From Ruminococcus sp. (GTDB lineage: Bacteria > Bacillota > Clostridia > Oscillospirales > Ruminococcaceae), in contig JAFYFU010000084.1 of the NCBI GenBank assembly GCA_017543595.1, positions 1-40,795 on the forward strand: 40,795 bases of DNA, read 5' to 3'. The notes below the pieces were generated by a model. That model searched no databases, had not been told where the DNA came from, and saw only the letters and a program-made list of their open reading frames with translations. Below, one piece after another: positions 1-40,795 of the stretch. Position numbers and translations under genes: made by a program. Numbering within the stretch: position 1 is the first letter of the stretch; each line of letters opens with the position of its first letter.

Positions 1-336
1 CTTATTTAAAATCGTCAGATTTTGCCTTTTAAGGCTTGACACATTCGCTCAAAAATCAAAGATTTTTTCACTCATTTGTGTCAAGGGCAAAATCTTCCTT
101 TTATTTAAAATCGTCAGATTTTGCCTTTTAAGGCTTGACACATTCGCTCAAAAATCAAAGATTTTTTCACTCATTTGTGTCAAGGGCAAAATCTTCCTTT
201 TATTTAAAATCGCCAAATTTGCGCTTTTGAGGCTTGACACATTCGCTCAAAAATCAAAAATTTTTTCACTCATTTGTGTCAAGGGCAAAATCTTCCTTTT
301 ATTTAAAATCGTCAAATTTGCGCTTTTGAGGCTTGA
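1..336. repeat. Tandem array of 99-bp palindromic B-type repeats
   Basis: Three full units start at 11, 110 and 209 (period 99), followed by a partial unit at 308-336 that stops two bases before the stop codon of the next gene. Each unit has an outer arm GATTTTGCC ... GGCAAAATC and an inner arm CTTGACACA ... TGTGTCAAG around an AT-rich centre, so a single strand can fold into a long hairpin. Unit 3 and the partial unit carry a different left arm (AATTTGCGC) that does not match the right arm of unit 3, which suggests recombination between two element types. The array may continue upstream of the window. It has no coding content that I would defend. Confidence 0.9.
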
Positions 337-337
337 T

Positions 338-667
338 TTATTTGATTATCATATCGCCCTGTTGTATCTCATCAATACTTATGCCACGGAGAATAAACAA
401 AGCCTCCTGATTTTCCGAAACTGTTTCAGCTGTCTGATTTTCAATGCGTATTTCCTCAATATATGCTTCCCTGTACTTGCCGGAAAGGTTATCTATATAT
501 ACTTTGTCACCCGTGCCGAAAGAGCCTTCTATTACTTCTCCTTCTGCGGAAACAAAACCGTTGAGGTCAAATATTTCCTCTGCGACAAAGCATGAAGAAC
601 CCGTATCGGGAACAGTATTATCCGACAAATCCGATTTCTTGCCGAATAACTTATCCAAAAAACCCAT
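338..667 (-). CDS. Small EF-Tu domain-2-like protein
   Basis: This is a 109-residue protein. Residues from about 45 to the end (GTGDKVYI ... ALFILRGI ... IQQGDMIIK) resemble the beta-barrel domain 2 of translation GTPases such as EF-Tu, including the LLLRGI-like strand and the closing GD-MI-K segment. There is no GTPase domain, so it is not an elongation factor. The N-terminus [11 protein letters not shown] is amphipathic and basic. The start chosen is the ATG that overlaps the cysteine desulfurase stop (TAATG), implying translational coupling; a longer frame would begin inside the upstream gene. It is the last gene of rnhA-nifS-this gene and its 3' end abuts the repeat array. The cellular role is unknown; the domain call rests on sequence pattern only. 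Confidence 0.75.
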   Translation of the reverse strand: MGFLDKLFGKKSDLSDNTVPDTGSSCFVAEEIFDLNGFVSAEGEVIEGSFGTGDKVYIDNLSGKYREAYIEEIRIENQTAETVSENQEALFILRGISIDEIQQGDMIIK

Positions 668-1857
668 TATTCGTACTTTTCGCCTTTCATCATCTTTTCC
701 CATACGGGAGACATTGAACGCAGACGTTCAACAACTTTCGGGATAACATCAAGGATATAATCCACATCTTCATCTGAAACATTCTCATCTATTGAAAGCC
801 TGAGCGAACCGTGTGCCACTTCATGTTTAAGACCTATCGAAAGAAGAACGTGTGACGGGTCAAGCGAACCCGATGTGCAGGCTGAACCAGATGAGGCGCA
901 TATGCCGTTCATATCAAGCATTAAGAGAAGTGATTCTCCCTCAATTCCCTCTATTGAGATATTAAGGTTTCCGGGGAGTCTTTTGTCCCTGTCGCCGTTA
1001 AGTCTTGTATAGGGGAGTTTAAGTATGCCGTCAATCAATTTATTTCTTCTGGGGGTGATAATTTCCGCCTTTTCGGAAATATTCTTTACAGCCTCCTCAA
1101 TTGCAACGCCGAGACCAACTATTGCGGGGACGTTTTCCGTACCTGCTCTTTTATTTCTTTCCTGACCGCCTCCGTGAATCAGATTCGGGAGAACGATACC
1201 CTTTCTGACATACAGTGCGCCTATACCCTTTTGTGCGTGAATCTTATGACCTGAAAGAGAAAGCATATCTATTCCCTGTTCATGGACGTTTATTTCAACG
1301 TGACCGACAGCCTGTACAGCGTCTGTATGGAAAATAACTTTTTTCTCCTTGCAGATTTTTGCTATTTCGTCAATGGGCTGAATAGTACCTATTTCGTTAT
1401 TTGCATACATTATGCTTACGAGGGCTGTATCTTCCCTTATGGCATTTCTTATATCTTCGGGATTGATAAGACCTTTTTCGTCAACGGGGATATAGGTGAC
1501 TTCAAAACCCTGTTTTTCGAGGTACTGAGTAGTATGCAGTACGGCATGATGTTCAAACACAGATGTAATAATATGCTTTTTGCCTTTTTTTGCAAGTCTT
1601 TCGGCAGTACCCTTTATAGCCCAGTTATCGGATTCCGAACCGCAGCTTGTGAAAAATATTTCATTGGGGTCTGCACCGATAGCCTTTGCGACTTTTGCCC
1701 TTGCGGCTTCAACATCTCTTTGAGCGTCTCTGCCGAGTTTGTATATGCTTGACGGGTTGCCGTAAGCCGTAGTAAAATAAGGAATCATAGCCTTTAAAAC
1801 CTTGTCCGAAACGCAGGTTGTTGCGGCATTGTCAGCGTATATAAATCTTTTTTCCAT
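667..1857 (-). CDS. Cysteine desulfurase (IscS/NifS family)
   Basis: The protein has 396 residues, normal for the family. It is a PLP-dependent enzyme that takes sulfur from L-cysteine for Fe-S cluster or thiolated-tRNA synthesis. Visible motifs are YADNAATT at the N-terminus, the PLP-binding lysine K205 in [10 protein letters not shown], the HTDAVQ segment near 177-182, and the active-site cysteine C327 in SSGSACTSG. The SD (AGGAGG) lies inside the last codons of rnhA and the stop overlaps the next start, so three genes are coupled. No iscU or tRNA-thiolation gene lies next to it, so which sulfur pathway it feeds cannot be told here. Members of this group are often named NifS or IscS interchangeably. 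Confidence 0.95.
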
Positions 1858-1859
1858 TT

Positions 1860-2321
1860 TTATTCCTCCTGTTTTTTTGAATATATATCTCTCTGCATGA
1901 CAGCAAGCCTGTCACAGCGTTCATTTTCGGGGTGTCCTGCGTGACCCTTGACCCAGACAAATTTCACATAATGCTTTTCAAGCAACGGAAGAAGTTTTTC
2001 CCACAAATCAACATTAAGAGCCTTGTTTCCGTCGGATTTTATCCAGTTTTTCTTTTTCCAAGCATATACCCAGCCTTTTGTTATGCTGTCAACGACATAT
2101 TTGCTGTCGGTTGTAAGAGTAACGCTGCATTGTTCTTTGAGAGCAGAAAGCCCTGCTATAACTCCCATTAATTCCATGCGGTTGTTTGTTGTGGATTCGT
2201 CACCGCCCGACAATTCTTTTTCGATACCCTTATATCTGAGGACTACGCCGTAACCTCCCGCACCGGGATTACCACTGCACGCACCGTCCGAAAATATTTC
2301 GACTGATTTAATTGTTTTCAC
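1860..2321 (-). CDS. rnhA: Ribonuclease HI
   Basis: This RNase H fold protein of about 150 residues cleaves the RNA strand of RNA-DNA hybrids. The four acidic catalytic positions are all present: D12 in [11 protein letters not shown]50 in NNRMEL, D72 in TDSKYV and D137 in ERCDRLA, plus the [10 protein letters not shown] segment. It appears to be a full-length, active bacterial type 1 enzyme. The start is unclear: the listed GTG (2321) sits only two bases after AAAGG. A near-perfect SD (AAGGAAGTGA) would instead place initiation at an ATT codon at 2312, in the same geometry as the rnr start in this window. It is first in the rnhA-nifS operon; the nifS SD is inside its last codons. Confidence 0.95.
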
Positions 2322-2416
2322 TTCCTTTACAATTGTCTACTTTATATTATAACCTATTTTTCCGCATAACAGTGAATTTGTTAGCCTTTGGAAACCAAAA
2401 TAATGTTAGTTTCTGC

Positions 2417-2914
2417 TTACAGAAAAAATTCCATGTCAATACATTCCCATATACCTATGGGCATTTCGCACATACGTCTGTTATACTCCCTGAAACCGAG
2501 TTTTTCATAACAATTGATTGCTGTTTTGTTATTGGCGAATACTCCCAAATCAATTCTTTTTGCGGTTAAATTTTTCCTGACATATTCTGTTCCGAGTTTA
2601 AGCATTTCTTTTCCGTATCCCCTGCCCCGCATTGACGGATTGATTATTACAAAGCCGAATCTTATGGTGGAATCGTCATTTTCCCTCGGATATCTTATTA
2701 TGAAATGCCCTGTAATATTTTCTTTTTCGTCTGTTGCCGTAAGCGGTATAAAGCGTCCGCTTTTAATCTGCGGTGCATAATTTTCGTTTATATCATTTTC
2801 CAAAAGCGGAAATTTATTGAATCTGTCCGCAGACCATTTGTATAAATCTTCTTCGGTTGCAAGCCATTTACAGATTACAGCCGAATCTTCTTTTCTGTAA
2901 GCTCTGAGAATCAT
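2417..2914 (-). CDS. GNAT family N-acetyltransferase
   Basis: The protein has 165 residues with the GNAT fold. The acetyl-CoA binding loop is seen at about residues 94-105 (PSMRGRGYGKEML, the Q/RxxGxG/A motif), followed by the late NKTAINCYEKLGF segment typical of RimI/RimL-like enzymes. It probably transfers an acetyl group to an amine on a small molecule or protein; the substrate cannot be predicted. The start is supported by GGGGGA nine bases upstream of the ATG. It stands alone between rnhA and the murA terminator, on the same strand. Confidence 0.85.
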   Translation of the reverse strand: MILRAYRKEDSAVICKWLATEEDLYKWSADRFNKFPLLENDINENYAPQIKSGRFIPLTATDEKENITGHFIIRYPRENDDSTIRFGFVIINPSMRGRGYGKEMLKLGTEYVRKNLTAKRIDLGVFANNKTAINCYEKLGFREYNRRMCEMPIGIWECIDMEFFL

Positions 2915-2940
2915 GTTTTTATCCCCCGTAATTAATAGTC

Positions 2941-2983
2941 AAAAAAACCGCAGCACTTGATATAAAATCAAAAACGCTGCGGA
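2941..2983 (-). terminator. Rho-independent terminator of murA
   Basis: Read on the minus strand, CCGCAGC pairs with GCTGCGG around a loop of about 20 bases, followed by a run of seven T. It lies directly after the murA stop codon. Confidence 0.85.
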
Positions 2984-2989
2984 TTAATT

Positions 2990-4294
2990 TTATACAGCTT
3001 CTCTGCCGTTTTGTTTTTCGGGTTTTGACTGTGAATCGGGAACGCTTACCTTTTCGATATCTGCGCCCAATGCACGGAGTTTTCCTTCCATGCAGTCATA
3101 GCCTCTTTCGATGTGGAATATATCCTCAATTTCGGTTACTCCGCTTGCGGCAAGCCCTGCAATTATAAGGGCTGCGCCTGCTCTGAGGTCGCAGGCTTTG
3201 ACGGGTGCGCCCATGAGTTTTCCCTTGCCCTCTATGAGAGCGACTTTTCCGTTCACGGTGATATCTGCGCCCATTCTTCTGAGTTCGTCAACGTATCTGA
3301 AACGCTGTTCCCAGATATTTTCGGTGATAATGCTTGTACCCTCTGCGAGAGTTAAAAGCGTTGCAATCTGCGACTGCATATCTGTCGGGAATCCGGGGTG
3401 GGGAGCGGTCTTGACATTTGTTTTGACAAGAGGGCCGTCAACCCATACTCTTACGCTGTCATCGAACTGCTGTATATTAACGCCGATTTTTTCGAGTTTC
3501 TTTGTGATTGATTCAAGGTGTTTCGGGATAACGTTCTTTATGAGAACATCGCCCTTTGTAGCGGCAACGGCAACCATAAAAGTGCCTGCTTCTATCTGGT
3601 CGGGAATAACCGAATATGTTGTTCCGTGAAGGTGGTCAACACCTTTTATTTTTATAACGTCCGTGCCTGCGCCTATGATATTTGCGCCCATAGCATTGAG
3701 GAAGTTTGCCAAATCAACGATATGGGGTTCTTTTGCGGCATTTTCGATTACCGTAAGACCCTCCGCCCTTACTGCTGCGAGCATGGCGTTCATGGTTGCG
3801 CCTACGGTCACAACGTCAAAGAATATCTGATTTCCTTCGAGTTTTTCAGCTTTAAGGTCAATCATTCCCTGACTGAGATTATATTCCGAACCGAGAGCCG
3901 TAAAGGCTTTGAGGTGCTGGTCAATGGGTCTGTCGCCGAGGGGACAGCCTCCGGGCATTGAAACCCTTGCCTTTTTGAATTTTCCGAGGAGTGCGCCGAG
4001 GAAATAATAGGACGCACGCATTTTTCTTGCTGTTTCGTAGGGTACGCAGAACTTGTCGATTGTAGTGGGGTCTATACGGTAGGTACAGTTGCCCAGATAC
4101 TCAACTCCTGCGCCCATTTCTTTGAGTATTCTTATGCTTATGTTCACATCGCTTATTGAGGGAACATTTTCTATAACACATGGTTCGTCGGAAAGTATTA
4201 CCGCAGGAAGAATAGCGACTGCAGCATTTTTTGCTCCGCTTATGATGACCTCGCCTGTGAGACGGCGACCACCTTTAATAATAAACTTATCCAA
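2990..4294 (-). CDS. murA: UDP-N-acetylglucosamine 1-carboxyvinyltransferase
   Basis: MurA catalyses the first committed step of peptidoglycan synthesis, transferring enolpyruvate from PEP to UDP-GlcNAc in the cytoplasm. The 434 residues match family length. The N-terminal SGAKNAA (K22, N23), the active-site cysteine C117 in [12 protein letters not shown], and the late [12 protein letters not shown] segment are all present. The active site has Cys rather than the fosfomycin-insensitive Asp. The gene begins with TTG at 4294, preceded by AAGGAGA nine bases upstream. The C-terminal tail ([14 protein letters not shown]) is a short hydrophilic extension. Firmicutes often carry two paralogues (murA, murZ); which one this is cannot be told here. 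Confidence 0.96.
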
Positions 4295-4374
4295 ATAAAT
4301 TCTCTCCTTATTTTTTCAGGAAAATATATATCTGCTCCCGAATATCCTGCTGTGGGACAGTCAAACAAAATAAA

Positions 4375-5850
4375 TCAATATTCGGATATATTCCAGCGTA
4401 CGTCTCCGCCGTCATATTCCTCAACAGTTACGGATTCGATAATGACATCTTTTGTGGGTTTGTCGTTTGAATCCGTTTCAGCCTCCTGAACCTTGAAAAC
4501 AACATCAAGTCCGTCAAAGACCTGACCGAATACGGTATAGCTTCCGTCAAGGAAAGCAGCTCCGCCGTTTGAAAGATAAACGTCCTTTGCGTTGTCGGAG
4601 AATCTGTAACCGTATGTTTCAAGTTCCGTGAACATATCTTCCGTATATGTTTCGCCTGTTACTATATAGAACTGACTTCCGTCAGTGGAGGTCGAACCGC
4701 TGTTTGCGTATGCAATTGCGCCTGCTGCATGGATAAGGTGATTGTCCGTACCGCCGTCAAACTCTCCGCCCCATACGGACTCACCGCCTGTGCCGTTGCC
4801 CTTGGGGTCACCGCCCTGAATCATAAAATCCTTTATGACACGGTGGAAAGTAAGACCGTCATAATAGCCTTTCTTTGCGAGTTCAACGAAATTCTCAACG
4901 CCTTTGTCGGCGTATTCGGGGAAAAGCTTAATTTTAACATCGCCGTAGTCTTTGATTTTCATGTTTACGATTGTTTCGCCCTTTTCGGGAGCTGTGAAAT
5001 TTGCTATCGGAACATTTTCAACAGGTGCTTCCGTGGGTGGTTCGTAATCATAATCGGATATATACCATTTAAGTTCCTCGCCGTTGTATTCGCTTACCTT
5101 TACGGAATCCATAATTACATCTTCGAGGGGTTTATCCGAGCTGTTTGTTTCTACATTCTGTATTTTGAAAATTATGTCAAGACCGTCAAACACCTGTCCG
5201 AAAACCGTATAGCCTCCGTCAAGGAAAGGCGCACCGCCTGCTGTTTCGTAAATTTCCTTTGAAGGGTCTGAGAATCCGAGACCCTGTGCGGCATATCCTG
5301 CGAAATCCTCATCTGTACAGACTTTACCGGTAACTATATAGAACTGACTTCCGTTTGTTGCGGTCGAGCCTGAATTTGCGTAAGCGATTGCGCCTGCGGC
5401 ATGAATGAGGTGCGGGTCAACACCGCCGTCAAATTTTGCGCCCCATATGGATTTTCCGCCTGTGCCGTTTCCGAGGGGGTCGCCGCCCTGAATCATGAAA
5501 TCCTTTATGACACGGTGGAAAGTAAGACCGTCATAATATCCGTCCTTTGCGAGTCCGATGAAATTTTCAACGCCCTTTTCGGCATATTCGGGGAAAAGCC
5601 TTATTTTTACCGTTCCGTAGTTACGGATATTCATTTCGATTATTGTATCGCCCTTTTCCGGTGCGGTAAAATTGGCTATGGGAACGTTTACTTCATCGGG
5701 TGCAGCAGTCGAAATTTCCGAAGAATCGTCCGAAACAGACCTTTCGGAATCCTGATTTTCAGATGTCAGACCTGTTTTCTGACCGCAGCCCGTGAAAAGC
5801 GATGCCGCCGTAAATGTGCAAATCATGGCGGCTGCCAGTCTTTTAAGCAT
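4375..5850 (-). CDS. Lipoprotein with two tandem cyclophilin domains
   Basis: The 491-residue protein starts with a lipoprotein signal (lipobox LFTGC, C22) and a short acidic Ser-rich linker. Two cyclophilin-type peptidyl-prolyl isomerase domains follow (about residues 62-265 and 280-491), highly similar to each other in protein and DNA. Each keeps the core FHRVIKDFMIQGGDP (catalytic Arg and Phe) and the AYANSGST...GSQFYIVTG segment, so both look active. It probably assists folding of exported proteins at the outer face of the membrane. Single-domain cyclophilin lipoproteins are common; the internal duplication is notable. The start has AAGGAGTGA upstream, and a TTTACA/TATAAT promoter lies at 5918-5946. 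A weaker single-TM paralogue lies immediately upstream. Confidence 0.93.
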   Translation of the reverse strand: MLKRLAAAMICTFTAASLFTGCGQKTGLTSENQDSERSVSDDSSEISTAAPDEVNVPIANFTAPEKGDTIIEMNIRNYGTVKIRLFPEYAEKGVENFIGLAKDGYYDGLTFHRVIKDFMIQGGDPLGNGTGGKSIWGAKFDGGVDPHLIHAAGAIAYANSGSTATNGSQFYIVTGKVCTDEDFAGYAAQGLGFSDPSKEIYETAGGAPFLDGGYTVFGQVFDGLDIIFKIQNVETNSSDKPLEDVIMDSVKVSEYNGEELKWYISDYDYEPPTEAPVENVPIANFTAPEKGETIVNMKIKDYGDVKIKLFPEYADKGVENFVELAKKGYYDGLTFHRVIKDFMIQGGDPKGNGTGGESVWGGEFDGGTDNHLIHAAGAIAYANSGSTSTDGSQFYIVTGETYTEDMFTELETYGYRFSDNAKDVYLSNGGAAFLDGSYTVFGQVFDGLDVVFKVQEAETDSNDKPTKDVIIESVTVEEYDGGDVRWNISEY

Positions 5851-5917
5851 CTATTAGATTCACTCCTTAAAGAGAAAAGTATTTTATATTTACTGCCGTG
5901 AATTTTCGGCAAATTTC

Positions 5918-5946
5918 ATTATACTATATTATTTCCGATTTGTAAA
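5918..5946 (-). promoter_or_regulatory. Sigma-A type promoter for the tandem cyclophilin gene
   Basis: On the minus strand TTTACA (5946-5941) and TATAAT (5923-5918) are separated by 17 bases, about 70 bases before the start codon. Confidence 0.75.
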
Positions 5947-6028
5947 TACTTACGCCCGAATTTTGTATATAATAAAATAAAGGTTTTGCCAAAAAAAAGA
6001 ATAATTAATTCAAATTACCATAAGGCAG

Positions 6029-6826
6029 TCAGTTTTCATTTTCCGTATACTTGCTTATTCTGACGGAATTTATCATAATATCTTCTTTGGGAATTTTATA
6101 AATTCCGTTTTCTTCGGTTTCAAGCTGTGAAAGTTTTTCTATCACCTCTGTTCCCTCATATGTCTGACCGATAACGGTCATCTGCTGTGAAAAGTTTGGT
6201 ATACCGCCGAGGTCTATAAAAGCTTCGGCGAGTTCACGGCTTACGGAGTTTTCGAGTATTTCGTTTTTCATTTCGTCATCAAATTCGATAGTATTCAGAA
6301 CTGCAAAACGGCTTCCGTTGAAGTAAGTACCTCCGCCCGTAAGCCATTCGAGACCCGAACGGTCAACGGTAGTGTTAAGGCTTATTACTGCGCCCTTAAA
6401 GGGCCATAAATTCTGGTTGAGTTCACGTTCCACGAGTTCTCTTGACTGGTCGTAGCCCTGTGGCATTTCGCCGTTTTTCTGGGGACAGCCCATAGCGGAA
6501 TACACACCGCTTTCTGAATTGAAAACGTAAGTATTGTCATAGTAACCGCTTTCTGCGAGTTCGGTGAAATTTTTGACCGCATTCGGGGAATACTGAGGGT
6601 AGAGGACGAATTTAAATTCTCCGACTGTGGTATCGACAATGGCTATCGGGTCACCTTCGTTTGGTGTTTCAAGCTGAACGAGTTTCATTGTATCGGGGTC
6701 AACCTCTATGGTGCGGTTGCTGTTCTGGCGGACGTTCTGCAATACAAGAAGAATGACCGTAAGACCGCCCATTATAAGGGACATTATTATAACAAATTTG
6801 AGAAGACCTTTAACTCCGCTGTTCAT
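6029..6826 (-). CDS. Membrane-anchored degenerate cyclophilin-like protein
   Basis: The protein has 265 residues. One N-terminal hydrophobic helix (about residues 8-29) anchors an extracytoplasmic domain that aligns with cyclophilins: IAIVDTTVGEFKFVLYPQYSPNAVKNFTELAESGYYD, NGSRFAVLN, and TVIGQTYEGTEVIEKL. The catalytic FHRVI...QGGDP block is replaced by a divergent YVFNSESGVYSAMGCPQ stretch without the active-site Arg, so isomerase activity is doubtful; a binding or chaperone role is more likely. The ATG at 6826 is chosen because AGAGGTGA precedes it by five bases; an upstream in-frame ATG lacks such a site. It has its own promoter (6858-6886) and lies upstream of the two-domain paralogue, same strand. 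Confidence 0.82.
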   Translation of the reverse strand: MNSGVKGLLKFVIIMSLIMGGLTVILLVLQNVRQNSNRTIEVDPDTMKLVQLETPNEGDPIAIVDTTVGEFKFVLYPQYSPNAVKNFTELAESGYYDNTYVFNSESGVYSAMGCPQKNGEMPQGYDQSRELVERELNQNLWPFKGAVISLNTTVDRSGLEWLTGGGTYFNGSRFAVLNTIEFDDEMKNEILENSVSRELAEAFIDLGGIPNFSQQMTVIGQTYEGTEVIEKLSQLETEENGIYKIPKEDIMINSVRISKYTENEN

Positions 6827-6857
6827 ATATTCACCTCTTTTTACAGCTTGTATATTC

Positions 6858-6886
6858 ATTATACATCATTATTAACAGTTTGTCAA
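6858..6886 (-). promoter_or_regulatory. Sigma-A promoter for the membrane cyclophilin-like gene
   Basis: A consensus TTGACA (6886-6881), a 17-base spacer and TATAAT (6863-6858) lie about 30 bases upstream of the ATG at 6826. This also supports that start over the longer frame, whose ATG at 6859 would lie inside the promoter. Confidence 0.85.
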
Positions 6887-6984
6887 TATATTACGAAAAA
6901 ATTACACGCCTATCCGATTTAATTTTTGTTATTTCCCAAATATAATTACAGTATTATTATTGCTTTTATATCTGCTTTTATACC

Positions 6985-7009
6985 AAAAAAGCCCGACACA
7001 AGTCGGGCA
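6985..7009 (-). terminator. Rho-independent terminator after the pssA-like gene
   Basis: On the minus strand, GCCCGAC and GTCGGGC form a seven-base-pair stem with a short loop, followed by six T, just after the stop of the 7016-7663 gene. Confidence 0.88.
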
Positions 7010-7015
7010 TGGAAA

Positions 7016-7663
7016 TTATTTTGTTTTCACTTTGTATATAAGCCATATAAGTTCGAGAACACCTACTCCGACAAATGCGAGCATAGTTTTCATTCCGGGT
7101 TTTTTTACTCTTATTTTCGTGATAAAGAGAACGGCTATCACAAAGAGGAAAATTTCGTAAATTATGCGGAAACTCTCAATTCCGATATCTCTGCGGAAAC
7201 TGTAAAGAAAAGGAAGAATCAGAGATACGCTTGTAACGGGAAGTCCTTCATAGACTTTTCTAACATCGCTTGTTGTTTTCTGTCTTTCTTCTTCCGCAAC
7301 GTTGAAATAAGCAAGCCTTATCACGGCACACAGCGGAAACATTACAAGCACGGGAACGTCAATCCAGTTTTTCATTCCCACGGAATAGCCTATAACGGAC
7401 GGCAGAACTCCGAAACATATTGCATCGCAGAGTGAATCTATCTGTATTCCGAATTTCTTTTCTGATTCTGTCCTGTCCTTTTTGGTTCTTGCGATTTTGC
7501 CGTCAAACATATCGCAGAGACCCGATACCATAAGGCATATTATGCCGAGTGCGGGGTGCGCTTCATGTCCGTTAAACCCGCAGGCAAGGAACATTCCGAG
7601 AATTGCCGACGCAAGGCTCAGATATGTAAGAATAACCGTATAGTTATAATAACCTATCATCAT
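7016..7663 (-). CDS. pssA: CDP-alcohol phosphatidyltransferase, probably PS synthase
   Basis: The 215-residue integral membrane protein has about six hydrophobic helices. It carries the CDP-alcohol phosphatidyltransferase signature with D51, D54-G55, A58-R59, G72, D76 and D80 (CDMFDGKIAR ... FGIQIDSLCD). The gap between AR and G is 12 residues instead of the usual 8, a small insertion. The family condenses CDP-diacylglycerol with an alcohol; the length, the DSLCDAICFG ending of the motif and the FNVAEEE stretch favour phosphatidylserine synthase over PgsA or cardiolipin synthase. No decarboxylase gene (psd) is adjacent. Two adjacent ATG codons follow AGGAG, so the exact start could differ by one codon. 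Confidence 0.82.
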   Translation of the reverse strand: MMIGYYNYTVILTYLSLASAILGMFLACGFNGHEAHPALGIICLMVSGLCDMFDGKIARTKKDRTESEKKFGIQIDSLCDAICFGVLPSVIGYSVGMKNWIDVPVLVMFPLCAVIRLAYFNVAEEERQKTTSDVRKVYEGLPVTSVSLILPFLYSFRRDIGIESFRIIYEIFLFVIAVLFITKIRVKKPGMKTMLAFVGVGVLELIWLIYKVKTK

Positions 7664-7703
7664 TATACTCCTGATTGTAAATTATCGGAAAACACCGACA
7701 GTT

Positions 7704-9842
7704 TTAGTTTTTTGTTTTTGAAGAATTGGTTTTCTTTTTTGAGGCAGGTTTCTTTGAAGACTTCTCACGGTTTTCACGCATTACCTTTTGTTTTGCCTGT
7801 TTTTCCTCAAATCTCCTGCAAGTTTCCCTGTAAAGGTACTCCTGAGAATTTATTTCTTCTTCATCTTCTTTTCTTTCGGCGTGGACGTAAGTTCCGTCTT
7901 TGAGCATAATTCTCGCCTTTACGTTGTCTTTCATAAGTATGCCGAACATATCACGGATTTGCTTTTTAAGTTTTTCGTCCTCTATTGGTGCGGCAACTTC
8001 GACACGGCGGATTGTATTTCTGCTCATATAGTCAGCCGAACCGATATAAATTTTCTGTTCTTTCTTTTCACTTCCGAAAATAAATATACGGCTGTGTTCG
8101 AGGAAACGTCCGACTATACTGCGGACGGAAATATTTTCCGTAAAGCCCTCCACACCTGCAATAAGACAGCATATGCCCCTTATGACAAGTTCGATTTTAA
8201 CGCCTGCCTTTGAAGCCTCAATGAGTTTCTTTATAATTGCAGTATCGTTGAGGGAATTTACCTTTGCGGCTATATATCCTTCTCCGCCCTGTCTTGAAAT
8301 ATTTATCTGTTCGTCCGTCATTTCAAGAATCCGAGGTCTTAACGCAAGGGGCGAAACAAGAAGCTTGTTTGTATGGTCAACGAATGTGCCGTTCACAAGG
8401 GAAGTGAAAACAGCCTGTGCGTCTTCGGCAATTTCCCTGTCTGCTGTGAGAAGCATGAGGTCGGTATAAATTTTGGAAGTTTTCTCGTTGTAATTTCCCG
8501 TACCTATCTGTGTTACATAGTCAAATTCTCCGCCCTGAGCTTTTCTTGTTATGAGAAGAAGCTTTGAATGTGCCTTGTATTCTTTCGGACCGTATATAAC
8601 TTTTACGCCTGCGTTTTGCAGATGTTTTGACCATTCGATATTGTTTTCCTCATCGAATCTCGCACGGAGTTCAATCATTACAAGAACTTCCTTGCCGTTT
8701 TCCGAGGCAGTACACAATGCGTCAATTACCTTGCTGTTTTTTGCAAGGCGGTAAAGAGTTATCTTTATTGATGTAACTTTCGGGTCAACGGCTGATTCCT
8801 GCAAAAGCCTTATGAAAGATGATGTCATTGATTCAAAGGGATAGCTTAAAAGAATATCCTTTGCCTTTACCTGAGAAAATACCGAACGGCTTTCATTGAG
8901 CATAGGCGATTTTATCGAGGGGAATTTCTCAAAATGCAGTTTCGGGTTGTCGTCAAGTTCCTGCAACGCATAGAGATACGAAAGGTCAAGCGGTATTCTT
9001 GAACTGAAAACCCTGACGTTTTTAAGCTTTAATTTCTTGCATATATAATCAAGTGCTTCACGGCTGAACTCCCCTGTTATTTCAAGGCGGACGGGCGCAA
9101 GCCTTTTGCGCTTGTCAACGAGTTCCTCCATTCTTTCACGAAATTCCGAACCCCTGCCCGAAACCATTATATCGGCATTTCTTGTTATGCGGATTACAGT
9201 TCTGTCGATTACTTTGTAGCCCTTGAACATGAGATGTGCAAAATGCAGTATCAATTCTTCTTCGAGGACGAATCTTTTACCGCTTTCGTCAAGGGGAATC
9301 ATTCGCTGACTGTTTGCGTGTGCAAGCTGTATGATACCGACAGAGACTTTCTTTTTTGAGCCGAGCTGTACAATTGCATACAGTTCTTTATTTTTGAGGA
9401 ACGGAAAAGGCAGGTCGTCATTTACTACCATGCCCGAAATAAACGGCTTTATTTCTCTCTTGAAATAAAGTTCGAGGAATTTCTGTTCTTTTTCGGTGGC
9501 ATTTTCAAAACTCACGTGTTCAAAGCCGTAAGTTTTAAGTTCGCCCATTGTTTTGAAATAAGCCTCCTCAACAGACGGCTGTAATCTTCTGACAGCGGTA
9601 AACACCGCATCAAGCTGCTGAGAAGGGGTAAAACCTGATTTTCCGTCTTTTTTGCTCTTGCTTTTTTTTGCATCGTCAGTTATAGAACCTACTCTGACCA
9701 TAAAAAACTCATCGAGATTACTTTGATATATAGCCGAAAATGCAAGACGTTCGAGGAGAGGATTATTTTGGTCTGTGGCTTCCTCCATTACTCTTTTGTT
9801 GAATTTAAGCCAGGAAAGCTCTCTGTTTTCGAGATATTCCAT
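7704..9842 (-). CDS. ppk1: Polyphosphate kinase 1
   Basis: PPK1 reversibly polymerises the gamma-phosphate of ATP into inorganic polyphosphate. The 712 residues fit the family. The order of domains is the N-terminal ENRELSWLKFNKRVMEEA, then two phospholipase-D-like catalytic domains. The phosphorylated histidine is H425 (KAHSKLLLI) and the second conserved histidine is H583 (EHSRIFIFG); IGTGNYNEKTSKIYTDLMLLTA is also typical. The extreme C-terminus is a Lys/Ser-rich tail of about 30 residues that lies outside the fold. The ATG at 9842 is chosen because GGAG precedes it and the family starts with this sequence; an in-frame ATG 42 bases upstream lacks an SD. A consensus promoter lies at 9916-9944. 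Confidence 0.96.
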   Translation of the reverse strand: MEYLENRELSWLKFNKRVMEEATDQNNPLLERLAFSAIYQSNLDEFFMVRVGSITDDAKKSKSKKDGKSGFTPSQQLDAVFTAVRRLQPSVEEAYFKTMGELKTYGFEHVSFENATEKEQKFLELYFKREIKPFISGMVVNDDLPFPFLKNKELYAIVQLGSKKKVSVGIIQLAHANSQRMIPLDESGKRFVLEEELILHFAHLMFKGYKVIDRTVIRITRNADIMVSGRGSEFRERMEELVDKRKRLAPVRLEITGEFSREALDYICKKLKLKNVRVFSSRIPLDLSYLYALQELDDNPKLHFEKFPSIKSPMLNESRSVFSQVKAKDILLSYPFESMTSSFIRLLQESAVDPKVTSIKITLYRLAKNSKVIDALCTASENGKEVLVMIELRARFDEENNIEWSKHLQNAGVKVIYGPKEYKAHSKLLLITRKAQGGEFDYVTQIGTGNYNEKTSKIYTDLMLLTADREIAEDAQAVFTSLVNGTFVDHTNKLLVSPLALRPRILEMTDEQINISRQGGEGYIAAKVNSLNDTAIIKKLIEASKAGVKIELVIRGICCLIAGVEGFTENISVRSIVGRFLEHSRIFIFGSEKKEQKIYIGSADYMSRNTIRRVEVAAPIEDEKLKKQIRDMFGILMKDNVKARIMLKDGTYVHAERKEDEEEINSQEYLYRETCRRFEEKQAKQKVMRENREKSSKKPASKKKTNSSKTKN

Positions 9843-9915
9843 GATATATAACTCCAATCTGCCCGAAGGCGAACTATACTTCACATTATTACAAAAACCA
9901 ACATTTTATACATCA

Positions 9916-9944
9916 ATTATATAACTTTTCATGGCTTATGTCAA
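9916..9944 (-). promoter_or_regulatory. Sigma-A promoter for ppk1
   Basis: TTGACA (9944-9939), a 17-base spacer and TATAAT (9921-9916) on the minus strand, about 75 bases before the ppk1 start. Confidence 0.85.
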
Positions 9945-9961
9945 GTGCTTTTTGCAAGAGT

Positions 9962-9990
9962 AAAAAAAAGGACTGCTTTCGCAGTCCTTA
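9962..9990 (-). terminator. Rho-independent terminator of hsp20
   Basis: AAGGACTGC and GCAGTCCTT form a nine-base-pair stem closed by a GAAA tetraloop, followed on the minus strand by a run of T. It separates hsp20 from the ppk1 promoter. Confidence 0.92.
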
Positions 9991-9999
9991 TTTAATGAA

Positions 10000-10422
10000 T
10001 TACTTTATTTCAAGCTTTTTTGTCTGTGGTTCTTCATGTTTTTTCTTTGGCATATCCAAAATGAGAACACCGTTTTTGTACTCAGCGGATATATTGTCGG
10101 TATCTATACCCGAAACATCAAAGCTTCTCTTGTAAGAACCGAAAGTGCGTTCTCTGCGGATATATTTTCCGTCGTCGTCTTTCTTTTCGGTTTCCGTCTT
10201 GTGCTTTGCGGATACAGTCAGATAAGAGCCGTTTATATCAAGGCTTATATCTTCCTTTTCAAAGCCGGGGAGTTCGGATTCCATTACATATTTGTCGCCC
10301 TCGTCCTTTATGTCTGTGCGGCAGTGGTTCGGGGGAGGCTCCGGGAAAAATCCCCTGTCAAAATCGTCAAACATATTAAAAAGGTCATATCTGTTTCTTC
10401 CAAAGGGTGTAAGTCCGTACAT
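10000..10422 (-). CDS. hsp20: Small heat-shock protein Hsp20 (alpha-crystallin domain)
   Basis: The 140-residue protein is an ATP-independent holdase that binds unfolding proteins under stress. The N-terminal arm (MYGLTPFGRNRYDLFNMFDDFD) is followed by an alpha-crystallin domain at about residues 35-130: MESELPGFEKEDISLDINGSYLTVSA, the FGSYKRSFDV strand and the hallmark YKNGVLILDMPKK (the A-x-x-x-N-G-V-L motif). The C-terminus KKLEIK completes the fold. The start has AAGGAGG eight bases upstream. A perfect CIRCE lies about 160 bases upstream, pointing to HrcA repression, and a terminator follows, so it is a single-gene unit. Confidence 0.95.
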   Translation of the reverse strand: MYGLTPFGRNRYDLFNMFDDFDRGFFPEPPPNHCRTDIKDEGDKYVMESELPGFEKEDISLDINGSYLTVSAKHKTETEKKDDDGKYIRRERTFGSYKRSFDVSGIDTDNISAEYKNGVLILDMPKKKHEEPQTKKLEIK

Positions 10423-10579
10423 AAATTATTCCTCCTTAAATAAGCGCAAAGGTTTATATTTTTTAGCTGTTCGAATTGTTTTTGTTTTCCATTGGAATCA
10501 TTCCTTTCGTTTCATTGTCTGTATTATATTCCCCCGTTATGTTGAAAATATCAAAGTTTTGTGAAAGAAAAGCGAAAAA

Positions 10580-10606
10580 TTAGCACTCATTGTGTGAGAG
10601 TGCTAA
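10580..10606. promoter_or_regulatory. CIRCE operator (HrcA binding site)
   Basis: TTAGCACTC, nine bases, GAGTGCTAA: a perfect match to the CIRCE consensus, the operator of the HrcA repressor. It lies between hsp20 (minus) and the GH9 gene (plus). Hsp20 is the obvious target by function. A possible -10 (TATTAT at 10618-10613, minus strand) is just upstream of the operator, which would put CIRCE at the transcription start and leave a 5' leader of about 160 bases. No good -35 is visible for it. Confidence 0.95.
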
Positions 10607-10711
10607 TTGTGCATAATACACAATACGAACTATGCTGTTTTGGAAGAAATAACAAAAAATTGCAATTATCTATATTTGTACACAATTTATTAACAAAATG
10701 CTCAAAATTTA

Positions 10712-10720
10712 TGCTATAAT
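10712..10720 (+). promoter_or_regulatory. Extended -10 promoter candidate for the GH9 gene
   Basis: TGCTATAAT is an extended -10 (TGnTATAAT) about 58 bases before the GH9 start. No convincing -35 lies 17 bases upstream, which is tolerated with an extended -10. Confidence 0.5.
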
Positions 10721-10777
10721 TATAGTATACAAACTGTCTTATTAAACAGACAGTATTTTGAGAGGAATGATTATTTT

Positions 10778-12712
10778 ATGGGAATGAAAGGCAGATTCAC
10801 AAAAAAACTTATGGCTTTTGCAGCCTCAGCGGTTATGGGAGTAACTTCCCTTGCAGGTTCGGCAGTTACGGCAAAAGCCGCTGACTTACAGCTTGACAAC
10901 TATGCAAAACTTTTACAATATTCGCTTTATTTCTATGATGCAAACTACTGCGGTGCAGGCACGGGTGACAAGTCGCATTTTTCGTGGCGTGACGACTGTC
11001 ACACGGGCAGTAACGACATGGGCGGTTTCCATGACGCAGGTGACGGAATAATCTGCGGTCTTACGGAAGGCTTTACGGCTTCAACCCTCGGCTGGCTTTA
11101 CTACGAATATAAAGAGGATTTCGACAAGACAGGCACTACCGCACACCTTAAAGATATTACAGATGAATTTGCAAGGTACATGAAAAACTGCACAACTCTT
11201 GACGGAAACGGAAACGTCACAAATTTCATTTACGAAATGGGCGATGACGGAAAAGACCACAGCAAATGGCGTGCGCCCGAATTAATGGGCGAACGTGGAA
11301 ATGATGAGATTTATTCTACAACTGACGGTGCAAGCGATGTCGCTGCACAATATGCCGCCGCACTCGCACAGAATTACATCAATTTCAAGAATGAAGAAGA
11401 TTTGACATATGCAAAGGCTCTTTATGATTTCGCAGCCAAAAACCGCAAAATGACCTATGAACAAATGACATATTCCGATAAAAGCGTTGAGGACGATATA
11501 GCTTGGGCGGCAGGCTGGTTATATATCGCAACAGGCGAAAAGCCATACCTTGACGCTAACAGCAAGGATACAAGCGGTACTAATGACTGGGTAAATGATT
11601 ACTACTACGGCGGAGTATGGCTCGGTGCGGCTATAATAAACGCAGAAATTACAGGAAACTGGACTGCCCCCGTAAACTATATAAACGGCGTTGTAAACGC
11701 AAACAAAGACAAATATTATGTAATGAACTCATGGGGAAGTGCAAGGCATAACACCCTTATGCAGACTTGCGCCATGATTGTCACAAAACATAAGGACAAA
11801 TCAAATGCTGATTTCTCGGAATGGTGTCAGAAACAAATGAATATGATTCTCGGAGACAACAACGCAAATGTATGCCTTGTAGTCGGCTATAATGACGTTT
11901 CGGCAACATCTCCCCATCACCGTGCCGCTTCAAATCTCTATGTAGATGATTCATGGTCACAGTGGGGAAGCTGGGACGGAAACTATGCAAATGTTGAGGG
12001 AAGTCATGTTCTTTACGGCGCACTCTGCGGAGGTCCTACAAGTGAGGACTTCACAACATTCAGGAAACTTGATGCAAAAGATTCCACATCAAACGAGGTA
12101 GCACTTGATTATCAGGTAGGTCTTGTCGGAGCTGCCGCAGGTCTTTACAGCTATTTCGGTACAGGTAATGTTGTTGCCGAAATAGGTGATGTTGAAGTTT
12201 ACCCCGAAGAAATAGCAATCGCAAACGGCGAAGTAATCGTTGACCCGCCCGAAACTCAGGTTACCTGTTCATTTGCTGACAAAATAAAAAGTACAATCAA
12301 CGGATATATTGAATTTGAGGAAAACGGAAAATTTGGTATTGATGTGATAAAGTATCCCGAAATTTTTGAACAGTTCAGACAGGCTGGCAAAGGTGCTGCT
12401 GTAAAAGTTGAATTTGTATATTCCTATGACGAAGAATCAATAATTGAACTCAAAAACTTTGTCGTAACTGAATATGCCCCCGGCAATCACGCTTATGGTG
12501 ATGCAAACCTTGACGGTGACTGTTCGGTTTCTGATGCGGTTGCGATTCTCCAACACCTTGCAAACAGCGACAAATTCGGTCTTTCCGAACAGGCTCTCAT
12601 AAATGCCGATGTTGACGGAGTTCCTGGTGTTACAGGCAAGGACGCAGCGGTTATTCAAATGGTAGACGCAGGAATTTACACGGTTGATGACCTCCCGCTC
12701 AACAAGAACTGA
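10778..12712 (+). CDS. Secreted GH9 endoglucanase with dockerin
   Basis: The 644-residue protein is exported by a signal peptide (cleavage near AKA-AD, residue 35). Residues about 38-465 are a glycoside hydrolase family 9 (alpha/alpha)6 barrel that cuts beta-1,4-glucan by inversion: HDAGD with D86 and D89, the HHRAAS block (H380, H381) and the general acid E440 in SNEVALDYQ. Residues about 470-565 form a small beta-rich region that I do not recognise. A type I-like dockerin closes the protein (572-635): GDANLDGDCSVSDAVAILQHLA and NADVDGVPGVTGKDAAVIQMV, two calcium loops each followed by a helix, which would plug it into a cellulosome scaffold. No carbohydrate-binding module is obvious. Two in-frame ATGs (codons 1 and 3) are possible. 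Confidence 0.95.
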   Translation: MGMKGRFTKKLMAFAASAVMGVTSLAGSAVTAKAADLQLDNYAKLLQYSLYFYDANYCGAGTGDKSHFSWRDDCHTGSNDMGGFHDAGDGIICGLTEGFTASTLGWLYYEYKEDFDKTGTTAHLKDITDEFARYMKNCTTLDGNGNVTNFIYEMGDDGKDHSKWRAPELMGERGNDEIYSTTDGASDVAAQYAAALAQNYINFKNEEDLTYAKALYDFAAKNRKMTYEQMTYSDKSVEDDIAWAAGWLYIATGEKPYLDANSKDTSGTNDWVNDYYYGGVWLGAAIINAEITGNWTAPVNYINGVVNANKDKYYVMNSWGSARHNTLMQTCAMIVTKHKDKSNADFSEWCQKQMNMILGDNNANVCLVVGYNDVSATSPHHRAASNLYVDDSWSQWGSWDGNYANVEGSHVLYGALCGGPTSEDFTTFRKLDAKDSTSNEVALDYQVGLVGAAAGLYSYFGTGNVVAEIGDVEVYPEEIAIANGEVIVDPPETQVTCSFADKIKSTINGYIEFEENGKFGIDVIKYPEIFEQFRQAGKGAAVKVEFVYSYDEESIIELKNFVVTEYAPGNHAYGDANLDGDCSVSDAVAILQHLANSDKFGLSEQALINADVDGVPGVTGKDAAVIQMVDAGIYTVDDLPLNKN

Positions 12713-12764
12713 CATAAAACAATAAAGACTTATCGTTCACTGCTTTGATTACCTTTACCCACAG

Positions 12765-12799
12765 AAAAGCTGCCCCCTCGGACAGCTTTTTTGTTTTTT
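12765..12799 (+). terminator. Rho-independent terminator after the GH9 gene
   Basis: AAAAGCTG and CAGCTTTT pair around a C-rich loop, followed by T-rich sequence, about 50 bases after the stop codon. Confidence 0.82.
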
Positions 12800-12872
12800 C
12801 TATAAATTACGCTGTCTTAACAGCCTTGATTTTGTGAATTTTGAAGAATTGCTCGGAAAAATTAAAGGAAAT

Positions 12873-12901
12873 TTGCAAATATTCGCTTTTCATGATATAA
12901 T
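12873..12901 (+). promoter_or_regulatory. Sigma-A promoter for the GH95-GH26 operon
   Basis: TTGCAA (12873-12878), a 17-base spacer and TATAAT (12896-12901), 33 bases before the GH95 start. Confidence 0.75.
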
Positions 12902-12933
12902 AATATTAAAATTCGCAATATAGGAGTAAATCT

Positions 12934-15252
12934 ATGGCTACCGAAACTTTATTGAAATACACAAGCCCCGCCGAAAATTTTGATTATGCACTCCCCGTGG
13001 GCAACGGAAGAATAGGCGGTATGATATTCGGAAATCCCGTTGACGAAGTTATAAAACTCAATGAGGATTCAATATGGTCGGGCGGTCTGCGTCACCGTAT
13101 CAACCCCGACTCAAAAGAAGGTCTTGCGGAAGTCCGCAAATTAATATCAGAGGGAAATATCCCACAGGCAGAAAAAATTGCCTTTGAAAAATTACAGGGC
13201 GTTACTCCGAATATGCGTCATTATATGCCTCTCGGAGATTTGAAAATACATATGGAACTTGACGGAAAAGCAAGAGAATATTCACGCACCCTCGATATAG
13301 GAAACGCCGTTTCGGACGTAACTTTCAAGGTAAATGAAATTGAATACAAGCGTGAAGTGTTTGTTTCCGCCCCCGATGAGGTTATGGCGGTCAGGATATC
13401 CTGCGAAAAACCGTCAATGATAAGTTTAAGCTGTTCGATTGACGGCAGGGACGACTATTATGACGATAACAGACCCTGCGGTAAAAATATGTTAATGTAC
13501 ACAGGTGGTACGGGAAGCAGGGACGGAATATTTTTCGGGGCTGTTGTCGGTGCAACCGCAAAAGGCGGAAGTATCAGAACTCTCGGAAATAAAATATCCG
13601 TTAAAAATGCCGATGAAGTCATGATAGTATTAGCAGTCCGCACAAGTTTCTATACGGAAAATTATGAGGAATCCGCTCAGGTAGATGCCGAAATGGCTGT
13701 GCAGTGCGAATGGGACGAATTATTATACCGCCATGTAAGCGACTATAAAGAACTGTTTGAAAGAGTTGAACTGAATCTTGAAGACAACAGTCAGGCAAAT
13801 ATAAACGCACTGACAACCGATGAAAGAATAGCCCGTCTGCGTGGAGATGAAATGGACAGCAGAGATTGTGAAAGACTTATCCACGACAACAAACTCATAG
13901 AACTCTATTTCAATTTCGGAAGATATTTAATGATTTCCGCAAGCAGACCCTCAACTCAGCCCATGAATTTACAGGGCATATGGAATCAGGATATGCTCCC
14001 GCCTTGGGGAAGCAAGTACACCATAAATATAAATACAGAAATGAATTACTGGTGTGCCGAAAACTGTAATCTTTCGGAATGTCATCTCCCTCTTTTTGAC
14101 CTCCTCGAAAGAGTATGCGAAAACGGAAAAATCACTGCAAAGGAAATGTACGGAATAAACAAGGGCTTTGTTTGTCATCATAATACGGATATATGGGGCG
14201 ATACCGCACCGCAGGATACATGGGTTCCCGCAACGATATGGCAGACAGGAGGTGCATGGCTTGCACTTCATATCTTTGAACATTACGAATACACGCTTGA
14301 CAGGGAATTTCTTGAAAGCAAATATCATATAATGCGTTCGGCTGCGGAATTTTTCACGGAATTTTTAACCGAAAATGAGGACGGAAAACTTGTCACCTGC
14401 CCGTCTGTTTCACCAGAAAATACCTATGTAATGGAAAACGGTGTCAAGGGCTGTCTCTGTGCAGGACCTTCAATGGATTCACAGATAATAACCGTTCTTT
14501 TCAATGATGTTATAAAATCCGCAGAAATTCTCGGACGTGACAAAACTCTCGTAAAGAAATTAAAATCCATGCTCAAAAAAATCCCTCAGCCCGAAGTTGG
14601 AAAATACGGTCAGATAAAAGAATGGTATGTTGACTATGATGAGGCGGAAGTCGGTCACAGACATATATCACAGCTTTTTGCACTTCACCCTGCCGATTTG
14701 ATATCCCCGAACAAAACTCCGAAACTCGCAGATGCCGCAAGGGCTACACTTGTCCGCAGACTTATTCACGGCGGAGGTCATACGGGTTGGAGCTGTGCAT
14801 GGATAACAAATATGTGGGCAAGGCTCTATGACGGAAGAATGGTATACGAAAACATCAAGAAACTGCTTTCACATTCCACAAATCCGAATATGTTCGACAG
14901 TCACCCACCGTTCCAGATAGACGGAAATTTCGGCGGTACTGCGGCAATTGCGGAATCACTCCTGCAAAGCTGCTGCGGAGAAATAATTCTCCTGCCCGCA
15001 CTCCCCGATGAATGGAAAAACGGAAGCGTAAGAGGCTTAAAAGCCAAAGGCGGATTTGAAGTCGATATTTCATGGAAAGACGGAAAACTCCTGTCCGCAT
15101 CAATAACTTCTTTCAGCGGTCAGGTATGCCGACTCAGAACAAATACAGTCGCAAGTATAATCTGTGACGGCGAAACCGTAGACTCTCATATTGAGGACGG
15201 AGTGACAGTATTCAATACAGCGGAAGGAAAAACTTATACCGTAAAGCCCTGA
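12934..15252 (+). CDS. GH95 glycoside hydrolase, probably alpha-L-fucosidase
   Basis: The 772-residue enzyme has the GH95 architecture: an N-terminal beta-sandwich starting [25 protein letters not shown], an (alpha/alpha)6 barrel, and a C-terminal beta region. Active-site blocks include [26 protein letters not shown] (N367 and N371 area), HHNTDIWGD (N417-D419) and CPSVSPEN (E495). GH95 enzymes are inverting alpha-1,2-L-fucosidases, with some alpha-galactosidases; the subfamily cannot be fixed by eye. There is no signal peptide, so it should act in the cytoplasm on imported oligosaccharides. The SD is TAGGAG. It is co-directional with and 24 bases before the GH26 lipoprotein gene. Confidence 0.93.
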
Positions 15253-15276
15253 ATTAAATTATAAGGAAGGAAAAAT

Positions 15277-17109
15277 ATGAATATAAAAAATTTTATCTCT
15301 GTTATGGCATCTGCTGTTATTTGTGTCTCATGCCTTTCAGCCTGCACGGATAAAAAAAATCAGAACACCGAAGATACAGAAGTAAATGCAGGCGAAACTC
15401 AGGAAACTCCCTCGGAGGAAACTTCTCAGCCCGATGAGGAATTTCCCGAATCTTACCCCGAATATCCCGTTTCCTACCCCGAAATAAGAGTAAGAGATAT
15501 TTCGGAAACCTATGAGGCGGAAGATACGGATTTCGGCGATGTTTTAAAACTTGAATCCCCAAAAGCCGAAACTGCCGATATCCCCGAAGAAGAACCGCAG
15601 GAGGAGGATTCCGTTGAGGATACAAGCGAAGAACCTACAAGCGAACCCAAAAGCAATAAACCTTACAGCGGTAAGGGCTATCTCACAGGATTCAAAGATG
15701 ACGGCAGTCAGTCCGTAAAATTTACGGTAAAAGCCCCAACAAATCAGCATTATGATTTTTCTTTCAGCATATCCGCAGAAAAAGCCGTAAACTGTACCGT
15801 TATGCTCAACGGAAAAGAACTTGACAAATTCAAAACACGCAAAAACGGAAAGTTTACTCTTATAACCGTCTACGGAGTTTATCTTGACAAGGGAGAGGCT
15901 GAAATTGAACTTATCCCGAAGGGAAATATTAAGATAGACTATCTTAAATTCTCAAACAATACTACCCTCGGAAAAATAAGTTACAGAACTGACGGAACAC
16001 CCGTAAATTCCAATGCAAGCGATTCCGCAAAGGAACTCATGGAATTTTTCTCGGAGAATTACGGAGAATATATAATTTCCGCACAGTATGTTTCCGACAG
16101 CACCGACAAGGAACTTGAACTGGTAAACAAAACTACGGGAAAATATCCCGTTATACGCTGTTCGGCACTGAATAACAAGGGCGAAAATTTTGACACCTGC
16201 AAGGAAGATATAAATTCCGCAAAAAAATGGCACGCCAACGGCGGAATTGTAAGCCTTATGTGGTACTGGGAAGCCCCGTCAAAAAAATCCTCCGTGTATA
16301 CCGAGGAAACGGATTTCAAACTCTCCGATGCGGTTACGGATATAGATATATCGAATATGTCGCAGGAGGATATAAGAGGACTTTACGGCGAGGGACAGAT
16401 TTCCGAACAGTGCTACGGTCTTATAAGAGATATGGACAATATGGCTGAACTGCTCAAAGAATTAAAAGACGAAAATATCCCCGTATTGTGGAGACCCCTC
16501 CATGAAGCTTACGGCAACTGGTTCTGGTGGGGAGCTGACGGCGAAGAAGCTTACAGCTGGCTGTGGCAACTTATGTACGACAGATACACGGAATTTTTCG
16601 GTCTTGATAATCTGATATGGGTCTGGAACGGTCAGAGTTCAAATACTCTTGTCGCAAAAAATACTTTTGATATTGCCGCACTGGATATATACCTTGACCC
16701 CGAAGAAGATTTCGGCAGCAGATACGAACAGTTCATAGCCATGCAGAAAATTGTCGGTGCTGACAAGCTTATAGCAATAAGCGAGTGCAGCAGAGTTCCC
16801 GATGTTGATACAGCTTTCAGAGATAATACGGTATGGCTTTTCAGCGGTCAGTGGTACGGGGAATTTATTTCCGATTCAAAGGGAAATTATTCCGAAACAT
16901 ATTGCCCAAGGGCGGATTTTGCAAGATTCTACAATTCGGAGGGCGTTCTCACACTTGACGAATACAAGGAAATGAAAGCAAATGCCCCCAAAAAACAGAA
17001 AACTACCGAACCGCAGGAGGAAGAAACTCAGCCCGATGAACAGCAGGAAATTCCTGACGAATATCAGGAAGAACAGCCGCAGGAAGATGAACAGTACCTC
17101 TATGTATAA
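15277..17109 (+). CDS. GH26 mannanase-type lipoprotein with CBM35-like domain
   Basis: The 610-residue protein begins with a lipoprotein signal (lipobox LSAC, about residue 23). An acidic Glu/Pro/Ser linker follows, then a carbohydrate-binding-like beta-sandwich (about 65-230, YEAEDTDFGDV ... IKIDYLKF, CBM35-like), then a GH26 TIM barrel (about 235-570). The catalytic pair is visible: acid/base E410 in WRPLHEAYGNWFWWG and nucleophile E503 in IAISECS. The family contains mainly endo-beta-1,4-mannanases that retain configuration. The C-terminal 45 residues are a low-complexity Glu/Gln/Pro tail. It should sit on the outer face of the cell membrane. The SD is AAGGAAGG; it forms an operon with the GH95 gene. 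Confidence 0.93.
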   Translation: MNIKNFISVMASAVICVSCLSACTDKKNQNTEDTEVNAGETQETPSEETSQPDEEFPESYPEYPVSYPEIRVRDISETYEAEDTDFGDVLKLESPKAETADIPEEEPQEEDSVEDTSEEPTSEPKSNKPYSGKGYLTGFKDDGSQSVKFTVKAPTNQHYDFSFSISAEKAVNCTVMLNGKELDKFKTRKNGKFTLITVYGVYLDKGEAEIELIPKGNIKIDYLKFSNNTTLGKISYRTDGTPVNSNASDSAKELMEFFSENYGEYIISAQYVSDSTDKELELVNKTTGKYPVIRCSALNNKGENFDTCKEDINSAKKWHANGGIVSLMWYWEAPSKKSSVYTEETDFKLSDAVTDIDISNMSQEDIRGLYGEGQISEQCYGLIRDMDNMAELLKELKDENIPVLWRPLHEAYGNWFWWGADGEEAYSWLWQLMYDRYTEFFGLDNLIWVWNGQSSNTLVAKNTFDIAALDIYLDPEEDFGSRYEQFIAMQKIVGADKLIAISECSRVPDVDTAFRDNTVWLFSGQWYGEFISDSKGNYSETYCPRADFARFYNSEGVLTLDEYKEMKANAPKKQKTTEPQEEETQPDEQQEIPDEYQEEQPQEDEQYLYV

Positions 17110-17112
17110 AAA

Positions 17113-17142
17113 AATTCTCCCTTGAAAAAGGGAGATTTTTTT
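17113..17142. terminator. Bidirectional terminator between GH26 and flavin reductase genes
   Basis: TCTCCCTT and AAGGGAGA form an eight-base-pair stem with a GAAA loop, flanked by A-rich and T-rich runs, so it can serve both converging genes. Confidence 0.9.
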
Positions 17143-17143
17143 A

Positions 17144-17653
17144 TTATTCTTTTACATATACAGCCGTAATTTCAGATATGTAAGCCCTGTGGTAAGGGTC
17201 TTTGCCGTAGGAAATTTCAGGTATTCCGTCATCTGTGAGGAAACCGCTTTCCTGCATATCATAGCTGTAAAGCTTACGGCATACGAAAACCATGTCAGCC
17301 TGTTCAAAGCTTACATTCCCGTCAATTTCAGCGGGAACAAGACCTGTTTCCTTGATTTTGTCGCAGTCACGACCCGAATGAGAACCGCAGAAAGCAAGAA
17401 TTTTTTTGAACTGCTCACCGAAAAATGAAGCTGTAAAAGTTCCGTTCTTTTCGATAAATTCATAAGTATATCTGTTTGGTCTTATGTAGCAGGTGAAAAC
17501 ATTTTTATTCCAGAGTATACCGAGCTGACCCCATGAAGCGGTCATAGTGTTGAAACTTTCGGGAGTTCCCGAAGTTATGAGCGTCCATTCATTTCCTATT
17601 TTTTCAAAAGGATTGAATTTAAGTTCCGATATATTTATTTTTTTAAACGACAT
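17144..17653 (-). CDS. Flavin reductase-like (FMN-binding split barrel) protein
   Basis: The 169-residue protein has the flavoredoxin/flavin reductase pattern: the N-terminal half contains NEWTLITSGTPESFNTMTASWGQLGILWNKNVFTCYIRPNRYTYEFI, where the T-A-S-W-G stretch usually contacts FMN. FTASFFGEQFKKILAFCGSHSGRDCDK follows, the typical S-G-R-D segment. It probably binds FMN in the cytoplasm and moves electrons to an unidentified partner; no redox partner gene is adjacent. The SD is AAGGAGA. Upstream lies an A-type palindromic repeat and then spo0A, all on the minus strand. Confidence 0.88.
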   Translation of the reverse strand: MSFKKINISELKFNPFEKIGNEWTLITSGTPESFNTMTASWGQLGILWNKNVFTCYIRPNRYTYEFIEKNGTFTASFFGEQFKKILAFCGSHSGRDCDKIKETGLVPAEIDGNVSFEQADMVFVCRKLYSYDMQESGFLTDDGIPEISYGKDPYHRAYISEITAVYVKE

Positions 17654-17680
17654 AAAAAATCTCCTTATTTAAATTATTAT

Positions 17681-17823
17681 TTAATTCGGAATTACGATAA
17701 AGTTTGGGCAGAATTAAAAAGGGGGGCTTGGGGGGATAAAGCCGCCCCTTGCGCTGAAAGTGAACAGAGCGCAGCGAAGTGAACGAAAGCGCAAGCCTTA
17801 AAGGGCGGCTCCCCCCATTCTAA
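17681..17823. repeat. A-type palindromic repeat, copy A1
   Basis: The element begins at TTAATTCGGAATTA (17681-17694). Its core has outer arms GGGGGG ... CCCCCC and AGCCGCCCC ... AGGGCGGCT, and inner arms CTTGCGCT ... AGCGCAAG. The centre carries two copies of AAGTGAAC. It is inverted with respect to copy A2 at 20125. It fills the space between the 5' end of the flavin reductase-like gene and the 3' end of spo0A. Confidence 0.9.
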
Positions 17824-17863
17824 ATAATAAATCAGGAATATGCCTGATTAAGATATTAAATTA

Positions 17864-18622
17864 TTATTTGCAGCTTTTCAAAACTGATTTGTACCTCAGT
17901 CTGAGCCTGTCTGTTATGAGGGCGATAAATTCCGAATTTGTGGGTTTTCCTTTGCCCGTATCGACGGTATAGCCGAAGAAAGAATTTAAAGTATCGACAT
18001 TTCCCCTGTTCCATGCGATTTCTATTGCATGGCGGATAGCTCTTTCGACACGGGAAGAAGTTGTGTCATATATGCTTGCAACAGTCGGATATAAAAGCTT
18101 TGTAACGCTGTCGAGGAGTGTTCTGTCCTCTATCGAATACATAATAGCCGTTCTGAGATAATGATATCCCTTTATGTGTGCAGGTACGCCGAGCTGGTGA
18201 ATGATATCCGTGACGATTATTTCCATATCATCGCTGAGGCTGTCCGCCCTTCCTCCGAGAGCCGAATTTATGGCACTGCAAAGGTCGTCTGCATCATACG
18301 GTTTAAGAAGAAATTTTGATGCACCGTTTTCCATTACCTGTCTTTCGATAAATTCGTTGTCAAATGCGGAAGTTACTATGAACACGGGGAATTTTACACC
18401 GAGTTCCCTTGTTTTCTTCATTATTGAAACGGCATCGCCGTTCTGAGCGGTTATATCAAGTACGGCAACATCTGGCGAATCTTTCTTTATGGATTCAACT
18501 ATCACGTTGCAGTCTTTGCGCCTTGTATAAGCATACATACCTCTTTCACGGAGCTTATTTGCCACGCTTACACCCGTAACGGCAGAATCATCACCTATAA
18601 GTACCTTTATCTTGTTATTCAT
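17864..18622 (-). CDS. spo0A: Sporulation master response regulator Spo0A
   Basis: The 252-residue protein has an N-terminal receiver domain (D11, D12, phospho-acceptor D56 in AVLDITA, T/S in VTSA, K in LLKPYD). The C-terminal Spo0A DNA-binding domain (about 140-250) contains [41 protein letters not shown] and [17 protein letters not shown], which is diagnostic. Phosphorylated Spo0A binds TGTCGAA boxes and starts endospore formation. All key residues are intact. The SD is AAAGGAGG. A TTGCAA/TAAAAT promoter is at 18654-18683. No kinase gene is nearby, as usual in Clostridia, and spoIVB is not its neighbour here. Confidence 0.96.
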
Positions 18623-18653
18623 TATTTTTTTCCTCCTTTATTTCTGTAATACT

Positions 18654-18683
18654 ATTTTATCACAGAAGAAAAGGAAATTGCAA
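18654..18683 (-). promoter_or_regulatory. Candidate promoter of spo0A
   Basis: TTGCAA (18683-18678), an 18-base spacer and TAAAAT (18659-18654) on the minus strand, about 32 bases before the spo0A start. Confidence 0.6.
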
Positions 18684-18795
18684 CAGTATAAAAAGTCACT
18701 TTTCGGGATATTTCGGCATTTTTGGTTAGAAAAAGTAACCTGCGGAAAAAAACGGGATTTTATAATATATGATGTCGATAAAGGTATGAATATGA

Positions 18796-20109
18796 CTATT
18801 TTTTTCTTTTTATGATATCTGCGCCTCTGCTTTTTATTTTTATGAGCATACCGTCAGCGATATTTCTTACTTTTGTACCCTGCGGAAAGAGAGTATCCGC
18901 AAGTTTTGCGGCAGCATTTTTTTTAAGTTTTCTGCCGTATACGGGAGCGGTATCGGGCTGTGAAGAAATTTTTTCCCATTTTGACAGAACGTCTTCCGAA
19001 AGATATTCACTTAAAAGCTGTCTGTCTGCGGCTGCGCTGTACTTTACAAAATATTCAAAGGGAATACTGCACTTGTCAGCGGAAAAATCTCCGCACAAAT
19101 CATGAAAATGCATTTCAAAAAGTTCCCTGAAACTGTCTCTGCCGTTTACACATTCGGGGCAGTTTTCAAGTGCGGATTTTATATTTTCGGAAAGGCTGTC
19201 TTTCGCTTTATAATTGGGTACAAGACTTAAAGAGCCGAGTATTATAAATCCGATTTTAAACAGACTTGAACAGAAATCACTCTGAAATGTTTTGTTTATC
19301 GGAATATCAAAATTATAACACGCATAAAGACCGAATACACAGTGAAGCATTAAATAGTCAATGCTGTCATAATTATAAACGTGCTTTGCCTGCACATATC
19401 CCCTCAGTCTGCCTGATTTCACCATGAGCGGAATAACGGGAGTGAGAAGAAGTGCCTTTGAACCTTTAAGAATCGGGGTTTCAATGTCATTTGCGACATT
19501 TCCGCCTATATGAAGTATTTTATCGGGAGATACTCCTGATTTTTCAATTATTTTGTCAAAAGTTTTTTCGGCATCATCAAAGGCGATTCCCTCGGAATAA
19601 AGTGTTATAAGCCTGTTATATGCGGAATATCCGCATTTTGCAAGGACTTTTTTTATTGTGTTTTCGGGATATATTGAATCATAAACAAGAATTATTTTTT
19701 TCTTTCTGTCTCTGGCAGTCCTGAAAAATTCCGCTCCGCAGCTTCTTGTAAATGCAAAATATTCAAACAGTTCACATTCACGATTTTTAAGGCTGTCCCG
19801 CACATCATCGCTTAAATGATTGTTTTTTGCGAAAATTTCATAGATATTGTCTAAACTTACGCAGGAATTATATTTTTTTTCAGCCTCGTCCTGAGCGGAT
19901 ATACGCAGTTCGGTAAAAGATTTTTTGCTGTACTCTGCGAAATCCTTTTCCATAAATCCGAACATATCGCCAAATTCCGAAAACGGTGTCATAACAAGCG
20001 TATCCATAAGCCTGAAACTTACAGCCTTATATTTGCTCTGACATATTTCGCCTTTCATTTTCTGAACAAGGTCAGCCTGTTCTTTCACAGCAGGTATAAC
20101 AACGCCCAT
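18796..20109 (-). CDS. HAD-like protein with degenerate active site
   Basis: The 437-residue protein resembles large HAD-superfamily proteins with a DxD core followed by helical caps. The first motif reads VSFRLMDTLV (R33, D36), where an active hydrolase has D-I-F-D, so the nucleophile is lost. The later motif reads HIGGNVANDIETP instead of HIGDN..SD, losing another acid. Motif II (ILVYDSIYP) is kept. It is therefore unlikely to be a phosphatase. The C-terminal 200 residues are helical and unrecognised, ending in a Lys-rich tail. The ATG at 20109 follows AAGGAGTGAG; a longer frame would translate the neighbouring repeat. Relatives of this HAD group often occur in surface-polysaccharide loci, but nothing here confirms that. 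Confidence 0.7.
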   Translation of the reverse strand: MGVVIPAVKEQADLVQKMKGEICQSKYKAVSFRLMDTLVMTPFSEFGDMFGFMEKDFAEYSKKSFTELRISAQDEAEKKYNSCVSLDNIYEIFAKNNHLSDDVRDSLKNRECELFEYFAFTRSCGAEFFRTARDRKKKIILVYDSIYPENTIKKVLAKCGYSAYNRLITLYSEGIAFDDAEKTFDKIIEKSGVSPDKILHIGGNVANDIETPILKGSKALLLTPVIPLMVKSGRLRGYVQAKHVYNYDSIDYLMLHCVFGLYACYNFDIPINKTFQSDFCSSLFKIGFIILGSLSLVPNYKAKDSLSENIKSALENCPECVNGRDSFRELFEMHFHDLCGDFSADKCSIPFEYFVKYSAAADRQLLSEYLSEDVLSKWEKISSQPDTAPVYGRKLKKNAAAKLADTLFPQGTKVRNIADGMLIKIKSRGADIIKRKK

Positions 20110-20124
20110 AAACTCACTCCTTAT

Positions 20125-20247
20125 TAAAAATGGGGGGAGCCGCCCTTTGGGGCTTGTGCTTTCGTTCACTCCGCTTTGCTCCGTTCACTTTCAGTACAAG
20201 GGGCGGCTTTATCCCCCCAAGCCCCCCTGTTTTTAATTCCGAATTTA
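20125..20247. repeat. A-type palindromic repeat, copy A2
   Basis: This copy is inverted relative to A1. Outer arms GGGGGG/CCCCCC and AGCCGCCC/GGGGCGGCT are kept; the inner arm next to CTTG is CTTGTACT ... AGCACAAG when read in A1 orientation (one mismatch). Its right end TAATTCCGAATTTA (20234-20247) contains the stop codon of proS on the minus strand. Confidence 0.9.
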
Positions 20248-21687
20248 ATATGCTATTCCCCAGCAAACCTTATGCTTTGCAGGTTTTCCGCAGCATACGC
20301 AAACATCTGAAATGCTTGTCTGGTCAAAGGGTATGCATCTTGAACCAACACCTGTCTGTTCCTTTACGGAATCCTCACAGGCTTCGTCACCGCACCACAT
20401 AGCCATTATAAAACCGTCACCCTTTTCTTTGAGAGTGGTTTTAATTTCGTCAAGGGTTTTGCAGTCATAAGTTCTGTTGTTCTGATTTTCGAGAGCCTTT
20501 GCATACATTCCGTCATGAACTTCCCTGAGTTTTTCGGCAACAGCCTTTTCAAGTTCATCAAGGGATACAAAAGTCTTTTCGCCGTTGTGACGGGTAACAA
20601 TTACGCACTGATTGTTTTCTATATCCTTAGGACCTATTTCAATTCTTACGGGAACACCTTTCATTTCGTATTCGGAGAATTTCCAGCCGGGTGAATTTTC
20701 ACTGTCATCAAGCTTGATTCTCAGACCTGTTTCAGCAAGGCGTTTTCTGAGTTCCTCAGCCTTTTCGAGTACACCCTCTTTATGCTGTGCAATGGGAATT
20801 ATAACAGCCTGAACAGGTGCTACCGCAGGAGGAAGAACAAGTCCGTTATTGTCGCCGTGTGTCATTATTATCGCACCGATAAGACGGGTTGTAACGCCCC
20901 AGCTTGTCTGGTGGGGATATACTCTCTTGTTGTCCTTGTCAGTATACTGAATATCAAAAGCCTTTGCAAAACCGTCACCGAAATAATGTGAAGTACCTGC
21001 CTGCAAAGCTTTTCCGTCATGCATGAGAGCCTCAATTGCATAAGTTGAAACTGCACCCGCAAACTTGTCGCTTTCAGTCTTTTTGCCTTTAAGTACAGGC
21101 ATGGCAAGGGCTTTTTCGCAGAAATCAGTATAAACATTAAGCATACGCTCTGTTTCTTCAATTGCCTCCTCAGCAGTTGCATGAATGGTATGACCCTCCT
21201 GCCATAAAAATTCCCTTGAACGGAGGAAAGGACGGGTAGTTTTCTCCCAGCGTACAACACTTACCCACTGATTGTAAAGCTTGGGCAAATCCCTGTAAGA
21301 GTGAACTATATTTGCATAGTGTTCGCAGAAAAGAGTTTCAGATGTGGGACGCACGCAAAGTCTTTCTTCGAGTTTCTCGTTTCCGCCGTGAGTTACCCAT
21401 GCAACTTCGGGAGCAAAGCCCTCAACATGGTCTTTTTCCTTCTGTAAAAGCCCTTCGGGGATAAACATGGGCATACATACATTTTCGTGACCCGTAGCCT
21501 TGAACATATTGTCAAGTATGTGCTGGATATTTTCCCATATCGCATAGCCGTAGGGACGGATTACCATACAGCCCTTAACACTTGTATATTCAACAAGTTC
21601 AGCCTTTTTGCAGATATCGGTATACCACTGTGCGAAATCCTCATCCATTGAAGTTATCGCAGTTACCATTTTCTTTTCTTTTGCCAT
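20245..21687 (-). CDS. proS: Prolyl-tRNA synthetase, archaeal/eukaryal-type
   Basis: The 480-residue class II synthetase charges tRNA-Pro. The short length, without the bacterial editing insertion, and the C-terminal domain ending [16 protein letters not shown] mark the archaeal/eukaryal-like ProS that many Clostridia carry. Motif 2 ([30 protein letters not shown]) and motif 3 ([28 protein letters not shown]) are clear, as is the anticodon-binding domain near 285-390 ([10 protein letters not shown]). The start has AGAGG upstream and a consensus promoter at 21721-21749. It follows thrS on the same strand but with its own promoter and after a terminator. Confidence 0.97.
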
Positions 21688-21720
21688 AATTATACCTCTT
21701 TCATAAAATCTGATAACTAT

Positions 21721-21749
21721 ATTATATCACCAGTCTGTTATATTGTCAA
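21721..21749 (-). promoter_or_regulatory. Sigma-A promoter for proS
   Basis: TTGACA (21749-21744), a 17-base spacer and TATAAT (21726-21721), 34 bases before the proS start and directly after the thrS terminator. Confidence 0.88.
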
Positions 21750-21751
21750 TG

Positions 21752-21780
21752 AAAAAATCCGCAGACAAAAAGCCTGCGGA
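21752..21780 (-). terminator. Rho-independent terminator of thrS
   Basis: On the minus strand TCCGCAG and CTGCGGA pair with a short loop and are followed by TTTTTT. Between the thrS stop and this hairpin lies the 14-base motif also found at the A-type repeats (21789-21802). Confidence 0.88.
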
Positions 21781-21805
21781 CTTCATTATAATTCCGAATT
21801 TAATT

Positions 21806-23752
21806 TTATCTTACTTTGTTTGCGATGTCATCGAGAAGTTTTCCGAGGAAGTCATTCTGTGACATTGAGCCGAGGTCACCCTCACGCCTTGAAGTTACGG
21901 AAACAGTATTTCCCTCAACTTCCTTGTCTCCGACAGTTACCCATATCGGGAGCTTTTCAAGTCTTGCGTCACGGACTTTCTTTCCGACTTTTTCAGCCCT
22001 GTCATCAATGCTTGCCCTTATTCCTGCGGATTCAAGCTTTGCAAGGAGGGCGTTGCAGTATTCAAGATGACGGCCTGCAACGGGAACTATTCTAACCTGT
22101 TCGGGAGCAATCCAGAGAGGCATTGCGCCTGCATATTTTTCAATCATATATGCAAGGGTTCTCTCATAGCAGCCGAGAGATGTTCTGTGGATTATATAGG
22201 GAGTTTTCTTTGTTCCGTCAACATCAACGTATTCCATTCCGAAACGCTGTGCAAGGAGCATATCAATCTGAATAGTTACAAGAGTATCTTCTTTTCCGTA
22301 TACGTTCTTGTACTGAATATCGAGCTTAGGACCGTAGAAAGCAGCCTCATCAATTCCTATTGTATATTCAACGCCGAGGTCATCGAGGATTTTTCCCATT
22401 ACTTCCTGAGCATAATCCCACTGTTCCTTAGTACCCTCATATTTGTTCTTCGGATTTGAGGGGTCCCACTGTGAGAACCTGAAAGTACAATCTTCAAGAA
22501 GTCCGACAGTGCCGAGCATTTCTTTTGCGAGTGAGAGACAGTCGGCAAACTCCTGTTCAAGCTGTTCGGGTCTTAAAATAAGGTGTCCCTCTGAAATTGT
22601 GAACTGTCTTACACGGATAAGACCATGCATTTCGCCTGAATCTTCTTTTCTGAAAAGAGTTGAAGTTTCGCCCAGTCTCATAGGCAAATCACGGTATGAA
22701 CGCTGTCTGTTGAGAAATACCTGATACTGGAAAGGACAGGTCATGGGTCTGAGTGCAAAACATTCCTTTTCTTCGTCATAGGGGTCGCCCATTATGAACA
22801 TTCCGTCAAGGTAATGGTCCCAGTGTCCCGAAATCTTATAAAATTCCCTCTTTGCAAAATAAGGTGTCTTAGTAAGCAGATAGCCGTGTTTCTGTTCAAC
22901 GTCCTCAACCCAACGCTGTAAAGTCTGAATAACTCTTGCACCCTTCGGGAGAATTACGGGAAGTCCCTGTCCGATTACATCAACTGTTGTAAAGTATTCA
23001 AGTTCTCTGCCGAGCTTGTTATGGTCACGAAGTTTTGCTTCCTCACGCTGTTTAATATCTGCTTCGAGTTCGGCAGCCTTGGGATATGCAACCGCATAGA
23101 CACGGGAGAGCATTTTATTTTTTTCGCTTCCTCTCCAATATGCACCCGTACATGAAAGCAGTTTAAATGCCTTTACGGGAGCAGTTGACATAAGGTGAGG
23201 ACCTGCACACAAGTCAGTAAATTCGCCCTGTTTGTAGAATGAAATAGGCTCGCCCTTGTCAGCGTGTTCCTCACAGAGTTCAACCTTGTAAGGTTCGTCC
23301 ATTTCTTTAAGCTTTGCAATTGCCTCGGCAGGGGGAAGTTCAAACTGTTCAAGAGCGATTCCCTCCTTGACGATTTTTTTCATTTCAGCCTCAATTTTTT
23401 CAAGTTCCTCCTGAGTGAAAGGCTTTTCAAGGTCAAAATCATAGTAAAAACCGTTGTCAATTGCAGGACCTATCGCAAGCTTTGCATTGGGATAAAGTCT
23501 TTTTACAGCCTGAGCGAGTATATGTGACGCAGTATGCCAGAAAGTCTTTTTTCCGTCAACCGAATCAAAAGTACATACTTCAAATTCGCAGTCGTTTTCA
23601 ATTACGGTGCGGAGGTCTTTTACTTCACCGTTTATTTTTACACAACAGGCAGCCTTGTAAAGACCCATGCCTATTCCCTTGATTATTTCCGCAGCAGGTG
23701 CAGCGTTTTCAATTTCACGGATACTTCCGTCTTTAAGCGTAAGCTTTATCAT
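21806..23752 (-). CDS. thrS: Threonyl-tRNA synthetase
   Basis: The 648 residues fit a full-length ThrS. The order is an N-terminal TGS domain (1-61), the editing domain with HTASHILAQAVKRL and the LCAGPHL zinc-like site (about 70-235), the class II catalytic core with MTCPFQYQVF, RLGETSTLFRKEDSGEMHGLIRVRQFT and YIIHRTSLGCYERTLAYMIE, and the anticodon-binding domain (about 540-640). It charges tRNA-Thr and edits mischarged serine. The SD lies inside the last codons of the upstream CoiA-like gene, with one base between its stop and the thrS ATG. The operon begins with a T-box leader, so uncharged tRNA-Thr is the likely inducer. Confidence 0.97.
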   Translation of the reverse strand: MIKLTLKDGSIREIENAAPAAEIIKGIGMGLYKAACCVKINGEVKDLRTVIENDCEFEVCTFDSVDGKKTFWHTASHILAQAVKRLYPNAKLAIGPAIDNGFYYDFDLEKPFTQEELEKIEAEMKKIVKEGIALEQFELPPAEAIAKLKEMDEPYKVELCEEHADKGEPISFYKQGEFTDLCAGPHLMSTAPVKAFKLLSCTGAYWRGSEKNKMLSRVYAVAYPKAAELEADIKQREEAKLRDHNKLGRELEYFTTVDVIGQGLPVILPKGARVIQTLQRWVEDVEQKHGYLLTKTPYFAKREFYKISGHWDHYLDGMFIMGDPYDEEKECFALRPMTCPFQYQVFLNRQRSYRDLPMRLGETSTLFRKEDSGEMHGLIRVRQFTISEGHLILRPEQLEQEFADCLSLAKEMLGTVGLLEDCTFRFSQWDPSNPKNKYEGTKEQWDYAQEVMGKILDDLGVEYTIGIDEAAFYGPKLDIQYKNVYGKEDTLVTIQIDMLLAQRFGMEYVDVDGTKKTPYIIHRTSLGCYERTLAYMIEKYAGAMPLWIAPEQVRIVPVAGRHLEYCNALLAKLESAGIRASIDDRAEKVGKKVRDARLEKLPIWVTVGDKEVEGNTVSVTSRREGDLGSMSQNDFLGKLLDDIANKVR

Positions 23753-23753
23753 T

Positions 23754-24596
23754 TTAATTTTCTCCTTTATTTTTTATTATTTTGTCAATTGTTTTGTTTT
23801 TCCCATTGCAGATAATATACTCATTAATACCATCATCATAATACTTAATGAGATATTGGCAATCGAAACAATCATCAATTAAATTTGCATATGGCAAATT
23901 TGTATAGCGTTTTCCTTTCCATGTTCTTGCCTCTATTGGGCAAAAATCCACATGGTTTGCAAATCCTCTGCTAATAACGGGCTTTTTTTCTGAATCTTCA
24001 CATATTTCTGCAAATTTTTTCGCAGCTTTTGAATTATAAAGCCAACGTTTATTTTCAACGTTGTTTAACAGTAAATCTTTTAATTGTTGTTTGGATATAG
24101 ATTTGTCTGTTTTGCTTAAATCAATTTCAATTGCAGATATGCCCAAATCTTTGATTTTCTGTAATTTAGCATCATCGACTTTATGGGTGACATAAATTTC
24201 AACAATTAATTCTCTTTTACCCTTTTCAAGAATCAAATCGGGTATAATATCACCTGTTCGCTTTTCTGTATAAACATTGTCAATTTTTTTAATTCTATGT
24301 TTTCCAATTAAACAAGCATTTGTAGCATTACATTCATCAATTAATTTTATAGGTGGAAGAAGAATTTCTCCCGTTTCAGATAAAATTTCCTTTGCCAGCA
24401 AGTGCAGAGAAGTTTCATATCCGCCTTTACATTCACTCGAAGAAGAATGAGCAAAATGATGACTGTTAATTTCTCCTTTTCTTGCAATAAGGTTTGAACC
24501 GCAAGCGGGGCATATACAGCCACAGGCGATTCCGCTTTCAACATCATCAACATGAATAAGTTTATTGTTCTTCAATGCATAAGTCATTAAAGGCAT
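23754..24596 (-). CDS. CoiA-like protein with zinc motif and nuclease-like domain
   Basis: The 280-residue protein resembles the competence protein CoiA family. The N-terminal part has a CxC..C zinc-like cluster (CGCICPACGS, about 26-35) and SHHFAHSS, followed by a PD-(D/E)xK-like core near residues 116-150 (DIIPDLILEK...ELIVEIYVTHK). A C-terminal Cys pair (DCFDCQYLI) may bind a second metal. Members are presumed nucleases and are frequent on mobile elements; a competence role is not implied. The gene is visibly more AT-rich than its neighbours, which suggests transfer. It sits between the T-box and thrS and is tightly coupled to thrS. The SD is AGGAGA, eight bases before the ATG. Confidence 0.8.
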   Translation of the reverse strand: MPLMTYALKNNKLIHVDDVESGIACGCICPACGSNLIARKGEINSHHFAHSSSSECKGGYETSLHLLAKEILSETGEILLPPIKLIDECNATNACLIGKHRIKKIDNVYTEKRTGDIIPDLILEKGKRELIVEIYVTHKVDDAKLQKIKDLGISAIEIDLSKTDKSISKQQLKDLLLNNVENKRWLYNSKAAKKFAEICEDSEKKPVISRGFANHVDFCPIEARTWKGKRYTNLPYANLIDDCFDCQYLIKYYDDGINEYIICNGKNKTIDKIIKNKGEN

Positions 24597-24611
24597 TTAA
24601 AACGTCTCCTG

Positions 24612-24992
24612 TCAATAGCTGTCCCAACCGAGAATTTCAAATTCGTTATCAAAAAGTTCCATTGACAGCGGGCTTTTCATATATCCGTCAGTGCTGTTCA
24701 CCGTAAAGCAGAGAACAACTTCGTCCTCATCAATATCCACATAAACCTTGACAAGCATTATAAAATCTTCAAGTGTTTCGGCTGCGCCCTCATAATAACC
24801 GTCATCTGCAACAAGTCTGACAACAGTTGACTTACTGCGGTTGAGTCTGTCGAGTTTTGCGGCGATTTCGCTTATATTTTCCATTATATCTTCCTGCTCC
24901 TCAACGTAAAAGCGGACAGTCATATCTTTTTCCCATATCTTATAAACTATTTCATAAGCTTCTTCTTTTTCGTTGTACTTGATTTTATTCAT
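24612..24992 (-). CDS. Conserved-looking small acidic protein of unknown function
   Basis: The 126-residue acidic protein is not recognised. It reads as an alpha/beta protein (EAYEIVYKIWEKDMTVRFYVEE, a helix ENISEIAAKLDRLNRS, then strands with VVLCFTVNSTDGYMKSPLSMELFDNEFEILGWDSY). No signal peptide or membrane segment is present. The ATG at 24992 follows AGAGGTGA; the longer frame has no SD. It is the first gene after the T-box leader and is followed after 19 bases by the CoiA-like gene. The small acidic single-domain form recalls immunity-type proteins, but that is only a resemblance in size and composition. Confidence 0.7.
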   Translation of the reverse strand: MNKIKYNEKEEAYEIVYKIWEKDMTVRFYVEEQEDIMENISEIAAKLDRLNRSKSTVVRLVADDGYYEGAAETLEDFIMLVKVYVDIDEDEVVLCFTVNSTDGYMKSPLSMELFDNEFEILGWDSY

Positions 24993-25075
24993 CTGATTCA
25001 CCTCTTTTCTTAATGGGGAACGCAAGGCTTTTTAATCCTTTATAAATCCGCCCGAATTTATTTCTGCGGATAAAC

Positions 25076-25326
25076 AAAAACCGCCCCAAAGTCTTCATAA
25101 AGACAAAAGGGACGGCAAATACCGTGGTTCCACCCTGATTCACACGGACAGAAATATCCGTATCTCATTGGCTCTGTAACGGGAGCAGCCGACGCTTATT
25201 GGGCGCACTCGGAGGCGGTGTGCATATATTTTGTATCATACCGTTTTTTCAGCTTTTCACGGCTCTCTGTAAAGATACACGGCAATATATGCCTTCCTCG
25301 TCAAAGATTTAAAAATATCTTACAGA
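25076..25326 (-). ncRNA. T-box riboswitch leader of the thrS operon
   Basis: On the minus strand the leader begins after a consensus promoter (25328-25356). It contains stem I, with an AGAGAG distal motif, the T-box AGGGTGGAACCACG (25136-25123), and a terminator stem GCCGTCCC ... GGGGCGG followed by TTTTTG (25117-25077). Uncharged tRNA pairs with the T-box bulge and stops the terminator forming. A specifier candidate is ACA (Thr) at 25234-25232 in the 3' arm of stem I, which fits thrS; the loop boundaries are uncertain, so this is a tentative assignment. Two genes lie between this leader and thrS. Confidence 0.93.
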
Positions 25327-25327
25327 T

Positions 25328-25356
25328 ATGATAACACATAACTTTGATTTTGTCAA
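25328..25356 (-). promoter_or_regulatory. Sigma-A promoter of the T-box/thrS operon
   Basis: TTGACA (25356-25351), a 17-base spacer and TATCAT (25333-25328), directly upstream of the T-box leader. Confidence 0.85.
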
Positions 25357-25437
25357 GACCTTAATTTTACAATTTATATACGCATAATCAATGCAATATG
25401 CACAAAATCACAAAACAATATTATTCTTGTGTAACTA

Positions 25438-25466
25438 TTGACTTTATATATAAAAAGTGTTATAAT
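25438..25466 (+). promoter_or_regulatory. Sigma-A promoter for the dockerin protein gene
   Basis: TTGACT (25438-25443), a 17-base spacer and TATAAT (25461-25466), 42 bases before the ATG at 25508. It diverges from the T-box promoter. Confidence 0.85.
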
Positions 25467-25507
25467 AGGTATAGTTGATTTAAATTTTAATATATGAGGT
25501 GATTTTC

Positions 25508-26593
25508 ATGAAAAAAAGAACTATGGCAATTATACTTTCCGCAGTTTCAGCCTTGACCTGTCTTTCTCCGCTGAGTGCAGGCGCATTGGGGGAAATCAGT
25601 TCGGAAAGCCTTGAATCTGCTGTAAGCGAATATTATGGTTCGGAATGCAGGGAATGGAAAATCTATGCCCTTGATGAATTTGACGGAACAAATACAAGAG
25701 TTTTTCAGTCTGCCGACAATTTAAGGGCAAATCTCGCTGCAATTTATGAAGGAACATCAATATATGTAAGCTGTGATACTCCCTCAAAAGTCATTGAATA
25801 TATTGAAAAAAATTACCCCGACTACAAAACAGACTCCGAATATACGGATAATGCAGAAGGTTTTGAACTCAAATTCAATTGCAAAAATTATGACCCGACA
25901 GGCATGGATATAAGAAATATCTGCAACGGACTTAAAGAAAAAGGTCTTATTGACAGCTTTGATTACAAAATCGGCGGATACAGCATTAAAGACCTTTACT
26001 TGGAACCCTATCTTACAGGCTATGAAGCATATTCCGAAAAGGGAAAAGCTGATAAACTTGTAAAAACTCTCACGGAATTTGTAAATAAACACAATCTTGA
26101 TTTCAGCGTTGTCGTTTTCAATACAGAAAAAAAGATTATAAAGGAATATCCCAATTTGGACATTCTCCCCTTTGAATTTACCGCATACACTGATGCCGAG
26201 GGAAAATATCCGTGTTATTTTGAATTTCCTGTGGTATGCCTTATGCCAAATGAGGGAGTTTCGGACTACGAACACAGTGAAGTCGTAAAACTTGTAAAAG
26301 AAGAACTCGGTCTTGATGTGACTATCGGTATTGACCAATCACTCGGCGGAGGCTATGTACCCTCTCAGGAAGAACAGCATATAGACGTTTTCAATGCCAT
26401 TCTCGGAGATGCAAACAATGACAGAAATGTAAGTATATCCGATGCTGTAAAGATTCTTCAAAATCTTGCAAACTCCGAAAGATATCCCCTTTCCGCTCAG
26501 GGAGAATTTAATGCGGATATCTACAATACAGGTGACGGAATAACAGGTCTTGATGCAAACGAAATCCAGAAACTCGATGCGGCAGGAAATTAA
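25508..26593 (+). CDS. Secreted dockerin protein with unknown N-terminal module
   Basis: The 361-residue protein has a signal peptide (cleavage near SAGA-LG, about residue 26). Residues about 30-290 form one or two alpha/beta modules that I do not recognise; no glycosidase, esterase or binding motif is evident. It ends in a dockerin (about 300-361): GDANNDRNVSISDAVKILQNLA and NADIYNTGDGITGLDANEIQKL, close in wording to the GH9 dockerin in this window, so both likely dock to the same type of cohesin. The ATG at 25508 follows GAGGTGA; the GTG nine bases upstream overlaps that site. A strong promoter precedes and a terminator follows, so it is a single-gene unit. Confidence 0.9.
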   Translation: MKKRTMAIILSAVSALTCLSPLSAGALGEISSESLESAVSEYYGSECREWKIYALDEFDGTNTRVFQSADNLRANLAAIYEGTSIYVSCDTPSKVIEYIEKNYPDYKTDSEYTDNAEGFELKFNCKNYDPTGMDIRNICNGLKEKGLIDSFDYKIGGYSIKDLYLEPYLTGYEAYSEKGKADKLVKTLTEFVNKHNLDFSVVVFNTEKKIIKEYPNLDILPFEFTAYTDAEGKYPCYFEFPVVCLMPNEGVSDYEHSEVVKLVKEELGLDVTIGIDQSLGGGYVPSQEEQHIDVFNAILGDANNDRNVSISDAVKILQNLANSERYPLSAQGEFNADIYNTGDGITGLDANEIQKLDAAGN

Positions 26594-26610
26594 ACTGAAT
26601 ATAAATCATA

Positions 26611-26637
26611 AAATCCCGACAAGTTCGGGATTTTTTA
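26611..26637 (+). terminator. Rho-independent terminator of the dockerin gene
   Basis: ATCCCGA and TTCGGGAT pair with a short loop, followed by six T. The next promoter's -35 begins at 26638. Confidence 0.92.
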
Positions 26638-26666
26638 TTGACATATCATGGCTTTCATATTATAAT
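26638..26666 (+). promoter_or_regulatory. Sigma-A promoter for the GH26-like/isp unit
   Basis: TTGACA (26638-26643), a 17-base spacer and TATAAT (26661-26666), 32 bases before the start codon. Confidence 0.88.
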
Positions 26667-26697
26667 TTACTTATAGAAAACCGAAAGGAGTTTTTCA

Positions 26698-28149
26698 ATG
26701 CAAAAACTTTATAAAATACATATGGGAAAGGCTGAATGTGCTGTCGATTTAGGTGACGGCAGCGAACGTGGCGAATATGTCAATCAGGATTATATCCTTA
26801 ACAAACTCGGCAGACCTCACCGCAGTATCAGCCTTATGTACTGCTATTACCCTCTCGATGAACAGTTTCCGCAGAGAATATCCGAAGCCATGAAAGACAA
26901 AAAAGTTTCTTTCCAGTGGGATTACCCCTATGATGACTATTTCACATACAAGGGCGGAACAGGCGGAAATCTTGATGACGAACCTTTTAATTATATGCGT
27001 GACATAAGAAAACACGGACAGGACGTTACCCTCACCCTCACAGTTGACCCCCGTATCACTGACGAAATGCTCGCACAAATCGGTGAAGATTTGAAAACTT
27101 TCGGCAGAGTTTTTCTCCGCATAAACCATGAAGCAACAGGAAACTGGTTTTCATTCAACAAAAGGGCAACCTATCAGGAAGTTGCGGATTTCTACTGCAA
27201 AGCCTCGAAAATTATAAAACAGCACGCCCCTAACGTTCAGACAATTCTCTGTATAGGCGGTATTGAAAACCCCAAAAAAAAAGAAATAGAAAAGGAAAAA
27301 GAATTTTCTCAGGCTGTAAGGGAAACAGATATCTGGTCCGTTGACAAATATATGGCTCTGCACTGGGGTTTCCCCTATGATATAGCCGAAACGGGCGGAA
27401 ATTCCCACAGCAGAAGTTCCGTAAAAGATACCTATGAACTGACAAAGGCAAGCTTTGAACGCTTTAAATTCATAAACAACGGAATTTCAAAACCTATGGT
27501 CATGAGCGAGTTCAACGCTGACGGAGATGTAACAGGTGCTTATGAACAGGCTGAAATGGTTGAGATGTTCTGCAATATGCTCAAAACGGAAAGCAATAAG
27601 TTTCTTGACGGATTCACTTTTTATCAGTTCCGTGACCGTGGCAGACTCGGACTTGAAATTCAAGACCCGAACAACGCAGATGTCGGTATAGAACAGCCCG
27701 TTATGAAAACATATAAAAATATTATTCATGACGAATATTTCATGCCGTCAATAAATACAGGCGAAGAAATCTCCCTGCCCGTAACTTTGCGCTGGGGAAG
27801 TTCCGAAGATGCGGAAGGTATTGCAATCCCCGTTTATTTTGAAAAAAATCCCCATTTCTGTGAACTTTTCTTTGATGATGATTCAAACCTCATGATAGAA
27901 ATAAACAGTCGCTGGTTCTATAAATCACCGCAGACGAAATTTATTGACCTTATGCCCGCATTTTTTGAAAATCCCCTCGAAAGTTCCGCAAACATGACAA
28001 TAAAAATATTTGCTCCGCCGTCAACAGGCGAAAATGATATTTCAAAAGAGGACGGATTTTTTAATTATTATTATACCCTCGAAAAATTACCGAAAATAAG
28101 AATACTGACCGCCCCTGTCGAAACAAGCAGGGACAGAAAGGATTTATAA
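26698..28149 (+). CDS. GH26-like TIM-barrel protein without signal peptide
   Basis: The 483-residue protein has a TIM-barrel glycosidase look. VFLRINHEATGNWFSF (E145) resembles the acid/base block of GH26 (R-x-x-H-E-x-x-G-N-W-F) and MVMSEFNADG (E271) the nucleophile strand, followed by FTFYQFRDRGRLGLE. A C-terminal beta-rich region (about 345-480) is unrecognised. There is no signal peptide, unlike most GH26 enzymes, so it acts in the cytoplasm or leaves by another route. The SD is AAAGGAG. The stop is directly followed by the ispD ATG with no spacer. The substrate is unknown; the family assignment is inference from two motifs. Confidence 0.68.
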   Translation: MQKLYKIHMGKAECAVDLGDGSERGEYVNQDYILNKLGRPHRSISLMYCYYPLDEQFPQRISEAMKDKKVSFQWDYPYDDYFTYKGGTGGNLDDEPFNYMRDIRKHGQDVTLTLTVDPRITDEMLAQIGEDLKTFGRVFLRINHEATGNWFSFNKRATYQEVADFYCKASKIIKQHAPNVQTILCIGGIENPKKKEIEKEKEFSQAVRETDIWSVDKYMALHWGFPYDIAETGGNSHSRSSVKDTYELTKASFERFKFINNGISKPMVMSEFNADGDVTGAYEQAEMVEMFCNMLKTESNKFLDGFTFYQFRDRGRLGLEIQDPNNADVGIEQPVMKTYKNIIHDEYFMPSINTGEEISLPVTLRWGSSEDAEGIAIPVYFEKNPHFCELFFDDDSNLMIEINSRWFYKSPQTKFIDLMPAFFENPLESSANMTIKIFAPPSTGENDISKEDGFFNYYYTLEKLPKIRILTAPVETSRDRKDL

Positions 28150-28836
28150 ATGAGTACATCAGCCGTTATAGTTTGTGCAGGCAATTCAACAAGAATGGGC
28201 GGTATAAATAAAATACTGCTCCCGCTCGGAAACCGCCTTGTAATAGGCGTTACAATGCAGGCTTTTCAGGCTTGCGAAAGCATAAGCGAAATTATAATAG
28301 TCGCAAGAGATTCCGATATCCCCGAAATAATCAAAGAAGCCGAAAACGCAGGCATTACAAAACTCAAAGAATGTACAACGGGCGGAAATACCCGTCAGGA
28401 AAGCGTTATAAACGGCATTAAGAAAATCTCAAAGGATTCTCAGCTTGTCGCAGTTCATGACGGTGCAAGACCTCTCATCAAGCCCGAACATATCGAAAAA
28501 GCCATAAAAGATGCAAAAGTTTTCGGCGGTGCAACTCTCGGCGTTCCCGTGAAAGATACAATAAAAGTCGTTGATGACGGAATTATAACGGATACTCCCC
28601 CACGCAAATCATTATATATCACGCAGACACCGCAGATATTCAAGAGAAATTTATATTTTGAAGGCATAGATTTCGCCCTTGAACACGGTCTTGATTTTAC
28701 CGATGACTGTCAGCTTGTCGAGGCAATAGGCGGAAAAGTCTACATGACAACAGGCGACTACACAAATATAAAAATAACCACTCCCGAAGATATTAAAATT
28801 GCGGAAACACTCCTGAAAATGCGTTATGAAAAATAA
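28150..28836 (+). CDS. ispD: 2-C-methyl-D-erythritol 4-phosphate cytidylyltransferase
   Basis: The 228-residue enzyme transfers CMP to MEP in the non-mevalonate isoprenoid pathway. Visible blocks are VIVCAGNSTRMGGINKILLPLG (nucleotide-binding loop), VHDGARPLI, GATLGVPVKDTIK, TPPRKSLYITQTPQIF, and TDDCQLVEAIGGKVYMTTGDYTNIKITTPED, all typical of IspD. The ATG follows the upstream stop directly. IspF is two genes downstream, the usual functional pairing, here separated by one small membrane protein. Confidence 0.96.
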   Translation: MSTSAVIVCAGNSTRMGGINKILLPLGNRLVIGVTMQAFQACESISEIIIVARDSDIPEIIKEAENAGITKLKECTTGGNTRQESVINGIKKISKDSQLVAVHDGARPLIKPEHIEKAIKDAKVFGGATLGVPVKDTIKVVDDGIITDTPPRKSLYITQTPQIFKRNLYFEGIDFALEHGLDFTDDCQLVEAIGGKVYMTTGDYTNIKITTPEDIKIAETLLKMRYEK

Positions 28837-29137
28837 TATATTAAAAAAGATACTTATTGCCTTGCACGGACTTTTTCAGGGATTTATAGGCTTATGGTGG
28901 TCATTTGTGGGGATAGCCTTTATAACTCACCCCGATTCATCACCCGGAACTAAGGACTGGGAAGAAGACAAAGACTTTATCCCGTTCGGCTATTTAATGA
29001 TTTTAGTATATCTGATTATTCTCGCCGTAAGCTTTTATAATTTCAAAGAAAATAAATCGGATATTATTGCATTTATAATATCGCTTGCTGTCGGCATAGC
29101 GGGATTTATAACTTTTATTTTGCTGAAAGTTTTATAA
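28826..29137 (+). CDS. Small integral membrane protein between ispD and ispF
   Basis: The 103-residue protein has three predicted membrane helices (about 8-33, 52-70 and 78-101) and a short loop [15 protein letters not shown]. No family is recognised. Its start overlaps the last 11 bases of ispD, so translation is probably coupled. The partnership with isoprenoid genes may be only positional. Confidence 0.75.
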
Positions 29138-29165
29138 TATTTTAACAAACAAAAAGGAGATTTTT

Positions 29166-29642
29166 ATGTTTAGAATAGGTCACGGTTATGATGTTCATAA
29201 GCTTGTTGAGGGAAGAAAATTAATACTCGGCGGTGTGGATATTCCACATACTGTCGGGCTTTTAGGTCATTCGGACGCAGATGTGCTTGCCCATGCAATA
29301 ATGGACGCTATGCTCGGCGCACTTGCTCTCGGAGATATAGGTCATCTTTTTCCTGACACGGACGACAGTTTCAAAGGTGCGGACAGCCTGAAATTAATGG
29401 AAAAAGTCGTTGAAGTTTGCAGGCATAAGGGCTACTGTATCGGAAACGTTGATGCCACTGTAATAGCGCAAGCCCCGAAACTCGCACCCCATATAATTTC
29501 AATGCGTGAGAATATCGCAAGGGTCTGCAAATGCGATATTTCGCAGATAAGCGTAAAAGCCACAACAGAAGAACATCTCGGATTCACGGGAGAAAAACTC
29601 GGAATATCCGCCCACGCTGTCGCACTTATGCAGAAAATATGA
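29166..29642 (+). CDS. ispF: 2-C-methyl-D-erythritol 2,4-cyclodiphosphate synthase
   Basis: The 158-residue enzyme forms MEcPP from CDP-ME-phosphate, normally as a trimer with a divalent metal. It contains [26 protein letters not shown] (D8 and H10 metal ligands), [33 protein letters not shown], and the closing [22 protein letters not shown]. The length matches. It is last in the GH26-like/ispD/membrane protein/ispF unit; the SD is AAAGGAGA. Confidence 0.97.
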
Positions 29643-29677
29643 AAAATCCCCTGTCGCAGGACAGGGGAATATTTTTT
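29642..29677. terminator. Bidirectional terminator between ispF and metG
   Basis: CCCCTGTC and GACAGGGG pair around GCAG, with A-rich and T-rich flanks. It serves the convergent ispF and metG genes. Confidence 0.92.
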
Positions 29678-31667
29678 ATCTTACTTTTGAACCAACGGGA
29701 ATTGAATCGTCAACGAATACAACTTTTACTCCATCGGGGGTATCGGCAGCACATATCATTCCGCAGCTTTCAACGCCTCTTAACTTAACGGGTTTGAGAT
29801 TTGCGATAATCTGAATTTTCTTTCCGACAAGTTCTTCGGGAGTGTAATACTGTGCGATTCCCGAAACTACCTGTCTGCCGCCCATGCCGTCATCAAGCTG
29901 TAAGCGGAGGAGTTTGTCTGATTTTTTTATCTTTTCGGCAGAGATTATCTTTGCAACACGGATTTCAATTTTAGCGAAATCATCAATTGTTATTTCGGGT
30001 GCAAGTTCGATTTTCTCGGAGTTATCCGAACTTTCAGCCTTTTCGCTTTCGGAAAGCTTGGACTTTGCGTCAGCCATATTTTTTTCTATGATTGCATTGA
30101 GTTCTTCTATTTCCTTGTCAACGTCTATTCTGGGGAACAAAATAGCACCCTTGTGAACAGTCACATTTTCGGGAAGAACTCCGAAAGTGCTTAATTTATC
30201 GTATTCAACATCTGATTCTGACGCACCTGTCTGCTCCCATACTTTCGGCATAGTTTCGGGCATAAAGGGCGACAGGAGCGTTGAAATTATGCGTATGCCG
30301 TCAAGGAGATTATACAATACGCTTGCAAGCCTTGCCTTTTTGGATTCATCTTTTCCGAGTACCCACGGCTGAGTTTCGTCAATGTATTTGTTTGCACGGT
30401 CAACAGCCTTGAATATGGCTTCAAGTGCGCCTTTTATTCTTGTGCCGTCCATTTCCGTTTCAACGTCTTTGACTGTATTGAGAACAGTATTTATAAAGTC
30501 GCTGTCAATTTCTTCTGCCTGACGTTCGGTCGGGAGAGTACCGCCGAAATACTTGTCAGCCATAGCGACTGTACGGGAAACAAGATTTCCGAGACCGTTT
30601 GCAAGGTCTGAATTTATGCGGTTTATCATAATTTCATTTGAGAAAGCACTGTCTGCACCGAGAGCCATTTCACGGAGAATATGGTATCTTATTGCATCAA
30701 CGCCGTATCTTTCGCCGAGCATGAACGGGTCAACAACGTTTCCGAGAGATTTTGACATTTTCTGACTTTCACCGTTCTTGCCTGCAAAAGTTATCCAGCC
30801 GTGTACAGCAAGATGTTTCGGCAAAGGCTGTTCAAGAGCCATAAGCATAGCGGGCCATATAATCGCATGGAATCTCATGATATCCTTTGCAACCATATGG
30901 ACATCAGCGGGCCAGAATTTTTCATAGTCGTTATATGTTTCATTTAGGAATCCGAGAGCGGAAATATAGTTTGAAAGTGCATCTATCCAGACATATACAA
31001 CGTGCTTGTCATCAAAAGTTACAGGGATTCCCCATTTGAAAGTTGTTCTTGAAACGCACAAATCTTCAAGACCCGGCTTTATAAAATTATTTACAAGTTC
31101 AACGGCACGGGTTTTGGGTTGGAGATAATCGGTTTCGGTGAGGAGCTTTTCTATTCTGTCTGCAAAAGGTGACATTTTAAAGAAATAAGCTTCCTCTTTT
31201 GCAAAGGTAACGGGTCTGTGACATTCGGGACAGCAGCCGTTTTCGTCAAGCTGTGAATCAGTCCAGAAACTCTCGCAGGGAGTACAGTATTTTCCTGAAT
31301 ATTCGCCTTTATAGATATATCCCTTGTCATAGAGTTCCTTGAAAATCTTCTGAACGGTTTCTATGTGATAATCGTCGGTTGTGCGGATATAGCGGTCATA
31401 ATCAACGTTCATATATTTCCAGAGCTTTTTGAATACAGCAACTATTTCGTCAACGTATTCTTTCGGGGTAATACCCTTTTCTGCTGCTTTCTGTTCTATT
31501 TTAAGACCGTGTTCGTCCGTGCCTGTCAGGAACATTACATCATAGCCCTGCATACGTCTGTAACGGGCGATTGAATCGCAGGCTACGGAAGTGTAGCAGT
31601 GTCCGATATGCGGATTACCCGAAGGATAATATATCGGCGTAGTTATATAAAAAGTTTTCTTTGGCAT
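29676..31667 (-). CDS. metG: Methionyl-tRNA synthetase
   Basis: The 663-residue class I synthetase begins TFYITTPIYYPSGNPHIGHCYTSVACD (HIGH site) and has the KMSKS loop in SQKMSKSLGNVVDP. A zinc knuckle (CTPCESFW ... CCPECH) is present. A C-terminal EMAPII/Trbp111-like tRNA-binding domain (about 560-663, ITIDDFAKIEIRVAKIISAEKI) is fused. It supplies Met-tRNA for initiation and elongation. The ATG at 31667 is chosen over one two codons upstream because AGGAGA is eight bases before it. A perfect promoter is at 31700-31728. Confidence 0.97.
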   Translation of the reverse strand: MPKKTFYITTPIYYPSGNPHIGHCYTSVACDSIARYRRMQGYDVMFLTGTDEHGLKIEQKAAEKGITPKEYVDEIVAVFKKLWKYMNVDYDRYIRTTDDYHIETVQKIFKELYDKGYIYKGEYSGKYCTPCESFWTDSQLDENGCCPECHRPVTFAKEEAYFFKMSPFADRIEKLLTETDYLQPKTRAVELVNNFIKPGLEDLCVSRTTFKWGIPVTFDDKHVVYVWIDALSNYISALGFLNETYNDYEKFWPADVHMVAKDIMRFHAIIWPAMLMALEQPLPKHLAVHGWITFAGKNGESQKMSKSLGNVVDPFMLGERYGVDAIRYHILREMALGADSAFSNEIMINRINSDLANGLGNLVSRTVAMADKYFGGTLPTERQAEEIDSDFINTVLNTVKDVETEMDGTRIKGALEAIFKAVDRANKYIDETQPWVLGKDESKKARLASVLYNLLDGIRIISTLLSPFMPETMPKVWEQTGASESDVEYDKLSTFGVLPENVTVHKGAILFPRIDVDKEIEELNAIIEKNMADAKSKLSESEKAESSDNSEKIELAPEITIDDFAKIEIRVAKIISAEKIKKSDKLLRLQLDDGMGGRQVVSGIAQYYTPEELVGKKIQIIANLKPVKLRGVESCGMICAADTPDGVKVVFVDDSIPVGSKVR

Positions 31668-31699
31668 AAACATCTCTCCTGTCTTTTAGTAATATGTAT

Positions 31700-31728
31700 A
31701 TTATACAACATTAAATTAATTTTGTCAA
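31700..31728 (-). promoter_or_regulatory. Sigma-A promoter for metG
   Basis: TTGACA (31728-31723), a 17-base spacer and TATAAT (31705-31700) on the minus strand. Confidence 0.9.
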
Positions 31729-31750
31729 CAACGGATATTTTACAAAAATA

Positions 31751-31779
31751 TTGACTTTATTTCAAGTATAGTATATAAT
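31751..31779 (+). promoter_or_regulatory. Sigma-A promoter for the 31809-34379 genes
   Basis: TTGACT (31751-31756), a 17-base spacer and TATAAT (31774-31779), divergent from the metG promoter, 30 bases before the ATG. Confidence 0.88.
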
Positions 31780-31808
31780 ATTAGTGTCAGGAACAAAGGG
31801 GTGATAAG

Positions 31809-32465
31809 ATGAAAAAATATCTCGGACAGATAATATTCAATCTTGTTATGGCAGGAATTGCAGCTTATGTTTTCGGGAAGTCTCCCATAGCCGATTCCCT
31901 GTTTATGTCAATAGGGGCTATAATTCTAATGATGGCTGTACTCTGCGGCGGAAATTATATTTTTGTTCAGACGGACAGCAAGAAAATCACTCAGAAATCA
32001 TATATAATTACAGAGAATACTTTTGAAAAGCTCGAAACTCCGCAGGACTACTTAGACGTTATGAAAGAAATTTCAGATTATGATATTTGCAGAACTGAGG
32101 CAAATAAAATCCTTGAACAGTGGGAAACTTTCAGGAAAAAATCCGAAACTCTGAATACCATATGTTCGGGCGGCGGCGTTTATGATGTTGTAAACCATGA
32201 TGTTGAAGAAGTCATGTTAAAAAATATGATGCTGTTTATTAAAAGAACAGCTATTATCCAGTCAGCATCAAAAAATGAAAAAATAAGCCTGCATATGGCT
32301 TATCTCAATGCAATTATCGAAAGAAACAACAGAATATTAAATGACTATACAAAACTTCTCGTTGAGGTTTCCCAGATGACAGACGGCGATTCTGAAAATA
32401 CAGGTCTTGAATCTCTCGAAATGCTTATAGATTCAATTAAAAACTGCCGTCAGGAGCTTAATTAA
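31809..32465 (+). CDS. Membrane protein with helical cytoplasmic domain, unknown
   Basis: The 218-residue protein has two N-terminal membrane helices (about 5-23 and 29-53) followed by a largely helical soluble domain of about 160 residues (FEKLETPQDYLDVMKEISDYD ... NRILNDYTKLLVEVSQM). No catalytic motif is recognised. The SD is AGGGG/GGTG-like. It is followed on the same strand by a solute-binding/VWA fusion with a repeat-filled 216-base gap. Co-function with that protein is an inference from position. Confidence 0.8.
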   Translation: MKKYLGQIIFNLVMAGIAAYVFGKSPIADSLFMSIGAIILMMAVLCGGNYIFVQTDSKKITQKSYIITENTFEKLETPQDYLDVMKEISDYDICRTEANKILEQWETFRKKSETLNTICSGGGVYDVVNHDVEEVMLKNMMLFIKRTAIIQSASKNEKISLHMAYLNAIIERNNRILNDYTKLLVEVSQMTDGDSENTGLESLEMLIDSIKNCRQELN

Positions 32466-32569
32466 TTCAAGGGGGCTTGGGGGAATCAGCCGCCCCTTGA
32501 CCTGAAAGTGAACGCAACGCAGTGGAGTGAACGAAAGGTCAAGATTTCAAAGGGCGGCTTCCCCCATTA
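32461..32569. repeat. A-type palindromic repeat, copy A3
   Basis: Arms are GGGGG/CCCCC and AGCCGCCCC/AGGGCGGCT, with inner arm CTTGACCT ... AGGTCAAG (perfect). Its left end (TTAATTAATTC) overlaps the stop codon of the upstream gene. It is in the same orientation as A1 and is joined to a B-type copy. Confidence 0.9.
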
Positions 32570-32670
32570 AGACAAGAGGAAATTTTTGCCCTTGCCGTAT
32601 GAACGAATGTAGCTTTGCGAAATGAGTGAATAGGCAAGCCACAAAAGGCAAAAATTGACGATTTTAAATA
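32570..32670. repeat. B-type palindromic repeat, inverted copy B3
   Basis: Read on the minus strand, the outer arm is AATTTTTGCC ... GGCAAAAATT and the inner arm CTTGCC ... GGCAAG, with the ATCGTCA and TTCC flanks seen in the 1-336 array. It ends 11 bases before the start of the VWA gene. Confidence 0.88.
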
Positions 32671-32681
32671 GGGGGTATACA

Positions 32682-34379
32682 ATGAAAGGTAAAGTTTCCA
32701 TTATTATTGCCGTTATAGGCGTTATTGCAACAACAATTCTCATATTGTCAGTGACAGGAAAATCAGATTCCAAAGAAACATCAACAGCACCAAAACCAAC
32801 CGCTTCCCAGAAATCACCCGAAGAAACTATGGATAACATAATTAAAAAACTTAAAGTTATCCAGATGAACAAAGTTAAGGGTACTGTTGATTATTCGGAT
32901 AATGTTTCCGCAAATCTTCCGAATATAGAAACAAAATATCCCCTCACGGTTGTCGGAGACGGCGATGTTGATATAGAAATATTCTCAACTTCCGAAAAAG
33001 CAGGAAAGAAAAATAACGGCTGGCTCAACGAAATTGCTGAGGAGTTTAACAAGGGCAGATATAAACTCTCGGACGGCTCAACAGTTTCCGTAAGCGTAAG
33101 AAGTATTCCCTCAGGTGCAGCTTCCGATTATATAACAAATAATGTCTATATTCCGCAGGCTTATACTCCCTCGAATACTCTTTTCGGAGAACTTGCAATC
33201 GAAAAAGGTGCGGAATTAACTCTCGAACAGGAACAGCTTGTCGGAAATACCGCAGGAATTGCCCTTGCAAAATCTGCCAAATCTTCAATAGATTCAAAAT
33301 ACGGGGAAACAAATTTTGAAACGGTTGTAAGTGCCGTAACAGACGGGGAAATACAACTCGGATATACATATCCCTATACTTCCGCAACAGGTCTTAATTT
33401 CCTTGTAAATGCCCTCAATTATTTCGACAGTGCGGATATGATGAGTGATACGGCTGTTGAAAGTTTCAGGCAGTTACAGCAGAATATCCCCTTTGTATGC
33501 TATACTACCGACCAGATGGTAAATGCTATGCAGAGCGGTACTTTGCAGGCGGGAGTTGTGGAATATCAGGCTTATATAAACAATGCGTCTTTGAAAAGTT
33601 CCTATGAATTTATTCCCTTCGGATATAAGCACTCAAATCCCCTTTACAGTGTCGGAAAACTCGACAAAGACCAGAAAGAAGCCCTCGATGTATTCCTTAA
33701 ATTCGCCATGAATGACGAAAATCAGAAACACGCAGAAGAATATGGTTTCAACAAGGATATAAATTATTCCTACAATGAAAAAAATATAAACGGTTCGGAT
33801 ATCATAAGCGCACAGACTCTCTGGAAACAGGAGAAAAATTCAGGCACTCCCACTATTGCATTATTTATTGCGGACGTTTCGGGAAGTATGAACGGCGACC
33901 CCATTACAAGACTTAAAACCTCTCTTTTGGAGGCTTCCAAAAATATAAACGGCGATAATTATATCGGTCTTATATCTTACAGCGATAATATTATGGTAAA
34001 TCTCCCGATAGCACAGTTTGACCTTGAACAGCGTTCATATTTCGCAGGCGCGGTTGAAAACCTCATTTCAGGCGGAAATACCGCAACTTATGATGCACTT
34101 ATGCAGGGCGTTAAAATGATAAACGATATGAAGGAACAAATCCCCGAAGCAAATACTATGATTTTCCTTTTGAGTGACGGTCACTGCAACAGGGGTACGG
34201 ACTATGACGTTGCCGAAAAAATTGTGAAACATTACGGAATACCTATATACACAATAGGCTACAATGAAGAAATTGATTCCCTTAAAGACTTGTCATCAAT
34301 AAATGAAGCTGTCTATATAGATGCCGACAATGATGATGTTGTATATGAACTTTCCGCACTTTTCAACGCACAGATGTAA
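32682..34379 (+). CDS. Membrane-anchored solute-binding-like plus VWA-domain protein
   Basis: The 565-residue protein has one N-terminal helix (about 4-24), so the rest is extracytoplasmic. Residues about 75-370 resemble a periplasmic binding protein fold (DVDIEIFSTSEKAGKKNNGWLNEIAEEFNK ... GTLQAGVVEYQAYINNASLKSSYEFIPFGYKHSNPLYSVG). Residues about 390-560 are a von Willebrand factor A domain with an intact metal site: DVSGSM (D398, S400, S402), T467 in GGNTATYD and D499 in LLSDGH. The combination suggests metal-dependent binding of a ligand or protein at the cell surface. The ATG at 32682 follows GGGGG, seven bases upstream; the longer frame would translate repeat B3. The function is unknown. 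Confidence 0.85.
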   Translation: MKGKVSIIIAVIGVIATTILILSVTGKSDSKETSTAPKPTASQKSPEETMDNIIKKLKVIQMNKVKGTVDYSDNVSANLPNIETKYPLTVVGDGDVDIEIFSTSEKAGKKNNGWLNEIAEEFNKGRYKLSDGSTVSVSVRSIPSGAASDYITNNVYIPQAYTPSNTLFGELAIEKGAELTLEQEQLVGNTAGIALAKSAKSSIDSKYGETNFETVVSAVTDGEIQLGYTYPYTSATGLNFLVNALNYFDSADMMSDTAVESFRQLQQNIPFVCYTTDQMVNAMQSGTLQAGVVEYQAYINNASLKSSYEFIPFGYKHSNPLYSVGKLDKDQKEALDVFLKFAMNDENQKHAEEYGFNKDINYSYNEKNINGSDIISAQTLWKQEKNSGTPTIALFIADVSGSMNGDPITRLKTSLLEASKNINGDNYIGLISYSDNIMVNLPIAQFDLEQRSYFAGAVENLISGGNTATYDALMQGVKMINDMKEQIPEANTMIFLLSDGHCNRGTDYDVAEKIVKHYGIPIYTIGYNEEIDSLKDLSSINEAVYIDADNDDVVYELSALFNAQM

Positions 34380-34380
34380 T

Positions 34381-34413
34381 AAAAATGCCGTACAGAAATG
34401 TACGGTATTTTTT
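34381..34413. terminator. Bidirectional terminator between VWA and lipoprotein genes
   Basis: CCGTAC and GTACGG pair around AGAAAT, flanked by A and T runs. Confidence 0.88.
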
Positions 34414-34422
34414 AATTATAAA

Positions 34423-35268
34423 TTAATATGGCAGTCTGAATTTTCCTGCTTTCCATGTTCCGTCATCATCTTTAACCATTGAAAATTCCGCCTTGTCCTC
34501 ATATGAACCTGAATCATCATAGGGCGAACCGTTATAATAGCTTGTGACCGTGAACATTATTTCGTTGTCATTTTTTGAATCAATGCTTGTTATTTCGGAA
34601 TTTAAATAAAATATATTTGTTCCCCTTGAACCGTTAAGGGCATATACATGACCGTCTGATTCAATGAAAGTTTCTGATAATGCATTGGGATATTTATGAC
34701 TGAATACCTTGTAATAGTCCTTCTCAACATCAGAAATGGAATTTATTCCCTCAGTGATTATCATGTAATATTTCCAGCCGAGGTCATTTTCCACGCTTGA
34801 ATCATAGTCTATTGCGTAGGGCGAACCGACTGTATAACTCCATTCTGTCTTGCAGGCTGATTCATAGAGTGTCTGTGCAAATGCTTTGAGTTCGTCATCA
34901 GAAAGAGAAAGCATATCAACGTCAGAAACTACTGCGCCGTTGTTGTCAACATCTATACTGTCGTACTCCTCACGCTTATCCCCTGATATATTGGGTGTGG
35001 GAATCTTATTGGGAGTTGAAAACATATCTATTTCTGAGAGTTCTTTTTCTGTCGATACCGTTGTAACTTCCTCAGTATTTTCAATTTCGGTTGTCGTTAC
35101 GGGAATACTTGTTTCGGGAACTGTTGTCTGCTCCGTCTGAGTTTCCTCGGAAGAATCTGTTTCTGTTGTTGGTATAACTCCCACAAAGCTTGTACTTCTT
35201 ACCGTTGAACAGCCTGAAAATGCCGAACATAAAACAAAAAAAACAGAAAAAGCAATTATTTTCCTCAT
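34423..35268 (-). CDS. Lipoprotein of unknown function
   Basis: The 281-residue protein has a lipoprotein signal (lipobox FSGC, about residue 20). A long Thr/Glu/Val-rich linker (about 30-95, with TTVPETSIPVTTTEIENTEE) leads to a C-terminal globular domain (about 115-281) of mixed helices and strands, including ELKAFAQTLYESACKTEWSYTVGSPY and NEIMFTVTSYYNGSPYDDSG. No family is recognised. The SD is AGGAGAT. It is convergent with the VWA gene and bounded upstream by a B-A composite repeat. Confidence 0.85.
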   Translation of the reverse strand: MRKIIAFSVFFVLCSAFSGCSTVRSTSFVGVIPTTETDSSEETQTEQTTVPETSIPVTTTEIENTEEVTTVSTEKELSEIDMFSTPNKIPTPNISGDKREEYDSIDVDNNGAVVSDVDMLSLSDDELKAFAQTLYESACKTEWSYTVGSPYAIDYDSSVENDLGWKYYMIITEGINSISDVEKDYYKVFSHKYPNALSETFIESDGHVYALNGSRGTNIFYLNSEITSIDSKNDNEIMFTVTSYYNGSPYDDSGSYEDKAEFSMVKDDDGTWKAGKFRLPY

Positions 35269-35280
35269 ATCTATCTCCTA

Positions 35281-35412
35281 TTTGAAATCGTCAGATTTGT
35301 GCTTTTTAGGCTTGTCATTTCGTTCACTCCGCAAAGCTCCGTTCACTCTCATGACAAGGCACAAATCTTCCTCTAATTTGAAATCGTCAGATTTTGCCTC
35401 TTATAGCTTGTT
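35281..35412. repeat. B-type palindromic repeat, copy B4 plus partial unit
   Basis: The full unit has an outer arm GATTTGTGC ... GCACAAATC and inner arm CTTGTCAT ... ATGACAAG, both perfectly complementary although different from the 1-336 units. Its centre TTCGTTCACTCCGC is that of the A-type elements, which links the two types. A second left arm starts at 35381 (period 96) and breaks off about eight bases before A4. Confidence 0.9.
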
Positions 35413-35418
35413 ATTTTG

Positions 35419-35540
35419 AATGGGGGGAGCCGCCCTTTGGGGCTTGCCTATTCACTCACTCCGCTACGCTTCGTTCATTCATACGGCAAGGGGCGGCTTT
35501 ATCCCCCCAAGCCCCCTTATAATTTCTAATTCCGAATTTA
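35419..35540. repeat. A-type palindromic repeat, copy A4
   Basis: This copy is inverted relative to A3, with the GGGGGG/CCCCCC and AGCCGCCC/GGGCGGCT arms. Inner arms are CTTGCC ... GGCAAG with a TAT/ATA extension. Its right end TAATTCCGAATTTA (35527-35540) includes the rnr stop codon on the minus strand. Confidence 0.9.
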
Positions 35541-37700
35541 ATAATCATCATCGCCGTCAAGAACAAAGTCAACTGTTCCCTCGCTTACATTTACAGAGGC
35601 GCATATTACCTGCACTGTCTGACCGAGAACATATGAAACTCCGCTGAATTTTTCCGTAAGCGAAACAGGTTCGGAATAGTCATATTCTCCCTCAGGGAGC
35701 GTTCTTATATGCACAAGACCCTCAACCGTATCGGGCAGTTGCACATAGAATCCAAATTCCGTAACGCCTGATATTTTAGCCTCAAAGCTTTCGCCGATAT
35801 GCTGTTTCATATATTCAGCCTTATAGCAGTCCTCACAGTCTCTTTCAATCGTTACGGCTCTGATTTCTGCGGCTGACGAACGCTCTGCGGCATTTACCGC
35901 AAATCCCGAATATCTCTTGTTAAGCCATGCATTGTCATATCCCGCAAGAATATCCGTTATAATTCTGTGTATTGCCAAATCGGGATAACGCCTTATCGGA
36001 GATGTAAAATGTGCATAGTCATCAAGTGCAAGTCCGAAATGACCCAGAGGTTCAGCCGAATATTCAGCCTTTGACATTGAACGCAGAACCATCATATTTA
36101 CCGCCTCAAATTTATCCGTATCCCTTGCATTTTCGAGTATCTGTGCGGCATGGGCAGGTTTGAAGTCCGTAAAATGCGGATAGTCAACACCTATTTTTAC
36201 AAGTGTCTGACAGAGGTTGGCAGTTTTTTCTTCGGGCGGAACTTCATGCACACGGTAAACAAACGGGACTTTTTTCTCTTTTGCGAGTTTAGCTGCCGCT
36301 TCATTTGCAGTAAGCATAAATTCTTCTATAATTCTTTCGGCTTTACCGCTTTTTCTCGGCTGAACGTCAACGCATACACCGTTATCGTTTATTATCAGTT
36401 TGCTTTCGGTTGTTTCAAGTTCGGGAGCGTGACGGCGTTTTCTTTTATTTATCAATATATCCGCAAGCTGATTTATAAGCGGAATCTGACTGATTACGCC
36501 TTTATATTTTTCCTGTATTTCGGGAGTCGTATTCCCGTCAAGAATGGAATTTATTTCCGAATACACACCCTTGACCCTTGATTTTATGACGCTTTTGCAG
36601 AAATTATAAGAAAGCATTTCCCCGTTCTCGGAAAGTTCCGCAAAGCATGAAAGAGTCAGTCTGTCCTCATTCGGATTGAGCGAACATATACCGTTTGAAA
36701 GTTCTTTCGGGAGCATGGGAATTACTTTATTCGCATAATATATGCTTGTGCCACGCTTTAAAGCCTCTTTGTCAAGCGCACTGTTGCCCTTTACATAATG
36801 CGAAACATCTGCGATATGAACCCCCAGAATATAGCCGTTTTCGGTTTTTTCAACCGATATTGCATCGTCAAGGTCTTTTGAATCTGCGCCGTCTATTGTA
36901 AATATAGGGAGATATCTCAAATCCCTGCGGTTATTGAAATTATATTCCTGCACACCGCCCTCGGATATTTTCCTTGCCTCTTTGAGAACATCATCGGGAA
37001 ATTCATCGGGCGCACCGTGTTCGCATAAAATCGACAGGGCGCAGGAGGACGCAAGTTCTGAACTGCCGAAAACAGAAGTTATTTTAACTTTATGTTCCGC
37101 ATGGCGTTTGCCCCTGTAAATAATCTCGGCAAGGACTTTATCGCCCTCATTGTAGGGAACGCTTTCGGCTTTTACTATTGTCATATGATTTCTTGAAGCC
37201 TTATCGGGGACAAGATAAAGCCCGCCGTCGGCATATTCTATTTTTCCTGTGAGAACGGAACTTCCGAACTGTATAATATCTTCAATTTCTCCCTCAGGTT
37301 CTCCCGAACGTGAAACTATATCCGATATTAAAACCCTGTCCTCAGGCATTGCACCGAGCATACATTTCCCCGGAATAAAATATTCCGTACCGTCATCTGT
37401 GACGGCAAATCCGAAAGTACGGCTTAATCTTGTGACTGTTCCGATATGGAAATTCATTCGTGAACACAAAGCCGCTTTCATGCCTTTTCTCACGGTAACT
37501 ATGCCTTCCGTCCTGAGTTCGTCAAAAGCAGTTACAAAATTTTCATGACCTGATTTCTGTGTCCTGCATTTTGTTTCAAGTTCACTGATTGGCATAAGTC
37601 TTTTCTTGTAAGTTTTAAGGAAAGTAATAATTTTATTCTTATAGCTTTCAACACTTACAGATTCTTCTTTGATTTTCTTGATATTTTTTTTCTTTGACAT
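35538..37700 (-). CDS. rnr: Ribonuclease R (RNB-family 3'-5' exoribonuclease)
   Basis: The 720-residue hydrolytic exoribonuclease degrades structured RNA. The order is an N-terminal winged-helix and cold-shock domains (FHIGTVTRLSRTFGFAV, GKIEY...YLVPD), the RNB catalytic domain with IDGADSKDLDDAISVEKT...LGVHIADVSHYV (the four Asp cluster), HFTSPIRRYPDLAIHRII, and a C-terminal S1 domain (AKISGVTEFGFYVQLPDTVEGLVHI). It lacks the long Lys-rich C-terminal tail of E. coli RNase R. The ATG at 37700 follows AAGAGGTGA. It lies downstream of secG, a common pairing in Firmicutes, with a hairpin between. Confidence 0.97.
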   Translation of the reverse strand: MSKKKNIKKIKEESVSVESYKNKIITFLKTYKKRLMPISELETKCRTQKSGHENFVTAFDELRTEGIVTVRKGMKAALCSRMNFHIGTVTRLSRTFGFAVTDDGTEYFIPGKCMLGAMPEDRVLISDIVSRSGEPEGEIEDIIQFGSSVLTGKIEYADGGLYLVPDKASRNHMTIVKAESVPYNEGDKVLAEIIYRGKRHAEHKVKITSVFGSSELASSCALSILCEHGAPDEFPDDVLKEARKISEGGVQEYNFNNRRDLRYLPIFTIDGADSKDLDDAISVEKTENGYILGVHIADVSHYVKGNSALDKEALKRGTSIYYANKVIPMLPKELSNGICSLNPNEDRLTLSCFAELSENGEMLSYNFCKSVIKSRVKGVYSEINSILDGNTTPEIQEKYKGVISQIPLINQLADILINKRKRRHAPELETTESKLIINDNGVCVDVQPRKSGKAERIIEEFMLTANEAAAKLAKEKKVPFVYRVHEVPPEEKTANLCQTLVKIGVDYPHFTDFKPAHAAQILENARDTDKFEAVNMMVLRSMSKAEYSAEPLGHFGLALDDYAHFTSPIRRYPDLAIHRIITDILAGYDNAWLNKRYSGFAVNAAERSSAAEIRAVTIERDCEDCYKAEYMKQHIGESFEAKISGVTEFGFYVQLPDTVEGLVHIRTLPEGEYDYSEPVSLTEKFSGVSYVLGQTVQVICASVNVSEGTVDFVLDGDDDY

Positions 37701-37722
37701 TGTTTCACCTCTTTTACTCATC

Positions 37723-37750
37723 AAAAAACCCCATGACGACTGTCACGGGG
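37723..37750 (-). terminator. Terminator hairpin between secG and rnr
   Basis: On the minus strand CCCCGTGAC and GTCATGGGG pair (one G-T) around AGTC and are followed by six T. It sits just upstream of rnr, whose SD follows about 15 bases later, so it may only attenuate readthrough into rnr. Confidence 0.85.
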
Positions 37751-37757
37751 CTGCATT

Positions 37758-38018
37758 TTACTTTTCTGTGAAGATTGGAACGATATTTACAGCGAGAACA
37801 ACCAAAAAGAGAATTATTCCGAGAGTTCTTGTAATCTTGTTGAGAATAGCCTCTTTTGACCTGCCTTCGTTCTTTCCGTAGAAAGAATCCGAACTTGCAC
37901 CCGTGAGAGCTGCTGTCATGCTGTCCTGAGATTTCTGTTCCTGTGAAAGACAGAGTATTATGACTGCCAGACAAACAACGAGAAGAATCGCTCCTCCGAC
38001 AATTTCGAGTATTGACAT
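37758..38018 (-). CDS. secG: Preprotein translocase subunit SecG
   Basis: The 86-residue protein has the SecG pattern: an N-terminal membrane helix (SILEIVGGAILLVVCLAVIILCLSQ), a short polar loop rich in Ser/Gly (KSQDSMTAALTGASSDSFYGKNEGRSKEAILNKITRT), and a second helix (LGIILFLVVLAVNIVPIF). It assists the SecYE channel. The ATG at 38018 follows GGAGG; a longer frame lacks an SD. A good promoter lies at 38095-38123. Confidence 0.92.
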   Translation of the reverse strand: MSILEIVGGAILLVVCLAVIILCLSQEQKSQDSMTAALTGASSDSFYGKNEGRSKEAILNKITRTLGIILFLVVLAVNIVPIFTEK

Positions 38019-38094
38019 ATTATACCTCCATTTAGAATCGTTTAAAACCGTAATTTTCAACAAAGCAAAACCAACTTACATGATTAGCCCTTTA

Positions 38095-38123
38095 ATTATA
38101 GCACAGAACCGAAATTTTTTCAA
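38095..38123 (-). promoter_or_regulatory. Sigma-A promoter for secG
   Basis: TTGAAA (38123-38118), a 17-base spacer ending in TGC (extended -10) and TATAAT (38100-38095). The transcript may extend into rnr if the hairpin at 37723-37750 is read through. Confidence 0.8.
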
Positions 38124-38188
38124 TACTGCCGTATTAAAATTTCAGAACATATAAAGTCTGAATTTTATGCACAACGCACAAAATCAAA

Positions 38189-38629
38189 TTATTTTCTTCT
38201 TGTTTTGTTTTTGCGGTCAGTGCTTCTTTTAAGGTCGCACATACGTTCCTCGCTTGTCTGCTTGAAATGTGACATCATATCCTCAAAAGTCATTTCTGAC
38301 TGCGGAATAGTTTTCTTGGGTTTCCAGATATTAGGCTTGGGTTTCTGTTCATTTTTCTGAAAATCCTTTTTTGGTGCGGGGGCTTCCTCATTTTCGTCAA
38401 CGGCTTTCTTAATTGAGAGGCTGACTTTTCCCGCATCGTTTATGCCTATTACCTTAACTTTGACTTCCTGATTTTCGGTAAGGTGTTCTCTTATTTCGCT
38501 GACGAAAGTATTGGCTATTTCGGAAATATGTACCATACCCGTACCGCCGCCGTCAATATCGACAAAAGCACCGTACTGTGTGATTCCCTTTACTTTACCG
38601 TTATAAATTTTTCCGATTTCCAGTTGCAT
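38189..38629 (-). CDS. yabR: S1-domain RNA-binding protein (YabR-like)
   Basis: The 146-residue protein has one S1 domain (about 1-75: IGKIYNGKVKGITQYGAFVDIDGGGTGMVHISEIANTFVSEIREHLTENQEVKVKVIGINDAGKVSLSIKK) and a basic, Pro/Lys-rich tail. It is a general RNA-binding or ribosome-associated protein. The position directly after divIC and yabPQ matches the Bacillus yabP-yabQ-divIC-yabR order, which is why the symbol is used. The ATG at 38629 follows AAAGGAGA; the longer frame starts before it without an SD. Confidence 0.9.
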   Translation of the reverse strand: MQLEIGKIYNGKVKGITQYGAFVDIDGGGTGMVHISEIANTFVSEIREHLTENQEVKVKVIGINDAGKVSLSIKKAVDENEEAPAPKKDFQKNEQKPKPNIWKPKKTIPQSEMTFEDMMSHFKQTSEERMCDLKRSTDRKNKTRRK

Positions 38630-38665
38630 TGAATTATCTCCTTTAACATTTCTTTTGTTCATATA

Positions 38666-39004
38666 TCAATCTCGTGATGTTTCATAGAATCTTCTCTCAT
38701 CGGGGTAAGCGTACCCGTATTTTTCGAGAGCGACTTTTTCCATATACTCTGATATATCATCGCTGTCGAGAATTTTCTGCAATTCCTCGTTTTCTTTTTC
38801 GTAGCTTTTTATCTGTTCCTCAATAAGTCTTGCCTCAGCATCTTTTACACGGCAATCCTTGTAAGTTGTGACAAAAAGCACCGCACTCACCACAACAGAC
38901 GAAGCCGCTGCGACAATTACGAGTTTGCGGTTGAACAGACCTTTTTTACGGGAATTATTGTCCTTGACATTCCCTTTGGTTTTTTTATTCCTTTTTACTG
39001 CCAA
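38666..39004 (-). CDS. divIC: Septum formation initiator (DivIC/FtsB family)
   Basis: The 112-residue protein has a basic cytoplasmic N-terminus (about 1-27), one membrane helix (LVIVAAASSVVVSAVLFVTTY, about 28-48) and an extracytoplasmic coiled coil (KDAEARLIEEQIKSYEKENEELQKIL), then the conserved EKVALEKYGYAYPDERRFYE. This is the DivIC/FtsB layout of the division complex. Its start overlaps the 3' end of yabQ by 20 bases. Confidence 0.92.
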   Translation of the reverse strand: MAVKRNKKTKGNVKDNNSRKKGLFNRKLVIVAAASSVVVSAVLFVTTYKDCRVKDAEARLIEEQIKSYEKENEELQKILDSDDISEYMEKVALEKYGYAYPDERRFYETSRD

Positions 39005-39527
39005 AATCCGTCACGTTCTTCCTTTCACTATTCTCCATTTTATTATACAACAAACAGTATGGTTTTAGCAATAGCAAATTTGATTTTTTAAAGCACTTTG
39101 CAAAAATTTTGGAATTTCCCACAAATTTAACACTTAGTTTTTTACATATAAATGCAAAAACCGCACGAAAAGGACTTGCAATAAAAATAAAAATTTTCTT
39201 TAACAGTAAAAATAATTTCCTTACTGCGCCCGTAACGGCACTACCGACAGTGAAAAAATATATTACAAATCCTATAATGTTTCCGAGAATATAATACCCT
39301 CTCATTTCTCCCCTGACCGATACCGAAGAAAATGCCATGAAAAATATCACATAGCCGACAAGAAATATTATATCTTCAATTAAAATAAGTATGTCGTTGT
39401 GCGGAAAAATAATCCTTATCACCCTGAAAATGTCATAGAATACCCCTATTACCGCCCCCGCAAGACAGGACAGCCCGAAAAGAACAAGTTCCTCGCTTAC
39501 AGTGAAAAATGTTTCGGGAACATTCAT
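38985..39527 (-). CDS. yabQ: Spore cortex biosynthesis protein YabQ
   Basis: The 180-residue protein has four to five membrane helices and the YabQ family start: LVLFGLSCLAGAVIGVFYDIFRVIRIIFPHND. In Bacillus it is needed for the spore cortex. The C-terminal half is basic and longer than the membrane core. It overlaps yabP by four bases (ATGA) and divIC by 20 bases, so the cluster is tightly coupled. In this group it is a sign of endospore genes. Confidence 0.9.
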   Translation of the reverse strand: MNVPETFFTVSEELVLFGLSCLAGAVIGVFYDIFRVIRIIFPHNDILILIEDIIFLVGYVIFFMAFSSVSVRGEMRGYYILGNIIGFVIYFFTVGSAVTGAVRKLFLLLKKIFIFIASPFRAVFAFICKKLSVKFVGNSKIFAKCFKKSNLLLLKPYCLLYNKMENSERKNVTDFGSKKE

Positions 39528-39802
39528 CTGAAAAGTCTCCCCAGTGCGCTAACAGGCGATTTTTTGTCTTTGTCCCCGTAAATCATAGCCCATATATCGC
39601 CAGTAACAGTCATATCGCCCGTTTCAACGCTCATGGAATCAATATGCAAATCTTTTCCCTGAATTGTCAGTTCTCCGAGCTGAGTATAAAGGCAGACGGT
39701 TTTTTCATCAAAGCTGTCAACATCTGTTATCCCCGATATCGTGAGAGTTTTTCTGTTCTGTAAAATAATGCTCTGATTTTTCTGTGTTATCTTTTCCTGC
39801 AT
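39524..39802 (-). CDS. yabP: Sporulation protein YabP
   Basis: The 92-residue protein has the YabP/YqfC family core: ILQNRKTLTISGITDVDSFDEKTVCLYTQLGELTIQGKDLHIDSMSVETGDMTVTGDIWAMIYGD. It belongs to the mother-cell sporulation regulon in Bacillus and probably acts in spore coat or cortex formation. The SD is GGGGG. A possible sigma-E-like -10 (CATATAAT at 39833-39826) lies upstream but without a convincing -35. It is first in the yabP-yabQ-divIC-yabR cluster and diverges from acyP. Confidence 0.92.
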   Translation of the reverse strand: MQEKITQKNQSIILQNRKTLTISGITDVDSFDEKTVCLYTQLGELTIQGKDLHIDSMSVETGDMTVTGDIWAMIYGDKDKKSPVSALGRLFR

Positions 39803-39825
39803 GGTAATACCCCCGTTTTTTATAG

Positions 39826-39833
39826 ATTATATG
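39826..39833 (-). promoter_or_regulatory. Possible sigma-E-like -10 upstream of yabP
   Basis: CATATAAT matches the CATACAMT -10 of sigma-E at seven of eight bases, 24 bases upstream of yabP. The expected ATATT-type -35 14-15 bases further up is not seen, so it could equally be a sigma-A -10. Confidence 0.35.
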
Positions 39834-39872
39834 CAGACGAAAAATTTTAAAGAACACAAATTTTTAAAGCTG

Positions 39873-39901
39873 TTGATTTTTTCGTGAATATGTATTATAA
39901 T
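39873..39901 (+). promoter_or_regulatory. Sigma-A promoter for acyP
   Basis: TTGATT (39873-39878), a 17-base spacer and TATAAT (39896-39901), 22 bases before the acyP start. Confidence 0.8.
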
Positions 39902-39922
39902 TCTTATAGCGGAGGTGTTAGA

Positions 39923-40195
39923 ATGGAAAAAATACGCAGGCATATTATTTTTCACGGAGAAGTTCAGGGGGTAGGTTTCAGGTTCAGAGCCTATCATTCG
40001 GCAAATCTCTACGGCGTTACGGGCTGGGTAAGAAACTGCCCTGACGGAAGTGTGGAAATGGAAGCGGAAGGATATCCGAAAGATATAAATGCCATTATCG
40101 AAAATGTAAAAAACAGTTCTTTTGCGGATATCTATGATATTGAATCAAAAATAATCCCACTTAAAAACGATTCCTCATTTCATATCACGGATTAA
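39923..40195 (+). CDS. acyP: Acylphosphatase
   Basis: The 90-residue enzyme hydrolyses acyl phosphates. It has the family core HIIFHGEVQGVGFRFRAYHSANLYGVTGWVRNCPDGSVEMEAEG, including the phosphate loop (GEVQGVGFR with catalytic Arg) and Asn in VRNCPDG. The length is normal. The ATG at 39923 follows GGAGGTG; the longer frame would start inside the promoter's -10 region. It is a single-gene unit, divergent from the yabP cluster. Confidence 0.95.
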   Translation: MEKIRRHIIFHGEVQGVGFRFRAYHSANLYGVTGWVRNCPDGSVEMEAEGYPKDINAIIENVKNSSFADIYDIESKIIPLKNDSSFHITD

Positions 40196-40225
40196 AAAAG
40201 CTGCACATAATGTGCAGCCTTTTTG
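40194..40225. terminator. Bidirectional terminator between acyP and surface-protein gene
   Basis: GCTGCACAT and ATGTGCAGC form a perfect stem with almost no loop left (inner pairs probably open), flanked by A and T runs. Confidence 0.88.
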
Positions 40226-40239
40226 TTAATACTCAAAAA

Positions 40240-40795
40240 TCAGTCATTTTCTCTCTTTCTGAAAGAAATAAAGCATACTGCTGCTCCTGTGAGTGCAAAT
40301 GCTGCAATCGGGAGAGCGTGGAAGTCATCGCCTGTCTTGGGTGAATCTGTCTTGCCTGCGGGTGCAGAGCTTGAAGATTTTGAAGAACTTGAAGACTTTG
40401 TTGTGCTTGTAGATGATGAAGAAGTCTTTGCAGTTGTTGTTGTTGTTGAAGATGCCTGACGGGTAAATGTTTCAACACTTCCGTCATTCCATGATATTGT
40501 GAAATTATCTGCGCTTGAAACGCTGAAAGTACCTGTTACTGATGTAGAACCATAGTTAATTGTTACGCTGCTGCCCGAAACATCATAAGTAAAGTTTGTC
40601 TGGCTGCCGTTTGATGTGATAACGCCCGAAGGTCTGCTTGCATCAAAGATATAATCGCCCTTGTTTGAACGCCATGAACCCGAAGTAAGAAGCTGCTGTC
40701 CCTGAGCTGCGGTAGTAGTAACCTGTGCAGTTTCCTCGGTAGCTGTTGTTGTCTGAGTTTCGGTAACTGCAACCTCTGTTGTAACTGTTGTTACA
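40240..40795 (-). CDS. C-terminal part of a cell-wall-anchored surface protein
   Basis: Only the last 185 codons are in the window; the start lies beyond its right edge. The visible order is a Thr/Val/Glu-rich stretch, a small beta-rich part (GSWRSNKGDYIFDASRPSGV ... SVTGTFSVSSADNFTISWNDGSVETFTR), a Ser/Thr/Lys-rich spacer, and a sortase signal: SPKTGD, a hydrophobic helix (LPIAAFALTGAAVCFISF) and the basic tail RKREND. SPKTGD is a common LPXTG variant in Clostridia. The protein should be covalently linked to peptidoglycan by a sortase. The function of the N-terminal part is unknown. Confidence 0.9.
   Translation of the reverse strand, partial: VTTVTTEVAVTETQTTTATEETAQVTTTAAQGQQLLTSGSWRSNKGDYIFDASRPSGVITSNGSQTNFTYDVSGSSVTINYGSTSVTGTFSVSSADNFTISWNDGSVETFTRQASSTTTTTAKTSSSSTSTTKSSSSSKSSSSAPAGKTDSPKTGDDFHALPIAAFALTGAAVCFISFRKREND

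Follow-up and report, generated by a model that had tools for sequence, protein, structure and literature searches.

The repeat unit and its copies at the locus

The window, i.e. the whole stretch of 40,795 nucleotides of a Ruminococcus contig that was analysed, carries copies of a polar repeat unit of approx. 97 nt, which starts with (A/G)GAGGAAA, finishes with TTTTAAATA and occurs as two types, A and B. The initial annotation had described a dispersed family of palindromes sharing one design, and each of the places that it named does hold an A- or B-type copy, with the inner and outer arm pairs that it quoted present in the sequence. At the contig start, which cuts it, lies a B-type tandem array with a period of 99 (1–336, minus strand), directly 3′ of the stop of an ORF at 338–703 (minus strand) and made up of model matches at 1–111, 98–210 and 197–309 plus an extra right arm up to 336. 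Two copies depart from the shared design: the outer arms of array copy 197–309 do not match each other, and a copy in one of our fetched stretches or contigs (denoted by L-numbers), L003:1019–1128, is a hybrid in which an A left arm is joined to a B right arm.

An A-type copy at 17722–17830 (plus strand) had been given a start at 17681, which is too early, as the hairpin begins near 17722. This copy is antisense to both neighbouring ORFs (17144–17653 and 17864–18622, both minus strand) and is an exception to the sense orientation described below; the equivalent gap in a sister genome, G028, contains a B copy in sense. A terminator-like site starts where this copy ends, at 17830. A second A-type copy (20118–20226, minus strand) is found directly 5′ of AAGGAG and an ATG at 20109 (minus strand), which falls within the ORF listed as 18796–20169. 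On the plus strand, an A-type copy at approx. 32470–32566 (model match 32488–32559) lies directly 3′ of the ORF at 31809–32465 (plus strand) and is followed by a B-type copy with a class 2 centre (32565–32674), then AGGGGG and the ATG at 32682 of an ORF ending at 34379 (plus strand). The last group, on the minus strand, consists of a B-type copy (35275–35384) directly 5′ of AGGAG and the start of the ORF at 34423–35268 (minus strand), a remnant of the right half of a B unit (35385–35407) and an A-type copy with a class 2 centre (35408–35516), the latter downstream of the ORF at 35538–37724 (minus strand).

Folding and covariation of the hairpin

The TTCGTTCACTCCGC-like centre had been read as a loop. 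Read on the strand that runs in sense with the following gene, it instead forms a conserved helix with non-canonical G.A pairs, in which two Watson–Crick pairs, a tandem G.A, two pairs, G-N-A facing G-N-A and two further pairs lead up to a triloop. This ladder, in two classes, fits 204 of 214 distinct 48-nt cores, with five G.A positions kept at 97–100%; the ten cores that fit neither class do not enter the pair tables, which cover all of class 1 (173 cores) and part of class 2. Within class 1 the five G.A positions are kept at 97–99% and G.A position 11:39 at 59%. The Watson–Crick pairs of the cores change on both sides together, as illustrated by class 1 pairs 22:28 (63 both-side changes, five one-sided, two broken) and 5:44 (98, one and five respectively), and when the partner was slid by 1–3 positions, pairing in the centre, 0.967 in register, did not exceed 0.348.

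Outside the centre, CTTG/CAAG is exact in 199 of the 207 centres found with free flanks, and the four pairs adjoining it vary yet stay paired. A scan was run in which CTTG and CAAG were demanded but pairing elsewhere was left free; the four bases interior to this block were complementary in 85% of table cells over the 162 copies of the window's own genome (G000), compared with 42% after shuffling (maximum 47%, 1000 shuffles), which bears out the claim that these variable bases remain complementary. The corresponding values were 80% compared with 41% for the 109 copies of G028, and 95% compared with 50% for the 49 copies of G084, the other Ruminococcus carrier. The outer arms, at the best of eight offsets, form nine of nine pairs in 108 of the 139 B copies of G000, compared with 13 per equally treated shuffle, and RNAalifold found both-side change in 14 of 23 pairs among 26 B copies. 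Among the A copies (23), outer arms are nearly invariant and shuffling them made no change; it is therefore the B copies, and the contrast between A and B, that carry the initially claimed co-variation of outer arms, which does not extend to variation within type A.

The G.A pairs form only on the sense strand. An asymmetry of wobble pairs, which would also favour this strand, is clear in the outer arms (26 G.T compared with eight A.C) but lacking in the inner stem (six G.T, eight A.C). The fold itself is shown by covariation, and the G.A pairs identify the sense strand as the folded one. In a scan for terminators over positions 17500–36000, a weak test in that loops of 3–8 only were admitted, none of the 29 terminator-like sites coincided with an element hairpin.

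A hairpin under selection or restored by copying had been proposed, and covarying pairs rather than independently changing arms were indeed found across 320 candidate copies from three species. We considered whether the complementarity could arise by mutation alone, i.e. through template switching during replication or conversion between arms, with no selection on the fold. Such template switching has been put forward for RNA stems (PMC8794818), and the scarcity of one-sided intermediates (one at pair 5:44) suggests that arm copying may contribute in part. However, copying of arms should yield perfect pairs and would erase the G.A mismatches, which are kept beside pairs that have changed, and would leave unexplained a fixed CTTG/CAAG whose four neighbouring pairs vary; as a full account, pure arm-restoring copying is thus disfavoured and we regard it as very improbable.

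Range and copy number

Scanning with an exact CTTG and CAAG gave 162 candidate copies across 58 stretches of G000, 109 in G028 and 49 in G084; these sets include a few false copies, as eight of the 162 have only 0–1 inner pairs. A model scan of the genome and its relatives gave at least 149 matches in G000, where 150 candidates were scored, at least 64 in G028 and, under stricter filters, none in the remaining 58 relatives. Matches to a strict core pattern numbered 73, 33 and 43 in G000, G028 and G084 respectively, so that two of the 99 other Ruminococcus genomes sampled are carriers; the other 97 gave no match, nor did a reversed-pattern control. No Rfam 15 family matched the window at gathering score, and the four sub-threshold matches lie away from the copies, in four other loci. 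One 302-base tandem query had no match in phage and plasmid records, and an A-type pattern gave no hit in viral contigs. The family is restricted to one lineage, having spread in a small number of Ruminococcus genomes and in related phages.

Placement at gene starts

Copies stand directly 5′ of a Shine–Dalgarno sequence on their sense side in 81 of 110 clusters and on their antisense side in one of 110. For terminal copies, an ORF start is found 20–110 nt downstream in 83 of 92 of type B and 12 of 18 of type A, usually behind its own Shine–Dalgarno sequence, and the distance from CAAG to this start has a mode of 41–46 nt. In addition, 68 of 115 clusters overlap the stop of a co-directional ORF or are no more than 60 nt away from it. 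Occupancy of gaps was 62 of 233 for co-directional genes, 15 of 31 for divergent genes, each gap having two starts, and five of 42 for convergent genes; occupancy tracks gene starts rather than operons.

Sense orientation, the fixed distance to the start codon, the proximity to co-directional stops and the restriction of G.A pairs to the sense strand would all suit a leader or intercistronic RNA of use to the host, whose fold is kept by selection for a role in the mRNA, for example by shielding the message upstream or by insulating the ribosome-binding site that follows. However, G000 and G028 share nine occupied sites and differ in the inner stem at seven of them, and some sites are empty or retain only a remnant, so that there is no conserved gene-specific role; ten proteins encoded downstream were scanned and are either unrelated housekeeping enzymes or proteins without a name; occupancy follows gene starts and not operons; and phage capsid operons also carry the element. 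We consider such a host function unlikely.

Evidence for movement

Five B copies are nested within the apical loops of other copies, both halves of each host being retained and complementary, and one nested insert recurs identically in a B host and in an A host. Approximately four host loop bases are apparently missing at the five nested insertions, suggesting that these were not simple clean events. Two phage contigs that are 95–97% identical (L256 and L257) differ before the capsid gene by the clean net presence or absence of 97 bp. The flanking matches overlap at this junction by AGGAGGAAA, which could be a target duplication, as expected of a DDE-type MITE with terminal inverted repeats, or the element's own GAGGAAA end; no such flanking duplication was seen at the nested sites. 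An A copy is also present in L257 and absent from L256. Related phage contigs provide a series of sites with no element, the tail only and the full element. Comparison with the sister species revealed empty sites, and a clean one (L125:2000–2080) lies opposite three tandem copies in G028. At most two-state sites, precise loss may account for the difference as well as gain.

Of the 16 G028 clusters that were mapped, nine sit where G000 is occupied as well, the G000 stretches having been chosen around copies. This degree of site sharing exceeds what free movement would need.

The nested copies, empty sites and polymorphism between phages support the miniature mobile element, which the initial annotation had listed beside a structured RNA and a protein-binding hairpin. 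We conclude, with a probability of roughly three in four, that these repeats are a lineage-restricted family of miniature, apparently non-coding and probably non-autonomous mobile elements.

Search for a mobilizing enzyme

The Y1 transposase domain (PF01797) and reverse transcriptase (PF00078) were searched for in 18 genomes. No PF01797 match was found in G000 or G084, both incomplete, and G028 gave one partial match in a 77-aa frame; PF00078 was found in none of the three incomplete carriers compared with seven of 15 non-carriers. As neither was found in G000, both were rejected as mobilizers, the three carrier genomes being 93%, 73% and 81% complete. A search for an autonomous version, in which lone left halves were matched with lone right halves at distances of up to 6 kb in the fetched stretches, yielded only nested or chance pairs.

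These results bear on whether the repeats are REP or IS200/IS605-type elements moved as ssDNA by a Y1 (HUH) transposase. The required mismatches in a single folded strand would fit, as would the small size, the tandem clusters and the high copy number, and mismatches in the stem of Escherichia coli REP are needed for TnpAREP activity (PMC8266576). Against this stand the Y1 results in the three carriers and the absence of a GTAG-type tag at the hairpin base, and we judge this origin to be quite improbable.

DISCUSSION

Our best reading is a new family of miniature mobile hairpins with a REPIN-like structure and MIRU-like siting. The unit would insert in one orientation immediately 5′ of Shine–Dalgarno sequences, and also into the apical loops of other copies. 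Its sense strand is predicted to form one long hairpin, in which outer arms that are paired and free in sequence lead to the fixed CTTG/CAAG block and then, inwards, to four sequence-free pairs, Watson–Crick dinucleotides separated by G.A pairs and the triloop. We infer that a mobilizing factor reads this folded single strand, as ssDNA or RNA; this would account for drifting letters alongside preserved pairing and G.A positions. Insertion is probably tolerated by the host because it leaves the Shine–Dalgarno sequence intact and the unit supplies an A/T-rich spacer of its own.

A bolder and decidedly tentative proposal is that this is a new kind of element, moved as a single structured strand of RNA or ssDNA by machinery that is neither Y1 nor reverse transcriptase. 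Taken jointly, it would entail that the G.A-ladder hairpin is recognized by shape plus CTTG/CAAG, that integration occurs at single-stranded targets, i.e. ribosome-binding sites and the element's own apical loops, and that the element, common to Ruminococcus and its phages, serves as a portable homology joint between phage structural-gene modules.

As a natural data set the family is unusually clean: covariation alone suffices to tell apart the sequence-specific, structure-only and non-canonical segments of a hairpin. A repeat placed just before the Shine–Dalgarno sequence enters many leaders and operon junctions with the start signal left intact, and it is polymorphic between closely related phages, so that hairpin effects on translation or mRNA stability become testable. 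Were the mobilizing enzyme identified, a new route by which small elements move in gut Firmicutes could be named.

Among known systems, REP and REPIN sequences are likewise short, palindromic, non-coding repeats of high copy number that form a hairpin in ssDNA or mRNA; compensatory changes across this hairpin have been reported (PMC3116915), as have conserved mismatches in its stem (PMC8266576). A REPIN is a REP doublet, whereas the present element is one polar hairpin; REP carries a GTAG or similar tag, whereas the element has AGG...GACGA at its base and CTTG/CAAG inside the stem (A1 alignment). REP and REPIN sequences are associated with RAYT (TnpAREP) Y1 transposases, and no Y1 gene was found in two of our three carriers. 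The G.A ladder and the one-orientation placement at Shine–Dalgarno sequences also set the element apart from REPINs. MIRUs (mycobacterial interspersed repetitive units) are tandem, polar and found within operons. They share with the element a one-orientation insertion at gene starts and are described as apparently mobile short repeats with little effect on expression (PMC12548453). However, MIRUs are inserted at start codons with their ORF coupled to the gene, whereas the element lies before the Shine–Dalgarno sequence and has a covarying hairpin as its core. The TAACTGA direct repeats of Beggiatoaceae resemble it in siting and orientation, being directly upstream of start codons and mostly oriented towards them (PMC4679880); these are heptamers without predicted structure that overlap the ribosome-binding site, whereas the element is a long hairpin that leaves this site intact.

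Fold and fixed letters of the repeat

The window corresponds to contig 64 in a draft genome of 2.4 Mb and, by both sequence reading and covariance-model matches, copies of the repeat are present at all the places named in the initial annotation. On the GTGAACG strand, a B copy consists of GAGGA, a 10-nt arm, CTTG, 4 nt, the centre, 4 nt and CAAG, followed by a CCNNAAA bulge, a second 10-nt arm and GACGATTTTAAATA. A copies have the same core and bulge, with arms of AGCCGCCC and GGGCGGCT set between runs of G and of C. On the outer side of A copies, AATTCGGAATT or AATTCCGAATT motifs are found repeatedly (17681-17700, 20236-20245 and 35528-35540 of the window, and also in two other fetched stretches, L127 and L118), and in the sister genome G028 several elements have, upstream of them, another dispersed repeat, which contains ATAATTCATAATGCATAATT motifs (L133, L134 and L139-L142).

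The centre, which had at first appeared to be a loop, folds with the dinucleotides GT/AC, AC/GT and GC/GC opposite one another and G.A mismatches between them. The three species gave 214 distinct 48-nt cores, of which class 1 of the ladder centre accounts for 173 and class 2 for 31. In class 1, the six centre Watson-Crick positions are paired in 95-98% of cores and G.A is found at 12:38, 15:35, 16:34, 19:31 and 21:29 in 97-99%, with 20:30 free and G.A at 11:39 in 59%; in class 2, the G.A positions, including 11:39, reach 97-100%. The Watson-Crick positions of the centre covary: pair 22:28 of class 1, for example, is G-C in 103 cores and A-T in 63, with five one-sided and two broken. Sliding the partner by 1-3 bases lowered class 1 centre pairing from 0.967 to 0.348 or less, and 17:33 and some other centre columns are too conserved for shuffling to show much.

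A search that demanded the ladder centre alone and left the flanks free returned 207 centres, 199 of which carried both CTTG and CAAG exactly. The four pairs between these words and the ladder were 94-96% paired in the same 207 centres, with three or four common pair types at three of the four positions. Template switching, which keeps arms complementary (PMC8794818), fits the rarity of one-sided states, but is at odds with both the kept G.A pairs and the fixed CTTG/CAAG. The pattern points to a reader of the folded sense strand (the strand co-directional with the downstream gene), one that recognises shape throughout and letters at CTTG/CAAG and the G.A positions. The G.A pairs are present on this strand only, the opposite one having C.T mismatches, and outer-arm wobble (26 G.T or T.G against 8 A.C or C.A) also favours it, whereas inner-stem wobble (6 against 8) lends no support. 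In surroundings of this kind, tandem G.A pairs are expected to be stable in RNA and DNA alike.

Copy number and range

Trained on 26 B copies, a covariance model gave at least 149 matches in the own genome (G000), for 150 candidates scored, and our own scan found 162 candidate copies in 58 stretches picked around model matches. As a strict core pattern matched 73 times genome-wide against 62 within these 162 candidates, we estimate a total of about 190 copies. Carriers made up three of the 100 genomes sampled in the genus, including the own genome, and one of 394 in a sample of the order that lacked the two sister carriers, that one being the own genome. A loop-only pattern, run on one genome per species, returned 60 stretches, 58 of them from Ruminococcus sp. 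RGIG4914 (roe deer rumen) and UBA4383; distant relatives may have been overlooked, since the search patterns were strict. The remaining two, from Methanoperedenaceae, have the loop alone in common. In these two genomes the loop motif sits within a different repeat (L200 4008-4035 and L201 196-223), and tandem G.A hairpin centres may thus have more than one origin.

Placement relative to genes

An ORF starts 20-110 nt after CAAG in 83 of 92 terminal B copies (mode 41-46) and in 12 of 18 terminal A copies. With a Shine-Dalgarno word demanded, a start was found on the sense side of 81 of 110 clusters and on the antisense side of one. In addition, 68 of 115 first copies lie no more than 60 nt from, or inside, a co-directional ORF stop. 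By crude gene calls, copies occupy 62 of 233 co-directional, 15 of 31 divergent and 5 of 42 convergent gaps, so occupancy tracks the number of gene starts. One exception is the window copy at 17722, which is antisense to both neighbouring genes. Ten of 59 eligible downstream proteins, drawn from a random 20, were scanned against NCBIfam and had no shared function: six were above cut-off (LL-diaminopimelate aminotransferase, Tgt, dihydroorotase, UppP, CysK and ArgH), three matched below it and one had no match.

At 32655-32683 of the window, the tail TTGACGA supplies a -35-like word, and a -10-like word follows at a distance of 17 nt (10 of 12 matches). As the tail is common to most B copies, it could contain an outward promoter. 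Elsewhere in the window (4475-5446), two 300-nt stretches, 72% identical and 672 nt apart within a 491-aa ORF, form an internal protein repeat.

Evidence for mobility in genomes and phages

Five B copies are nested in the apical loop of another copy (L080, L084, L103, L105 and L118), both host halves being present and complementary; an identical insert was seen in one B host and one A host, and in further cases one host half is kept or partly lost. Orthologous stretches of G028 are mostly 74-89% identical to G000. Among 16 G028 clusters with mapped flanks, G000 has a copy in eight by script and nine after reading, which is not an unbiased rate because the G000 stretches were picked around copies. 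Two of the other seven sites are cleanly empty in G000, and others hold a remnant or a short A-type form or went unread. Inner stems differ at seven of the nine shared sites. In L127 (approximately 1405-1440), at a site where G028 has two B copies, there is a short A form that lacks the core (GGGGGGCTTGGGCGGCTCCCCCCATTTTAAATA).

Between two viral contigs, L256 and L257, identity is 95-97% across the terminase, portal, protease and major head genes; a single unit precedes the major head gene in L256 and none does in L257, with a net difference of 97 bp and flanking matches overlapping by AGGAGGAAA. An A copy is present in L257 and absent from L256. At a second phage site, L262 is without the element, L259, L261 and L264 (the latter two identical across 7.1 kb) have the tail only, and L265 and L266 have both a tail and a complete unit. 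The differences at these phage sites may reflect either gain or precise loss. In another viral contig, L260 (1570-1680), the sequence left of the element matches L256 (97%) and that on the right L263 (97%), in which another gene follows the element. Phage modules may be joined by homology at the repeat; the alternative is that L260 is chimeric.

The main rival explanation is a role of the hairpin in mRNA. Because sites turn over between species, we suggest that selection on the fold acts mainly via the element's own spread. Domain searches of the incomplete drafts found no Y1 transposase in G000 or the second sister genome, G084, a fragment in G028, and no reverse transcriptase in any of the three; given the state of the drafts, these absences are leads rather than proofs.

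Comparison with known systems

No prior description of the family was found in the open-access full texts searched, and in PMC3733652 a word search for Firmicutes, Clostridia and Ruminococcus gave no hits. REPINs are miniature, hairpin-forming mobile DNA with compensatory changes (PMC3116915), E. coli REPs require stem mismatches (PMC8266576) and MIRUs insert at start codons (PMC12548453). We file the present family as a new sort of miniature mobile hairpin repeat, a member of neither the REPs nor the MIRUs.
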